64,000 bases of DNA from Chloranthus sessilifolius (Eukaryota > Streptophyta > Magnoliopsida > Chloranthales > Chloranthaceae), in contig CM037585.1 of the NCBI GenBank assembly GCA_021018995.1, positions 120,922,331-120,986,330 on the forward strand. The letters run 5' to 3'. Numbering within the stretch: position 1 is the stretch's first letter; the number at the start of each line of letters is the position of its first letter. The position numbers and the translations under genes were made by a program. Below the pieces are notes generated by a model. That model had not been told where the DNA came from. It did not search any database and saw only the letters and a program-made list of their open reading frames with translations. Shown in pieces: positions 1 through 64,000 of this stretch.

Positions 1-388
1 ATCTGAAATAAATTTAATATTTATAACATGTTTAAAAATTAAGAGGTGGCGAACTCAGGTAAGTATAGGATATTGTTTCGACTATCACTTCCCACATTGA
101 AGTTATTGAAGTAGGGAGAGGCTTCCGCAACTCCCCCAGTAAAACAAATTGAAAAAATTCAAAAAAATCATTATCAGTGAGCAGAATGAGAGGAAATTCA
201 TGGCCATCATACAAAGATTGAGATTTAGATTCTAAAATATTTAATGAAATATTTAGTATTGTAGGTGTTTTAGGGAGATTCGGCTCCCCCTTGTATACAA
301 AAAAGTTACATTTGGAAATGGAAATGACCCACTTTACAAAATTGGAGATTTTCAAACGAGCATCAAGGCTTTGTTTTCTATCCACTCC
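1..388 (-). repeat. Duplicated 3' flank of a minus-strand SAUR gene
   Basis: This stretch closely matches 30500-30889 and 41725-42113, which lie just downstream of intact minus-strand SAUR genes. The shared text includes the run around 'gggagaggcttccgcaactccccca' and the final 'catccactcctcatgag'. An open frame of 117 codons runs on the minus strand, but it resembles no protein and is interrupted in the paralogous copies. I read it as 3' UTR and flank, not as a gene. Confidence 0.75.
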
Positions 389-524
389 TCATGAGCCCTT
401 CAGACAAGAAGTTAACTTTAAGAAGGTATCTACTTTGCATGGAATTGTTAGACCTCCCATATGATGATCAAAGCCAAACTCTTCTTTAACTCTATTAAGC
501 AAGGTCTGAAATAATGGATGATTC

Positions 525-2239
525 TGATCTGTGCCGAAATATGATCATATTTCGCACTCTAATAGCAACATTTGGCTATCCGATGAAAGCTATCTGACGG
601 CTGTTGTGCAGTTTTTGTGATTTTAAGTATTTTTGTTCGTTGGATCTTACAGAAACATAAAAGAGCATAAATAAGGACAACATAGGAGCGTTGAACCATG
701 AAGCCAACGGAAACACTGAAATCCGTGGAAGAACTGACTGATCCAACCATTACTAAGAGAATTAAAAATGTCACAGGTCTAACTCAATCGATTGAATTCG
801 AAAAATCAATCGATTGAGGTAATGACAACTGTTCTGCCACCCAAAATCTGAATTTGAAATCAATCGGTTGATTTCAAATTCAAATAAATCCGCCAAAAAT
901 AAGATTTTGAATTCAATCGATTGAATCTTGGAATTCAATCGATTGACCTATATATGGCAAATTTTTAATCCATGCCCTATATAAACAGAGCAGTGTTTAG
1001 GGTTTGGGCATGCTTATTTTTAGGCCTTTTTGGCTAATTTTTAGTTTTTCTTTAGGATTTTTCTCCTTAGTTTTTTTCATTTTATTTTAGCTTTAGTTTT
1101 TTTTTATAGATTGCAATTAGGAATCAAAGCTTTGTAAGGTTTCAAATCTTTTCCTAAAAGAACCGAGCATTTGATAAATTAAAGAACGTGTTTGATGGTT
1201 TTAGATCTGTGTCTTGCTTGTGGATCGGAGATGAACGACTAAAACCATTCATTCAAGGAGGAAGCGACCCTTAGATAAGTAGTTAATTTATTTTTATTCA
1301 ATAATTTCTTTTTATAAATATTGAATCATACGGCTAGTAGTGTGTGCTTAATATATTATCATCGAATGCTCATTTATAGCCGTCGATCTTGGTTATCAGC
1401 GATAATAAAAGAGTCATTCTACCTAGATCTGATCTTGTAGACTGATCTAGAATGCTGTATCTTTGGTGCTTACCGTTGTAATTTCGTATTTAAGATACGT
1501 TATACCTTCGCATGATTCATGCCGTGATTGGATGTGTCATAGTGTTGAGATAGGGTATGTTGGATTAATAATCACATTCTTTTCGAATCTTTTTGCTTGT
1601 AATAAAATGAGGGTTAATATTTGTATTCATTGTCATAATTATTGAATTGTACGATTTCCAGTTTGAGCATGTTATTTTATCATCAAATACTTGTTTATAG
1701 CCGTTAACTGTGTGATTGGCGACAATAAACGAGTTATTCCACCTAGATCTGATCTTGTAGACTGATTTAGAATGTCTTTCGCATGTGAGATACGTTATGT
1801 CTTTCGCATGATTCATGTTGTGATTGGATGCACCATTGTATTTGGATAGGGTATGCCAGATCAATAATCACATTCGTTACGATTCGTTCTTCTTGTAGTT
1901 AAATGAGGGCAAATACTTTGACATTGAAATGTGTGATTGATTGTTGGTAGAAAAATTATAAATTTAGGGTTAGCAGACTCCTTGATCATCTTTTCATCGT
2001 TATTTGGTTATTCACTGTTTTTCCTATATAAGCTTTGTTTAGATATTTTTTATTTGTGTTTGTGTAGTTATTATTTTTTTTATCGTTATAAAAATCTCAC
2101 CTTTGGTACTTCCTTAGGTTCGTTTTACACTTCTAGAAATTAATTAAATTTCACGCTTCCCTGTGGGTTCAACACCCTTGATTTCACTGTGCTACAATAG
2201 ACCTTGTGCACTTGTAAGGGTATAATTTAAAACTGATCA
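525..2239 (+). mobile_element. Solo LTR inside the SAUR pseudogene
   Basis: The element begins TGATCTG and ends ACTGATCA, so it has TG...CA ends, and it is flanked by the 5-bp duplication GATTC (520-524 and 2240-2244). Removing it restores the SAUR reading register. A TATA-like CTATATAAACAGAG lies near 980, directly after an array of CAATCGATTGA palindromes. The 3' end has the 'TCCCTGTGGGTTCAACACCC' text typical of some gypsy-type LTR ends. Two diverged copies of a block of about 120 bp lie at roughly 1358-1500 and 1680-1830. No coding region, primer binding site or second LTR is present. The family assignment (gypsy-type, not chromovirus) is inference. Confidence 0.9.
785..946. repeat. CAATCGATTGA palindrome array in the solo LTR
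   Basis: Four to five copies of CAATCGATTGA, one with a G substitution (CAATCGGTTGA), are spread over about 160 bp. The last copy ends two bases before a CTATATATGG box. Each copy is a perfect palindrome with one CpG at its centre. Confidence 0.85.
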
Positions 2240-2633
2240 GATTCAAATAGGATATGAGAACAACGAATCGCTTCTTCTGTTGCTCTCTAACATAAACAGC
2301 ACAGTGGCCTTTTGGAATTTCTCAGGCGGTACTTGATTGAATTCCACTTAGAGACCATCGGAGAATCTGCTTGGCGTGAACCATCCCAGGCAAACGGATT
2401 CCCATCCTTTTTAAGAAACTTGTAAGTTAGGGACAGCTGAGAAAAAGATCTCAAGCTCATAAGTGAAGTTAGATAAAAAGCCAGAGGATGAAGATTGAAT
2501 GAACTGGCTGTCTCTATGGGCACGTTTGTTTCGTTGTAATATAGACCCTATAAAATCGAAAATGCATGTAATTTTTTGATGACTGGATTACATGCATTAT
2601 TCACTTTGCATGTAATATTTGGGTGTAAAATGA

Positions 2634-2710
2634 TTGTTCTTTTGGGTGTAAAATTTCCTTGTAAAATCTATTTTTTGATGTTTTTTTAACATTACATCCA
2701 AAAGAACAAC
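2634..2710. repeat. Short inverted repeat near the left end of the insertion
   Basis: The arm 'gttcttttgggtgtaa' at about 2636-2651 is the near reverse complement of 'ttacatccaaaagaac' at about 2693-2708. It lies in AT-rich text with repeated 'tgcatgtaat' words. It may be a subterminal region of a MITE-like element. Confidence 0.5.
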
Positions 2711-3028
2711 TTGTGTAATATATTTAGTTTCATGTGCAAAATGGACATTTCCCATTCATCTTTACTAGTATCCGACTTCATCGAGCATGATCAGCAATAG
2801 TGCAACCATGACTTTCCTGATGGTGGCTCTCATGAAGATAGATTTGGCCCAACTGGTCAGTCCTAAAAGTACCTTAAAGAGTTTTATTTAGCAGTTAAAA
2901 ACCGCCGGCAATAAGTTTATTTATTTATTTTTTAAATCCAAAATCTGCTCATATATACCTGTAGGATTTTTTGGGGAGCTTTAAATTGCACTCGATATTT
3001 GAGGTTTTTTCGGGAGCTACAAGTTGCA

Positions 3029-3341
3029 CACGAGATTTGTACTGTGGCACATGAGTTAAAAGGAATGACCTAATATTATTGAAACCCATGCCACATGGAA
3101 CTCCATCTAAGCCATTTGATTTGAATAACATGATGTAAAGATCTTTGACGCCAAAGATTGACACAAAATATGAGTTCTGTGTTGAATCAGATGGTAGAGA
3201 TAACATTTCGTGCCAATTTTTTGCATCAAGGATCTTTATATCATGGCCATCAAATCATACGGCTTAGATGGTGTTCCATGTGGCATGGCTACTTAGTCAT
3301 TCTTTTTAAACGCATGTGCCATGGTACAAATCTTTGAGATG
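3029..3341. mobile_element. Foldback MITE-like element
   Basis: The left arm (about 3029-3141) and right arm (about 3225-3341) are reverse complements of each other over roughly 110 bp with scattered mismatches. They share 'gccacatggaac-ccatctaagcc' and 'tttgta-c-tggcacatg'. The loop is about 85 bp. There is no coding capacity. A related direct duplication ('gggagct..aa.ttgcac.cga.atttg') lies just to the left at 2965-3040. Confidence 0.75.
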
Positions 3342-4263
3342 ACATAATAAGCGAGACTTTGGACCCTATCGATTAAAATTACTATTTGAGATCAATAGAG
3401 CAATCTCTCAATTAAAATTATCCTAAATTTCAATCCAAACAATCAACTAATTAAATCTACAATCTGTCAAATCCTTCATCTTCTACACCAATCAAACAAA
3501 AGAAAAAAATTATTATATCATTTTACAAGAAATTCCTTTGGCCAAAGAACAAATTTACAAAAGAAAAAAATTATATCATTTTACAAGAACTTCCACTGAT
3601 CTGAGAACAAATTTTCAAAATGTTGCTTTCTCCACAAACTTCCACTGCAACCTATGACACTATTTCACCATAGCAAGCAATATAAGTTTAATCACCTGCT
3701 ATGTTTTGGAGTGAAAGGAAATATGCAAGCTTTCAATTCATTTCAGTACTTGCTTTTTGAAAGAAGAAAAAATCACCACCCCATATAAATAAAAAAAATT
3801 GGAGATATATGCCCAACCCGAGCAATGTGCCTCTCAAGTCTATCTCTTGCTTTCAATTATCAATCAGTACTTGTTTTTCCAAAATGTACATATCAAAGAA
3901 ATGACTACCAAAGAGTTGATACTAAAGTAAAATTAGACAAGACCAACAAATGACACACAAATAAGTGGAATTACACTTTTGGCTCCAACTGATTTGGCAG
4001 CAAAGGAGTAGAGCCCGAGCACAACCGGTCAGGAACCAACTACCAATTTAATATTAAAAGCTACAACAGACTTGCTCAATTTCCTCCATAATAATGAATG
4101 GAACATCTTAATTGTTTAATCCTCCAAACAAATTTATATTGCTTCAAGGACTTGTGCTTTGATCTCTTCTCCCGCTTTTTATTCCTGCCAAAGATTCTGA
4201 CACATGAGAGCTAAGAAAAAAAAATGGCACCAAAAAGTAAGAGATGATCCCAAATATGGTTGC
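3342..4263. other. AT-rich stretch without a recognisable gene
   Basis: I see no open frame with protein character on either strand. The only structure is a tandem duplication of about 60 bp around 3500-3616 ('aaagaaaaaaattatatcattttacaagaa'). Confidence 0.5.
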
Positions 4264-4362
4264 CTAAACATACTCATCTTGTGAGCTAGGATCCCAGCAG
4301 TACTTCAGTTTCCTGTCAATATGCCTCATATCCTTGGCTGTAGGGATTTTGAGTTCCTTGAC
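4264..4362 (-). pseudogene. Terminal exon fragment of an unidentified host gene
   Basis: On the minus strand an acceptor-like 'tttttatgcag' is followed by 32 open codons and a TAG stop at 4264-4266. The peptide contains [11 protein letters not shown] and [15 protein letters not shown], and its composition looks like a real protein, unlike the surrounding text. I do not recognise the gene. The exon is isolated: upstream lies the LTR at 4462, and no joining exon is visible. The next gene-like exon on this strand belongs to DNA polymerase delta (7653-7769), to which this one shows no evident relation. Confidence 0.55.
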
Positions 4363-4796
4363 CTGCATAAAAAGATTGCATCATGCATGTGGTTTTTGAA
4401 TCATGTGTATCAGATTCATTAGACAAATACTAAACTTTTTTATCAAACCCACAATGTTACATGTGACGACCCGACTTTTCCAATCCCTAAGGTATAGGAA
4501 AGGCCGGTTCATCAACTTACTGATTTCTCAATAAGCCGAAATAAACAGAAGCCGGCAGCATAACAAAGATCTAAAACAGAGGCAAAGTAGAGTAAGCAAT
4601 GACAAAAGCTTAATAAAATAATATATATCGCCCTGAGGAACCAGAAAGAACCACCGGTGATGGCCAATCCAACACCTAAAATAGTGGTTCCTAATAATGG
4701 TTCCTCGAGTGATATCAAAAGATAAAACAATGGCCTAGGGCCCAAAATTCAAAGAATAGTTCTAAACAAAAGTACCCAAAAAAGATAATCTAGAAG

Positions 4797-4916
4797 TCAA
4801 GGGAAAAACTCCTCTGCAGGTGTCTCCAATTCCTCCTCAGGAATATAATCGGAGTCCTCCAGATCCTTAGATCCTAGGCCAGTCTTAGCACCTATGACGT
4901 ATAGTCGAGGGTGAGC
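4797..4916 (-). other. Conserved acidic short frame in family A LTR (copy 1)
   Basis: An open segment on the minus strand runs from PRLYVIGAK to a terminal DSDYIPEEELETPAEEFFP and a TGA. The same frame is open in the LTRs at 7822, 12075 and 18655 (one internal stop in the last), with many third-position differences. It follows an acceptor-like AG. Confidence 0.45.
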
Positions 4917-5767
4917 TAACAACAAAGCCCAATAGAGGAAATATGTCTATTTGCATTTCATTATAAGTAAAGGTTTTCAAAGACAGAAATCGAATCAAAT
5001 ATGGTTTTCAAAAGATGCCTTCCAAACTAAATCTCCAGTTCTAATCATGAGGTCAAAACTAATATAATTTATCTGATGTGTTCAAAAACTTCTGAATCAG
5101 CATGCTTCTTGTCTTAAAATTATAATTAAATTTTATCTCCCAAATTACATATAGCATGAGAGCGGACTAAGTCACCGATGGGAAACCCTACTGACCATCG
5201 TCATTCATGAACCCATTTTCTGAAGTGCAACAAGCCCCTACGCTATGAGGGAAACTTGAGCCAAAATAAATACCGTCAACATGGTTGATAGAATCTAGGG
5301 TTTTGTTCGTATGTGCCTCAAATCGAATGCAAATGCTAACTTATATCAAAGCTTGTATACATAACATATTTATTGATTTTTCGGAGTTCTGATTCGAAGT
5401 TCACATTCAAAAATAGCTGAGGTTCTGAAGTTCAAATTTCTAAGTTCTTAGTCATAACAACGTTTTCCAAATTCTTATTTGTGTCATAATTCAGAGTTCT
5501 TATTCATGCTGTGTTAGACAAATATTTCAGAAATTATACTATTTATCAAACAACCTATATTTATAATAGAATGCAAATTAGGTGTAGGGTTCCCCTACCT
5601 CAACAAAGACGGTCCAAAAACAAGCAAAAACAGTCCTCACAAAGGACTCTCTAACTCAAAACCTACAAAGATTAACACTTACAATGTTAATATTGGACCA
5701 AAAGTCAAACTCGAAAGCTTGCCAAGAAAAATCCGACAAAAATTTCAAAGGCCTGAAACAGGGCAAA

Positions 5768-5886
5768 ATTCGACCCTCAAATTCGACCCTCGAATTTCCA
5801 AAAGTTCATCAGGTCTGAAAAATCATATTTCGACTCTCGATTTTCAACTCGATGGTCGAATTCCAAATTTGACCCTCGAATTTCTC
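5768..5886. repeat. TCGA-type palindrome array, family A LTR copy 1
   Basis: Repeated 'TTCGACCCTCGAATTT' words and variants (TTCGACTCTCGA, TGGTCGAATTCC) are packed into about 120 bp. Each is an interrupted palindrome TCGA-NNN-TCGA. On the minus strand the array lies between two donor-like GAG|GTAGG sites at about 6025 and 5598. Confidence 0.7.
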
Positions 5887-6638
5887 CAGGTCTGTGGCTT
5901 TAAATTTGGATCTCCGGACCCTTTTTCTTTCTTTCAACCACAGTTTGTTTATCTAAGATAAAAACTCCATTTTCTACTCTAAGCAAAACATAATTTAAAT
6001 AACTCATGGAGGTTTAAAAGCCTACCTCTTGACGTTTAATCCATCAATCCCATTGCACCAAAATCACGCACCGGAACCAATCTTCAAGGTTTAATAGGCC
6101 AGAGTTTCCTATTCAGTCCATTCAAACCTTTCTTCACATGCACAGGTCAAAACCACATAGAAACATCCTCTCCCCTATCCTTCTCTTCCGATAGCTCAAA
6201 CCGATCAGAAATTTAATACGAAGCTTATCAACGGTTGAGATGGGGAGAGGAGTTTACAATTTCTCAAGATCTAGGATCAAAGGTGAGGGCAAAGGTTGTA
6301 AGTTCTTAATTCAAACGAGAGAGAGAGAGAGAGAAGTGTAACTTCTCTTCAAAGCTCTCTCTTATAATACAAAAATAAAGAACCAAAATATCTAGATTTT
6401 CTATTTGGAATCCTATCCACTTAATTTGCATTTGTTTCCAGTTTTAAACACAAACACCTAACTTATAGTGTAAGTCATTGATTACATGACTTCCACAAGT
6501 CATGAAAAAAAATCCTTTGGCCATTATTCTCATCATACCTTTAACCAAACAAAACCCAAAAAAAATCCCGTAACATTTCTGGACACACTTACCGAGGTAA
6601 ACAAAAACAGGCCAAAATATAAGGGATATTATATTACA

Positions 6639-7652
6639 ACTTACAAATGATAGTGTGGAATAAACTGACAGCAATTTCACATGTCCAAAACATGGCAATG
6701 AGGAAATATATTATGTATTTATTTAATTAATTAAGATTATGGGATTAAATCTTTTCTAACAGTGTATGATTATCAAGCTTCTGAATAGCCTTTTATCTGC
6801 CACATCCTGTCAAGAAGGTGACTTCCGTAGATTTTCAGGGGTCCTGACATCTGTTGAAGTGAATTATGACAGGATTGATGTGGTAAAAGGCCCTTAATAA
6901 GCTTGTTAGTCTTATGATGCCAGTGATACCCCATGAAATTGAGTTTATTAAGGACTCAATGATTTGTGTCACTGTTATGATCTAGACAACACGCTATCTT
7001 TTGGCAGGGTTAACAACCCCTTGCACATATGCCAATTGCTATGGACCATCTTATCTTTTGGCCACCCTTTGGATGGAAAATAGCCCCAAAATCATACCCA
7101 TTTGTTGTTTCCAACCATCCAATCAATGGACTTTTCACGGGAATTGTTGTGAAAGTACAATATAAATCAAGTATCGGAAAAAAAGTCATTATGCACTGCA
7201 CAAAAATTCAGGATGAACAAAGAATATAATGCAAGAGTAAGTTTTATAGGAAATGCTCTGACACAACTCACAACACATACACCATCAAATTAGATTGGCA
7301 TGTACCCAAGCTGAAAGCATGTCAATTTTTTTTTGTATCATGCATAAACATTCATGAGTATTTATTATGTTGTAAACTTTTTTTTTTGGATAGGTTTTAC
7401 CACGAAACTTTTATTGCTTAAATATTTACTGAATGTGTGCTACATTTAAGAAAACGACAGTGTCAATTCAGATGACAAATTTACCTACTAATAGGTCATT
7501 TCCTTGTTAGGATTGAGCGAAGTGACGACTGATAGACAGTTGTCCCTTCTAACTGTTTCAATGCATGTTCATCATAAGAAAATATAATAAAAGGAATGTC
7601 TAAAATAAAAAGAACAGACTCAAACGGTAGAGAAACTCCACTCTATTCTAAC
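6639..7652. other. No gene seen between the LTR and the Pol delta exon
   Basis: This stretch is AT-rich. Two overlapping short open frames around 7010-7229 lie on opposite strands and neither resembles a protein family. It is probably intron or flank of captured gene sequence. Confidence 0.4.
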
Positions 7653-7769
7653 CTTTGGTTCCATTTTATCAAAATTATCTGGGTTTGCCCATAACAGTCC
7701 ACCATATCTCTTCTCGCTGATCAATAGATATGGACAGTAAACCTTCTCGAACTCCAATTTGATTGGCTT
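7653..7769 (-). pseudogene. POLD1: DNA polymerase delta catalytic subunit, exon fragment
   Basis: Thirty-nine codons on the minus strand read [11 protein letters not shown], then [15 protein letters not shown] and [11 protein letters not shown]. This is the palm-domain stretch of B-family DNA polymerase delta in which [10 protein letters not shown] is nearly invariant (animal and plant enzymes have PYLLINKKRYAGL and FDKMD at these positions). The exon is bounded by an AAG|GT donor at its 3' edge and an AG at its 5' edge. No neighbouring Pol delta exon was found, so this is one captured exon and not the working gene. It lies inside the 14.8-kb insertion on the same strand as the carboxypeptidase fragment. 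Differences from the usual residues ([12 protein letters not shown]) suggest relaxed constraint. Confidence 0.82.
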
Positions 7770-8587
7770 CGCAATACAAAAATAAGAAATTCTTTTAGCA
7801 TCAACTATATAGGATAACTTATGTAATATCCCTGATATTTTTTCAAACTATTTTTCGTTTAACTCGGTTAGCGTGCCCGGAAAAGTTACGGGATTTTTTT
7901 CTGGATATTTGGATAGCTAAGGGTATGATGGGAATATTGACCAAAGGATTTTTGTTTCTGACTTGTGGATGTTTTGTTTTTGGTAACTTACATGTTAAGT
8001 CTTGTATATGTGTTTAACACTGAATATTAATGCAATTAAGTAGATAGAGTTGTATTTACAAAAATCTAGATATTTGGTTGTTAGTTAATATTATAAAGAG
8101 AGGGACTTGCAAGAGAAGTTACACTTCTCTCTCTCTCTCTCTCTCTCTCGTTTGAATCTGAGTTTGCAACCCTTGACATTGCCTTTGATCTTAGATCTTG
8201 TGAGCTTGAGAATTACTCTCCCCATCTCAACCATTGAATAGACTAGTATTTGAATTCTAATCGGTTTGAGCTATTGAAAGAGAAGAGAGATAGGGGAGAG
8301 TGGCAGGTTTTGTGTGAATTTGGTTGTTGAAGTAGAGGCAACCTTGTGATGGACTGATTGGAGGTTCTAACCTGTTAAGCTTTGGAGATTAGTTCCGGTG
8401 CGTGACTTTGGTGCAACGGGATTGATGGGTTAAACGTTAAGAGGTAAGCATTTAAACCTCCTTGTGTTATTAGAATTTATGTTTTGTTTAGAGTAGAAAA
8501 TGGTGTATTTAAATAAGTTAAACAAACTGTGGTTGAAGGATGAAAAGGGTCCAAAGATCCAAAATTTAACAAACACAGAACTAAAGA

Positions 8588-8670
8588 AATTCGAGGGACG
8601 ATTTTCAAACCGAGGGTCGAATTTTGAAATTTTAAGCCTGATGAGATTTTTGAAATTCGAGGATCGAATT
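8588..8670. repeat. TCGA-type palindrome array, family A LTR copy 2
   Basis: This array holds 'ATTCGAGGGACGATTTT', 'CGAGGGTCGAATTTT' and 'ATTCGAGGATCGAATT', that is, TCGA-NNN-TCGA interrupted palindromes. It is shorter than in the paired LTR copy. It lies between the donor-like sites at 8444 and 8838. Confidence 0.7.
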
Positions 8671-9520
8671 GTGCCCTGTTTCAGGCCTTTGAAATTTTGT
8701 CAGATTTTTCCTTGGCAAGCTTTCGGGTTTGACTTTTGGTCCTATATTAACACTGAGAGTGTTAATCTTTTTAGGTTTTGAATTTGAGAGTCCTTTGTGA
8801 GGATTGCTTTTGATTGTTTGGAACCGTTTTTGTTGAGGTAGGGGAACCCTACACTTTATTTACATTCTATTTATAAGTAGGGACTGTTTTGATGAGGAGC
8901 ATAATTTTTGGAAATATTTGTTTAAACACAGCATGAATAAGAACTTGAAATTATGACACAAATCAGAAAATTGGAAAACTTTATTATGACTAAGAACTTT
9001 GAAATTTGAACTTCAGAACGTCAGTTATTTTTGAATGTGAACTTCGAATCAGAACTCCGAAAAATCAGTAAATATGTTATGAATATAAGCTTTGATATAA
9101 GTTAGCATTTGCATTCGATTTGAGGTACATATGAACGAAATCCTAGATTCTACCAACCATGTGGACGGTGTTTGTTTTGGTGCAAGTTTCCCTCATAGCG
9201 TAGGGGCTTGTTGCTCTTAAGAAAATGGGTTCATGAACGACGATGGTCAGTAGGGTTTCCCATCGGTAACGTAGTCTGCTCTCATGCTATATGTAATTTG
9301 GGAGATAAAATTAAGTTATAATTTTAAGACAAGAAGCATGCTAATTCAGAAGATTTTGAACACATCAGATGAATGTTATTAATTTTGACTCATGATTAGA
9401 ACTGGAGATTTAGTTTGCAAGGCATCTTTTGAAAACTATATTTGATCTGATTTCTGTCTTTGAAAACCTTTACTTATAATGAAATGCAAATAGACATGTT
9501 TCCTCTATTGGGCTTTGTTG

Positions 9521-9643
9521 TTAGCTTACCCTCGACTATACGTCATAGGTGCTAAGACTGACCTAGGGTCTGAGGATCTGGAGGACTCCGATTATATTCC
9601 TGAGGAGGAATTGGATACACCTGCAGAGGAGTTTTTCCCTTGA
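9521..9643 (+). other. Conserved acidic short frame in family A LTR (copy 2)
   Basis: The frame runs 41 codons to a TGA at 9641-9643, through PRLYVIGAK and DSDYIPEEELD to AEEFFP. An acceptor-like 'ttgttag' ends at 9524. The equivalent segments in the LTRs at 12075 and 18655 differ mainly at third codon positions. Confidence 0.45.
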
Positions 9644-10064
9644 TTCTAGATTACATCTTTTTGGTACTTTTGTTTAGAATTATTCTTTGAATATTGGGCC
9701 CTAGGACATTGTTTTGTCTTTTTGATATTACTCGAGGAACCATTATTAGGAACCACTATTTTAGATGTTGGATTGGCCATCACCGGTGGTTCTTCCTGGT
9801 TCCTCAGGGTGATATATATTATTTTGTTAAGCTTTTGTCATTGCTTACTCTACTTTGCCTCTGTTTTAGATCTTTGTTATGCTGTCGGCTTTTGTTTGTT
9901 TCGACTTATTGAGAAATCAATAAGTTGATGAACCGGCCTTTCCTATACCTTAGGGATTGGAAAAGTCGGGTCGTCACAACTTAGTAGTTATTTTACCATC
10001 AACATAAGGATATAAGAAGAAACAATAACACTGTCACTCAAAAACAATAATTACTGTTAATGCT

Positions 10065-10345
10065 TTAATAGATCTTCAACATCTCCAATGCAGCCTTGGG
10101 CTGATCCATCGGAACCATGTGACCGGCGTCATGGACCTGTTACATAAAATTGCTTAATAACTTTTAGCTATAGACTAGATGGTTAAAATTGTAAAAAGGT
10201 AAGCAGATGGATAGATCAGATAGATTGAAAGAAAGATGTGATCAACAGATGAAGAAACCTTCAGGAAACTAAGTGGCCCATGGCTTTTCAATAGTCCTGC
10301 TTCTGCACCATCAACCACAAATGGTTCATTGGGTAATTCAATTCC
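10065..10345 (-). pseudogene. Serine carboxypeptidase-like gene, last two exons
   Basis: On the minus strand, exon one (10345 to 10259) encodes ELPNEPFVVDGAEAGLLK followed by SHGPLSFLK and a GT donor. After an intron of about 120 bp, exon two (10136 to 10065) opens after 'cag' with VHDAGHMVPMDQPKAALEML and ends in TAA. This is the C-terminus of plant serine carboxypeptidase-like proteins (S10 family), including the catalytic His of the GHMVPMDQP motif. These enzymes are secretory or vacuolar. The upstream exons with the catalytic Ser and Asp are absent, so the fragment is not functional. The exon-intron-exon order was kept, so capture was at DNA level and not through an mRNA. Confidence 0.85.
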
Positions 10346-12074
10346 ACATAATAAATGTTGCAGCTAGTATAGGCATATCATTAGTATTCAATTCGACATA
10401 ATAAATAAATACTGTAATTATTACAGGTATAATGCAATGCTAACGACTTTTGCTTCCTAGAAGACATGCCTCATGATCTGCTAAAGAACCAATGGACTCA
10501 GGTTGAGAGATTTAGTGGTTTTCGATTGGCTCCAAGATGACTCGATGAGAAGTATATACAAATAGGGTACCAAAATAGCCCAGTGGCTAGAACAAAGATT
10601 CAAAGTCTAGATTACCACCAAAAAAGCTAAATTGTAGGTGATGACCAATAAACAAAGTAATTCAGTGAGTTACAAAAGAGTGCATTCTACGGTAACTTTT
10701 TTCACATAGTAATTCGAACCCAACTAAAGTCTCATTGAAGCAAGCATTTTTCATTTTTCTCAATCTGTCATGGTGGTGATTTTAGACAGAATAAGTAGGG
10801 ATCTGCTTCTAGCAACAGAATAAGCAAGCATCTACTTCTAGCATATAGTAGAGAATTGTGTTCCTTTATATAGTGAATGATGAAAACAGAAAGAATTGTA
10901 TGGCACTGAACCTAATAGCCTGTATAGGCCGATATGTATAGGTGATCTCCAAAAGAATTGATATATAATAAGAGATACCAAATCCCTTAGTTGCTTATGT
11001 CTTAATAGAATCGGTTGAACCTAATAGCCTGTATGTATCAATTAAATTGGCAGATACCTATAAGATACTAATACTGTTATTGGTATCAGTGTTGAACCAG
11101 GGTGAAATTAAAATACATATTGTGTCGGCTGAGATTTGCTTATGTATTAGTATAATTAGCAACATAAAGGACTGTCTAAGAAATTCATCATCATAAACAA
11201 TGGAAAAATGTAAAGTTTCCTATCCAATCTACAATAATGAGCGGGGCCAAAAGCCATCTGTGGAAAACAGAGATGGATGGAGACCGAATAACTAGTTGAT
11301 TAGAAGAAAGAAAAAACTAGGTTGCATATAGAGTGAAGCCATTGTTAAATGGGGGCAGTAGCAAAGAACATGATGTTAGAAGTTTTTATTTTGGTGGCCT
11401 TCACTATGGTCAATCCGCTGACTGGTGAATGGTGTAAGATCAATCTTGAGATGTGTAGTTGCTAATTTGGTGAATTTGAAGAGAAAAAATAACTAATAGT
11501 TAAGTCTTTTAGTTATGGTATGATTGTGATTTCTAATCACAATATAATTAGTAATTTAAGTCCTTAATAGGAAAGGACTCTTTGGCTATAAATATAAGGG
11601 AAGAACATGAACCATGAGCTCATATCACATGACATGAAAAAATAAATTAAATCAGAATAAAAGGTTTGCAACAGTATAATTAAATGGTGCTCTAGAAGCT
11701 GACCTTTCCATTCATGGGGCTTCTAGAACAAAGAAGGAACAAAATAAGATCTTAAATAAAACCACCTTGGAAATCAAAAGTTTGGTCAACTCGAATGATG
11801 GGTAAACACAAAACCAAGTAACAATGTTCTAATACTATTTGAAGAAATTAGATCGAAGATAACAAGTTTTTTTCCCTCTCATTGAGGTGTATAACATGCA
11901 AGGCTTAATTGGATAGTATCCATAAACGCCCTGATAAAAAGAACAAAAGGTAAAATGAGAAATCTGCTTGTTAGCAGTATAATAGAATCGGCTAAAATAT
12001 GATAAAATACATTTCCTATCATGCATGTATGAATCTGAACATATTGATTATGACTACTAAGTTTGAATCTGTAT
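10346..12074. other. No gene recognised
   Basis: This is AT-rich text with short open frames of no protein character on either strand. It may be carboxypeptidase intron or flank carried along with the captured exons. Confidence 0.4.
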
Positions 12075-12586
12075 TGTCACAACCCCAGATTCTTGGGATG
12101 AGTGCACGTCATGCATTATATATAGGTATGTGTGTTTCACAAGGAGACCAAAACGAACCATAGACACTATGTGTGTACGTGAGAAACACACTAATATTTC
12201 CCTAATTTATATGTATAAAAGTGAAAGAGAGAGGAGAGAAGAGCCCTTGCGTAACTCTATTCTAACCTAAATAGAGAGAAGGAGAATATAGAGAGAAAGA
12301 AGAGAAGAGCCTAGTAAAGAACTAGGGTTTCGTTGGGACTTAAATCAGCAGAAGAGTTGGAGAAAAGGCTGGAGGAGGAACCTTGGAGGCATGTTAGCCT
12401 AGTAGAATTTCGAATCTTAAATCAAACTTGCGCGAGACTCATCGTCAGAGGTATGTTAAAGGCATGATAGATGCTTAGGCATGTTTTAAATAATAGGAAG
12501 AATGTTGGTAGAATGTTTTTAAAGATGTTAAGGTTTGAATGCAGGGTGAAATTGTGTTCTCGATCTGATCGAGGAGCAAAAATCAT

Positions 12587-12800
12587 CGCTCCTCGCTCGA
12601 GCGAGGATGAATAGGAAAAATATAGCTCTGGGCTCGCTCGAGCGGTCCCCAAAAACTAAGGGGAAGCTCGCTCGAGCGAGGTCCCCAGTAATGCTTCAGT
12701 GGCTCGATTTAACCGCTCGAGCGACCTCGATTTAACCGCTCGAGCGAGGTCAGGTGACCGCTCGAGCGAGGTCAAGTGACCGCTCGAGCGAGGTCTGGTG
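12587..12800. repeat. CTCGCTCGAGCGAG palindrome array, family B LTR
   Basis: About seven copies of GCTCGAGC, most extended to CTCGCTCGAGCGAG, lie in about 210 bp. The last four are tandem units of roughly 20 bp ending in 'gaggtcaNgtgac'. The same palindrome recurs in the copia LTR at 23635-24296. Confidence 0.88.
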
Positions 12801-13760
12801 ACCACTCAGTTCTTGGAATTTTCGAATACAGGAAACTTGGGGTTTGTACACCCCAATGGTTCTAGTGACCTTTCTAAGCCTATGCTAAATTGAAATGTAG
12901 GTTTGACGCATGATCATGAAGTATAAACCTCTACGAGAAGGCGTGCTTTGAAATTCGTCGAGGTAGGGAATATTCTTGAAACATGTGCATTGTTTCGTGA
13001 AATTCATATATGTAGTGTAATCCATTAAATAGTCAAATACTACATGATCCTCATGAAAAAGGGTGTGCGAGTGAGTTTACAACGTGAAAGTCTTGAGGTC
13101 CCCAGGGGACGAAAAATCATATAGTTAAAACAAAGAAGGATGTGATGGGAATAAGGGGCATCCCAGGGATGCAGATGAAAACTAACAGAGAAACGTAAGT
13201 AATGTGATAAGGCCTAACGTAATATAATTAGCACAATCACGGTGAATAACTATATGTAGAGCACATTTGATATTTTTATTATTTAAGGTTTGATTAGAAT
13301 ACCCCACCGACGTGGCGGGATACCCACGACTGACTCGGCAGGATATCCGTGAGCGGTACAGCGGCAGATCCGTACTTTCATAGTACATCCCAGGGATGTA
13401 GATCTAAAAATAGACCCCGCCACCTATGAGAAAGGGGCTTGGGCAGTATTCCCAGGGGATACATATAATAACTGTCTAGTTAGACGACGATGGTGGGTAT
13501 TCCATCGGGGCTCGATGCTATATTGCTCGGGGACTACTTAAGTTAAGATTTAAGTGATTAGGCCAAATTCACAACTAAACTAATAAGGAGATTAAACAAA
13601 ACCATGCTAAGTAACAGTCAAAATCATTAGTTTATTTTCAGTTATTTCAATTGTTGTCCATAAGTGATTACTCGATAATTTTATGCTTGTTAAACTGCTG
13701 ACATATGTGTGGAGGTCAATCTATATGTTCTTTTTGTTTCCCTACGGAGCTAGGATGTAG

Positions 13761-13892
13761 CTCACCCCCCTTAGACTATACGTCGCAGGTCCAGGACTAG
13801 TGGCAGCAAAGACTTCTGGAGAAGCTGATCCAAGGGTTTCGGATTTCGTACCCACAGAAGAGTCAGAACCTCCTCCTGAGGAATTCTTCTAG
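13761..13892 (+). other. Conserved acidic short frame in family B LTR
   Basis: After an acceptor-like 'gatgtag', 43 codons run through PLRLYVAGPG and SDFVPTEESEPPPEEFF to a TAG at 13890-13892. The frame matches families A and C, with different codons for the same residues. Confidence 0.45.
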
Positions 13893-14241
13893 GAAACCCA
13901 CTGCATACTTTGAGAGTGAGTTGAGAGTATTAGGTACGGCTTGGTATGTCAAGCCTCTTTATTTCGAATGTTTTTAAATACCGTTTCTTTGACAAAACGT
14001 CTAGGATGAACTATTATTACTAATGGTTTGGGTAAGTCCTTATGTCCATGAATTGGCATGGGACAAGGACTGCCTTGTGATATCTTGATTATTTTTTTGA
14101 GTTTTCATTTAGAGTAGCTACGTGTGCCTCAATTATAGTTTGGGCTTGTATATATTAATGTCTTGTAAGGAACCCAGGGCACGGCCTTGAAAGTCGTGCT
14201 GATGGCACGGATTTCGGGGTTTTGAAATTCGGGCTGTCACA

Positions 14242-14699
14242 CGTATATTCACAATTAAACCCATCTTTAGAGGCACTAAAGAGTAAGGATTTTAAAGTAA
14301 TTTCAAGACGAAAGCTGAAATAAATGATAGCCTCGATTTTTTATTTTAATTTTCACCTCTTACATGGTTTCGCGTACAAGAATGAATAAAGAATTGCTAT
14401 ATACTGAAAAAAATTGTTGCATTTCTCATCAACTATATTGTAGAGGAGACAAATAATTGCTTCCTTCGTATGCTGCTCAGGAATAAGCCAAGTAATGCAG
14501 TTTCTCTCTAAAGAATTAAATAATCGAAATCTTACAAAAAAAAATGAATATTTTTTATTTTATCTTTTTTGGATCGGTAAATGAGATTTTTATTTATTAA
14601 TTAAAAACCAGTGAGGAGCTGTTACAAGAACAAAACAAACCCGAAAGTAGAGAACTCACTACTCCAACAAAGGCTAGCCCATAACCAAATCTAAAAGCA
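14242..14699. other. No gene recognised
   Basis: AT-rich spacer between the family B LTR and the LINE remnant. Confidence 0.4.
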
Positions 14700-15078
14700 C
14701 CCTAATGCGAGAGGAAAAAAGGCTACAAGGCGAAGTTATCCCACATCTCCAGAAGATCATTTGAGAGGTCTCTCGCCTCCTTCAACACCAAACTAAAAGG
14801 CTTTTTAATTCTTCTAAATATCCTACTATTCCTTTCCTTCTAGGTAGACCATATAACTCCATTGCCGGGACCTTCCACAAATCAGCCTTAATACCATCAA
14901 AACAATCATTCCATAAAGCGATCAAGGAGCTATAATCCTTTGGAAATGTAAAACACATCCCAAAGGTGGACAAAATTAGCACACCAAACTTTTCTGACAC
15001 CCGAACAGTGGATCAACAAATGTTCAGCTGTTTCTTCTTCCCTAAAACACATGACATGCCTGTTTCTTAAGCGAGACT
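14700..15078 (-). pseudogene. LINE remnant, zinc-binding region of reverse transcriptase ORF
   Basis: On the minus strand, 15060 to 15006 read HVMCFREEETAEHLLIHCS, the CX-EEETAEHLLIHC signature of the zf-RVT domain found near the C-terminus of plant L1-type LINE pol and derived proteins. It is followed in shifted frames by a LIALWNDCFDGIK-like stretch and a degenerate tail. Frameshifts and stops break it, and no reverse transcriptase core is present. It is a 5'-truncated, decayed copy inside the 14.8-kb insertion. Confidence 0.8.
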
Positions 15079-16104
15079 TCTTCTATTCAATTGGTCCAAG
15101 GTTAAGATTCTACCCTAAGTCCCCAACCAACACTCCACCCAAAAAACCTAATTTAAGGGGGGGACTTTCACTTTCCATATTCTAACCCATTAGGGCATAG
15201 GCATAGGTTTCAAAGTATAGGTTTCAGTTTCTTTTGTTATTTATGGTTTTTCAGATTTCCTGTATTTTAGCAGCATGGTTTCCACTGTCAAATTTTCTAT
15301 TGTGTTTATTTTACAGCACAGATAACTCAGCTTCCATCAGCCAGTGTCTTTTTCAGAAGGAATATTATCATTGGGGTTTGAGCTTGCAACCTCAAGGTTA
15401 CACTAGAAACAGCCTTCCAGTTTAGCTAAAAGTTTGTGTATTAAGCTACCTTAACTTAATTTTGGGTTCTTTAAAGAAAATTTAATAAAGAAGAAAAGGA
15501 AAAAAAGCAAGAAAAAGTGACAAGGCACAAACTGGTTCATGTATTGACTCAGTTTTGTGGGTTTTTAACCCCCAATACTAAATCTTTTGAAACTCTGAAA
15601 ACCAAACTATTGGGATAAGTAGTGTCAATTCTTAGATAACTAATTCAAGAGGGGGGTTTCACTTGAGATTTTTTACCCCATTTATCGCGTCTTGTTCTTC
15701 CTTTTACTAGTTTTACAATAAAAATTGATAAGCGAAAAAAAAAACACATTGGGATATGACATTGTAGTTTTCTGAATGTTGAAACATGCCTGTCTGGGAC
15801 TTTTTAACTATTGAATTATTTGCAAATTTGATCTAAGATTCAAATTCAAAACATTTGGAACTAGTAAAAATAGGGGAAAACTTATCAATTAGCCGATCTG
15901 CTATATAGATCAACTTTGAGAAACCCATAGTATGCTAATTTGTAAGCATTGAAGTTGGCTCTGAAAATTTTCAGTTAGATCTCTGAAGCTAACAGTCATT
16001 CAAAGCATCTTTATTATTTAAATCAAATGTAATTCTTGATTGATTGCTACAATAACTATTTCACTGTGATTGCAAGTAACAATCTATACATGAAGGTAAT
16101 AAAT
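15079..16104. other. No gene recognised
   Basis: AT-rich, with one open frame of about 60 codons at 15234-15425 that has no recognisable protein character. Confidence 0.4.
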
Positions 16105-16556
16105 TAAAAATCAGAACAAATTTAAAGGTAATAAATTATAAAATGGACCCCAGAAATTATAGAAAACACCATAAATCAGAACAAATTTGAAGGTTTTGAA
16201 AGGAAGAAATTGCCCCATAAACTAGAGCAAAAAATTATAAAAAACACCATAAATCAGAACAAAAAATTACAAACCAGAGTAAATTTGAAAGGTAATAAAT
16301 AATAAAAAAATGGCTTAGAAATTACAAAAAACACCTTCAACCAGAGCAAATTTGTAGGTTTGAAAGGAAAAAATTGCCCCATAAACCAGAGAAAAAAATT
16401 ACCAAAAACACCATAAATCAAAGCCAAAAATTACAAACCAGAGCAATTTTTAAGGTAATAAATAATAAAAAAGGGCCCATAAATTACCAAAAAATCATAA
16501 ACCAGAGCAAATTTGTAGGTTTAGAAAGGAAAAAAATTACCCCATAAACCAACAAC
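16105..16556. repeat. Minisatellite of alternating 66-bp and 98-bp units
   Basis: About three higher-order repeats alternate a unit with 'ggtaataaataataaaaaatgg' character and a unit with 'ggtttgaaaggaaaaaattgcccc'. Both contain 'ccataaatcagaac' or 'accagagcaaattt'. The adjacent 16650-16690 text ('gggttttgaaaggaggaaaattg') resembles the second unit, so the array probably grew from this leader sequence. Confidence 0.75.
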
Positions 16557-16570
16557 AACAACAGGGTAAG

Positions 16571-16830
16571 TACCTAATCGAAAGCTCCCTAGGGCTTCGA
16601 TTTCGACTTCGATGTATCCTGCAACACAAAAACAAGGAAGATTTGATTGCAAAAATGAGGGTTTTGAAAGGAGGAAAATTGAAACTGCAAGTTAAGACTT
16701 GCATGCCTTTGTTGGAGATGAGTCGGCTGTGAGGAGGTGAGGAGATGAAGCCCTTTTATAGGAGAAATTCTGCATCTCCAGATCTGTTGGGTCATTTCCA
16801 ATAGATCTGTAACCCAAAAATCTCTGCATC
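16571..16830 (-). promoter_or_regulatory. Promoter-like region and leader on the minus strand
   Basis: TATAAAAGGG (reverse complement of 16751-16760) is followed by a CT-rich leader, a stretch resembling an intron, and an acceptor-like 'ttttgtgttgcag' at about 16620. A short open segment then follows. It could be the 5' end of a captured gene. I could not connect it to any exon. Confidence 0.4.
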
Positions 16831-17354
16831 AACCATCCGATCATAGCCATCATACCAGTCTTCCTCGTTGAGACGATGGACGAACCTGAGCACCATTTTC
16901 GGATAGATTCATCCTACCTCCAGTCTAACACTTAGATTTTGGCCAGATTTTCTGCAAGTAGGGTTTGTACCCTACGCGAAGGTGCTCTGCTCGATGACGA
17001 CCTCTCGAAATAGGGTTTATACCCATTATCGTTGACGATCAACGACTGCAACATCTATATCCCCAAAGAACTCCACAAAGCCATTCACAGGGTTTAAAGG
17101 CTACAACGGAAGGTAGATGCAGTTGTAATAAATATAGTTGTTGCCTTCCTTCGTTAGAAAATGCAGGTAATAAAATATTATTACGAAGACTTCACCTCTT
17201 AAGCCCAAAAAATTACATGGAATGTGAAGAGTCGATTACACCGGTGTAATACACTAAAACGAACGAGAAGACGATGTAAAATTTCTGACCGTTACCCCTA
17301 ATTTTGCCACTTTATGCATGATTTCTCCATAATATTTTGAAACGAATGTACCCC

Positions 17355-17802
17355 ATATATAGAGGGAGCAAGTCATATGAGAAATCATCACTCTAATGGA
17401 GCAAAGTGGCCCATTGTGGGTCACATGTCATGTGCCCTCACATGGTTCTGCTTACTCTCGGTCTTTGCACCAATCTGCACTATAGTCATTAGAATGGGAC
17501 CCTACATTAATTTCTATATCATAAAGCACTACCACACAAGTAATGTTTGACAAGAGTGCATTTTTCATTGACATGTTTTGGCATGGAGAGCTTCACCATG
17601 GAAATTCATTAAAATTCAGATAGGATGAGATTTTCTCATATCTCAAATTTTAAAACACTGACCCGACTAGCTGGTGGTGATCAACAAATATAGATGAAGT
17701 GGGGCATGTATTAGCGATCCAAGTTGCTAGGTGGAAGCATGGCATGTGCTACCCTATCCACTTTTTATCATGGAATAACCATTTAGAATTGAGTGGAGTA
17801 TT
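17355..17802 (-). repeat. Upstream half of the split SAUR promoter
   Basis: This segment continues the SAUR copy at 389-2405 after the 14.8-kb insertion. It matches 31300-31745, the spacer of the divergent pair at 30890/32227, almost base for base. It ends at 'gaattgagtggagta' where a retroelement sequence begins. The plus-strand partner gene expected here is missing. Confidence 0.85.
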
Positions 17803-18654
17803 GTTCCTTACGTAGCTACAATTTATTGAAGCGGACCCTACCGGCTCCAGGTCCCGCACCAGCAGTGGCACCACCACCACCCCCACCACCACAGCAGGAC
17901 CCACCCGTGGGTGGGGCACACTCAGTTGATCCACCAGTGGAGGGGACACCCTCCCGTACCACTGCCTCACCTATGCCCCCAGCACGCTCTGCGGCAGCTA
18001 CACCCACTTCTTCATATCACCGGCGAGCTGCTCGCCAGGCTCCGACAATAGAGGACGTGTTGGCCAGGATGGAGGCCAACAACGAGCGGATGAACCGACG
18101 AATGGACTTTTTAATGTTTCATATACTTCGCTACATCTATCCGTTGGACTACCAGCAGTGCCTCACGTAGGAGGCGGAGTGGACAGCAGGACGGACTGCA
18201 TTCCATACGGGTGTCATTTTCCATGCGATTTACAACCGACGACGATCGGCTCGGCGCCCAAAGAGCAAAGCGACCGGTGAGACGGTCACCCACTGAGATG
18301 ACCCAACCGCCGCTAGTCCAACCAGAGCCACCAGTCCAGTCAGAGCCTGCCCCTGCATCAGATCATCCAGGGGAGGGGACGGCGTGAGACTGAGACGAGG
18401 ATGTTTTTGTGTGACTGATTTTGCGAGATTTGATGTAACTGAAAAGATGTAATTCAACAAGTTGTAAATTTTGGAAATTAATGAAATATACAAAAAAAAT
18501 TTGTGTATGTGCTTGAATTAATTATGTTTACTTGCTCTTTATAATGCATCTGTCAACTTTTTCGTGTTTGGTTACGTGTTACCCCAGTGTGTGGGGTACC
18601 CAAGCGAACACCCTTGGGTTATTTCGAGGATGAAAATTCCTAAGGTGGGGAGAA
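17803..18654 (+). mobile_element. 3' internal region of a gypsy-type element with polypurine tract
   Basis: Upstream of the LTR at 18655 lies a C-rich coding-like segment (about 17835-18170) encoding a Pro-rich stretch and then EDVLARMEANNERMNRRMD, a hydrophilic helix like the C-terminal part of gag-like plant transposon proteins. The segment ends with 'tcgaggatgaaaattcctaaggtggggagaa', the usual text and polypurine tract just before a chromovirus 3' LTR. No protease, reverse transcriptase or integrase is present, so this is a non-autonomous or deleted element. The 5' LTR is lost at the junction near 17802. Confidence 0.7.
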
Positions 18655-19229
18655 TGTAATATCTCAAAAAATTGACCATTTGACTTTGACCTCGGGATCC
18701 ATGCCCGATTGATCGTAGGTTGACCAAGCGATGGTCAAACTTTGAATTCAAGGAGTGATGAACTGATGTGATGCAAATGGGACTCAAGTGTAGTGAGTGT
18801 TATTGGTTTAGAGTCACATACACCTATCTCTGGTGTATGTGTTTAACACACAAGCAGGAGAGAGAATAAAAGGATTTTAATAACCCTAGTTCCCTTTTGT
18901 TGGTTGTTGAAGAGAAAGTTAAGAAGAGAGAGAGAGAGTAAAGAGGAGTTATGGAAGAGGAGTTAATGCAAATCAAGAGGAGATTAGAGCATTGATTTTC
19001 GGATTCAAAGCGATTGGGATCATTGAAGCAAGTGATGGAACTCTAGCCATCAAACCCAACAAATCAATCCCTTGAAGGGATTATTGAGGTGAGTTTTAAG
19101 TAAAGTGAATGCATATATTGTAGACAAGTTTAATTCAGTCAAGTAGGGTTAAATGGGTAGATTAAAGGCATATAAAAGAAAGGAGAAAGATTTGGAAGAA
19201 CAGTCCAGAAGGGGGCTGAATCCGGCCAA

Positions 19230-19656
19230 ATCGATTAATCGAAATTAGAGTTCAATTAATCAATTTTGGCCTGGAAGTTGAAGAGTCATGAAAGCCCGAT
19301 TTCGATTAATCGAATTATATTTTGATTAATCGATTTGGATTTCGATTAGTCGATTTGGAAATCGACTAATCGACTGGGTACCTCCAGTGGCTGGAGAAAG
19401 GAGACCTGGGGAAATCGACTAATCGAGTTGGGAAATCGATTAATCGATTTTAGATTTCGATTAATCGATTTGGGATCGACTAATCAATTTCAGACTTTCG
19501 ACCACTCGATTTGAGAATCGACTTTATTATGTTAGAGACTTCGATTAATTGATTTGGGATCGATTAATCGAATTTGAATCTCGATTAATCGATTTTGATA
19601 ATTGATTAATCGATTTGGGTTTCGATTAATCGATTTTGGGAATCGATTAATCGACT
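19230..19656. repeat. CGATTAATCGA palindrome array, family C LTR
   Basis: More than fifteen copies of CGATTAATCGA or one-base variants (CGACTAATCGA, CGATTAGTCGA) lie in 430 bp, spaced 12-25 bp apart. The array is in the presumed transcribed leader part of the LTR, between donor-like sites at 19089 and 19834. The same palindrome fills 54023-54620 in a different element. Confidence 0.9.
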
Positions 19657-20699
19657 TTGGCAGTTTTATTTAACTTTATAATTTTCCTTTGAAATTCATG
19701 GAGGGTCTAGGACCTCCTTCATTACATCTTTAGTGATGTATTACATGTGTTATGATGTACCATAGGTGGTACGTGTGAAAGCGAGCACAAGGAGCCGCGT
19801 GGGACCTTGATGCTTGGACCTTCAGAGAATTGAGGTAAGGAACACCTTGAACATGTACTTTAATTTCAAGAGCATGTATGTAGTGATATAATTATCAAAT
19901 TTAAAGTTTTTTTAACTTACGAAAAGCTTTGTGAAAATGGGTATGTATGTAACACCAAGAATGTGAAAAAGGCATCGATGTGATGCAAGTAATTAAGATC
20001 AAGCAATCTAATGAGAATGAGACATCCCCAGGGGATGAGAAAGTAATAAAGGCATCAGGTGTGATGCGAGTATGTATATATCCCAGGGATGTATACATAT
20101 GATTGAATAATTACTGTTGAGGCCTAATTGATATAAGATAGCACACTTACACGGTGAACAATTATATGTAAAGCACATATTATTTTTGTTATTTGAGGTT
20201 TAATAGGATACCCCACCGACGTGGCGGGATACCCACGACTGACGCGATAGGATATTCGTGACCGGTACGACGGCCAATCCGTATACCAGTGTGGAGATTT
20301 ATCCATAACAATAAGCACATCCCAGGGATGTTGAGTGATATTTAAGCCCGCTGCCTAGTGAGAAAGGGGCTTGGGTAGTATTCTCAGGGAATACATTATT
20401 TACAACTGTCTATTTAGACGACGATGAAGGGTATCTCATCGGGGCTCGATGCTATATTGCTCGGGGATTACTTAAGTTGAAGATTTAAATTTTGCTTTAG
20501 GCCTGTTCAGTTTCATTCATGATAAGTCAACAGTAAAATAAGACATGCTAATTACCAATAAACTTGAATGCAATTCATCAGCTTTTAAACTATTTTCTAG
20601 CAAATGCATAGGCACATCATGCTTAGAATATCATGGAATATATGTGAGTCTTAATTTATATGTTCGTTGTGTTTGTTCCCTATTGAGGTAGGATGTAGC

Positions 20700-20828
20700 T
20701 CACCCTTTAGACTATACGTCGCAGGTCCATTGATAGCAGCTATTGAGGCTTTGGGAGACGTAGATCAGGATGATTCGGATTACGTGCCTGGAGACTAGTT
20801 AGAGCCTCCACCCGAGGACTTCTTCTAG
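20700..20828 (+). other. Conserved acidic short frame in family C LTR
   Basis: The frame runs FRLYVAGPL, then DDSDYVPGD, an in-frame TAG at 20796-20798, then LEPPPEDFF and a final TAG at 20826-20828. Apart from the internal stop it matches the frame in families A and B. Confidence 0.4.
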
Positions 20829-21195
20829 GAGACTCTGTTGTGTACTTTGATAGAGAGTCAGTTTTGATAACAGATTATATAGCTTGGTATGTCAAGCCTT
20901 TATTTTTGTCAAATAATGTAATTAAATTGGATTATTCTTTTGGCGAACCATCTGGGGTGATCTGTTTATCACTGATGGTTCGGGTCGGTTCTCTGTTCAT
21001 GCAGTGGCATAAAAGTAGAACTGTCTTTTGCGTATGCCAGTTGGGCATATTAACCGTTTCCGCTTTATGAGATTATTTGCTTTATTTATTTAATTATGCT
21101 TGTTATACCAATGTTCCGTGCATAGTTTTGGGGCGCGGTCTGGAGGACCGTACTGATAGCATGAGTTTCGGGGTGCCGAAATTCGGGCTGTCACA

Positions 21196-23620
21196 GTATC
21201 TATCCGAGCTTTTGGAATCATGCTTGGTTCCCCATTATCTGTGATAAGTGCAAGTGTTAAACAAACCATGTCCTTAAATTTTTTAGGACGTTTCTTTGTC
21301 CTCTTTGACCTTCTCATGGTAATCTGAATCAGAACCGGTACCTGGGGGTGCAAGTCTTGAGAAATTGTGCCATCGAAGTCTTCATTATCTTTCTCATCTT
21401 TCTCATGTCTTTCAATATCAACTTGTACTTGAGGTTCACTAGATGGCTGAAGTTTGTCTTCCACCTTTTTCATTGGAAACTCATCTTCATTGAAAGTAAC
21501 ATCCCTTTCAACCATCACTTCGTGAGATTGTGTATCCCACAAACGAAAACCCTTGACTCCTTCGCCATAGCCAGTCAAGACACACTTTTTAGATTTTAGA
21601 TCCAACTTAGATCGTTCACTTCCCTGAAGTAATGCAAATGCCACATATCCAAGCACCCTCAAATGAGAGTAACTCCTGTGTCTTCCATACCAAACCTCAT
21701 CTGCAGTTTTCAAGTTTAATGCTGCTGAAGGCGATCGCTTGACCAAGTAACATGTCATGTTCTCTACCTTTGCCCAGAATCCATAACTCAAGCCGGAATG
21801 ATTCAATATATGCCACACTTTTTCTAATAATGTTCAGTTCATCCTCACTACTACACCGTTTTGCTGAGGATTTTCAGGAACTTTTAAGTGCCTAATAATC
21901 CCTTGACTTTTACAGTAAGCCTTGAACTTTGATAACAAGTATTCCCCACTATTATATGTTCTGAGAATCTTCACATTTCTGTCTGTCTGGTCTTCAAACA
22001 TATTCTGCCACAGCTTGAATTTCTGAAACACATCTGACTTATTTTTAATTGGATACACTCAAACTTTCCTAGAGTAGTCATCTATAAATGGCACAAAGTA
22101 GTTGGCTCCAACCACCGAAGTGACTTTAGTCGGTCCCCATATATTAGAATGTATATAATCAATCAGCCCCTTCGAAGTATGCTTTCCTGTGGAGAAACTA
22201 ACTTTCTTCTGCATTCCAAAGATACAATCTTCATAGAAATTTAGCTTATAAGTTTGAATGTCAGAGATTGTCTTATTCTTTATGAGCTCTATTAGCCCAC
22301 GTTCACTTATCTGATCAAGTCTCTTGTGCCATAAATCAGAGAGATCCTTAGAATCTGTCGTAGCCACAACACCACTGTCACTGATTGTGTTACCTACTAA
22401 AGTATACAAATTCTCCATCTTTTCATCTTTCATCAAGGTCATAACACCACGTACGTCCTTTAGTTTACCAGATTCTAGGATGATTCGATATCCTATCTTA
22501 TCCAATGCCCCAACGAGATCAGATTTTTCTTCAGATCAGGCACATGCCTAACCTTAGTAAGAATGTAAATACAGCCATCAAACATCTTGAGTTTGATAGA
22601 GCCGATACTCACTGCTTCACATACACCATCATTTTCCATCATTATTGTCCCACCATTGGCTTCCTTATACTTGTCAAAGCAATTCCTGTAGGGACACATG
22701 TGATACGATGCCCGTGAATCTAGGATCCATCTACCATCAAATTGACTGAAGCTTAACAATGCACACTATAGGTCTTCACCGAAATCTGACTTAGCAACAC
22801 TGGCCTATTACGAAGTCCCTTCATCACCCTTATCTTCATTCAATCTCTGCTTGTAATATTTGCGAATATATTCAGATTGTTTACAGAAGTAACAAATAAC
22901 ATCCTTTATATATTTAGATCTCCTGTTTCCTCTCGCTGATTTATTATCCCCTCTAGACTTATCTCTTTTGTGATCATGGTTCCGACCTCTTTCGCTCAAG
23001 TGACTAATCCCTTCATATTTAGATTCGAGTAATTTTCTCAATTCGTTGAAAAGAAGTGCATTAGTCACTTCTTCTACGGCTATAGTATCTTTACCATAAA
23101 TTAATGTAGTAACAAGGTGCTCATAAGATGGTGGCAGTGAGGTGAGCAAGAAAAGTGCAAGATCTTCTTCTTCAAGTTTCATCTCAATGCTCAATAGTTT
23201 ACTAACTATTTTATTAAAAGAATTCAAATGGTCATGAATACGCGTATCAACCTTCATACAAAGGGTGTAGAGTTGCTTCTTTGTTAAGAGTCTGTTGGAC
23301 AGTGACTTTGTCAAATAGAGAGATTCCATCTTCTTTCACAGATTAACAGTGGTCTTTTCGTAAAGAACGTTGTACAAAACTTCGTCGTACAAGTACAATC
23401 AGATAGTGGTTACGACTCTCTTATTAATAGAGTTTCACTCTTTATCGGACATCTTTGCCTTTTTTCCCATCTCCTTCCTAAGTAGAGCATCATAAATTCA
23501 TTGTCAGATAAGGAGATCTGTGACCTTGCCTTGCCACAAAGCGAAGTTATTCTTCTCTAAAAACTTCTCTACCTTCAATCGTGCATTCAAGACCTTCATC
23601 GCCATTGTAGCGTAAACTTG
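21196..23620 (-). pseudogene. Copia gag-protease-integrase polyprotein, broken
   Basis: In order on the minus strand: a gag part (about 23350-22810) with a damaged zinc knuckle (CYFCKQSEYIRKYY, in which the His and third Cys are replaced). Next a protease motif, WILDSRASYHMCP (usual DSGA changed to DSRA). Then a pre-integrase stretch with LWHKRLDQIS, integrase text with FIDDYSRKV and later PQQNGVV, and a C-terminal WDTQSHEVMVERDVTFNE domain. Breaks lie near 22808, 22495, 22059 and 21830. The protein ends where the element is truncated. Confidence 0.88.
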
Positions 23621-23634
23621 ACTCTGATACTACT

Positions 23635-24296
23635 TGTTAGGAATTCCCCACTCTAACGAACTCTCTCATCGCAATAAATGCGGAAAAATAAAAAGATGCA
23701 AGAGAACAATCACACAACACAAAGATTACGTGGTTCACCCAATCGAGGGCTACGTCCACGGGAGTATATGCACTATTTATAAATATTTACAACGCACACA
23801 CTCTCTTCTCTCTCGTACACTTTCAAACAAGATTAAACATGATCTTCCATAGCCAAACCGCCGTAAAATCCAAGGACGTTGTCCTTCAAAAAATAGAGAA
23901 GAGATCTGTCGGAACATAGTAACAATTCCGGCATAAGAACGACTTCAATCAAATCTTCAATCCCCAAGCAATTCTTCAATACCTTGCCTCTCCAAAGTAT
24001 TTACCCAAGTTTTTCTCTCTTGAAAAACTCTCTAATTCGTCCATCAGTTTTCCCTTTATATAGGAGACTCGAATCCTACTTCTAACCCCAGAGACACTGC
24101 TCAAAAACTGAACTCTACAAGTAACTCGACGTCTGCAGGTTGCTCAAGCGACTAAAACCTGAGAATTTTCCCTTACATACGTGCCCAAGTCACTCGAGCG
24201 AGAACCAAACTCGCTCGAGCGACTTTTCCCCAAAAGTTTGCTCCATGTTAGTGCTCACCTCGCTTGAGCGAGCCAACGTTGGGGTTAAACCTAACA
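23635..24296 (-). mobile_element. Copia 5' LTR
   Basis: On the minus strand it starts TGTTAGGTTTAACCCC and ends GGGGAATTCCTAACA, so it has short inverted TGTTAG ends. It is 662 bp long. A TATA-like CCTATATAAAGGG lies near 24060, downstream of a palindrome array. The flanking bases cannot be tested for a target duplication because the other LTR is missing. Confidence 0.88.
24142..24274. repeat. CTCGCTCGAGCGAG palindrome set in the copia LTR
   Basis: Four or five copies or variants: GTCGCTTGAGC, CTCGCTCGAGTGA, GTCGCTCGAGCGAG, CTCGCTCAAGCGAG. They lie just upstream of the TATA-like box. The motif is the same as in the gypsy-type LTR at 12075-14241, although the two LTRs are otherwise unrelated. 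Confidence 0.82.
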
Positions 24297-26700
24297 ATAA
24301 CATTATAGAGTAGTACAAGAAAGAATCTCAAGCAATCTTTGGAATGTCACTGAGGTAAAATACATAAAAGGTAAATAACAGAAATGGCCTAAATACAAAA
24401 AAGGTAATAACAGATTGTGAACAGGTGGAGATGAGAAAGAGATAAGGACAATTGGGGGTAATGATAGTGTGAAGCTGTGAATAATTTTGGATGCATTAAC
24501 TTTAATGTACTTTTAGGACAGTAATTTGGTTGATGCATTCACTTAAATGCAATTTTTATTCATTACAGGTAGTCTACCTCTTGGGAGGATGTCCTAAAAA
24601 TTGAAATCAATTAAAATAAATTTCTACTCCTTTGAATGTATGTAGTGCACTTGATCTTGGAAAAATGATGATGAATGCTCCATCATGGATGCATGATCAT
24701 GGCCACTCTCCCATTACGCTAGAATAATTACTGAATCAATGCCAGTCTTAAACCCACAGTTTTGGATGCAAGATGGCGTTTCTCCATCATATATCTTTAA
24801 CTATAACCACTAAATCCTATTAACTCAATGATCACTGCTTGATCATGGCTCTCAATCATGCCAATATCATGATTGCTTGATTGTTGATGTAAAATCATGG
24901 CCACTCGATCACTCCAATTAACGTTGAAAGCCCAATCAAGACCCTCCAACCTACAATATTGGATGAAATGGTTCATGTATATATAGAGAGCACATCATAC
25001 GCCTAACCATCTCCATGGAGCCATATTGGATCATGTATGATGCATTTTTACGTGATTTTGCCACTTTGTTTCAGTTGCTTTCAATCCGAACTACAGCCAT
25101 GTGGGTGGGTCCTTGGATTAAAAAGTAATGTGTTTAGACATGATGGGATCTTCGAATGGACATTAATCAAATTCTGATAACAGGGGATTTTCTTCCTTTT
25201 TAATTTAAAATTCCGTAGGTTTAGTAGCTGGGAATTGATAGGAAGGGCATTAAGTGTGGGGTTTTATTAGCTGTCTAACTTGGTCATAGTAAACATGGCA
25301 TGTGCAAACCTATCCACCTTTTATCTCATAGTAGTAAGATCATTTGACTGTTGTAGGCCCTCTGTCGAGGTTTTGGTACATGCTTGCTCTTTTTTGAAAT
25401 TCTTCTACTTAGCAATAGCTGTATAATAATCGATCAAAAACACTAAAACAATAGCTATATAAAGCTATGAAAGCCAATGATGGAAATAAACTTGCTTAGT
25501 TTTTTTGTTTGTGTAATATATTTTTTAAATCACCTGCATACTAATAGGACCGGCTTGGATTTCTCCCTTAAATTGTGATTTGTTTTAATTATTTGTAGTT
25601 TATCCCTTCAGATGAGTTTCTAGAGAATGGCAATTCCATGTGTCAAGCTTTCGACCAGTACCCTTTGCTCTGTTCCTTACAACTGCTCCTTTTTGTGGAA
25701 AGTTTCTTTTATCTTCTTGTCAACCAGTGGAATGCATGATCTGTTGAAGTTTAGTCCCACGACAGGTATATATAGCCTTGTCTCTCCTCTTATAAGATTT
25801 TGGGCCCCTCCGCTCATTGCCAATTGGTTTTGAGATAGATACCTAAATTTATCAAAAATCATGTGATTCAATCATGAATGAATGATCTTTCTACTCATGT
25901 GTGACTAATCGATCAAAACCACCAAGCATAATCACTTAATCATAAACCCTTGACTGTGGTTGCAAGATTCTGTTGCTTCGCCATAGATAAAGAAGCAATA
26001 ATTGAGCAGCTCAATTTTTCCCACTTGATCGTGGTCTCTTGATCATTACTAATTAGCGCTGAATGCTCCATCATGGTTTCCCAAGGTGGCATTTGTGACC
26101 AGAGGGCCAATTTTTCCTAGATTATTTGGGTTACATGGGATATGCTACAAATCACCTTTCTGAAATTTGGACTACTCCAGGTGCCTTCATGATGCCCTCA
26201 ATGGTGATAGAAAGGTGTATTGCGTAGTAAGGTAAAAAAACTTATAACACAAGTGCAAAATTCATGTGTTGCATCTGCTGGATATGATTGGCTACTACAG
26301 ACAGTTCTCAACCTACTGCTCAATATAGCCTATTGTTACTGCTCATTAGTTTTGGCCTTAGTTGCTGCCCCGTTTGAAGCATGCCATATTAACATTTGGA
26401 CTAGTGCCACCACAAAAATTCGATCTAGGAGACCCAACAAGGAACTTTGATGAAAGATTAATATAATTTCAGATTTATGTGCACAAATGTTTTTCTCTAA
26501 ACACTGATTGTTGCCATCTTCTGCCCTATTATATAAATAGCATAAATGTAAAATACAAGAGGATAGATTGCTCACTAGATATCCATCTATGAATGTAGTC
26601 ATGAATGCCTCATCCAACAGTCGTTAAAAGATAATAACTAATTCTTTTATGTGTTGATGAATGTGTAACTGTTACACATAAGGTGATTAAGGGGGCGATT
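24297..26700. repeat. Duplicated non-coding block X, copy 1
   Basis: This region shares long patches with 33.9-35.6, 44.6-46.4 and 57.5-59.5 kb, including 'gatcatggccactc' type words, 'tttcgaccagtaccctttgctctgttcctt' near 25650, and 'agtatagcctattgttactgctcagtag' near 26325. A degenerate SAUR promoter-like piece with 'tatatatagagagc' lies near 24980. No open frame has protein character. The first 300 bp after the copia LTR match nothing else here. Confidence 0.65.
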
Positions 26701-26937
26701 AAGACCGCCCATACAATGATCGAAACCAAACTCTTCTTCAACTCTATTGAGCAACGGCTGAAAAAGTGGATGGTTCTAGTAAGATATCAGAATTACGAAT
26801 CGCTTCTTCTGTTGCACTCCAACAAAAACGGCAAAGTGCCCTTTCAGAATATCTCTAGCTGTTGCACCTTGATTTCATCTGAGGGACCGTTGGAAGATAT
26901 GCTTGGCATGACCCATCGCCAGCAAACAGATTCCCAT
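26701..26937 (-). pseudogene. Third-class SAUR pseudogene
   Basis: From the ATG at 26935-26937 the minus strand reads MGICLLAMGHAKHIF, then a TGA, then in register GNQGATARDI-like text, a KKRFVI region, a TAG in place of Leu in the ISYLN motif, and the VEEEFGFDH region. The 3' end is lost near 26701. At least two in-frame stops disable it. It is closest to the copies at 28037-28133 and 35894-36182, which share MGI-L-HAKHIF rather than HAKQIL. Confidence 0.88.
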
Positions 26938-27117
26938 GCTCTTTTCAAACAATAGAAGTCTTGATAACTGAAAGCAAATAGATCTCAAATTCAAAGAGTG
27001 AGAAAGATAAAAGATCTGTGGATGAAAATGAAATGGTTGGCTGTGTAGATAGCCAATCATCTCTGTAATGGAGCCTATACATGGGGTCCTTTTCGAATCA
27101 TGGGTCACGTGTGGATG

Positions 27118-28036
27118 GTGTGGATCTAATTAGCTCTAAGTTGGAAATTTCAGCAGAGGCTTCCTAAGGGTTGGATCTAATGCTAGCTTTTCTTTCTACC
27201 GGACTACTTAGGAATCGAAGCAAGTGGGCCAGCCCCACCGTGCTTGACTGCTCTACGAGATTTTTAGAAGAGAGTTCCAGTTCTAAGAGCCAGGTACTTA
27301 GAGTGCAACTCTACTATATTTCGAAATCTCAGAGCCAACCTCGAGTTTTCTAGACAGAATAAGCAAAATTCGTGTGTTGAATGGGAGGGCAAGGGCCCTA
27401 TTGATAGTACTCGGTGATTTATATGCTAGGAGACCAGCATATAATCCAGAATTATACGCTGGAAGTCCGACGTATAATCCAAAATATATGCTGGGAGTCC
27501 AGCGTATAATTCGGTGCGGCCACGGGTTGAATTGGTCAAATGACTGGATGACCGGATCGGTCTGGAAGGGAAGAGTCTCGAGAAGGACTTTCCTTGATTA
27601 TACGCAGTCAGGATAGCGTATAATCCGGGAGTCGGAGTGGTTTGAGAGAGAGAAACCTAATCCAAAGCGGACTGATTATACGTTGTTGCTCCAGTGTATA
27701 ATTGAATTATATGCTGGGATTCCAGCGTATAATCCGGGGTAGTTCGGTCAGTGAGAGGGGAGTCCCAGTACGTCGTAGGGATGATTATACGTATTAGTTC
27801 CTGCGTATAATCGATTATACGCCTGGAAATAGACGTATAATCCACGAAAAATATTGGGTTGAGTCAGGTCCAATTATACGCTGGGAATCCAGCGTATAAT
27901 CCATTATAGGCTGAGTTCCCAAAGCTAAGTTTTTAAGATTTTGAGAAAAGGTTGGATTTTCCAGAAATCGTGGGCATGGTCAATGGTTGACTTAACATTT
28001 TGTATACTCTGAGGGGGCGAAAAAGGGGTGTCTACA
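27118..28036 (+). mobile_element. LTR-like insertion carrying a hairpin array
   Basis: The SAUR promoter text to the left stops near 27117. On the right, SAUR coding text resumes abruptly at 28037 after 'aaaaaggggtgtctaca', a typical LTR 3' end (GGGGTGTCTACA). The 5' end cannot be fixed and no target duplication is clear, so the insert is probably a truncated LTR or one involved in a deletion. No coding sequence is present. Its middle holds nine hairpin units. Confidence 0.6.
27416..27903. repeat. Nine imperfect hairpins ATTATACGCTGG-N-CCAGCGTATAAT
   Basis: Each unit is an inverted repeat of about 12 bp with a 3-7 base loop. They start near 27417, 27450, 27483, 27596, 27669, 27704, 27782, 27813 and 27872. 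The best copies match at nearly every arm position (27483-27512, 27872-27902). Others show compensated or single changes in an arm. Confidence 0.85.
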
Positions 28037-28133
28037 CTTTCGGAATATCTCTAGTTGTTACACCTTGATTTCCTCTAAGAGAACGATGGAAGATATGCTT
28101 GGCATGAACCATCCCCAGCAAACAGATTCCCAT
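28037..28133 (-). pseudogene. 5' fragment of a third-class SAUR gene
   Basis: From the ATG at 28131-28133 the frame runs MGICLLGMVHAKHIF and GNQGVTTRDIPK, then is cut by the LTR-like insertion at 28036. Promoter-like text with 'tatatatagcc' lies upstream near 28240. It is a second copy of the gene at 26701-26937 and implies a local duplication. Confidence 0.85.
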
Positions 28134-30480
28134 GCTCTTTTCAAAACTTAGAAGTCTTGATAACTGAAAGCAAATAGATCTCAAATTCAAAAAGTGAAGA
28201 AAGATAAAAGATCTGTGGATGAGAATGAAATGGTTGGCTGTATATATAGCCAATCATCTCGGTAATGGAGCCTATGCATGGAGTCCTTTTTGAATGGTCA
28301 TGTGTATTCACGTGGTTGTGCTTCTTCTCTGTCTTTGTACCAGTCTGCACTTTGGTCATCAGAATAGGTCCCAGTATTAACTTCCACTGCAGGCACTATT
28401 GCATAGGTAATTTTTCAGTTGGACACAGTGTGTCCTTCTGATTGAAATGTTTTGGCATGGTGGGTTCCACCCAGTGGTTTAAAAGTCGGATAATGAATCT
28501 AACTGTTGGAGGCTACAGTTCCGGTTCAAATGGTGGAGGAATTTTGTTGACCGGTCAACAAATAGTAAACTGTTAACCATGATTGTGAAGCTCATGCTTC
28601 AAAATTTGACTGGTCCCACCACATTTCAAGCGGCTGGACCAGATGAATCATACAATGCCTGGCCAATTAGCCAAAATTTCTCATCAAAATGTCTCATTTA
28701 AACATCTTATAATCATTTAGAATAATTATTATTCAGTTATAAATATTTTTCTTGATAGGTAAGCTGCAATTGAACCTGCAACCTGGAGGTTGCAATATTT
28801 TCAACCTTCCATTGAGCTAGCTATATTCAATTATAAATGTTATAACTTATAAGCATATTAGGGATTGAAATTAAAAAACATATATATCAATTTCCAATTC
28901 CCCCCTAAAGTTTAAAAATAAAAATAAACGCATTGGTTGGACTGGTCATCCCATGTCGTCAGGCTGGACGAACCATCTGGTTTGGAGTAAGGTCCCTAAT
29001 TCGGATCGCTCTTAATTGAGAACCGCACAGTTCTCAGTCAAGCGGGTGGTTCACATGGTCAGACCATGGGGTTCGACAGTTCCAGACCTCCCCATCGTAA
29101 AACAAGATCCAAATACTGGGCCAGAACGTAGGAGGCAATGGTTCTGGTTGAACCGCAGTCCGGCCATGGTCCCAGTCCCGTTCTTACAACAGTGGTCCCA
29201 CTAATGGAAAACTGATCAAAATTAGGATAGGATGTTATTTTTCAGGTTTTTCAGTTTGAAAACTCACCTTTGCTTTACTTGCATGTTGTTGAAGTGGGGC
29301 ATGTATTAACAATCTGAGTTGGTCGCAAAGAACGTGGCATCTGCCACCCTATACACCTTCATCATTGTAGTAGGACCATTTGAAAATGAAGTGGTTGCAT
29401 ATGATTTTAATTCATCCAACTCAGGACCACTTTGTTGCTTTATACAGAATTGAGTAGATAAAAAGGACTAAGAGATCCGACCCCAAATAGATATGACAAG
29501 GGGGTCATAATGATAATGAATAGGGTGACTCAGGGCCACTCAGTTGAGTTTTGGTGCATACTTATCTTTTTCTAATTTTATACTTGGCAATATTTTTAGG
29601 GCAGAATGCCTTAAAGAGTCCGCAGCTTTCACTTTTTACTTGACAGCGTCCAACATTTCGCCCATTACCTAAATAGGGTTCCGGACCTCGACTTTTTCAT
29701 TTTTTTTTAAAACCTAAACAAACAGGGTCTAAATATTTGACAAGTGCTGACATTGAATTTGAAAGGGCCTGGTATGGTCATATGTCCTTACCTATCATAT
29801 AAATTAGGAAAACCCAACCTCAACTTGAACCTTTCATGTTGTTCTAACGCAACGCCTTGCTGTAAGTGAAAAAATATGTTAGACAAAATTGGCCTTAGGG
29901 TCCTATATGAGACCGATCGGTTGGGTCTAATATTAGACCGATCAGTCCACTCTGAGAATGATCGATCGGTCTTATATTGACTGTTACACAACTATATTGT
30001 GCAGTATAAAAACTGTTAACACAAAGCAAGTCATGTGTTTCCGCTGCTTGATATTACTGGCAACTACAGATGGCTCTATGCCAATACTAGGTTTTTTCTT
30101 CTCAGCTCTGTTCAGAACCCACTGCCCAGTATAGTCTATTGTTATTGCTCGGTAAGTTATTGCCTTAGTTGCTACCCTGTTTCCAGAGTACCAGATTAAG
30201 ATTTGGACTAGCCCCAACACAAACAGTCGATCTAGGGATCCAACCAGGAAATTTGATCAATGCCTATCATAGAATTATTTGATGCCCTGCTTTGCTTTAA
30301 ACACTAATTGTTGGCTTCGGATGCATAATAATCCCATATCCAACTGTCGCCAAGGTGTCAAAGACCATCTCAAACTGTATTCTACATAAATGTAAAATAC
30401 AAGAAAGATTGCACACTAGATATCCTGTATCCAACTGTTGCTGAGGTGTTGAATACCAGAGACATCCAATTGTACCCATG
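28134..30480. repeat. SAUR upstream flank and spacer, duplicated
   Basis: This segment matches 36300-37907 plus 41201-41700, with 59700-61078 as a more distant copy. Recognisable shared text includes 'gaccggtcaacaaatag', 'gaattgagtagataaaaaggact' near 29450, and 'gaccgatcggt' words near 29910 and 41480. No coding sequence was found; several short open frames here differ between copies. Confidence 0.65.
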
Positions 30481-30889
30481 CCTCTAATGATTTTAATGTC
30501 TCTGAAATAAATTTAATATTTATAAAATGTTTAAAAATTAAGAGGCGGCGGATTCCGGTAAATACAGTATAATGTTTCAAGTGTCACCTCCTTCATTTAA
30601 GCTATTGAAGTAGGGAGAGGTTTCCGCAACTCCCCCAATAAAACAAATTGAAAAAATACAAAAAAACCATTATCAGTGAGCAGAGTGAGAGGAAATTCAT
30701 GGCCATCATACAAAGATCGAGATTCAGATTCTAAAAAATTTAATGCAATATTCAGTATTGTAGGTGTTTTGGGGAGATTCTGGGCTCCCCCTTGTATACA
30801 AAAAAGTTACATTTGGAAATGGAAATGACCCACTTTACAAAATGGGAGATTTTCAAACGAGCATCAAGGCTTTGTTTTCCATCCACTCC
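30481..30889 (-). repeat. 3' flank of SAUR gene, duplicated
   Basis: It matches 1-388 and 41720-42113. It is presumably 3' UTR and terminator region of the SAUR gene at 30890-31186. Confidence 0.7.
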
Positions 30890-31186
30890 TCATGAGTCAT
30901 TCAGACAAGAAGTTAAGTTTAAGAAGGTATCTACTTTGCATGGAATTGTTAGACCTCCCATATGATGATCAAATCCAAACTCTTCTTCAACCCTATCAAG
31001 CAAGGTCTGAAATAATGGATGATTCAAATAGGATATGGGAACAACGAATCGCTTCTTCTGTTGCTCTCCAACATAAACAGCACAGTGGCCTTTTGGAATT
31101 TCTCTGGCGGTACTTGATTGAATTCCACTTAGAGACCGTCGGAGAATCTGCTTAGCGTGAACCATCCCAGGCAAACGGATTCCCAT
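30890..31186 (-). CDS. SAUR family auxin-responsive protein
   Basis: Intact, intronless, 98 codons. I chose the ATG at 31184-31186 because all paralogs here start MGIRLPGM or a close variant, and because the TATA box lies 110 bp upstream; the open frame extends 60 codons further upstream only through 5' UTR and promoter. The N-terminal [15 protein letters not shown] is a short basic region. The SAUR core follows: [42 protein letters not shown] and GGLTIPC. The usual [15 protein letters not shown] is altered to [15 protein letters not shown]. Characterised SAURs act in auxin-linked growth, in part by inhibiting PP2C.D phosphatases; a specific role for this copy is not known. It is divergently paired with 32227-32523. 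Confidence 0.95.
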
Positions 31187-32226
31187 CCTTTTTATGAAAC
31201 TTCTAAGTCGGGACAACTGAAAAAAAGAAGATCTCAAGTGAACAAGTGAAGTTAGATAAAAGGCCAGAGGATGAAGATTGAATGAACTGGCTGTCTCTAT
31301 ATATAGAGAGCAAGTCATATGAGCAATCATCACTCTAATGGAGCAAAGTGGTCCATTGTGGGTCACATATCATGTGCCCTCACATGGTTCTTCTTCTTCT
31401 CTGTCATTGTACCAATCTGCACCGTAGTCATTGGAATGGGTCCCTGCATTAATTTCTACATCATAAAGCACTACCGCACAAGTAATGTTTCCGGCAGACA
31501 AGAGTGCTTTTTTTATTGACATGTTTTGGCATGGAGGACTCCACCATGGAAATTGATTAAAATTCAGATAGGATGAGATTTTCTCATATCTCAATTTCTA
31601 AAACAGACTCTACTCGCTGGTGGTGATCAACAAATATAGATGAAGTGGGGCATGTATTAGCAATCCAAGTTGCTAGGTGGAAGCATGGCATGTGCTACCC
31701 TATCCACTTTTTATCATAGAATAACCATTTAGAATTGAGTGGAGTAAAAGGACTCAGAGCCGACCCTAAACAAACATAAATAGGTTGGCACATGCCATGC
31801 TTACCCAACAAAGGCCATGGATGTCAATCAATCTCCTTTGGATGAAGTTAGAACCCTCTGACCCTCTGTGTTGAAACATGTCAATCAAAAGGTCCGTCGG
31901 TGTGTCTACCCAAAACATTGGTTATGTGGTAATGAATGATGCTGAAATAAATGCAAGGACCTACCCACATGGCTATGATTGGTGCCAAGCCAAACAAGTA
32001 GCAAAACTATGTGAACCCACATGTACACACATGACCCACAATGGCCACATGCATAGCTCTCTTCACCACTATACTCGGTTTGGGAGATGATTGGCCACAT
32101 TCACTCTCTATATATAGAGGGAACCATGTCACTAAATTTTCATCCTCTTAGTCCCATATCTTCCCAGCTCTCCAATTTGAAATCTTTTTGTTTCCATTGT
32201 CCAAATTTCGAAGTTCACTAATAACC
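31187..32226. promoter_or_regulatory. Shared spacer of the first divergent SAUR pair
   Basis: This spacer is 1040 bp between the two ATGs. On the minus-gene side, CTATATATAGAGACAG (31292-31307 read in reverse) puts a TATA box directly against a TGTCTC auxin-response core (31292-31297). On the plus-gene side, CTCTCTATATATAGAGGG lies at 32104-32120. Both TATA boxes are about 110 bp before their ATG. The middle, 'catggcatgtgctaccctatccactttttatcat' at about 31684, is conserved in the other spacers. Confidence 0.7.
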
Positions 32227-32523
32227 ATGGGCATCCGTTTGCCTGGGATGGTTCAAGCCAAGCAGATTCTCCAACAATCTCTCACTAGAAATCAAGTAGC
32301 TACAGCCACTGATATCCCAAAAGGACACTTTGCTGTTTATGTTGGAGAGCAACACAAGAAGAGATTTGTTGTTCCCATTTCCTACTTGAATCATCCATTA
32401 TTTCAGTCATTGCTTAACAGGGTGGAAGAAGAATTTGGCTTCCATCATCAAATGGGAGGTCTCACAATTCCTTGTAAAGAAGAGGCCTTCCTAAATTTAA
32501 CATCCTGTTTGAATGGTTCATGA
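32227..32523 (+). CDS. SAUR family auxin-responsive protein
   Basis: Intact, 98 codons, intronless. The ATG at 32227 gives [15 protein letters not shown] as in the paralogs; an in-frame ATG 13 codons upstream (32188) is part of the leader and is present in two of the three plus-strand copies. The core contains [43 protein letters not shown] and [15 protein letters not shown]. The plus-strand genes differ as a class from the minus ones by VQAKQ, EQHKKR and FHHQMGG. It is nearly identical to 48359-48655. The leader includes 'ttgtttccattgtccaaatttcgaagttcac'. Expected to act in auxin-linked growth like other SAURs. Confidence 0.95.
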
Positions 32524-33716
32524 GGAGAGGAAGGAAAAAAAAAGAGTCTTGTTTCCCTTTTGGTGAACCACGGTGTTCCTCCCATGGTGCTCCCTCATTG
32601 AGATTGTAAAGTCTGAGAGCAGCAAAACCCCCAAATTTTTGTAATGTGCATCTTCACCATTTCCACGTGTAATTTTTGTGTTTTTTTGGGTACATATATG
32701 GGGGAGCCTAGCCTCCCCCCAAAACAACATCATTTAATACAAAGTTTTTGGTTTCTCTCTTTTAGATTTGACGTCATTTCTTTCTGTGATGGCTGCAAAT
32801 TTTCTCTCATTCTGCCGCTATATCAAATCCCCTCATGAGTATTACCTAGTCTCGTGCAAGTGCTAAACCCAAGTACCGGTAGGGATTAATCGTAGATGAC
32901 GAGTCACTGGGTTAACTTTTACTAAATTCATTCTCTGTTAATTTTTGAACTTTTGCAGGTTATAAAAATATATCACTTGAGCATTAACCCTATTTTCTCA
33001 AGGAAATGAATGGGGTTGTAGGGGTGTCCTCCACACTAAAAAAAATGTGCAATAATGTCATAAACACAACCTCCACATGCCGGAAGGGGATCCAATGCCA
33101 ATAATAAAAATTAATTCAAAAAAAAATATTGATAACAAGAAATTCAACTAATGCTGATAACTAATCTGATTAGCTAAAAAATCGCAAAAGCCAACACCAA
33201 ATGAGACTAAGCACCCAACTAGCCATTCTCACCGGCCTCTGGAACCGATTATTTGGCTAATCTCAATGAAAATGTTGGCTTTTCCTCAATCAAAATATAT
33301 TTGGAAGGTCCTATAACTTCAAAAACAAAGTTGATGCAGGGCCACACACTTATACCCAAATATGCAATTTGCTGAAATTAAATTTTATATTCAAAGAGGA
33401 AGAAGAAATCAAATTCAAATTTGATTCACCTAAGATTATCGCAGAATTAAAAATAAGGGAATCACAACGGTCCTAATTAAGTGTTAGATCCGGCACATTA
33501 GTCCCTACAAAACTCGAATGTGGGTTCTCAAGATATAACTTGAGTTCCCTCTAGCCTAGGGCATCAAACGATTGATGGCGTCTTTTGATCCCATTCTAGG
33601 GTTTCGAAGAAATAAAAAGCTTTAAAAATGGTTTAAGATCGAAAGGGTATTCTCAAAGGGTTTATATAATTCCAACAACCAAGAAAGCACTAATAATTTA
33701 AAGAAATAAATCACTA
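32524..33716. repeat. 3' flank of the plus-strand SAUR, duplicated
   Basis: It matches 48656-49389 up to 'ggaaccgatta' and, more weakly, 43723-44340. It holds the SAUR 3' UTR ('gtctgagagcagcaaaacccccaaatttttgtaatg') and then AT-rich text. The later part (33250-33716) is single-copy in this window, with no gene seen. Confidence 0.6.
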
Positions 33717-35575
33717 AATACCTTTCGTCGAAGAATTAAGATGATAGAAGATAAGAGAATCCTCGGAATTTCACCAAACCCTAAACTTGGGGAAGAAGAA
33801 AGCTATCAACAAGTTCCCAAGTTTGCACAACGCTAGAAATTTCATTAATTAACATTATTTTAATTTAAGTTATATTTTAAATCAACTCCAAGTAAGAGGA
33901 CCTGCTTGGATTACTTCACTGAATAGGCGATTTGTTTTACTTAAATGTATTCTACACTTTCAGATGGGTTTCTAAAGAATGACCATTCTGTCAAGCGTTT
34001 GACTGGTACCCTTTGCTATGTTCCTTCCAACTGCTCATGTTTTGTGGAAAATCTCTTTTATCTTCTTGTCAACTAGTTGAATGCTCGATCATGTGATTCG
34101 ATCATGAAAGAATGACCTTGCTACTCAATTGTGACTAATAGATCAAAACCACCAATCAAATTGCTCCATCATAAACCCTTTACTGTGGTTGCAAGTTTCG
34201 ATTAAGGTCGTTAAATCATGAACATGACTGCTCATTCTTGCCAATCTAGTCTAGCCGTTTGATTGTGCTTGTAAATTCACAAACACTCAATCATTGCTGC
34301 TCAACTTTGGATGTAAAGTCACGGCCTCATAAAATACACTCGCAATTGAGATCATTGTTCATAGCCACTTGATTGATGTTGTTCAATCATTGCTGCTCAT
34401 GCATAGATACTTTCGATAGAAAACTCATCCATAGACTCCCCATCATCATTGTCCAATCATAGGAGCTTTATCATTCTTCCTCATTCATGACTGCTTAGTT
34501 ATAACCTTTTGAATGATGGTTTATTCATCATGGCCTCTCGATCGTAGATACACTTCTTGTATGTGTGATCGTGACCACTTGATTGTGGATGTAATATCAC
34601 AACTCAACAATTATCTTCGTGTCCTCTTGGCTATTTTTTGCATGAAATTATAGCTGGAAAGTTTAAAACCACTCTTTCATGCTCAATTTTCCCACTTGAT
34701 CGTGGCCTCTTGATCATGACTATTTTTTACGAGTTGCTCAATCATGGTTTCCCAAGCCAGCATTTCTGAATTCTGATACCATAAGATCAATTTTTCCTAG
34801 ATTATTTAGGTTATGTGGGATACGCTACCAATCACCTTTCGGGAATGCAGACTTATGTATGGATTGAAACTCTTAAAAGGAACACTTTATAGAAGCCACT
34901 TTCATTTGGATTGATTCTGATAGATCTCTGTCGAGCTCGAGTCCACACCAAAAATTCCAGTGTATTGAATACGAGGGATCCTGAAATGCTGTTGTTGGAG
35001 AATCATTCACCTCTATAGAGAAGGGATCCAGCTGCAGATCAATTAACTAAACATCCAACAATATGGTAGTCTTCGTGATGTCCTCAACAACGACAAAAGG
35101 ATTTTTGTGAAGGAGAAAAACTAAAAAAAACAATACAAACACAAGCAAAAAATTCATGTGTTTCGTCTGCTGGATATGATGGGTTATCACAGCTAGTTTG
35201 CTCAATGCGGTTTTAAACCTACTACTCAGTATAGCCTATTGTTACTGCTCAGTAGTTGTTGCCCTGTTTGCAGAGTACCAGATTAAAATTTGGACTAGTG
35301 CCACCACAAAAATTGGATCTGGGAGATCCAACATGGAACTTTGATTGAAGACTAATAGAATTTCGATTTATGTCCTCCACCGTTTTGCCCTAACCATTGA
35401 TTGCTTCCATTTTATGCCTGTTATATAAATAACATAAACGTAAAATACAAGAGGATAGATTGCTCACTTGATGCCCTATGTTGGAATGTGGCCATGAATT
35501 CCTTATCCAACGGTTGTGAAATGATAATAAGTTATTCTTTTATGTGTTGATTAATACATGCAACCATTACACATT
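33717..35575. repeat. Duplicated non-coding block X, copy 2
   Basis: This is closely matched by 57341-59500, apart from a TRIM inserted in the latter. A patch at 34850-35040 ('ttcatttggattgattctgatagatctctgtcgagctcgag') is unusually well conserved between the copies, but carries stops in one of them. Confidence 0.7.
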
Positions 35576-35893
35576 GGGTGATCAGGAGAGCGATTAAGGT
35601 TGTGTTTGGCATTGCTCTTTGGGAGAGTAGAAAAGAGCAGCAACAACTCTTTGTTATTGCAAAGAATGTGGGGAGAAAGAATGATTGGAAGAAGATAACA
35701 GGGAGGCTCCTCTTTGAAATAGGAAAAACTGCCCTTTTTAAAGAGCATAATTTTTCATGCACTTTTAAAGATGGATGTTTTTCATCTTTGAGTACCCTCC
35801 CCCTTTTTATTCCTCCAATCATAAGTATGCTTTGAAGGAGGCTTCACACTTCTTCTCCTCATGGGCAATAAGGCTACACTCTTCTTCTCCTCC
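35576..35893. other. Block-specific insert, possible MITE
   Basis: The text 'gttgtgtttggcattgctctttgggagag' opens a stretch not shared past this point with the 59.5-kb copy. 'TGTTTGGCATTGCTC' openings are common in hAT- or PIF-type MITEs. I could not find a convincing matching inverted end. Confidence 0.3.
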
Positions 35894-36182
35894 TCATGAG
35901 TCATTCAAACAAGAAGTTAAATTGAAGAAGTCATCTACTTTGCATGGAATTGTGAGACCGCCCATATGAATCAAACTCTTCTTCAACTCTATCGAGCAAC
36001 GTCTGAAAAAGCAGATGTTTCAAGTAGGATATCGGAATTACAAACCGCTTCTTCTGTGGCACTCCCTCATAAACGACGAAGTGGCCTTTCGAAATATCTC
36101 TAGCTGTTGCACCTTGATTTCCACTTAGAGACCGTAGGAAGATATGCTTGGCATTAATCACCGCAGGCAAACGGATTCCCAT
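35894..36182 (-). pseudogene. Third-class SAUR, frameshifted near the C-terminus
   Basis: From the ATG at 36180-36182, 69 codons follow the SAUR pattern: [57 protein letters not shown]. An 8-bp deletion relative to the intact copies (GAGTTT-GATTC-ATATGGG) then shifts the frame and gives a short tail ending at 35931. The original frame stays open behind the deletion to the usual TGA at 35894-35896. The DIPKGH to DISKGH and VGEQQKKR to EGVPQKKR changes, and the loss of the C-terminal GGLTIPC block, suggest loss of function, although an 83-residue protein could still be made. A TATA box lies near 36296-36306. Confidence 0.85.
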
Positions 36183-37907
36183 GCTTTTTTACAAAACTTA
36201 GAAGTCTTGACTACTGAAAGCAAATAGTTTTCAAGATCAAAAAGTGAGGAAACATAAAAAGACTAGTGGATTAAGATTGAATCAAATGGTTTGCTGTATA
36301 TATAGAGAGAGTAAATCGTATGGCTAATCATCTCTCTAGTGGTGAAGACCTATGCATCGGGTCCTTAGTGAGTCATGGGTGACGTGTGTTATGTGGTCTT
36401 TCTCCTTCTCTCTCTCTGTACCAGTCTGCACTTTAGTCATGAGAATAGGTCCCTGTATTAATTTCCACATCATGCATTGCAGAATAGGTAATTTTTTCTT
36501 TTGGACATAGTGTGTCCTTCTTATTGAGTTTTTTTGGTAAGGTGGGTTCCATTTGGTTTTTTTAAAGCTCGGACTGTGAACCAAACTGTAGGAGGCTACG
36601 GCTTTGGTTCAAGCAATTCGATCACCGTTCAACAGGTCAAGGAATTTTGTTCATCATGATTTGTTGACTGGTTAACAAAATAGAAATAGTGAACCGTGAT
36701 TTGGAAGCTCATGGTTCATAATTCATAAAAATTCTAGTCGATCAGCCAGGATTCTGCCCATGGATCAAAATTTCATCCGATATGTACCAATTTTCCGGCA
36801 TTTTGATCCATGATTCTGCCAGACTTTCGAGCCGATTAACCAAACATCCTCATTAAAAAGTCTCACTAAAACATATTATAAACATTTAATATAATTATTA
36901 TGCAATTATAAATACTCTAAGCTCATTACGAATTTAAATTTTAAGGAAAAATCGATTTCCCATTCCCCCCAAAATTTCATAAATTCAGGAAAGAAAAAGC
37001 AAGTTTATCAATTGGATCGGACGAACTGCCCGGCTCGGAGTGGAGTCCCAAATTCCGCTGTACTTGTCTGAGAACCACACTGTTCTCAGTGAAGTGGGCG
37101 GGTCACCTCGGTCCGAAGGTTAAATTGTGTGGTTGGACGATTCCGAATGATCCATCTAAAAAACATTATCCAAGAGGCAATAGATCCTACGAATCGCAAC
37201 TGACCGGGTCTCGGATCCGCCTTACAACACTAATTCCACTAATGGAAAATGATAACAATTTCGGTAAGATTTTTATTTTTGAAGTATGTCGTTCTTAAAC
37301 GCTTTCTCTACTAGCAGGTGGTGATCTAGGAACATGGGTGAAATGGGGCATGAATTAGAACATGGCATGTAGGGGTGCAAATTTGGTTAACCGAATCGAA
37401 AACAAAATTTTGGTCTCATTGTTGATTCACCTAAAATCGAACCCGAACTGAAAAGTTTCGTTTTCAATTAACCAAATTTCCGACCCACCGGAACCGAAAC
37501 CGAACCAAACTGATCCAATTATGGTTTCAGTCTGTTCGTTTTTCAGATTCTTCCATATTATTTTTTTGCTTTTTCTAAGGAGAATTTTTTGGTTTTTTCT
37601 AATTTTTGGCTTTTTTAGATTTTCCGATCACTTTTCTTGTCCTACCCAGCTGATTTTCGGCTTTCGGCCACCAAAATCAAAATTGAACCGAGCTGGACTG
37701 GTTCGATTTAGTGTCGGTTTCGGTCTAGTTTGTCCAATTCAAGAGCGTCAGCTTTTGGTTTTAAGGTTTAATTTACACCCCTAGTGTCATGTGCCTCCCT
37801 ATCCACTTTAATCATTGTAGTATGGCCATTTTAAACTGACGTAATTGCACATGATTCTAATTCATCCCACTTAGAACCATTCTCTTGCGATAAATAGAAT
37901 TGAGTGG
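36183..37907. repeat. Upstream flank of the third-class SAUR
   Basis: This is shared with 28134-29460 and partly with 59710-61078. It contains the TATA region near 36300 and, at 37370-37780, a degenerate stretch rich in 'gaaccgaaaccgaacc' words that is absent from the other copies and resembles a remnant of a repetitive element. It ends at 'agaattgagtgg', where a solo LTR is inserted. Confidence 0.6.
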
Positions 37908-38504
37908 TGTCACGACAAAAAATCTACACACCTGGATCTCGAGTCACAACCCAGATAGATTAGAAGAAAATGCCTAATATAAATAAAAATTTCTAATCAG
38001 TGATCAAAACCAGGTATCCAGGTAATCAGATTAATGATAAATAGATAAACTTTTCTTTTTCTTAACATGTTACATTGCCTTAATACATTCAACTAATCAC
38101 TACATACTAGACACAGAGATCTGCACCAGATAACAATGTTCATACTCCACCAACTGATTGTTCTCCAAACCCTTTTCGTAACCTGCAGGGTGGTTAGAAC
38201 CACCGTAACAGCTAATCCACATGCTCCACAAGTAACCTATGCTAATAAATATTGACTAAACCACTAATACCAAATTTCACACTCAAGCATTTTAAATGAA
38301 ATCAGGTTGATATTAAAGTGACACAGAAAACAGTACTACAGTAAAAACGCATTGCGTGCTAGAAATTAGACAGATAGTCCATACCATAAATCAAACAGAT
38401 AGTCCATGCCAGAAATTAGACAGATCTTCTCATAATAGTTAAGTACCGAATCGTACACTTAAACTATCACTCATCAGACAAAGCTTCTCATATCAGAATT
38501 CAGA

Positions 38505-38990
38505 CAATAAATAACAAGTCAGACAAAATCTTTCACTACACTACTCCAAGTCAGACAAAAATTCACATCGCAGACATCAAACAAGTCAGACAATGAATCT
38601 TTCATTGAGTTACTGTAAGTCGGACAGAAATTCACATCACAGACATTAGACAAGTCTGACAATGAATCTTTCACTAAACAACTACAAGTCAGACAGATAT
38701 TCACATCACATATATCAGACAAGTCAGATAATAAATCTTTTATCTAACTACAAGTTAGACAATGAATCTTTACTTAACTACTGTAAGTCAGACAGATATT
38801 CATATCACATACATCAGACAAGTCAGATAATGAATCTTTTACTTAACTACAAGTCAGACAATGAATCTTTTACTTAACTACTGTTAGTTAGACAGATATT
38901 CACATCACATACATCAGACACATTAGACAATGAATTTTTCACTTAACTACTGCAAGTCATATAGATCAGAAAGCAGACAGATAACTGAAA
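38505..38990. repeat. Tandem repeat of about 70 bp inside the 3.3-kb LTR
   Basis: About seven degenerate units alternate 'aagtcagacagatattcacatcacatacatcagac' with 'aagtcagacaatgaatctttcacttaactactg'. Open frames that read through it (SDLSNVCDVNFC-like) are products of the repeat. Confidence 0.8.
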
Positions 38991-39559
38991 AAATCTTTCA
39001 CTTAATGTACCACAACTCAAACAAATATTCACAGACCAGAAACAGAAATCAGACATATAAATAATAAAGTTTACACTTAAACTAGCACAACTAACTTATC
39101 TCTGTTGGGAATTATTTTATAACTAATAGCACGAATACCAAGTGCTTTCCTCAACTAAGCTTCTAGTAGTTGAGCTCAGATGTCAGATGCCAAAACAGAT
39201 ATCAGATAACAGAGCAGATAACAGATTTACGACCTGATCAGAGTCTTAAAATTGTACCATTCGGACTCATAAGCACCATTTCATCGCAATTCAGATATTA
39301 TGGTATTCAAGTCCAGTGCAGAAATAGCATAAAATATCAGAAAATATGATTTTATAGTGCACACATACTTCGGTCTCGGAAATGGTATACACTACCCATC
39401 AATACTTAGGTCGGAAAACAGAAATCTATAGCTTCGATCTCGAAAATGGTCAGGTAGAACAGGTATGACAGATTCAGGTCACACTTGTTGACACGATCCG
39501 ACAGATTCAGGTCATACTTGTTTACACATTCTGGTATAACAAGTCTACCAGATTTAGGT

Positions 39560-39935
39560 TCCAAACATCTACATAATCAGATCTAATAGAGTCAAGTAAC
39601 AAATATCTATGCTTTCAAGTACAACAAATTCAGATAATAAATATTTACACTTTTAGGTGTAACAGACTCAGATAACAACTATTTACACTTTCAGGTATAA
39701 CCAATTCAAGTAACAAAGATTTACACTTTCAGGTGTCACCGATTCAAGTAACAAATATTTACACTTTCAAGTCTAAAAGACTTAGATAACAAATATTTAC
39801 ACTTTCAGGTGTAACAGACTCAGATAATAAATATTTACACTTTCAGGTATTACCGATTCAAGTAACAAATATTTACACTTTCAGGTGCAAAAGACTCAGA
39901 TAACAAATATCCACACATTCAGGTATAACTGATAC
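39560..39935. repeat. 38-bp tandem repeat inside the 3.3-kb LTR
   Basis: About nine units of 'aacagactcagataacaaat' + 'atttacactttcaggtgt' alternate with a variant having 'accgattcaagtaac'. The plus-strand LTR at 51826 ends within the same repeat (53085-53198). Confidence 0.88.
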
Positions 39936-40399
39936 GGCTAATTTTCGATTGTATAGTGTTCATAAAACTAATATATCAGACCATATGAAGCCCTTCATAT
40001 GCCTAGAGGGTACAACACCAACACATAAATCCAGCTATCAACACCTAAATACAGCATTAATACGTCAATGAATGTATAAACTGTAATATTGCTTTTGGTT
40101 TTCAATTTTCATTAGTACCACAAGTATTACAATTTCAAATCTAGGCTAACAACATACACATATTCCACGACTAAACTACAAGCCATCTTATACAAGTATA
40201 ATAGGTGCAAATTTCTACTAGCACATAGATGCAAATTTCTACTAGCACATAGATGTATAATAAAAAATACACACGATGTAACAAAGTCAGAATTTTAAGA
40301 ATTACCGACGTACAGCCTGAATTGGGGTTTAAACAAAATATATTAGAATAGATACATGCCTCAAAAGAAACGATCAACTATAGGGTTAGTCGTCGTGAA

Positions 40400-40735
40400 C
40401 GATCACTCTCTCTCTCTGTCTCTTTCTTTCTTTTTCTTTCTCTTCTTTCTCTCTGGCTCTCTTTGTTGTTTTTCCCTGCTCTTTCTCTCTTTGTTTCTTA
40501 GGCTCCCTCTTTATTTTCTTTTTGTTTTTGTCTTCTTTTCCAAACTGACCCCCCACACACAAGACCCAACGTCTCAGCCTCCCAGTCTCATCCAGAAGCT
40601 TCTAGGATATAGTAGTATATTATATTATATTATATTATATAGTATATAGCATTATATTATATTAAAAGCTATGATATTATATTATATTCTATTAGATAGG
40701 CTATTATATTATTATATTTTAACGCACCTCTATAT
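40400..40735. repeat. CT-rich and TA-rich microsatellites in the LTR
   Basis: A pyrimidine run (40400-40515) and a (TATTA)n-like run (40610-40720) correspond, in reverse, to the GA-rich leader and TATA region at 52290-52600 of the plus-strand copy. They probably mark the promoter and early leader of this LTR family. Confidence 0.6.
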
Positions 40736-41200
40736 TAAATTGGTCAATAGATTAGGTCCCTCTATTGGCGCCAACCAAACTACTGGTGGGAACTCAGGTC
40801 TAAAATATTGTGACTGCCTTGAATCACATGATGACGATCAAATTTCATTCTGATCTTTCATCCAACGGATCTTAAGACCATCGCCTTACCATCATACGAT
40901 TAGTTTGTGATTATTGATCACATGGTATAGAGCCCATCAAATTGGTCGTAGTGTCACATGACACACATGCCTAAAACTGATTTCCATGGTCGGATTGAAC
41001 AACGTCAATAAGTTTTAACACATTTAATAATTTGGATTTGTGCCATGTAAAAGCGTCATGCTGATCAGTGAATGTGACCTACCCGTTTGGTGTACTTTAA
41101 TATCAGCCATTAAATAAACACATAAACAAATGATCTCACGTGGATTGAACTACGAACTGTCGGTTAACTATCTGCCCTGGTTTCAACTCGGGTCCTTACG

Positions 41201-42113
41201 AATGGAGAAAAAGGACTCACATAGCCGGCCCCAAATAGATGTACAAGGGAATGATAATGATAATGGAGAGAGTGAATGAGGGCCACTTGATCTAGTTTTA
41301 TATTTAGCAATAGTAGGGGAGATTGCCATACATGTTCCACAACCTTTAACTGCCAGGGTCAAACATTTTTCATATTACCTAAATTGGGTCTAAAAATTTT
41401 AGATGCGCTGAAACTATTTAAGTGAAAAAATATGTTAGACAAAAAGGCCTCGGGCTCCATATGAGACCGTCAGTCAACTATGAGACCGATCGGTCTTATA
41501 TCAACTCTTACACATCTGTATCGGTGAAAGTTAATGCCCTGCTTTGCTCTAAACACTAATTGTTCACTCTGATGCATAATAACCCCATATCCCACTTTCA
41601 CCAAGGTGTCGAATACCATCTTTAACTGTATTTTGCATCTAGATATCCCCATATCCAACTGTTGCCGAGAAGTCGAATACCACACACAGCCAAACAGACC
41701 CATCCCGTTAACAATTTTAATGTCTCCGAAGTAAATTTAATATTTATAAAATATTTAAAAATTAAGAGGTGACTGGCTCAAGTAACTACAGGATAATGTT
41801 TCTAGTGTCACTTCCCACATTGAAGTTATCAAATAGGTAGGGACAATTTTCCTAAGCTCCCCCAATAAAAAAAATTGAAAAAATCCAAAAAGAATATCAG
41901 TGAGTAGAATGAAAGAAAATTCATGGCCATCATACAAAGATTGAGATTCAGATTTTAAAACATTTAATGCAATATTCAGTATTTAAGGTGTTTTGGGGAG
42001 ATTCAGGGCTCCCCCTCATATACAAACAAGTTACATTTGGAAATGGAAATGACCCACTTTACAAAATTGGAGATTTTGAAACGAGCAACAGGACTTCGTT
42101 TTTCATCCACTCC
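41201..42113. repeat. Spacer and 3' flank of the SAUR at 42114, duplicated
   Basis: It matches 29450-29560, 29890-30480 and 30490-30889, with internal deletions. No gene seen. Confidence 0.65.
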
Positions 42114-42410
42114 TCATGAGCCATTTAAACAAGAAGTTAAGTTTATGAAGGTATCTACTTTGCATGGGATTGTGAGACCTCCCATTTGATGATCGAAACC
42201 AAATTCTTCTTCAACTCTACCAAGCAAGGTCCTAAATAGTGGATGGTTCAAGTAGGATATGGGAACAACGAACCGCTTCTTTTGTTGCTCCCCTACATAC
42301 ACTGCAAAGTGGCCTTTTGGGATATGTCTGGTTGTACCTGCTTGATTTCCACCTAGAGACCATCGGAAAAGCTGCTTGGCATGAACCATCCCGGGCACTC
42401 GAATTCCCAT
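42114..42410 (-). CDS. SAUR family auxin-responsive protein
   Basis: Intact, 98 codons, intronless. The ATG is at 42408-42410: [15 protein letters not shown]. The core contains [15 protein letters not shown] (Asp of the usual RDIPKGH is His), [30 protein letters not shown] and [15 protein letters not shown]. The TATA box TATATATACAG (42520-42530 in reverse) is 110 bp upstream, within a GA microsatellite. The TGTCTC core seen in the other minus genes is changed here to TGCCTG. It is divergently paired with 43426-43722. Confidence 0.95.
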
Positions 42411-43425
42411 GCTTTTATGAAACTTAGATGTGTGGACAACTGAAAGAAAATAGATCTCAAGTTCAAAAGGGAAGTAAGAAAAAAGACTAGAGGATGAAGA
42501 TTGAATGAACTGGCTGCCTGTATATATAGAGAGAGAGAGAGCAAGTCATATGCCCAATCATCTCTCTAATGGACCACAATGGTGAAGAGACCAATGCATG
42601 GGGCCACATTTCTGTGCACATGGTTGTGCTTCTTCTCTGTCTTAGCACCAATCTGCATCCCAATTTTCACATGGTTGTTCAGATGGAAAATGATAAAAAA
42701 TCAGATATGATGTGATTGTCTCATATCCCAATTTTAAAACGCTCACTCTACTAGCTGGTGGTGATCAACGAATATAGATGAAGTGGGCCATGTATTAGCA
42801 ATCCGAATTGGCAGTTAGAAGCACGGCATGTGCCTCCCTATCCACTTTTTATCATAGTATAAACATTTGAAAATTAAGTGGTTGTATATCCATTTAATTC
42901 ATCGCAAGAAGGACCACTCAGTCGCGCTGAAAAAAATAAAAGGACTCGCAGAGCCGACCCTAAACAGACATAAATAGGTTGGCACATGGCATGCTCAGCC
43001 CAAAAAAGGCCATGGATGTCAATCAATGTCCATTGGAATTAGAACCATCTGACCTTCTGTGTTAAAAACATATCAATCAAAAGGTCGGTTGGTGCGTCTA
43101 CCCAAAACATTGGTTATGTGGTAATGCATGTTGCTGAAATAAATGCAAGGACCTACTCACAAGGCTAGAGTGCAGTTTTTTTTATGCCAAGGCAAACAAG
43201 TAGCAAAACCATGTGAACCCACATGAATGCACATGACCCACAATGGCCCCATGCATAGCACTCTTCACCACTCTGAGAAATGATTGGCCATAGGATTTGC
43301 TCTATATATAGAGGGAACCATGTCATTGAATCTTCATCCGCTTATTTAGTCCCATATCTTTCCCAGCTCTCCCATTTGAAACCTATTTGTTTTCATTGTC
43401 CAAAGTTGAAAGTTCACTAAAAATC
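42411..43425. promoter_or_regulatory. Shared spacer of the second divergent SAUR pair
   Basis: This spacer is 1015 bp, with TATA boxes at about 42519-42531 (minus gene) and 43301-43312 (plus gene, CTCTATATATAGAGGG). Long patches match the other two spacers, for example 'aacatcaaggacctac'-type text near 43140-43160 and 'cacatgacccacaatggcccc' near 43231. Confidence 0.7.
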
Positions 43426-43722
43426 ATGAGCATCCGTTTGCCAGTAATAGTTCAAGCTAAGCAGATTCTCCGACAGTCATTCAGTAGAAATCAAGCAGGT
43501 ACAGCCAGAGATATCCCCAAAGGACACTTTGCAGTATATGTTGGAGAGCAACACAAGACGCAATTTGTTGTCTCTATTTCCTACTTGGATTATCCATTAT
43601 TTCAAACATTGCTTAATAGGGTGGAAGAAGAGTTTGGTTTCCATCATCAAATGGGAGGTCTCACAATTCCATGCAAAGAAGAAGCCTTCCTAAATTTAAC
43701 TTCCTCTTTGAATGGTTCATGA
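43426..43722 (+). CDS. SAUR family auxin-responsive protein, diverged core
   Basis: Intact, 98 codons. The ATG at 43426 gives MSIRLPVIVQAKQIL; the in-frame ATG at 43387 lies in the leader. The core keeps [33 protein letters not shown] and [13 protein letters not shown]. In the most conserved segment, [17 protein letters not shown] has become KTQFVVSISYLDYPLFQ: five changes, including loss of a basic pair and of the Pro. This is the most diverged of the intact genes and may be losing or changing function. Confidence 0.92.
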   Translation: MSIRLPVIVQAKQILRQSFSRNQAGTARDIPKGHFAVYVGEQHKTQFVVSISYLDYPLFQTLLNRVEEEFGFHHQMGGLTIPCKEEAFLNLTSSLNGS

Positions 43723-44890
43723 GGAGAGAGAGAAAATGTCTTGTTGAGAGTATAAAGTCTGAGAGCAACAAAACGCCCAAACTTTTGTAATGTGCATCAT
43801 TGCCTGTAATGTCTCCCCCCAAAACAATATTATTTAATACACATTTTTTGTTTTGTCTCTTTTAGATTTGATGTCATTTCTTTGTGTGAAGGCTGCAAAT
43901 TTTCCCTCATTCTGCCGCATTGTTTTTTCTTTTCAAAATTCTCAATTGATTTTAATGGGGATACCACAAGCTTGGTTTGTGGTATGCTATCAATTCCCCT
44001 CCTGAGAATTATCTGGTCTCATGCAAGTGGTAAATACATGTAATGGTAGGGATTAGTCCTTCACTGGAAAGGATTGGAACTCCCTATCACAAAAAAATAA
44101 AAAATTAAAATGGGATGTAGTCGTAGAAGAAGAGTCAGTAGGTTATACTTTAACGGAATTCATTCTCTTAGTTTTGAACTTTTATGTGTTATTGTGAATG
44201 CACATAATTTATCACATGAGCATCAACCCTATATTTCGAAAGTGGATAACTAATCTCATTAGCTAAAAACCCCCAAAGCTAACACCATATGAGACTATGC
44301 TCCAAAATAGTCATTCTCGTCAACCTCTGGAATCAATTTGTTGGCTAAAAATTGTTGGCTTTTGCTCCAAAATAGTCATTCTCATCTGTAAGCATCGGCA
44401 TCGCCGGTGTTGTCGACATCATCATCGGCATTGTCTCAACTCTCCTGAGAAGAAACTTAAAAATTATATGGGTGCCTTCCAAGAGTAACCATTGACCGCT
44501 GGGGCAACCACTTATGTGGGTGCTTTCCAAGATTGGATGAGTGTATTTAGTAGTATCCTTTATAGTGCTAATTCATTTTAAAGTACATGAAACAGTTTAG
44601 GATGTGTTTGAGTGTACAATTGGAAACGAACTTCTTTACTAAGTTATTCTTAAACATCATGTATACTTATAGAACAGGGATTTGATGTCGTTTCTATTCG
44701 TTCACTTAAAATGCAATTGTTTCAATGGCTACTTGATCAGGACAACATGGTCATGAATGCTCCATAATGAATGCCTGATACTGACCACTCAATTGTCGGT
44801 AGGTCCTTGAAGCCACTCAATTTAGACCCCACCTGTTCTATGAATAGTCATTGATCGAACTCTGATAGCAGGTAATTTTTTGTTTTTGGA
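43723..44890. repeat. SAUR 3' flank and start of block X, copy 3
   Basis: It shares the 3' UTR words with 32524 and 48656, then 'gaatgctccat-atg' block X text near 44755. A short duplicated sequence 'ttgctccaaaatagtcattctc' occurs at about 44300 and 44362. No gene seen. Confidence 0.55.
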
Positions 44891-45790
44891 TTTAAAAATA
44901 CTTGCTTGGTGTGACTTTTTGAAGCCACTTCCTGCTTTCTGACTCAGAAAAGCAGCACTATTGTTTTAGATGTAGTTTGGTTAACACAGCTGCCCAGCCT
45001 GATTTCACTCAAAACAGCTTCCTCCAAAGATGGCAATGGGCAAAAGCTGAAAGCTGCCAAATCCAACTTCCTGCTTTAGTGTTTGCTGGAATCTCTATTA
45101 ATTGTGTAAGACTTTTTGTCACCATCATGACCCCAAAAACAGTATTGCTCCTTTAGAAAATAGTTTTGCCAAGTAATTAAGTTTGACAAATTGGTTTGTC
45201 ATTATTGGACCCACGGTCGTCCGTAGATTCACGGACGTCCGTGACCCTAAAACATATAAATTTTAGGTAGTTCGGGCAGTTTGGTAACTGATCCGAAAAT
45301 CTTCATTCTAAAATTTTTGTTAGTCCAAAATTTTGTCATTGAGATTACTTTTCATCTTTTGATTTCATTCTTTAATCTCTTTGATGTTTATGGGTCTTTA
45401 TGATTTCATGTTTGAGAGTGTAAGACTTGTGTGAGACAAGTGAACCTTCGCAAGAAACGTAGGTTGATGGAAATGTTCACTATGGATAGTATGATGGAGA
45501 AAGGTTGTCATGTTTGGTGATTGGAGTGCTAGGGCATATCATTCCAAAGAAGCACTGTAAAGTTTTTTTTGTTCATAGTGAATTTCTTTTTGGATCTGAG
45601 ATAGATCCCGTGGTTTTTGCCTGTGATGGGTTTTCCACGTTAAAAATGTCTTGCGTACTTATTTTGATTGTGTGATGATTGTGAGTAGATTTTAATTGAT
45701 AAATTTAATAGATTATATTAAAAATCCTAAATATCCCAAATTTTCAAATTGGAAGCTGGAAGTAGGAGGCACACCAAACTGGTATGTGTG
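44891..45790. mobile_element. TIR-type non-autonomous element
   Basis: The left end 'ttggtgtgactttttgaagccacttcctgctt' and the right end on the other strand 'ttggtgtgcctcctacttccagcttcc' form imperfect inverted repeats of about 30 bp. The host block X text continues on both sides when compared with 25140-25270. No transposase. Target duplication unclear. A CACGGACGTCCGTG palindrome and a TATA-like AACATATAAATTT lie at 45229-45265. Confidence 0.6.
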
Positions 45791-46948
45791 TGAGGATTTA
45801 TTACCTGTCAAAGTTGGACATAGCAAGCATGACATGTGCAAACCTGTCCATTTTTATCATTGTTCGTAAGATCATTTGAACATTGTCGGCGACTCAGATG
45901 AGTTTCTGGCACATGCATGCTCTTTTTGGTATTCTCTGTACATAGCAATGGACATACAAAAGCTACAATTAGTTTATATTTACATTTGAAGATGGTTTGA
46001 ATAGTTTATTGAGGGCATCTTTGTGAACAATTGAAATAAAATATGCAAAGCTGACCCTAAAATGATGAAACAAGGGAATGATGGAAATAAACTTGTTTTG
46101 CTTTTATTGTTGTTTCCCCAAGTTGTTTTTTAGGGATTTTTACCAAACGGGGCACATACTTCCAGCTAGAAATAATGGGGAGTGTGACACAAAAAATAAT
46201 TTGAAAATTGATATATGTTACCTCATAAGATATCGAACTAGGTAATTATTATGGGTAATTACATAAATTGGTACCTAATGAGGAAACCCAAATTATCAAT
46301 GTAAATACTCTAAGAGGTAAGAAATGCGCCACCTAGTAATTATCAATAGTGGGAAGAATGTGCCATGTTGGTGGCTGATTAGATTACTTCACTTAAAATG
46401 CAATTTGTTTTCATTATATGTATTCCACCCCTTCGGATGACTTCTTAAAAGAGATCATGAGACTGACCCCTTTGGATGATTTCTTAAAAGAGATCATGAG
46501 ACAGAGCATTCTTAAGTTCTATGCTTTTTACCATTACTCTTTGGTCTGTTCCTTCCACTCTTTTTTTGCAGTCTCTTTTCTTTTCAACCAGCTGAATGTT
46601 CAATCCTGGCCATCACAAAGATTGAAATCGAGATTCAGATTCGAAAAATTCAACGGCAAATTGAAAAAATTCAAAAGCAAGGCAGACCGAGAGAAAATTC
46701 ATATCCATCATACAAAGATTGAGATTATGATTCTAAAATAATTAACGTAGCAGTCAGTATTGAAGGTGTTTTGAGGAGCGACTGGGCACCCCCTTGTATA
46801 CAAAGAAGTTAAATTTAGAAATGCCAATGACCCACTTCACAAAATTGGAGATTTTGTATCACTGGTTCTACTCTTCGCTTTCTGTTCTCAATGAGAAATG
46901 CCATAGGTCACCGAAAAGAGAAACAAGGCTTTGTTGTTCGTCCACTCC
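45791..46948. repeat. Block X remainder and 3' flank of the SAUR at 46949
   Basis: Up to about 46610 it follows block X, including a small tandem duplication 'ggatgacttcttaaaagagatcatgagac' at 46434-46502. From 46620 it matches the SAUR 3' flank at 180-388. The third-class SAUR and its flank, present in the other units, are absent here. Confidence 0.6.
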
Positions 46949-47245
46949 TCACGAGGCCTTCAAACAAGAAGTTAAGTTTAAGAAGGTATCTACTTTGCAT
47001 GGGATTGTGAGACCTCCCATATGATGATCAAAACCAAATTCTTCTTCAACTCTGTTAAGCAATGTCTGAAATAATGGATGATTCAAATAGGATATGGGAA
47101 CAACAAATCGCTTCTTCTGCTGCTCTCCAACATAAACCGCAAAGTGGCCTTTTGGGATATCTCTAACTGTGCCTGCTTGATTTCCATTTAGAGACCGTCG
47201 GATAATCTGTGTGGCATGAACCATCCCGGGCAAACGGATTCGCAT
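46949..47245 (-). CDS. SAUR family auxin-responsive protein
   Basis: Intact, 98 codons, intronless. The ATG is at 47243-47245: [15 protein letters not shown] (Gly2 to Arg and Lys to Thr against the paralogs). The core contains [46 protein letters not shown] and [15 protein letters not shown]. The TATA box and an adjoining TGTCTC core lie at 47352-47367, about 110 bp before the ATG. It is divergently paired with 48359-48655. Confidence 0.95.
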
Positions 47246-48358
47246 GCTTTTTTATGAAACTTAGAAGTCTGGACAACTGAAAACTAATAGATCTCCAGTT
47301 CACAAGTGAAGTTAGATGAAAGACCAGAGGATGAAGATTGAATGAACTGGATGTCTCTATATATAGAGAGAAAGTCATCTGGGCAATCATCACTCTAATG
47401 GAGCAAAGTAGTCCATTGTGGGTCACGTGTCATGTGCCCTCACATGGTTCTGCTTCTTCTGTGTCTTTGCACCAATCTGCATCGTAGTCATTGGAATGGG
47501 TTCCTGCATTAATTTCTACATCATATAGCATCACTGCACAAGTAATGTTTCCAGCAGACGAGTAAATTTTTTAGAGACTTGTTTTGGCATGGATGGCTCC
47601 ACGATGGAAATTGATTAAAATTCAGATAGGATGTGATTTTCTCATATCTCAATTTTTAAAACACTGACTCTACTAGCTGGTGGTGTGATCAACAAATAAA
47701 GATGAAGTGGGGCATGTATTAGCAATCCCAGTTGCTAGTTGGAAGCATGGCATGTGCCACCCTATCCATTTTTTTTCATAGCATAGCCATTTAAAATTAA
47801 GTGGTTATATATGCATTTAAGTCATATGAAGGACCACTCAGTTGCGCTGATAAGAATTGAGTGGAGTAAAGGACTCGCAGAGCCAACCCTAAACAAACAT
47901 AAATAGGTTTGCACTTGCCATGCTTACCCAACAATGGCCATGGATGTCAATCAATTTCCTTTGGAAATTAGAACCACCCTCGGATCCTCTGTGTTGAAAA
48001 TTGTCAGGCAAAAGGTCCGTTGGTGCGTCTACCCAAAACATTGATTATGTGGTAATGAATGACGCTGAAATAAATTCGAGGACCTACCCACAAGATTATA
48101 CTGTAGATTGGTGCCAAGGCAAACAAGTAGCAAAACTATATGAACCCACATGTACACACATGACCCACAATGGCCCCATGCATAGCTCTCTTCACCACTA
48201 TACTCGGTTTGGGAGAGGATTGGCCACTTAATTCACTCTCTATATATAGAGGGAACCATGCCACTAAATTTTCATCCTCTTAGTCCCAAATCTTCTCAGC
48301 TCTCCAATTTGAAATCTTTTTGTTTACATTGTCCAAATTTTGAAGTTCACTAAAAACC
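47246..48358. promoter_or_regulatory. Shared spacer of the third divergent SAUR pair
   Basis: This spacer is 1113 bp. TGTCTC plus TATA lie at 47352-47367 on the minus side, and CTCTATATATAGAGGG at 48237-48252 on the plus side. It is strongly similar to the 31187-32226 spacer along most of its length, including 'acccacatgtacacacatgacccacaatgg'. Confidence 0.7.
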
Positions 48359-48655
48359 ATGGGCATCCGTTTGCCTGGGATGGTTCAAGCCAAGCAGATT
48401 CTCCAACTATCTCTCAATAGAAATCAAGTAGCTACAGCCACTGATATCCCAAAAGGGCACTTTACTGTTTATGTTGGAGAGCAACACAAGAAGAGATTTG
48501 TTGTTCCCATTTCCTACTTGAATCATCCATTATTTCAGTCATTGCTTAACAGGGTGGAAGAAGAATTTGGCTTCCATCATCAAATGGGAGGTCTCACAAT
48601 TCCTTGTAAAGATGAAGCCTTCCTAAATTTAACTTCCTGTTTGAATGGTTCATGA
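48359..48655 (+). CDS. SAUR family auxin-responsive protein
   Basis: Intact, 98 codons. The ATG at 48359 gives [15 protein letters not shown]. It differs from the gene at 32227 by only a few residues (LSLNRNQ for QSLTRNQ, HFTVYV for HFAVYV, CKDEAF for CKEEAF), so the two are a recent duplicate pair. The leader and TATA box (about 48239-48250) are also nearly identical. The upstream in-frame ATG of the other plus-strand genes is not conserved here, which supports the internal start. Confidence 0.95.
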   Translation: MGIRLPGMVQAKQILQLSLNRNQVATATDIPKGHFTVYVGEQHKKRFVVPISYLNHPLFQSLLNRVEEEFGFHHQMGGLTIPCKDEAFLNLTSCLNGS

Positions 48656-49389
48656 GGAGAGGAAGAAAAAAGAGTGTCTTTTTTCTCTTTTGGTGAACCA
48701 TGGTGTTCCTCCCAAGGTTCATTGAGATTGTAAAGTCTGAGAGCAACAAAACCTCCAAATTTTTGTAATGTGCATCTTCACCATTTCCAAGTGTAATTTT
48801 TTTTTTTTTTGGGTGCATATATGGGGGAGCCCAGTCTCCCCCCAAAACAACATCATTTAATACAAGTTTTTGGTTTCTCTCTTTTATTTTTGATGTCATT
48901 TCTTTCTGTGATGGCTGCAAATTTTCTCTCATTGTGCCACTATATCATTTCTGTTTGAAAATTTTCAATCAGTTTTGTTGGTGATGCTGCAAACTTGATT
49001 TTTCTCCCAAGGTCATGCTATCAAATCCCCTTCTGAGAATTACCCAGTCTCGTGCAAGTGCTAAACCCAAGTACCGGTAGGGATTAATCGTAGATGACAA
49101 GTCAGTGGGTTAACTTTTACTAAATTCATTCTCTCTTAATTTTTGAACTTTTACAGGCTATGGTACATGTAAAATTATATGACTTTTGCAATAATATAAT
49201 AAACAAAACCTCCACATACCGGAAGGGAATCCAATGCCAATAATAAATATTAATTCAAAAAAAAATATTGATAACAAGAAATTCAACCAATGCTGATAAC
49301 TAATCTGATTAGCTACAACACCCCAAATGCCAACACCAAATGAGACTAAATAACCCCAACTAGCCATTCTCACCGGCCTTTGGAACCGA
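48656..49389. repeat. 3' flank of SAUR, duplicated, ends at an insertion
   Basis: It matches 32524-33245 up to 'ggaaccgatta', where the 8-kb transposon-virus block starts. It contains the 3' UTR with a T/G homopolymer at about 48800. Confidence 0.7.
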
Positions 49390-49771
49390 TTAGCCCACCA
49401 TTACCACCAGTAGCAAGAACGACTCCAGCTCATCCAGGACACGTTGCTACTCAGAATCATCAGCCCTGACGTCACAAACCAGAAACGTCAGCCATGACGT
49501 CACCCATTATCTTACTTTAAGAAAAAGTATGACATGCGTTGAAAAAGAAGAAAGCATCTTACTGGTGTAAATAAAGAAGTTTGTCTAGATGTGAGTAAAG
49601 GCTTTGAAAAAGGAGAAAGCATCTTTACTATTGAAGCATCTTTACTATTAAGTAGTTTGTTTAGATGTGTGTGTAAAATCTATTTAAAGGCAAAATAACG
49701 ACATTTCTTTTTTGCCATGGTCGTTTTATCTGTTTTCTCAGTCTGTTTTTTCTTTTTAATATATTTTTTAC
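49390..49771 (+). promoter_or_regulatory. Possible viral promoter and leader region
   Basis: Two TGACGTCAC motifs (49468-49476 and 49495-49503) resemble the as-1 type enhancer of caulimovirid promoters. A TATA-like CTATTTAAAGG follows near 49680. The region directly precedes the pararetrovirus-like sequence and is absent from the duplicated SAUR flank. That it is viral is inference. Confidence 0.45.
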
Positions 49772-49882
49772 TTTTAACAAACCGTTTTCTTTTGTTCCAA
49801 GGTTTCCATTTAAATTTTTTCTTCTTTAAACCTTTCTTATATCCCTTTCTTTTAGGGATATTGCATCCTATTTTCCAATTTT
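49772..49882 (-). repeat. 111-bp repeat, minus-strand coat-protein-like fragment (copy 1)
   Basis: It is identical to 50766-50876 apart from one base. On the minus strand it is an open, Lys-rich stretch like the basic region of caulimovirid coat proteins. It stands in opposite orientation to the reverse transcriptase fragment it flanks. Confidence 0.7.
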
Positions 49883-49904
49883 AGATCCTAATATCATAAT
49901 TAGG

Positions 49905-50746
49905 GTGAAACCTATGGTCTATACAAAAATAGACATAGATGAATTTGAAATACAAATTAAAGATCTATTAGAGAAAAAACTCATCAAAACTACAAAAAGT
50001 CCTCATTCTAGCCCTGCATTTTTCATAAGAAATCATGCTGAAATAAAATACGGAAAAGCTAGAATGGTTTTAAATTATAAAAGACTAAATGAAAATTTAG
50101 AATTTGACGGATACTTTATTCCAAGAACAGATGTTTTGATTAACCAAATCAAAGGATCAAAATTCTTCAGTAAATTCGACTGTAAATCAGGATACTGGCA
50201 ATGAAAGTTAGATGATAAATCTAAACCTTTAGCTGCTTTTAGCACTCCATGTAGACATTATCAATGGAATGTCATGCCATTCGGCTTGAATACTACTCCA
50301 CAAATCTATCAAAGATGGATGGATTCGATTTTTGCCCCTTATAAGGATTTTGTGTGGTATATATCGATGATATCTTAGTGTTTTCTAAAACAAAAGAAGA
50401 ACACAAAAAATATTTAAAACAAATGTGCGATATTTTCCAAAAATATGGAATTATCCTCTCACCTTCTAAAATAGAAGTTGAAAAAGAATCAATTGAATTT
50501 TTAGGTCTTATTTTAACACATGATGGTCTAAAACTTCAAGATCATATTATTATAAAAATAAAAAAATTTCCTGAAGAGGTAACTGATAAGAAACAGTTAC
50601 AAAGTCTCTTAGGCTTATTAAATTATGGAAGAAATTATTTGAAAATTTTAGTAGAAAAAGAAAAATCTTTCATAAACAAATTGAAAAAAGAAATAGAATT
50701 TACATGGACAGAAAAAGAAAAAGAGATATTAAAACAAATAAAATAA
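49905..50746 (+). pseudogene. Endogenous caulimovirid reverse transcriptase fragment
   Basis: The plus strand encodes the core of a pararetrovirus reverse transcriptase. Motifs visible in order: SPHSSPAFFI, the FDCKSGYWQ motif, the VMPFGLNTTPQIYQ region, and YIDDILVFSK with the catalytic Asp pair, then SKIEVEKESIEFLG and the start of the connection to RNase H. The family (Caulimoviridae rather than gypsy) follows from the GYWQ-KLDDKSKPLAAFSTP style text. It is disabled by a stop codon just after GYWQ (about 50202), a frameshift just before YIDD (about 50352), and the absence of movement protein, protease and RNase H parts. This is a dead relic; the virus genus cannot be fixed from this. Confidence 0.87.
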
Positions 50747-50760
50747 GATATTGAAGATTG

Positions 50761-50988
50761 TCCTTTTTTAACAAACCGTTTTCTTTTGTTCCAAGGTTTC
50801 CATTTAAATTTTTTCTTCTTTAAACCTTTCTTATATCCCTTTCTTTTAGGGATATTGAATCCTATTTTCCAATTTTCTTGGAGAAATTTATCGCAACATT
50901 TATGACCAAAGTTAGAATTTGTGATTTGATTCTTAACTTGTTTTTTAGCTTTAAGTTCTAAACATCTATCTATTATTAATCTTAGGAC
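50761..50988 (-). pseudogene. Caulimovirid coat-protein-like fragment, inverted
   Basis: On the minus strand 76 codons stay open. They contain CCDKFLQENWKIGF and then a run very rich in Lys and Arg with WKPWNKRKR, which resembles the region ahead of the zinc knuckle of caulimovirid coat proteins. The knuckle itself is missing, because the frame runs into the opposite strand of the reverse transcriptase fragment. The last 111 bp are repeated at 49772-49882. The head-to-head arrangement is not how these genomes are organised, so the locus was rearranged. Confidence 0.65.
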
Positions 50989-51825
50989 TAGCTACTATGG
51001 ACTGTTTTGGGAAGATTTCATGGTCTGTGTGAATTTTAATCTTGAGGAGTATAAAATTTTTCTATACCTAGTTTGCGTCTGTGACGGAAAGGGTGACGAG
51101 GCTATTAAGCCTACATTGTAATGAGCAAACGAATAAGTTAAGGGAAACTAGTCTGATAATGAGGAAAATTTGCAGATGTGTTTTTCGATGAATGATCTGG
51201 TCTACCTCCACAACGTGAACTGATTGTATAAGAATAAGTATCATATCCCAAGAATTGAAGCGTTGTGTGCCTAATTGTATAGTACATCTGTATTTTCAAA
51301 ATAATAAAAAAAAATAAAAAATAAAAAATAAATAAATAAAGAGAATAATCAAGCTATGATGTATTACTGCGTTTTGTTCCCACTTTGGTTACTGAGTTCA
51401 TAGTAATGCCATTGGGATAGACCAATGCATTTGTCGTGTTTATGAATTGTCTAAATCGAGGTTGAAACCACATTTGGACCAGTCCATTGGTGTTTGTGTA
51501 TTCTTTGTCCCATATCGATTTGTGCTTAGTCTTACACGTGTTACGGGAAAATAAGTCGACACGTTATGTTTGTAAATCTGCTTGTTCGACCTATCATTCT
51601 TCAATGTACCTAACATTCGTGTATTGCTCAGTATATTTCAACCTGTTTGATCTATGAGCAACTTAAGATAGAAGATCAAATCCCGCAGGTAAATTATAGC
51701 CCTTAGATATTCTCGTATGACAATGTGGTGAAATCATTATGAAAATGAAGCAATTTGAGAGCGGGAAGAGTTGTTTGGTAGCTAATCATAAATTTCGAGG
51801 ACGAAATTTCATAGGGAGGGGAGGA
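50989..51825 (+). mobile_element. 3' internal end of an LTR element, with polypurine tract
   Basis: The segment ends 'ttcgaggacgaaatttcatagggaggggagga', the standard end of a chromovirus internal region, directly before the LTR start at 51826. Further upstream no domain is recognisable. An A-rich simple repeat lies at 51300-51345. Confidence 0.6.
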
Positions 51826-53198
51826 TGTAAGGACTCAATTTGAAACCAGGTCAGATAGTTAACTGACGGCCCGTAGTTCGATTCTACGAGATCTCATTTG
51901 TTTATTTGTCTATTTACTGACTGATATTAACGTACAACAAACGGGTGGGTCGCATCCACTGAGAAGCATGACGTTTTTACATGACACAAATTTAAATAGT
52001 AAAATGTGTTAAAACCCATTGACTTTGTTCGATCTGTCCATGGAGATTAATTTTGGGCATGCGTGTTATGTGACACCACGACCAATTTGATGGGTTCTGT
52101 GCCATGTGATCGATACTCACACTAATCGTATGATGGTAAGGCTATAGTCTCAGGATCCATTGGATGAAAGATTGAAATGAAATTAGATTTTAGATCTGGG
52201 GTCCTACTAGTACGTTGGTGGGTGAAAATAGAAGGACCCAATCTATTGTCCCATGTAACGTGGTAAAGTCGCTACGGCTATATCATATAATATTTTAGCA
52301 TTAATAATATCATATAATAATATCATATAAGACTATTAAAGCCTAACTAGCTAATAATATAATAATATAATAGCCTAGCTACTAATATAATACTATACTA
52401 GGAGATGTTTATGGAGGTTTAGAGAAAGGGCGAGACTATTGGGGGCGTGGGTTTGTAATGACTACGAGACAAGAAAATGAAAAGAAGATAAAGGAAAAGA
52501 AAGAGAGCCTAAAGAAAAAAGATAAAAAGAAAAAGAGAGAGGGACCCTGAGAGAGAGGGAACCCTAGAAAGAGAAAGGGGTCTAGAGAGAGAAAGTGGTA
52601 GTTCACGACGATGACGAACCCTATATTTGCTTGAGCTTCTTAAGGCCTAGTACATATTCTAATACATTTTGCTTAAACCCCGATTTAGGTTATAGATATA
52701 TTGATTTATCAGTTAGAAATCGATATTTGCTAGAAATCTGATTTTGCTATGTCGTATGTATTTTGGATTATACATCTATGTGCTAGTGAAAATTTACGCC
52801 TGGTATACCTATATAAGATGACTTGTATTTTAGTCGTGGAATATGTGTATGTTGTTAGCCTGGATCTGAGATTTTAATACTTGTAGTAGTAATGAAACTT
52901 GAAAATCAAAAGCAATTTTGCAGTTTATATATTCATTGACATATTAATGCTGGATTTAGGTGTTGATAGCTAGATTGATGTGTTGATATTATATGCTCTG
53001 GGGCATATGAAGGGCATCATGTGGTCTGATATGCTAATTTTATAAACACAGTACAATCGAAAATCAGTCGAATCAGTTATACCTGAATGTGTAAATAGTT
53101 GCTATCTAAGTCTTTTATACTTAATAGCGTAACTATTTGTTACCTGAATCGGTGACACCTGAAAGTGTAAATATTTGTAATCTAAGTCTGTTACACCT
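51826..53198 (+). mobile_element. 3' LTR, truncated, same family as the 3.3-kb solo LTR
   Basis: It begins TGTAAGGACTCAATTTGAAACC after a polypurine tract and runs parallel to the reverse complement of 41200 to about 39850. That includes the TA-rich run (52290-52400), the GA-rich leader (52480-52600) and the first 38-bp units. It is cut at 53198 within the 38-bp repeat, where a minus-strand gene fragment begins. Confidence 0.82.
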
Positions 53199-53906
53199 GC
53201 CGTTGGTCATCCGAGTCATAATCTCCTCAAATCTCACCGTCTCCTCAAAGGGTGGGAAGAGGGTGGTCTCAGGCACAAAGTCCAAATAGCACTCTAGTAT
53301 CTCATGGATGTGGCGACAAGTGAAGGTGTAGTCACGACCCTCAATCTTGGTCGTATCTACGTCATCTCTCAGCCCATCCTCCAAGCCCTGGTAAAGCAGA
53401 AGGACCAATCTAGGGTAGTAGGACCCGCGGATTGGTTTCCAAAGGTTGCCGAGGCTGGCCTTAACTAGGTAGTTTCGAGCCCATTGGGTCTCACCCGCCA
53501 CATCGGGGTTAGTAAACAATTCCACGTCAATAATGTACTCGGTTTCGAAGGTCATTGCCACCCACCATTCGTTTGGTTGGAGTACGTTGACAGGCGGTGG
53601 TGGAGTTGGTGAAGACTCGCGCGAAGACGCGCTCGTCGAACCGGATGTGGTATTCGATGTCGATGGTGATGGAGTCCTCACGGGTGATGGGGTAGGTGGT
53701 GGTGGTGCGGCGTTCTTACGCCGGGCCGGGAGCTTAGACGTTGCCTTCTTCGAAGACAAACATGTTTTAGGCGGCATTTTGTGACAAATATTGCAAAAAC
53801 TAAGGTTTTTGTAGCTTGAAACGGAAAGAAAGTTGGAATCTAGGGTTTTTACCTTAGGTTTCAATCCAAATGTAAGTGGTTTCGATCTGAAATCAATCCG
53901 AAACAC
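53199..53906 (-). pseudogene. Gag-like 'putative plant transposon protein', 5' part
   Basis: The most likely start is the ATG near 53777 (MPPKTCLSSKKA), just behind a leader. A Pro/Ser-rich stretch follows, then a folded domain with NEWWVAMTFETEYIIDVELF, LGNLWKPIRGSYYPRLVLL, and GRDYTFTCRHIHEILECYL. The pattern resembles the plant transposon protein domain found in non-autonomous LTR elements; I am not certain of the family. An open extension to 53906 may be leader. The coding sequence is cut at 53199 by the LTR fragment, and the remaining C-terminal residues of the open frame are LTR repeat read in reverse. Confidence 0.6.
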
Positions 53907-54022
53907 CGAAACCTAGCTCTCCAATTCGCTCGAAGGAGAAGATAGCAAGGCACACAAGAGCCAAAATCAATTTGATTTCGAATGGGGAGAAATCCCCCTC
54001 GATTTACATATATAGGTCCCGG
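53907..54022 (-). promoter_or_regulatory. TATA box and leader of the gag-like gene
   Basis: On the minus strand ACCTATATATGTAAATC (about 54018-54002) follows the palindrome array and precedes a leader of about 100-230 bp. The same order, palindromes then GACCTATATATG, occurs in the solo LTR at 525-2239. Confidence 0.5.
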
Positions 54023-54620
54023 TTCGATTAATCGATTTCCAAAATCGATTAATCGAGTTTCAAAACTAGGTTCAGCCGCGCGAAATTGATTAATAGATTT
54101 CCAAAATCGATTAATCGAAACTCAAAATTATTTCGATTAATCGAAATCGTGGTCATTTAAAATTTTAACTTTTCGAGCTCATTGGTGCGAGCCAGTCGAT
54201 TAATCGAATTTCACTTTGATTAATCGAAATCCCATAATCGATTAATCGAATTTCACTTCGATTAATCGAAATCGTGAAGTTCTTCAAATTTTTCCCAAAA
54301 TTCTCAAGTGACTCGATTAGTCGAACCTCCAGATCGATTAATCGAAATCCCAAATCGATTAATCGAATTCTTCTTCGATTAATTGAAATCGTTTAAATTC
54401 TTCAAATTTTTCTAAAATTCTTAAGTTACTCGATTAATCGAATCTCCAGATCGATTAATTGAATCGAAAATCGATTAATCGAAACCTAATTCGATTAATC
54501 GAACTTTCACTTCTTTAATTTCCTGACTCTTCATTAAATTTCTACTCACTGGTGCATGCCAGTCGACTAATCGACCAAAATTGATTCATCGAAATCTCAA
54601 ATCGATTAATCGATTAATCG
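54023..54620. repeat. CGATTAATCGA palindrome array upstream of the gag-like gene
   Basis: About twenty-five copies of CGATTAATCGA or one-base variants lie in 600 bp, separated by short 'aattc' and 'aaatc' spacers and two diverged 'ttcttcaaatttttcccaaaattctcaagt' units. It is the same palindrome as in the family C LTR (19230-19656). Confidence 0.9.
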
Positions 54621-54869
54621 GTTTTAATCAGATTCTTTAGATTTAAAAAAATTTCTGTCTCCTTTGGTTCCTTGATAAAACATGACAGTTGGTCATTGGT
54701 TCTACAAAATACGTCATCACGGCCATGTTGAGGTTGTGATGCATTCTAACTACGCATTTATTGCATTAGGAACACTAAGTGGATAAAATTATTTCTTTTT
54801 GGATGAATCGATCAAAAGATCGACATTGGATTACTACATATGGTTTTTAAATCCGCAAACATGCTTGCG
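54621..54869. other. Spacer between chromovirus pol and the palindrome array
   Basis: No recognisable polypurine tract or LTR start lies here, so the boundary between the two minus-strand elements is not resolved. Confidence 0.4.
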
Positions 54870-57340
54870 GTGATACAATTTTGCTTTTCAAGTTGTCGCA
54901 AACAAATCCGGATACTGTTATTTCTCGTCGACCTCTCGTTCCCACGTAGCTTCTTCGGCCGGATGATACTTCCATCGAACAAGTACTAATAGGATCACTT
55001 TTGTTCGCAACACTTGTTCCTTTCGTTCCAAAATCTCTGCCGGTTCTTCGATCATGGTCATATCCTCATGCATCTCGAATGATTGGCCGCTTAACACGTG
55101 ATCAGGGTCGTTAAGATACTTCCTGAGCATAGATACATGGAACACATTGTGTACCTGATCAAATAATGGTGGCAATCTAATGCGATAAGCAACTTCCCCT
55201 ACTCGACCTAGAACCTCAAATGGTCCAAGATAGCGGGGACTTAACTTCCTCTCTTTCCAAACCTCATCACGCCCTTCATAGGTGACACTTTCACAAATAC
55301 GTGTTCCCCCGCCTTGAAGTTTACACTCGTCCGCTTGATATCGTCGTAGCTTTTCTGCCTGCTCTGAGCCGCTTTGAGTTTTGCCCTTATCATACGAACA
55401 TAGGTGGCATTATCTTCAAGTATTTTGGGTCCCAAAACAAATTTCTCCCCGATTTCTTCCCAATTGATGGGCGATCTATATCGTCTTCTATAAAGTGCTT
55501 CATATGGTGTCATCCCAATGCTTGTCTGAAAGTTGTTGTTATATGCAAACTCAATCAACGGTAGGTGCTGATCCCACGATCCTTGCAATTCTAACATACA
55601 TGCCCTAAGCATGTCTTCAATGATCTGATTGACCATCTCAATCTGTCCGTCGGTTTGCGGATGGAATGCCGTACTAAAATCTAGTCGCGTTCCCATTCCT
55701 TCTTGAAATTTCTTCTAAAACTTTGATGTATATAATGGGTCACGATTTGAAACAATGCTACTCGGAATCCAATGCAAACGGACAATCTCCTTCATATACA
55801 ACTCTGCCAGTCTTTTCGCCGTGTACATCGTGTTGTAAGGCAAGAAGTGCGCTGACTTGGTCAATCGATCGACTACTACCCAAATGGCATTGTACCTCTT
55901 TGCAGTACGCGGTAGCCTAATGATGAAGTCCATAGAGATCGATTCCCACTTCCATTCCGATATAGGTAGAGGCTGCAATAGACCTGTGGGGTGTCTATGA
56001 TCAATCTTGACTTGCTGGCACGTCAAACACTGCGACACGTACTCTGCCACGTCTTGTTTCAAGCCTCTCTACCAGTAATTCTTTTTTAAATCTTGATACA
56101 TCTTTGTGCTTCCCGGGTGGATAGCATAGCTTTACTTGTGAGATTCATCAAGAATTGTTCGCTGTAAATCGGCATTGTCCGGAATACAGAGGCGACCCTT
56201 AAACAATAAGGAACCATCCTCCTTGATCGAAAACTCAGGTCTAATGCCTTCAGTTACATCTTGACGAATCTTCGTTAGTGTCGAGTCCTTCATCTGTAGC
56301 TTGTGGATATGCTCAAATATCATTGGTCTCACTGATATATTAGCCAAGAAGGCTCATGTAGTTTGCGACTCGATCTTTGCATCATATAGTGCCAGATCCT
56401 CAAACAATTTCCATCTGTGCATACCCAAAATTAAACTAGCCAATTGAGCTGAACTCTTCCGACTCAAAGCATCAGACACTACATTAGCCTTGCCTGGATG
56501 GTACTGTATGAAACAGTAATAGTCTTTGAGAAACTCCATCCATCTGCGCTGCCTCATATTTAGTTCCTTCTGAGTAAACAGATATCTGAGGCTCTTATGA
56601 TCGGTGAAGATCTCAAAGGTCTCACCGTACAAGTAATGTCTCCAAATCTTCAGTACAAAAATGACCGCTGCTAATTCCAGGTCATGTGTCGAATAATTCT
56701 TCTCATGCTCTTTCAAATGTCTTGACCCATATGCTATCACCTTTCTATGTTGATTAAGCACACTGCCCAAACCAGTATACGAAGCATCGCTATACACTGC
56801 AAACCTTCCACTGCTTGAAGGAATCACCAATACTGGAGCTGAAGTGAGTCTCTTCCTGAGTTCTTGAAAACTCTTCTCGCATGCCTCACTCCATTCGAAC
56901 CTTGCGTCTTTCCGTGTAAGTCTTGTGAGTGGTCTTGATATCTTTGAAAAACCCTCAATGAAACACCGATAGTAACTCCTTAATCCAAGGAAACTACGGA
57001 TGTCGGTCACGATCTTTGGTTACTCCCAATTGACCACTGCTTTGATTTTTGCTGGATCTAAAGTGACACTAAGCTTTGAGACAACGTGTCCTAAAAAGCT
57101 AACCTCTTCTAACCAAAACTCACATTTGCTGAGCTTGGCATACAATTGGTGTTCACGTAGAGTCTGTAGGGCTACTCTCAAGTGCTTTTCATGCTCTTCT
57201 TCAGATTTTGAATAGATCAAGATGTCGTCGACAGACACTACGACACAAGTATCTAGGTGTGGTTTAAACACCCTATTCATCAGATCCATGAATGACGCCG
57301 GAGCATTTGTCAACCCAAACGGCATCACAAGGAATTCAAT
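54870..57340 (-). pseudogene. Ty3/gypsy chromovirus pol, 3' half, broken
   Basis: Minus strand, in order. Reverse transcriptase from [16 protein letters not shown] (57340) with the catalytic motif changed to [10 protein letters not shown], through GHVVS to a stop at 57020. RNase H (57010-56354) with [24 protein letters not shown] and [15 protein letters not shown]. An integrase zinc-binding remnant with CLTCQQVK (about 56020). The integrase core with SMDFIIRLP and HPQTDGQIEMVNQ. Then a GPF-like region and a chromodomain (about 55000-54920) with VRWKYHPAEEATWERE. Chromovirus of the Tekay/Del type is the best reading. The N-terminal half is cut off exactly where the duplicated host block starts at 57341. 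At least four stops or frameshifts break it. Confidence 0.92.
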
Positions 57341-59500
57341 ACCTTTCGTCGAAGAATTAAGACGATAGAGGATAAGAGAATCCCTGGAATTTCACCAAGC
57401 CCTAAACTAAGGGAAGAAGAAAGCTATCAACAAGTTCTCAAGTTTGCACAACGATAGAAATTTCATTAATCAACATTATTTTAATTTAAGTTATATTTTA
57501 AATCACCTCCAAATAATAGGACCTGCTTGGATTACTACACTGAATAGGCGATTTGTTTTACTTAAATGTATTCTACACTTTCAGATGGGTTCCTAAAGAA
57601 TGACCATTCTTAGTGTCAAGCTTTTGACCGGTACCCTTTGCCATGTTCCTTCCAACTGCTCTAGTTTTGTGGAAAATCTCTGTTATCTTCTTGTCAACTA
57701 GTTGAATGCTCGATCATGTGATTCGATCAGGAAAGAATGACCTTGCTACTAAATTGTGACTACTAGATGAAAATCACTTATCAAATCGTTCAATAATAAA
57801 CCCTTGATTGTGGTTGCAAGATTCTGTTGCTTCGTTATATATATTCGATTAGGGCCGTGAAATCAGGGCACTCCATGAAGGCTACTCAATTATTCCTTCT
57901 TGAACATGACTGCTCATTCTTGCCAATCTAGTCTAGCTGCTTGATTGTGCTTGTAAATTTATAGACACTCGATCATGGCAGCCCAATTTTGGATGTAAAA
58001 TCACGGCCTTGTAAATTACATTCGCAATTGAGATCATTGTTCATAGCCACTTGATTGAGTCTGTTCAATCATTGCTACTCATGCATAGACACTTTTCCAT
58101 AGAGTACTCATCTATAGACTCCCCATCGTCATTGTCCAATCATAGCAGCTTTATCATTCTTCCTCATTTCTTGTATAACCTTTTGTCCAGATTGTATATA
58201 GCCCAAGACCTCTAAGCCCATAGTCAATGTGGGACTATTCTAGCACGCCCCCGCACGTGTTGGCGGGACTGAGGCAAGCCAAATCACGTGGACAATTGAA
58301 TTGGATGATGTGGAGTGGAGAAATACCTGCTCTGATACCATGTAGAATTCCACGAGCCTAACTCAACCTCACAAAACCGGCTTGGAAGTTGAGGAGTGCC
58401 CAGATTTTATATAGCCCAAGACCTCCAAGCCCACAGGCACTGTGGGACTATTCTAACAGATTCATCATGGCCTCTTGATCATAGATACTCTTTCTTGTAT
58501 GCCTGATCATGACCACTTGATTGTGGATGTAAGATCATAACTCAACAATTATCTTAGTGTCCTCTTGGCTATTTTTTCATGAAATTATAGCTGGAAAGTT
58601 TAAAACCACTCTTATCATGCTCACTTTACCCACTTGATCGTGGCCACTTGATCATGACTATTTTGTATGAGTTGCTCAATCATGGTTTCCCAAGCCGACA
58701 TTTCTGAATTCTGATACCATAAGATCAATTTTCCCTAGATTATTTAGGTTATGTAGGATACGCTACCAATCACCTTTCAGGAATGCAGACTTATGTATGG
58801 ATTGAAGCTCTTAAAAGGAATGCTTTAAAGAAGTCACCTTCATTTGGATTGATTCTGATAGATCTCTGTCGAGCTCGAGTCAACACCAAAAATTCCAGTG
58901 GATTGAATACGAGGGATCCTGAAATGCTGCTGTCGGAGAATCATTCAACTCTATGGAGAAGGGATCCAGCTGCATATCAATTAACTAAAAATTAAACAAT
59001 ATGGTCCTCAATGTCTGGTAGAAATGATTGGTTATCACAGCCTGCTCTATGCAAATCCACACGTCTTTCTTAGTTGCTCACTTATGTTATCAACCTACTG
59101 CTCAGTATAGCCTATTGTTACTGCTCAGTAGTTGTTGCCTTGTTTGCAGAGTACAAGATTAAAATTTGGACTAGTGCCACCACAAAAATTGGATCTGGGA
59201 GATCCAACATGGAACTTTGATGGAAGACTAATAGAATTTCGATTTATGTCCTCCACTGTTTTGCTCTAACCATTGATTGCTTCCATTTTATGCCTGTTAT
59301 ATAAATAACATAAACGTAAAATACAAGAGGTTATATTGCTCACTTGATGCCCTATGTTGGAATGTGGCCATGAATGCCTTATCCAATGGCTGTGAAACGA
59401 TAATAAGTTATTCTTTTATGTTTTGATTAATGCATGCAATCATTACACTTAGGGTGATCAAGGGAGCGATTAAGGCTGTGTTTGGCATTGCTCTTTGATG
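57341..59500. repeat. Duplicated non-coding block X, copy 4
   Basis: It follows 33717-35600 closely, starting with 'aatacctttcgtcgaagaattaagac', and is interrupted by the TRIM at 58186-58458. The SAUR gene found after the other third-class blocks is absent here. Confidence 0.75.
58186..58458 (-). mobile_element. TRIM (terminal-repeat retrotransposon in miniature), partial
   Basis: Minus orientation: a complete 118-bp 5' LTR (58341-58458, TGTTAGAATAGTCCCACAG ... GAATTCTACA), then a perfect tRNA-Met primer binding site TGGTATCAGAGC (58329-58340), about 80 bp of internal DNA with a G-rich tract, and a 3' LTR remnant (58186-58245) that has lost its far end. The sequence is absent from the paralogous block near 34515, which shows it is an insertion. 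Confidence 0.88.
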
Positions 59501-59784
59501 GGGGCTACAAATGATAAAGAATCATATTTAATAGAAAGTCTAGAGTTAAATGAGAGCTTGAGTCGATTTGGAGGCTTCTACATCATAGATTTGAGGGCTT
59601 ATATACAAACAAAAGTTGTTGTATAAGAACCATACTTAATAGGAGCTCTAGAGTTAAATGGGGGACTTGAGCCCCCACACCCTTCTATGTGGCTACGCCA
59701 GTGGTTCTAATTGAGTTTTTTTGGTAAGGTGGGTTCCATTTGGTTTTTGTAAAACTTGGACTGTTAGCCAAACAGTAGGAGGCT
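59501..59784. other. Replacement of the third-class SAUR position
   Basis: Compared with 35600-36520 the SAUR gene is gone. In its place is a 200-bp stretch with a diverged internal duplication ('aatagaaagtctagagttaaatgagagcttgag' and 'aataggagctctagagttaaatgggggacttgag'). It is of unknown origin. Host flank resumes near 59710. Confidence 0.5.
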
Positions 59785-60880
59785 CAAGGTATCAAATATC
59801 GGTTGATACCGTATCGGTTTTCCGTCCAACCGATTCATATCGGCCCCGATAAGTATCAGGTATCCGCTGCGTATTAGAAATGATTTGCCCGATCTGTGGG
59901 GACCAGTTCAACAGCCCATATATCTGCACAAGCTTCGGCTATGTGTCTTCTCAAGGGCTCCACAGTCCTTTGATGCGATCATGCGATCCATTTCTCGACA
60001 ACATAGAAAAGAAAAGAAAAATAGAAAGTTTTTACTGCCTTCTTTGAGAAGAGAATTGAGGCGTGACTATGGCAGTTACTTGCATACAGCTAGCAGAGGA
60101 CACATGTCAGGAGAGCCGCATCACTTGAGACTTGGGAGCTCTACATATTGACTATGCCAGGCTGGAGAGGATTAGGGTGTATCTCTATCTGCGCCTACCA
60201 ATTTAACTTATTGTAGACTAACACTTTACTAAAAATCCTACGTCCCCGACACCTTTAAAATCGTTGATTGCATCGGATCGGATGATAGAAGTTGTATTTC
60301 CGTCGATATTTCACACAATAGATCTTAAAATCATGAATCACCGATCAGATGGTAAGTTTTTCATTCCATATGTCACAGATACCTAAAATTCCTTGTGAAT
60401 TATATGGCACACATGACACTCAACCTTGATTTTAAGGTCATTTTTTGGGAATCTATTCATGGAATTAAAAACTAACCGTCTGATCTGGGAATCACGATCT
60501 CAAGATCTAATTTGTGAAAGATAGGAGTGAAACACGACCTCCATCATCTGATTCTATGCAATCAATGATTTTTAATGGGTTTGGGACATGGGAGCTTTCA
60601 GTAAACATGTGGTTGCAAACAGAGGTACCCAAACAAATTCAAATTTTGAATTTTAAAAAGGGACACCCGAAAATGGCGTGACAGATCTTGCCTATCAAAC
60701 CTGCTACAAACTGCAATCGAACGGACATGTCGAGGTGAAATGTTATATTCCTACAAGTATTAGAGTGAACGATCGGTGTTCGATTCGGGGAGAGGGATGG
60801 TTGCAGGTGGCAGATACAAAATCACAGTTACGTATCGGTATCGACTGATACCCGATACCGATACCCGCATTGACTCCCTG
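59785..60880. mobile_element. Non-autonomous hAT element
   Basis: A perfect 8-bp target duplication AGGAGGCT (59777-59784 and 60881-60888) flanks 1096 bp, and the uninterrupted target exists at 36590. The ends are CAAGGTATCAAATATCGG and, inverted, CAGGGAGTCAATGCGGG, matching the CA[A/G]GG-TCAA type of hAT ends. Subterminal regions are packed with GGTATCGG and CCGATACC words. No hAT transposase is present; an open frame of 88 codons at 59885-60151 has no recognisable domain. A foldback MITE is nested in it. Confidence 0.9.
60225..60605. mobile_element. Foldback MITE nested in the hAT element
   Basis: Arms of about 140 bp (60225-60365 and 60465-60605) are imperfect reverse complements with TTTACT[A/G]AAA ends. 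They share 'atcgttgattgcat' and 'agatctt-agatc-tgatt'. The loop is about 100 bp. No coding capacity. Confidence 0.78.
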
Positions 60881-60888
60881 AGGAGGCT

Positions 60889-61078
60889 ACGGTTTATGTT
60901 CAAGCAGTTCGATCACGGTTCAACAGGTCAAGGAACTTTGTTGATCATGATTTGTTGACCGGTTAACGAAACAGAAATAATGAACCGTAATTTTGAAGCT
61001 CAGGGTTCATAATTCATAAAAAATTCTAGTCGATTAGCCAGGTTTCGGTCAGGCTTTCGAGCCAATTATCCAGACATC
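60889..61078. repeat. SAUR upstream flank, copy
   Basis: It continues the flank matched at 36590-36860 ('caggtcaagga-ttttgtt-atcatgatttgttgac') until a copia element starts at 61079. Confidence 0.7.
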
Positions 61079-62590
61079 TGAAACAAAATGAGAATAAAAG
61101 TTTTGTTTTTCTCTGTCTTTACATTGAGGAGTACATGATAAATAATCAAATCAATTGAATCCCTTAATTAATGGGAGCCGGCCAAGTGTACATATACAAG
61201 AGAGGAAATAATTTAAAATCGTAACAAATTAGGAGATTGTGCCAACATCAAAAGAGGAGGCGTTAGCAAGCCAAATCAAGAGATCTTATCTTTTGCATCT
61301 TCTATGGGAAATGGGATGAGTCAGCATGGGTAGAGGATTGATTTGGTGTGTGTCTATTACACCCCCGCAAGAGAATGGGGTGCGGGCGAACCATGAACTT
61401 GACCTTGAGTGTCTGAATGAAAGACCTTTACTGAAGATATCAGCAACTTGTTCAATGTGGGGATGTATCGAACATCCAATTTCTTACAAACAACCTTCTC
61501 ATGAACATAGTGAAAATCGACCTCTAAATGTTTAGTTCGGACATGAAACACGGGATTAGAAGCAAGGCAAATCGGGCTTAAATTGTCACACCAAATTAAT
61601 GGAGTGGAAGACAGATTTATGTGAAGATCCCAAAACAATGAGTGGAGCCATTGGATTTCTGCTGCAGTATGTGCAAGTTGGGGATATTCGGTCTCAGTGC
61701 TAGAATGAGATATGGTGGACTGCTTTGACACTCCAAGAAATAGGATTATAACACAGTTAAATGAAATATCCACCAATAGATTTTCGATCAGCCTAGCAGC
61801 CCACATAATCGGCATTGGAATAAGCTTTAAGCTTGAGGGAACTTGGGACGACAATGTAAAATATTTTGTAAATGAAATACAGATGAATCATGGTGCAAGG
61901 AAGTAGATCCAATGTTTGAGATTCCCAAACCTGAACCATTATCGATGGCCACCTTATCTGATCGATTGTATTCATGGTGGATGGAGAGGTTTGCCAGATC
62001 AGGGATAATAAGTGTTAAAGGGCCGCTATCGGTGAACCAAGTTTGATCTTTCGTGGTGGAATCAAAGGCAACAACCATGGCAGCAAGCTTCTTTGTAGGA
62101 ACTCATCCTTCATATGCATGGTTCATATGATGATAGCAGTTAATAGCAGAACACCTTGAACGGCCACCGACTTGACATTGAATGTGATTGGATTTTGGAG
62201 TGCTCAGGGATTCAGCCGAAGAAGATGATGAAGTCGACTTCATACTGGACATCTTTTCTGTTCCTCGATTTTGATGAGTTTTGGAGGAGCTTTTCCCACG
62301 AAAGTTTTTCTTTGTTTTATGTGCAAACAAAGCAGTAATATGAGCATCATTTTGGATCATATGGTGATCTTCATGCCGCATCTCAGTGCTGAGCATGAGA
62401 CCAATAAGATCCTTGAGCGTAATTGGAGTATCACGTGCAAGAGCAGAATTGATAGTGGCTTCGTACAAAGGTCTAACCCCATTCATGATTAAGGTTAGAA
62501 AGTCTTCATCATTGATAGGTTTTCCAGCAAGAGCAAGGCTATCGACAATGTGATTCATCTTGTCAACATAATCCAAGATGGACAGATCTC
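61079..62590 (-). mobile_element. Copia element with internal deletion, 5' end lost
   Basis: Minus orientation. The 3' LTR is about 61079-61361 (starts TGTAATAGAC after the polypurine tract CTTGCGGGGG, ends TTTTGTTTCA). RNase H is at about 61360-61830, then directly a protease region, then gag up to about 62590. Pre-integrase, integrase and reverse transcriptase are missing. Confidence 0.8.
61357..62590 (-). pseudogene. Copia gag-protease fused to RNase H
   Basis: From the right: a gag part (62590-62105) with LDYVDKMNHIVDSLALAGKP, typical of the copia gag domain. Next a protease start, WFTDSG, and NGSGLGISNIGSTSL (62030-61880). The sequence then jumps to KAYSNADYVGC and SKQSTISHSSTETEY, PLIWCDNLSPICLASNP and HLEVDFHYVHEKVV, the RNase H domain. 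The junction is near 61850. Frameshifts lie in the RNase H start and gag is incomplete. It resembles the Ale lineage. Confidence 0.85.
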
Positions 62591-63039
62591 ATCGTTTTGT
62601 AGTTAAAGTTGGTGCTTCAGTTGAATAATATGGCTGCGTGACTGAGATGAATACTGTTTCTAAAGGGATTTCTAGACCTCTTAAGAGGTAGAGAGACGAG
62701 TCACCATGGACAGAATGCTTGGTTATAGTGTAACATTAATTCGGCTTAGGAGTTGCTGGTCCTATTGCAGACGTAATGAATATTGAGGGTTAGGGTCAAT
62801 GGTTGGGCTTCCATCTTCTCCAAGAAGAAACTATGAAGGAGCCGACCTTGACCCATCGACTAGGCCCAACATATTTGTGAATTTAAGCACAAGCATGAAC
62901 TAAGGGATGTTGGATATTTTAAAGTCTTCAGTTTTTGGTTTTTGTGGCTAGTCCCACATCGTGTAACCCAAACTTTGGGTTTGAGTTATTTTGTGTTGCC
63001 TTGGCTCAAGGTTGATAGCCTTCACCCAGGAGGCACCGA
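62591..63039. other. No gene recognised
   Basis: AT-rich spacer between two copia fragments. The words 'ctagtcccacatcgtgtaaccc' near 62950 resemble retroelement terminal repeats, but no pair was found. Confidence 0.4.
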
Positions 63040-64000
63040 ATCATGAAAGGATTATGAAAAATTACTTAAGCGTAATAATATGGGAATATTTCTATTAAAG
63101 ATCTTCTCCTTCATTTAAGTATTGAGGAAAAATCTCGAGTTAGGGATAAAACTAAATATCACATTGATATGACTTCAAAGATACACTTGATTGAATCTAA
63201 GGTTGTTAATAGACCATCAAATAAAAGGAAGAGAGGATATTCTCACTCCAAGAGAATAAGAAATTCACCAAGACCAAAGTACCTAAGAATGGATGCCACC
63301 ACTGTGGGAAACTTGGGCATTTCAAAGGGGATTGCTGCCTCTTCAAGAAAATGAAGAATTAAACAAATGCAGTGGAAGAGAAAAATAACTTTGTAGTCAT
63401 TCTCTCAGAAGTCAATATGATTGGTGACATCAATGAATAGTAGATTGACACAGGTGCCACAAATCATGTGTATAATAATCATGACATGTTTGTGACGTAT
63501 GAAAAAATTGACGATGATCAAGATTTCTTCATGGAAATCTCATTTACGATAAAGATCATAGGGCATGGAAAAGTAAAATTAAATTTCACATTCGAAAAAG
63601 TCGTGACCCTTATTAATGTGCTCAATGTACTCGAAATTCGTAAGAATCTTGTATCGGGTGGTTTATTAATCAAGCATAATTTCAAACTTGTATTTGAATC
63701 GTATAAGTTTATCTTATCCAAGAATGGTGAATTTGTTGGAAAAGGATATACCAAGGGAGGCATATTCAAACTGAATGTAACTGATCAAATCAATGAAATC
63801 CCTCCTTCTTACTAGGTCTATCTTTCAAATTTATGACATGATAGATGTGGACATGTTAATTGTAGATCTATGAAATGCATGACTAACATAGATCCAATTC
63901 CCAAATATGAATTATTTTATTGTAGTGTCTGTAGTCTATGTGGTAAGACTAAGATTACTAGGGAAACCCTTTCCTAGTGTTATGAGAAATTCGTGCTTAT
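63040..64000 (+). pseudogene. Copia gag-protease-pre-integrase fragment, runs off the window
   Basis: Plus strand. A gag C-terminal region precedes a complete CCHC zinc knuckle (63294-63335: CHHCGKLGHFKGDC). Next is a protease stretch with IDTGATNHVYNN (the usual DTGA motif), preceded by an in-frame stop near 63440, and GKGYTKGGIFKLNV. After a TAG at 63813-63815 a degenerate pre-integrase region follows with RCGHVNCRSMKCM. The element continues beyond 64000. Stops show it is dead. Confidence 0.87.

Follow-up and report, generated by a model that had tools for sequence, protein, structure and literature searches.

Why do so many long terminal repeats (LTRs) in one stretch of the Chloranthus sessilifolius genome carry dense rows of short, mostly self-complementary words, and what might read them? 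The window analysed here, 64,000 nucleotides in all, contains eight such array regions (Table 1). When sites of each region's own word were counted against 200 dinucleotide shuffles, all eight exceeded the shuffles, with 5 sites in A (780-950; shuffle mean 0.11, maximum 1), 5 in B1 (5760-5890; 0.35, 3), 3 in B2 (8585-8675; 0.34, 2), 7 in C (12580-12805; 0.16, 2), 16 in D (19225-19660; 0.41, 3), 3 in E (24125-24285; 0.01, 1), 7 and 9 for the two arms of F (27410-27910; 0.28 and 0.41, 2 and 3) and 21 in G (54020-54625; 0.71, 4). The arrays are thus real and, as the first-pass annotation held, their theme is common to them. Because the words were picked after inspection, this result speaks to word recurrence only, and palindromy was tested separately by comparing any perfect palindrome of at least 10 bp in each region with shuffles. 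Put to this check, which the annotation had itself proposed for palindrome density, four regions, A, C, D and G, are well above the shuffles (5, 7, 8 and 17 palindromes against means of 0.5, 0.3, 1.2 and 2.2), E is weak (2 against a mean of 0.14, with a shuffle maximum of 2), and F passes as gapped hairpins only (10 against 1.2, maximum 7). B1 and B2 fail it, with no perfect palindrome of at least 10 bp in either; the gapped word described for these two LTRs does recur in both, but its copies are decayed.

Table 1. Elements and arrays in the window, in order of position.
Feature	Position	Strand	Basis or remark
Element A, solo LTR (TG...CA)	525..2239	+	flanks compared with empty homologue near 31024
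Array A, word TCAATCGATTGA, 5 sites	784..946	+	
Element B1, LTR, inverted partner of B2	4462..6634	-	84.7% identity to 9978-7821
Array B1, gapped word ATTCGA-NNN-TCGAAT, 5 decayed sites	5768..5881	-	
Element B2, LTR	7822..9978	+	same family as B1, inverted orientation
Array B2, gapped word ATTCGA-NNN-TCGAAT, 3 decayed sites	8589..8669	+	
Element C, gypsy-type LTR	12075..14241	+	homology to D in the 3′ half
Array C, word CTCGCTCGAGCGAG, 7 sites	12592..12792	+	
Tail of element D accessory ORF	17811..18212	+	66% identity to residues 318-460 of L024 accessory ORF
Element D, 3′ LTR, preceded by purine-rich tract	18655..21195	+	
Array D, word TCGATTAATCGA, 16 sites at <=2 mismatches	19231..19654	+	
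Element E, copia LTR, TGTTAGG...CCTAACA (by reading)	23635..24296	-	neighbouring gag_pre-integrase domain
Array E, word CTCGCTCGAGCGAG, 3 sites at <=3 mismatches	24189..24272	-	5′ of TATA box
Array F, gapped hairpins, arms GATTATACGC / GCGTATAATC	27410..27910	.	
Start of G accessory ORF, far end cut off	53196..53777	-	PF20167-like by homology
Array G, word TCGATTAATCGA, 21 sites at <=2 mismatches	54024..54621	-	between pol and accessory ORF
Element G, Ty3/gypsy chromovirus pieces	54891..57391	-	reverse transcriptase, RNase H, integrase SH3, chromodomain

The words extend far beyond the window. In the 2.17 Gb assembly, exact TCGATTAATCGA occurs 241,617 times against 55 for its reversed spelling, and exact CTCGCTCGAGCGAG 11,123 times against 1. 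A scan for repeated 10-mers scored 30 of 74 scan windows as palindromic and 44 as not, many of the latter being offset readings of palindromic arrays, satellites or hairpin arms, and some being truly non-palindromic. Set aside as satellite-like or weak were the TA-rich arrays of L017, CACATGTG with GCGCGC in L021, and CAGATCTG in L018 (3 copies).

Many of the arrays belong to chromodomain Ty3/gypsy elements, which we take to be Tekay-like from features of the LTR and chromodomain. Both G and L009 encode a Tf2-1-like SH3 and a chromodomain, the latter with E values of 0.0012 in the window's G and 0.00018 in L009, both below Pfam's own cut-off. Here, arrays occupy two places, one inside the LTR and the other between pol and the 3′ LTR, directly 5′ of the TATA box of an accessory ORF. 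Both arrays are present in 9 of the 15 elements examined (LTR/internal loci L009, L024, L014, L023/L027, L043/L068, L067/L071, L028/L074, L051/L076 and L047/L077), and in all nine the LTR word is also the internal word, with five words overall; label permutation gives 1.3e-4 for this match, a value with kinship among the elements still in it. The TATA box follows immediately 3′ of the internal array in G, L009, L014, L023/L027, L024, L068, L071, L074, L076 and L077. Array G, initially described as an LTR array, is in fact of this internal kind, with a CTATATATG box at ~54015 directly 3′ of it. LTR arrays without an internal one occur in L008, L017 and the L029/L073 element, and 2 of 40 LTR slots had no array.

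The accessory ORF itself gives a sub-threshold PF20167 match only, and the domain search recognised no DNA-binding domain in it. Its fragment in G, which aligns with L024 accessory ORF residues 1-195 at 70% identity, returned no match in a Pfam search of its own, and single-sequence structure prediction of this fragment gave a mean pLDDT of 41. Some elements with no visible accessory ORF still hold LTR arrays. Element A, without a coding part, is an exact solo LTR bordered on either side (520-524 and 2240-2244) by GATTC, a target duplication of 5 bp. Further features place the remaining elements: C and D share LTR homology (13210-14059 and 20120-21010, 71%), with plasmid records giving no match to LTR C; a gag_pre-integrase domain lies beside the E LTR at 22062-22535 on the minus strand; and array F is close to an LTR-like 3′ end (TGTCTACA).

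Where the arrays lie relative to the TATA box bears on whether they act as DNA or as RNA. Elements A, E and L001-L004 have their array no more than ~160 bp 5′ of it, with CTATAT boxes 3′ of array A at 948 and 977 and the TATA box of E at ~24063. The Tekay-like LTR array, unlike that of other carriers, sits ~300-500 bp 3′ of a TATA-like box, and the array is 3′ of a TATA-like motif in B2 (box ~8090), C (~12214), D (~18865), L009, L014 and L024; splice-donor-like sequences occur in B2 (AGGTAAGC, ~8441) and D (GAGGTGAGT, ~19086). By TATA position, the array would fall outside the 5′ leader in A, E and L001-L004 and may lie within it in the Tekay-like LTRs. The annotation had suggested that the words might promote RNA dimerisation, and as RNA they could pair with one another to drive dimerisation, packaging or small-RNA production. 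Their self-complementarity agrees with this, as do the more stable predicted folds of the hairpin arrays F (-194 vs -138 kcal/mol) and L016 (-134 vs -96 kcal/mol), measured against mononucleotide shuffles, a weak control, and the coincidence of Sirevirus palindromes with small RNAs reported in maize (PMC10760457). However, an RNA role is disfavoured in A, E and L001-L004, since an array 5′ of the TATA box would by that reading fall outside the 5′ leader. Nor is there an RNA reason for a second array at an internal promoter or for a spacing of about two B-DNA turns whatever the word, and loopless words alone cannot form local hairpins; we consider an RNA function highly improbable.

Across six LTRs, the words are 91.6% identical, against 69.2% for spacers and 64.4/71.8% for flanks. 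Within the words, identity is 87-100% at the non-CpG letters and weakest, at 71-73%, at the outer CpG letters. Of the 516 gaps no longer than 30 bp, 496 separate neighbouring words by 19-23 bp, in all eight word classes and in unrelated LTRs too; ~21 bp corresponds to two helical turns. One could suppose that the words, being rich in CpG, either draw or ward off DNA methylation, or else position nucleosomes, with the exact word of little weight, given a CpG observed/expected ratio of 1.12-2.95 across the eight regions against 0.59 in the whole window, and given that Sirevirus RM boxes are reported to form CpG islands (PMC2829016). This would leave the exact words and their match between arrays unexplained and runs against the stronger conservation of non-CpG letters, and we judge it very unlikely. 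Tandem slippage with gene conversion between arrays, and no selection on the word, could account for the detected tandem-repeat periods of 20-22 and 40-41 bp and for gap patterns that recur among copies by descent. Spacers of paired arrays are also slightly more alike than chance (0.45 in L009 and 0.46 in L024, where shuffled spacers give 0.30 and 0.31 and none of 500 shuffles reaches the observed value; L014 and L023 fall slightly short of the shuffle maximum), so some shared origin or copying is possible. Yet slippage alone should rarely yield palindromic words, and it predicts neither words so much more conserved than their spacers nor the same spacing in unrelated LTRs; moreover, the two arrays of a pair carry the same word even though each aligns better with its positional counterparts than with its partner. 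As a full account, slippage is improbable.

Concerted change is seen in the L043 element, in which at least one half-site is changed in all 16 internal sites and in 16 of 19 LTR sites. Outside the words, its internal array is 56-57% identical to positional counterparts (67-90 gap columns) and 50% identical to its own LTR array (182 gap columns), a modest contrast of 57% and 50%. The LTR and internal rows change spelling together, as if read by one DNA-binding protein. Compensatory change, proposed earlier as a check, gave a mixed picture: both half-sites are changed in both arrays of one subfamily, but double changes within single words show no excess (D-type pair 2/11: 3 observed, 3.18 expected), and the L051/L076 word is slightly asymmetric (TCGATCAATCGA). 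In L010/L027, the arrayed word, TTCGCAAAG, is not a palindrome at all.

Taken together, the arrays are probably clusters of sites for a dimeric, sequence-specific DNA-binding protein, serving as promoter-proximal enhancers of the retrotransposons. A dimeric factor, one of the roles first proposed, best fits the word conservation, the 21-bp spacing and the match of words between LTR and internal promoter. Such a protein would bind the arrayed words at two-turn spacing, and the bound arrays would enhance transcription from the nearby TATA boxes; in Tekay-like elements, the LTR array would serve the genomic RNA and the second array the separate accessory-ORF promoter. Since the two arrays match, one factor could control genomic RNA and accessory protein jointly. 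Counting against this explanation are palindromy that is not absolute, double changes within words that are no commoner than expected, the slight likeness of spacers in paired arrays, LTR slots without an array, elements lacking the internal array, and the position of the Tekay-like LTR array 3′ of its TATA-like box.

A special case of this explanation has the element itself supply the factor. The simplest source would be the accessory ORF, whose product would bind its own promoter and the LTR and co-evolve with the word. The array's location at that ORF's own promoter suits this, and the half-site variants TCGATT, TCGACT and TCGATC are confined to single subfamilies of one genome, which is hard to explain by a shared host factor. 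There is also a precedent in the VANC proteins, which are encoded by their elements and read family-specific motif arrays (PMC5735166). Against it, the CTCGAG word is common to C (a gypsy-type LTR), E (a copia LTR), L001/L003 and L004, and in the comparison made L001/L003 and L004 had no LTR sequence in common with C; this points to host factors for that word, and it means that the palindrome, while differing among families through several words, is not strictly family-specific as first claimed. The domain search that recognised no DNA-binding domain, the sub-threshold PF20167 match and the arrays in elements with no visible accessory ORF weigh on the same side, leaving an element-encoded factor a doubtful possibility. 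We hold equally tentatively that the accessory protein may be a fast-evolving, family-specific DNA-binding regulator or anti-silencer, whose dimer would read half-sites such as TCGATT or TCGACT, arrayed two helical turns apart at the LTR and accessory-ORF promoters alike, with protein and words co-evolving.

Repeated, partly palindromic promoter motifs are also present in plant LTRs as the U3 repeat boxes of Tnt1 and Tto1, in far fewer copies than in the arrays here, and we know of no second internal array in those elements. The annotation knew of no standard LTR feature covering such arrays, but Bousios et al. (2010) had described palindromic RM boxes in Sirevirus LTRs and 5′ of the env-like gene, calling them Sirevirus-specific (PMC2829016). 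Alike are the many short palindromic, CpG-bearing words per element, the word varying between elements, and the LTR copies with a second cluster 5′ of an extra ORF after pol, an arrangement found here with a matching word in 9 of the 9 elements that have both arrays; the RM box of Tnd-1, ACAATCGATTGT, an exception to the CGG-CCG core (PMC2829016), is close to the array A word. In contrast, carriers here are mainly Ty3/gypsy chromoviruses rather than Ty1/copia (E is copia), the words are of TCGA type rather than CGG-CCG, the Tekay-like LTR array is 3′ of the TATA-like box, and the extra ORF is PF20167-like. VANDAL elements likewise carry arrays of short motifs outside their coding regions, specific to the family and changing from one relative to the next, although they are DNA transposons, their motif YAGTATTAY is non-palindromic, and a reader protein, here only predicted, has been demonstrated there (PMC5735166). 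Tekay chromoviruses share the chromodomain integrase and accessory ORFs of unknown function, with the reported ORFs 5′ of gag-pol and those here 3′ of pol; PF20167 has been reported in the Athila 3′ accessory ORF, the accessory gene of Grande is served by a separate promoter, and the portions of these reports consulted list no palindrome array among the features (PMC11728184, PMC7264820, PMC11963269). In a maize survey, no obvious structure peak was reported for Ty3 elements in general (PMC10760457).

Within the literature searched, palindrome arrays of this kind in Ty3/gypsy were not found in print; new here are the Ty3/gypsy version, the other words, the concerted word change and the shared 21-bp spacing. 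A feature published as a Sirevirus peculiarity is prominent in Ty3/gypsy elements of one plant genome, where one 12-mer alone has more than 240,000 exact copies. From arrays that match and change together, one would expect each family to have a single factor that reads the sequence, and a simple test of what encodes it follows. This bears on how retrotransposons maintain promoter activity in the face of silencing and on how binding specificity evolves. If the accessory protein is the regulator, it would be an LTR-retrotransposon counterpart of VANC and, together with the Sirevirus case, would mean that both superfamilies of plant LTR retrotransposons had converged on a control circuit with two promoters.

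The first-pass annotation had reported rows of short palindromic words in almost every LTR of the window, and the arrays themselves stand. When the eight array regions (A, B1, B2 and C to G) were compared with dinucleotide-preserving shuffles and scored for their own word and for any palindrome, each exceeded every one of 200 shuffles for its own word. Palindromy is less uniform: the perfect-palindrome test gives a clear result for A, C, D and G and a weak one for E. F consists of gapped hairpins, and the word of B, which is gapped and decayed, fails. Across the 2.17 Gb assembly, TCGATTAATCGA occurs in 241,617 copies against 55 of the word read backwards, and CTCGCTCGAGCGAG in 11,123 against 1. 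A random sample of twenty stretches of 10 kb, spaced regularly along three contigs (200 kb total), holds 196 perfect palindromes of at least 16 bp, a TA-rich satellite in L017 included, versus 2-8 in five Markov controls. A repeated palindromic core recurs in 10 of these stretches, and arrays of the kind discussed here, once the satellite and weak cases are set aside, in 8 (L008, L009, L013, L014, L017, L020, L023 and L024).

The pol pieces of window element G and of sampled element L009 carry a Tf2-1-like SH3 domain and weakly match a chromodomain, which places both among the Ty3/gypsy chromoviruses; they are probably Tekay-like. TATA boxes and splice donors are motif-based calls throughout. 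As read from the sequence, L009, L014 and L024 share the order pol (outside the fetched stretch in L024), array, TATA box, leader, accessory ORF, purine-rich tract and LTR start, followed by a TATA-like box, a splice-donor-like site and a second array; L023 with L027, and window G, agree as far as their sequence reaches. The accessory ORF of L024 has 474 open codons and resembles PF20167, "putative plant transposon protein" (8.6e-7, below Pfam's cut-off). LTRs with different words keep the same landmark order, though some landmarks were not found in some LTRs, and C and D have common 3′ halves with different array words. In A (an exact solo LTR), E (a copia LTR) and L001-L004, the array lies at most ~160 bp upstream of the TATA box. 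Separately, LTRs B2, C, D, L008, L014, L017 and L024 have a splice-donor-like AGGTRNGN between TATA-like box and array, so the array in these LTRs could be part of a leader intron.

The expected LTR position of the array was surveyed with the 18-mer GAGCTAGGATGTAGCTCA, which lies downstream of the LTR array, contains no array word and occurs 9,313 + 9,176 times in the genome; its reversed pattern has no genome match. Forty slots were taken from the top of the list of places on C1, with one kept of each close pair; because the marker is exact, the survey is biased toward the commonest family. An array is present in 38 of the 40 slots (absent from L030 and L037), with TCGATTAATCGA as the word in 32 and TCGACTAGTCGA in two (L043 and L055, one subfamily, 92% alike). 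Single slots hold a TCGATCAATCGA-like word (L051), a CTCGAG type (L049), TCGATCGA (L063) and GATCGATC (L067).

The word in the LTR is matched by the word between pol and the accessory ORF. The expected internal place was fetched for nine slot-survey elements, five of them informative (L043/L068, L067/L071, L028/L074, L051/L076 and L047/L077); neither integrase nor ORF was found there in L070, L072 and L075, and L073 has gag and reverse transcriptase, with integrase, ORF and array not found. The random sample adds four (L009, L024, L014 and L023/L027), besides L008, with two LTR arrays and nothing recognisable in between, and L017, with an integrase piece ~240 bp from the LTR and no internal array. 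Both arrays are thus present in 9 of 15 elements, and the two words agree in all nine, over five words (label permutation 1.3e-4, kinship not removed). Because four elements are D-type and two L014-type, about four word changes is the fairer count of this evidence.

The sharpest case is the L043 element, whose LTR array has 8 TCGACTAGTCGA, 6 TCGACTAATCGA, 3 TCGATTAATCGA and 2 TCGATTAGTCGA, and whose internal array has 7, 6, 0 and 1 of these plus two decayed TCGACTAG. Outside the words, this internal array is 56-57% identical to its counterparts in L009, L074 and G (67-90 gap columns) versus 50% to its own LTR array (182 gap columns); LTR-internal pairs in L009 and L024 reach 45-50%. Being closer to its positional counterparts suggests, on a modest contrast, that the word was changed site by site in both arrays, although paired-array spacers are somewhat more alike than shuffled spacers, which counts against this.

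Among six D-type LTRs, with word columns set by a third sequence, identity is 91.6% in words, 69.2% in spacers and 64.4 and 71.8% in flanks; inside the word, identity is lowest at the outer CpG letters (71-73%, against 87-100% for non-CpG letters). The compensatory change within words that had been proposed as a check showed no excess, the L051/L076 word is slightly asymmetric, and L010 and L027 hold arrays of the non-palindromic TTCGCAAAG, so palindromy is not absolute. With sites <10 bp apart merged, the distance between neighbouring dyads is 19-23 bp in 496 of the 516 gaps no longer than 30 bp, in a set that includes 32 slot loci; copies of one family have gaps in common by descent. The median is 20-22 bp in all eight classes, including carriers of CTCGAG and CAATCGATTG, and longer D-type gaps group around 43, 50-53 and 63-65 bp, which are approximate multiples of 10.5. 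Other arrays and features noted alongside are tabulated.

Additional arrays and features in the window and sampled loci
Sequence	Positions	Feature
L010	9450-9580	Array of non-palindromic TTCGCAAAG, direct and inverted copies
L027	~1590-2000	Array of non-palindromic TTCGCAAAG, direct and inverted copies, upstream of TATA-like box
L016	1230-1660	Hairpin array with GGGGTGTCTACA end; loop ATTGTTTC constant, stems variable; possibly RNA-type, unlike the loopless arrays
Window	27405-28036	Hairpin array with GGGGTGTCTACA end
L020	8936-9060	Strong hairpins of TTGCCGCGGCAACC; -90 kcal/mol vs -49 for mononucleotide shuffles
L017	6400-7980, 8790-9020	Dense ACTAGTATATACTAGT-type palindromes flanking a piece 33% identical to accessory ORF
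L018	2195-2899	Piece 28-30% identical to accessory ORF; no nearby array of the kind discussed
L022	7737-8180	Piece 28-30% identical to accessory ORF; no nearby array of the kind discussed
Window	30890-48670	Several ORFs, both orientations, with a 16-letter protein sequence; apparently a SAUR auxin-response gene cluster; decayed copies house A and neighbours
Window	39502-39995, 53070-53199	38-bp tandem repeat, inverted partner copy ~13 kb away

The kind of array is already known. Thirteen Sireviruses were reported to have palindromic RM boxes in the LTR and, in elements with an env-like gene, also upstream of that gene (Bousios et al., 2010, PMC2829016), as the arrays here lie in the LTR and upstream of an extra ORF; Tnd-1 carries ACAATCGATTGT (PMC2829016). 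In contrast to RM boxes, which are termed Sirevirus-specific there, the carrier here is Ty3/gypsy, with other words. A maize survey describes a structure peak in copia LTRs and none obvious in Ty3 elements (PMC10760457). Work on other systems describes VANC proteins as readers of family-specific motif arrays (PMC5735166) and, for Grande, an accessory gene under its own promoter. As far as our searches go, what is new is that the carrier is Ty3/gypsy, together with the words used, the rule of spacing and the concerted change.

Several roles had been proposed for the arrays. RNA dimerisation, as at retroviral dimer-initiation loops, does not fit arrays upstream of the TATA box. Binding of a dimeric factor fares better: the words are exact and show dyad symmetry, they stand two helical turns apart and close to TATA boxes, and they change in parallel in two arrays. 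All this points to a putative dimeric DNA-binding factor, which would read the arrays at both promoters, that of the LTR and that of the accessory ORF. The incomplete palindromy and the two empty slots among 40 count against it. CTCGAG is common to gypsy and copia LTRs, and this sharing suggests host factors for some words. For the Tekay-like elements, half-sites that change subfamily by subfamily within one genome suggest instead a co-evolving factor, perhaps encoded by the elements themselves.
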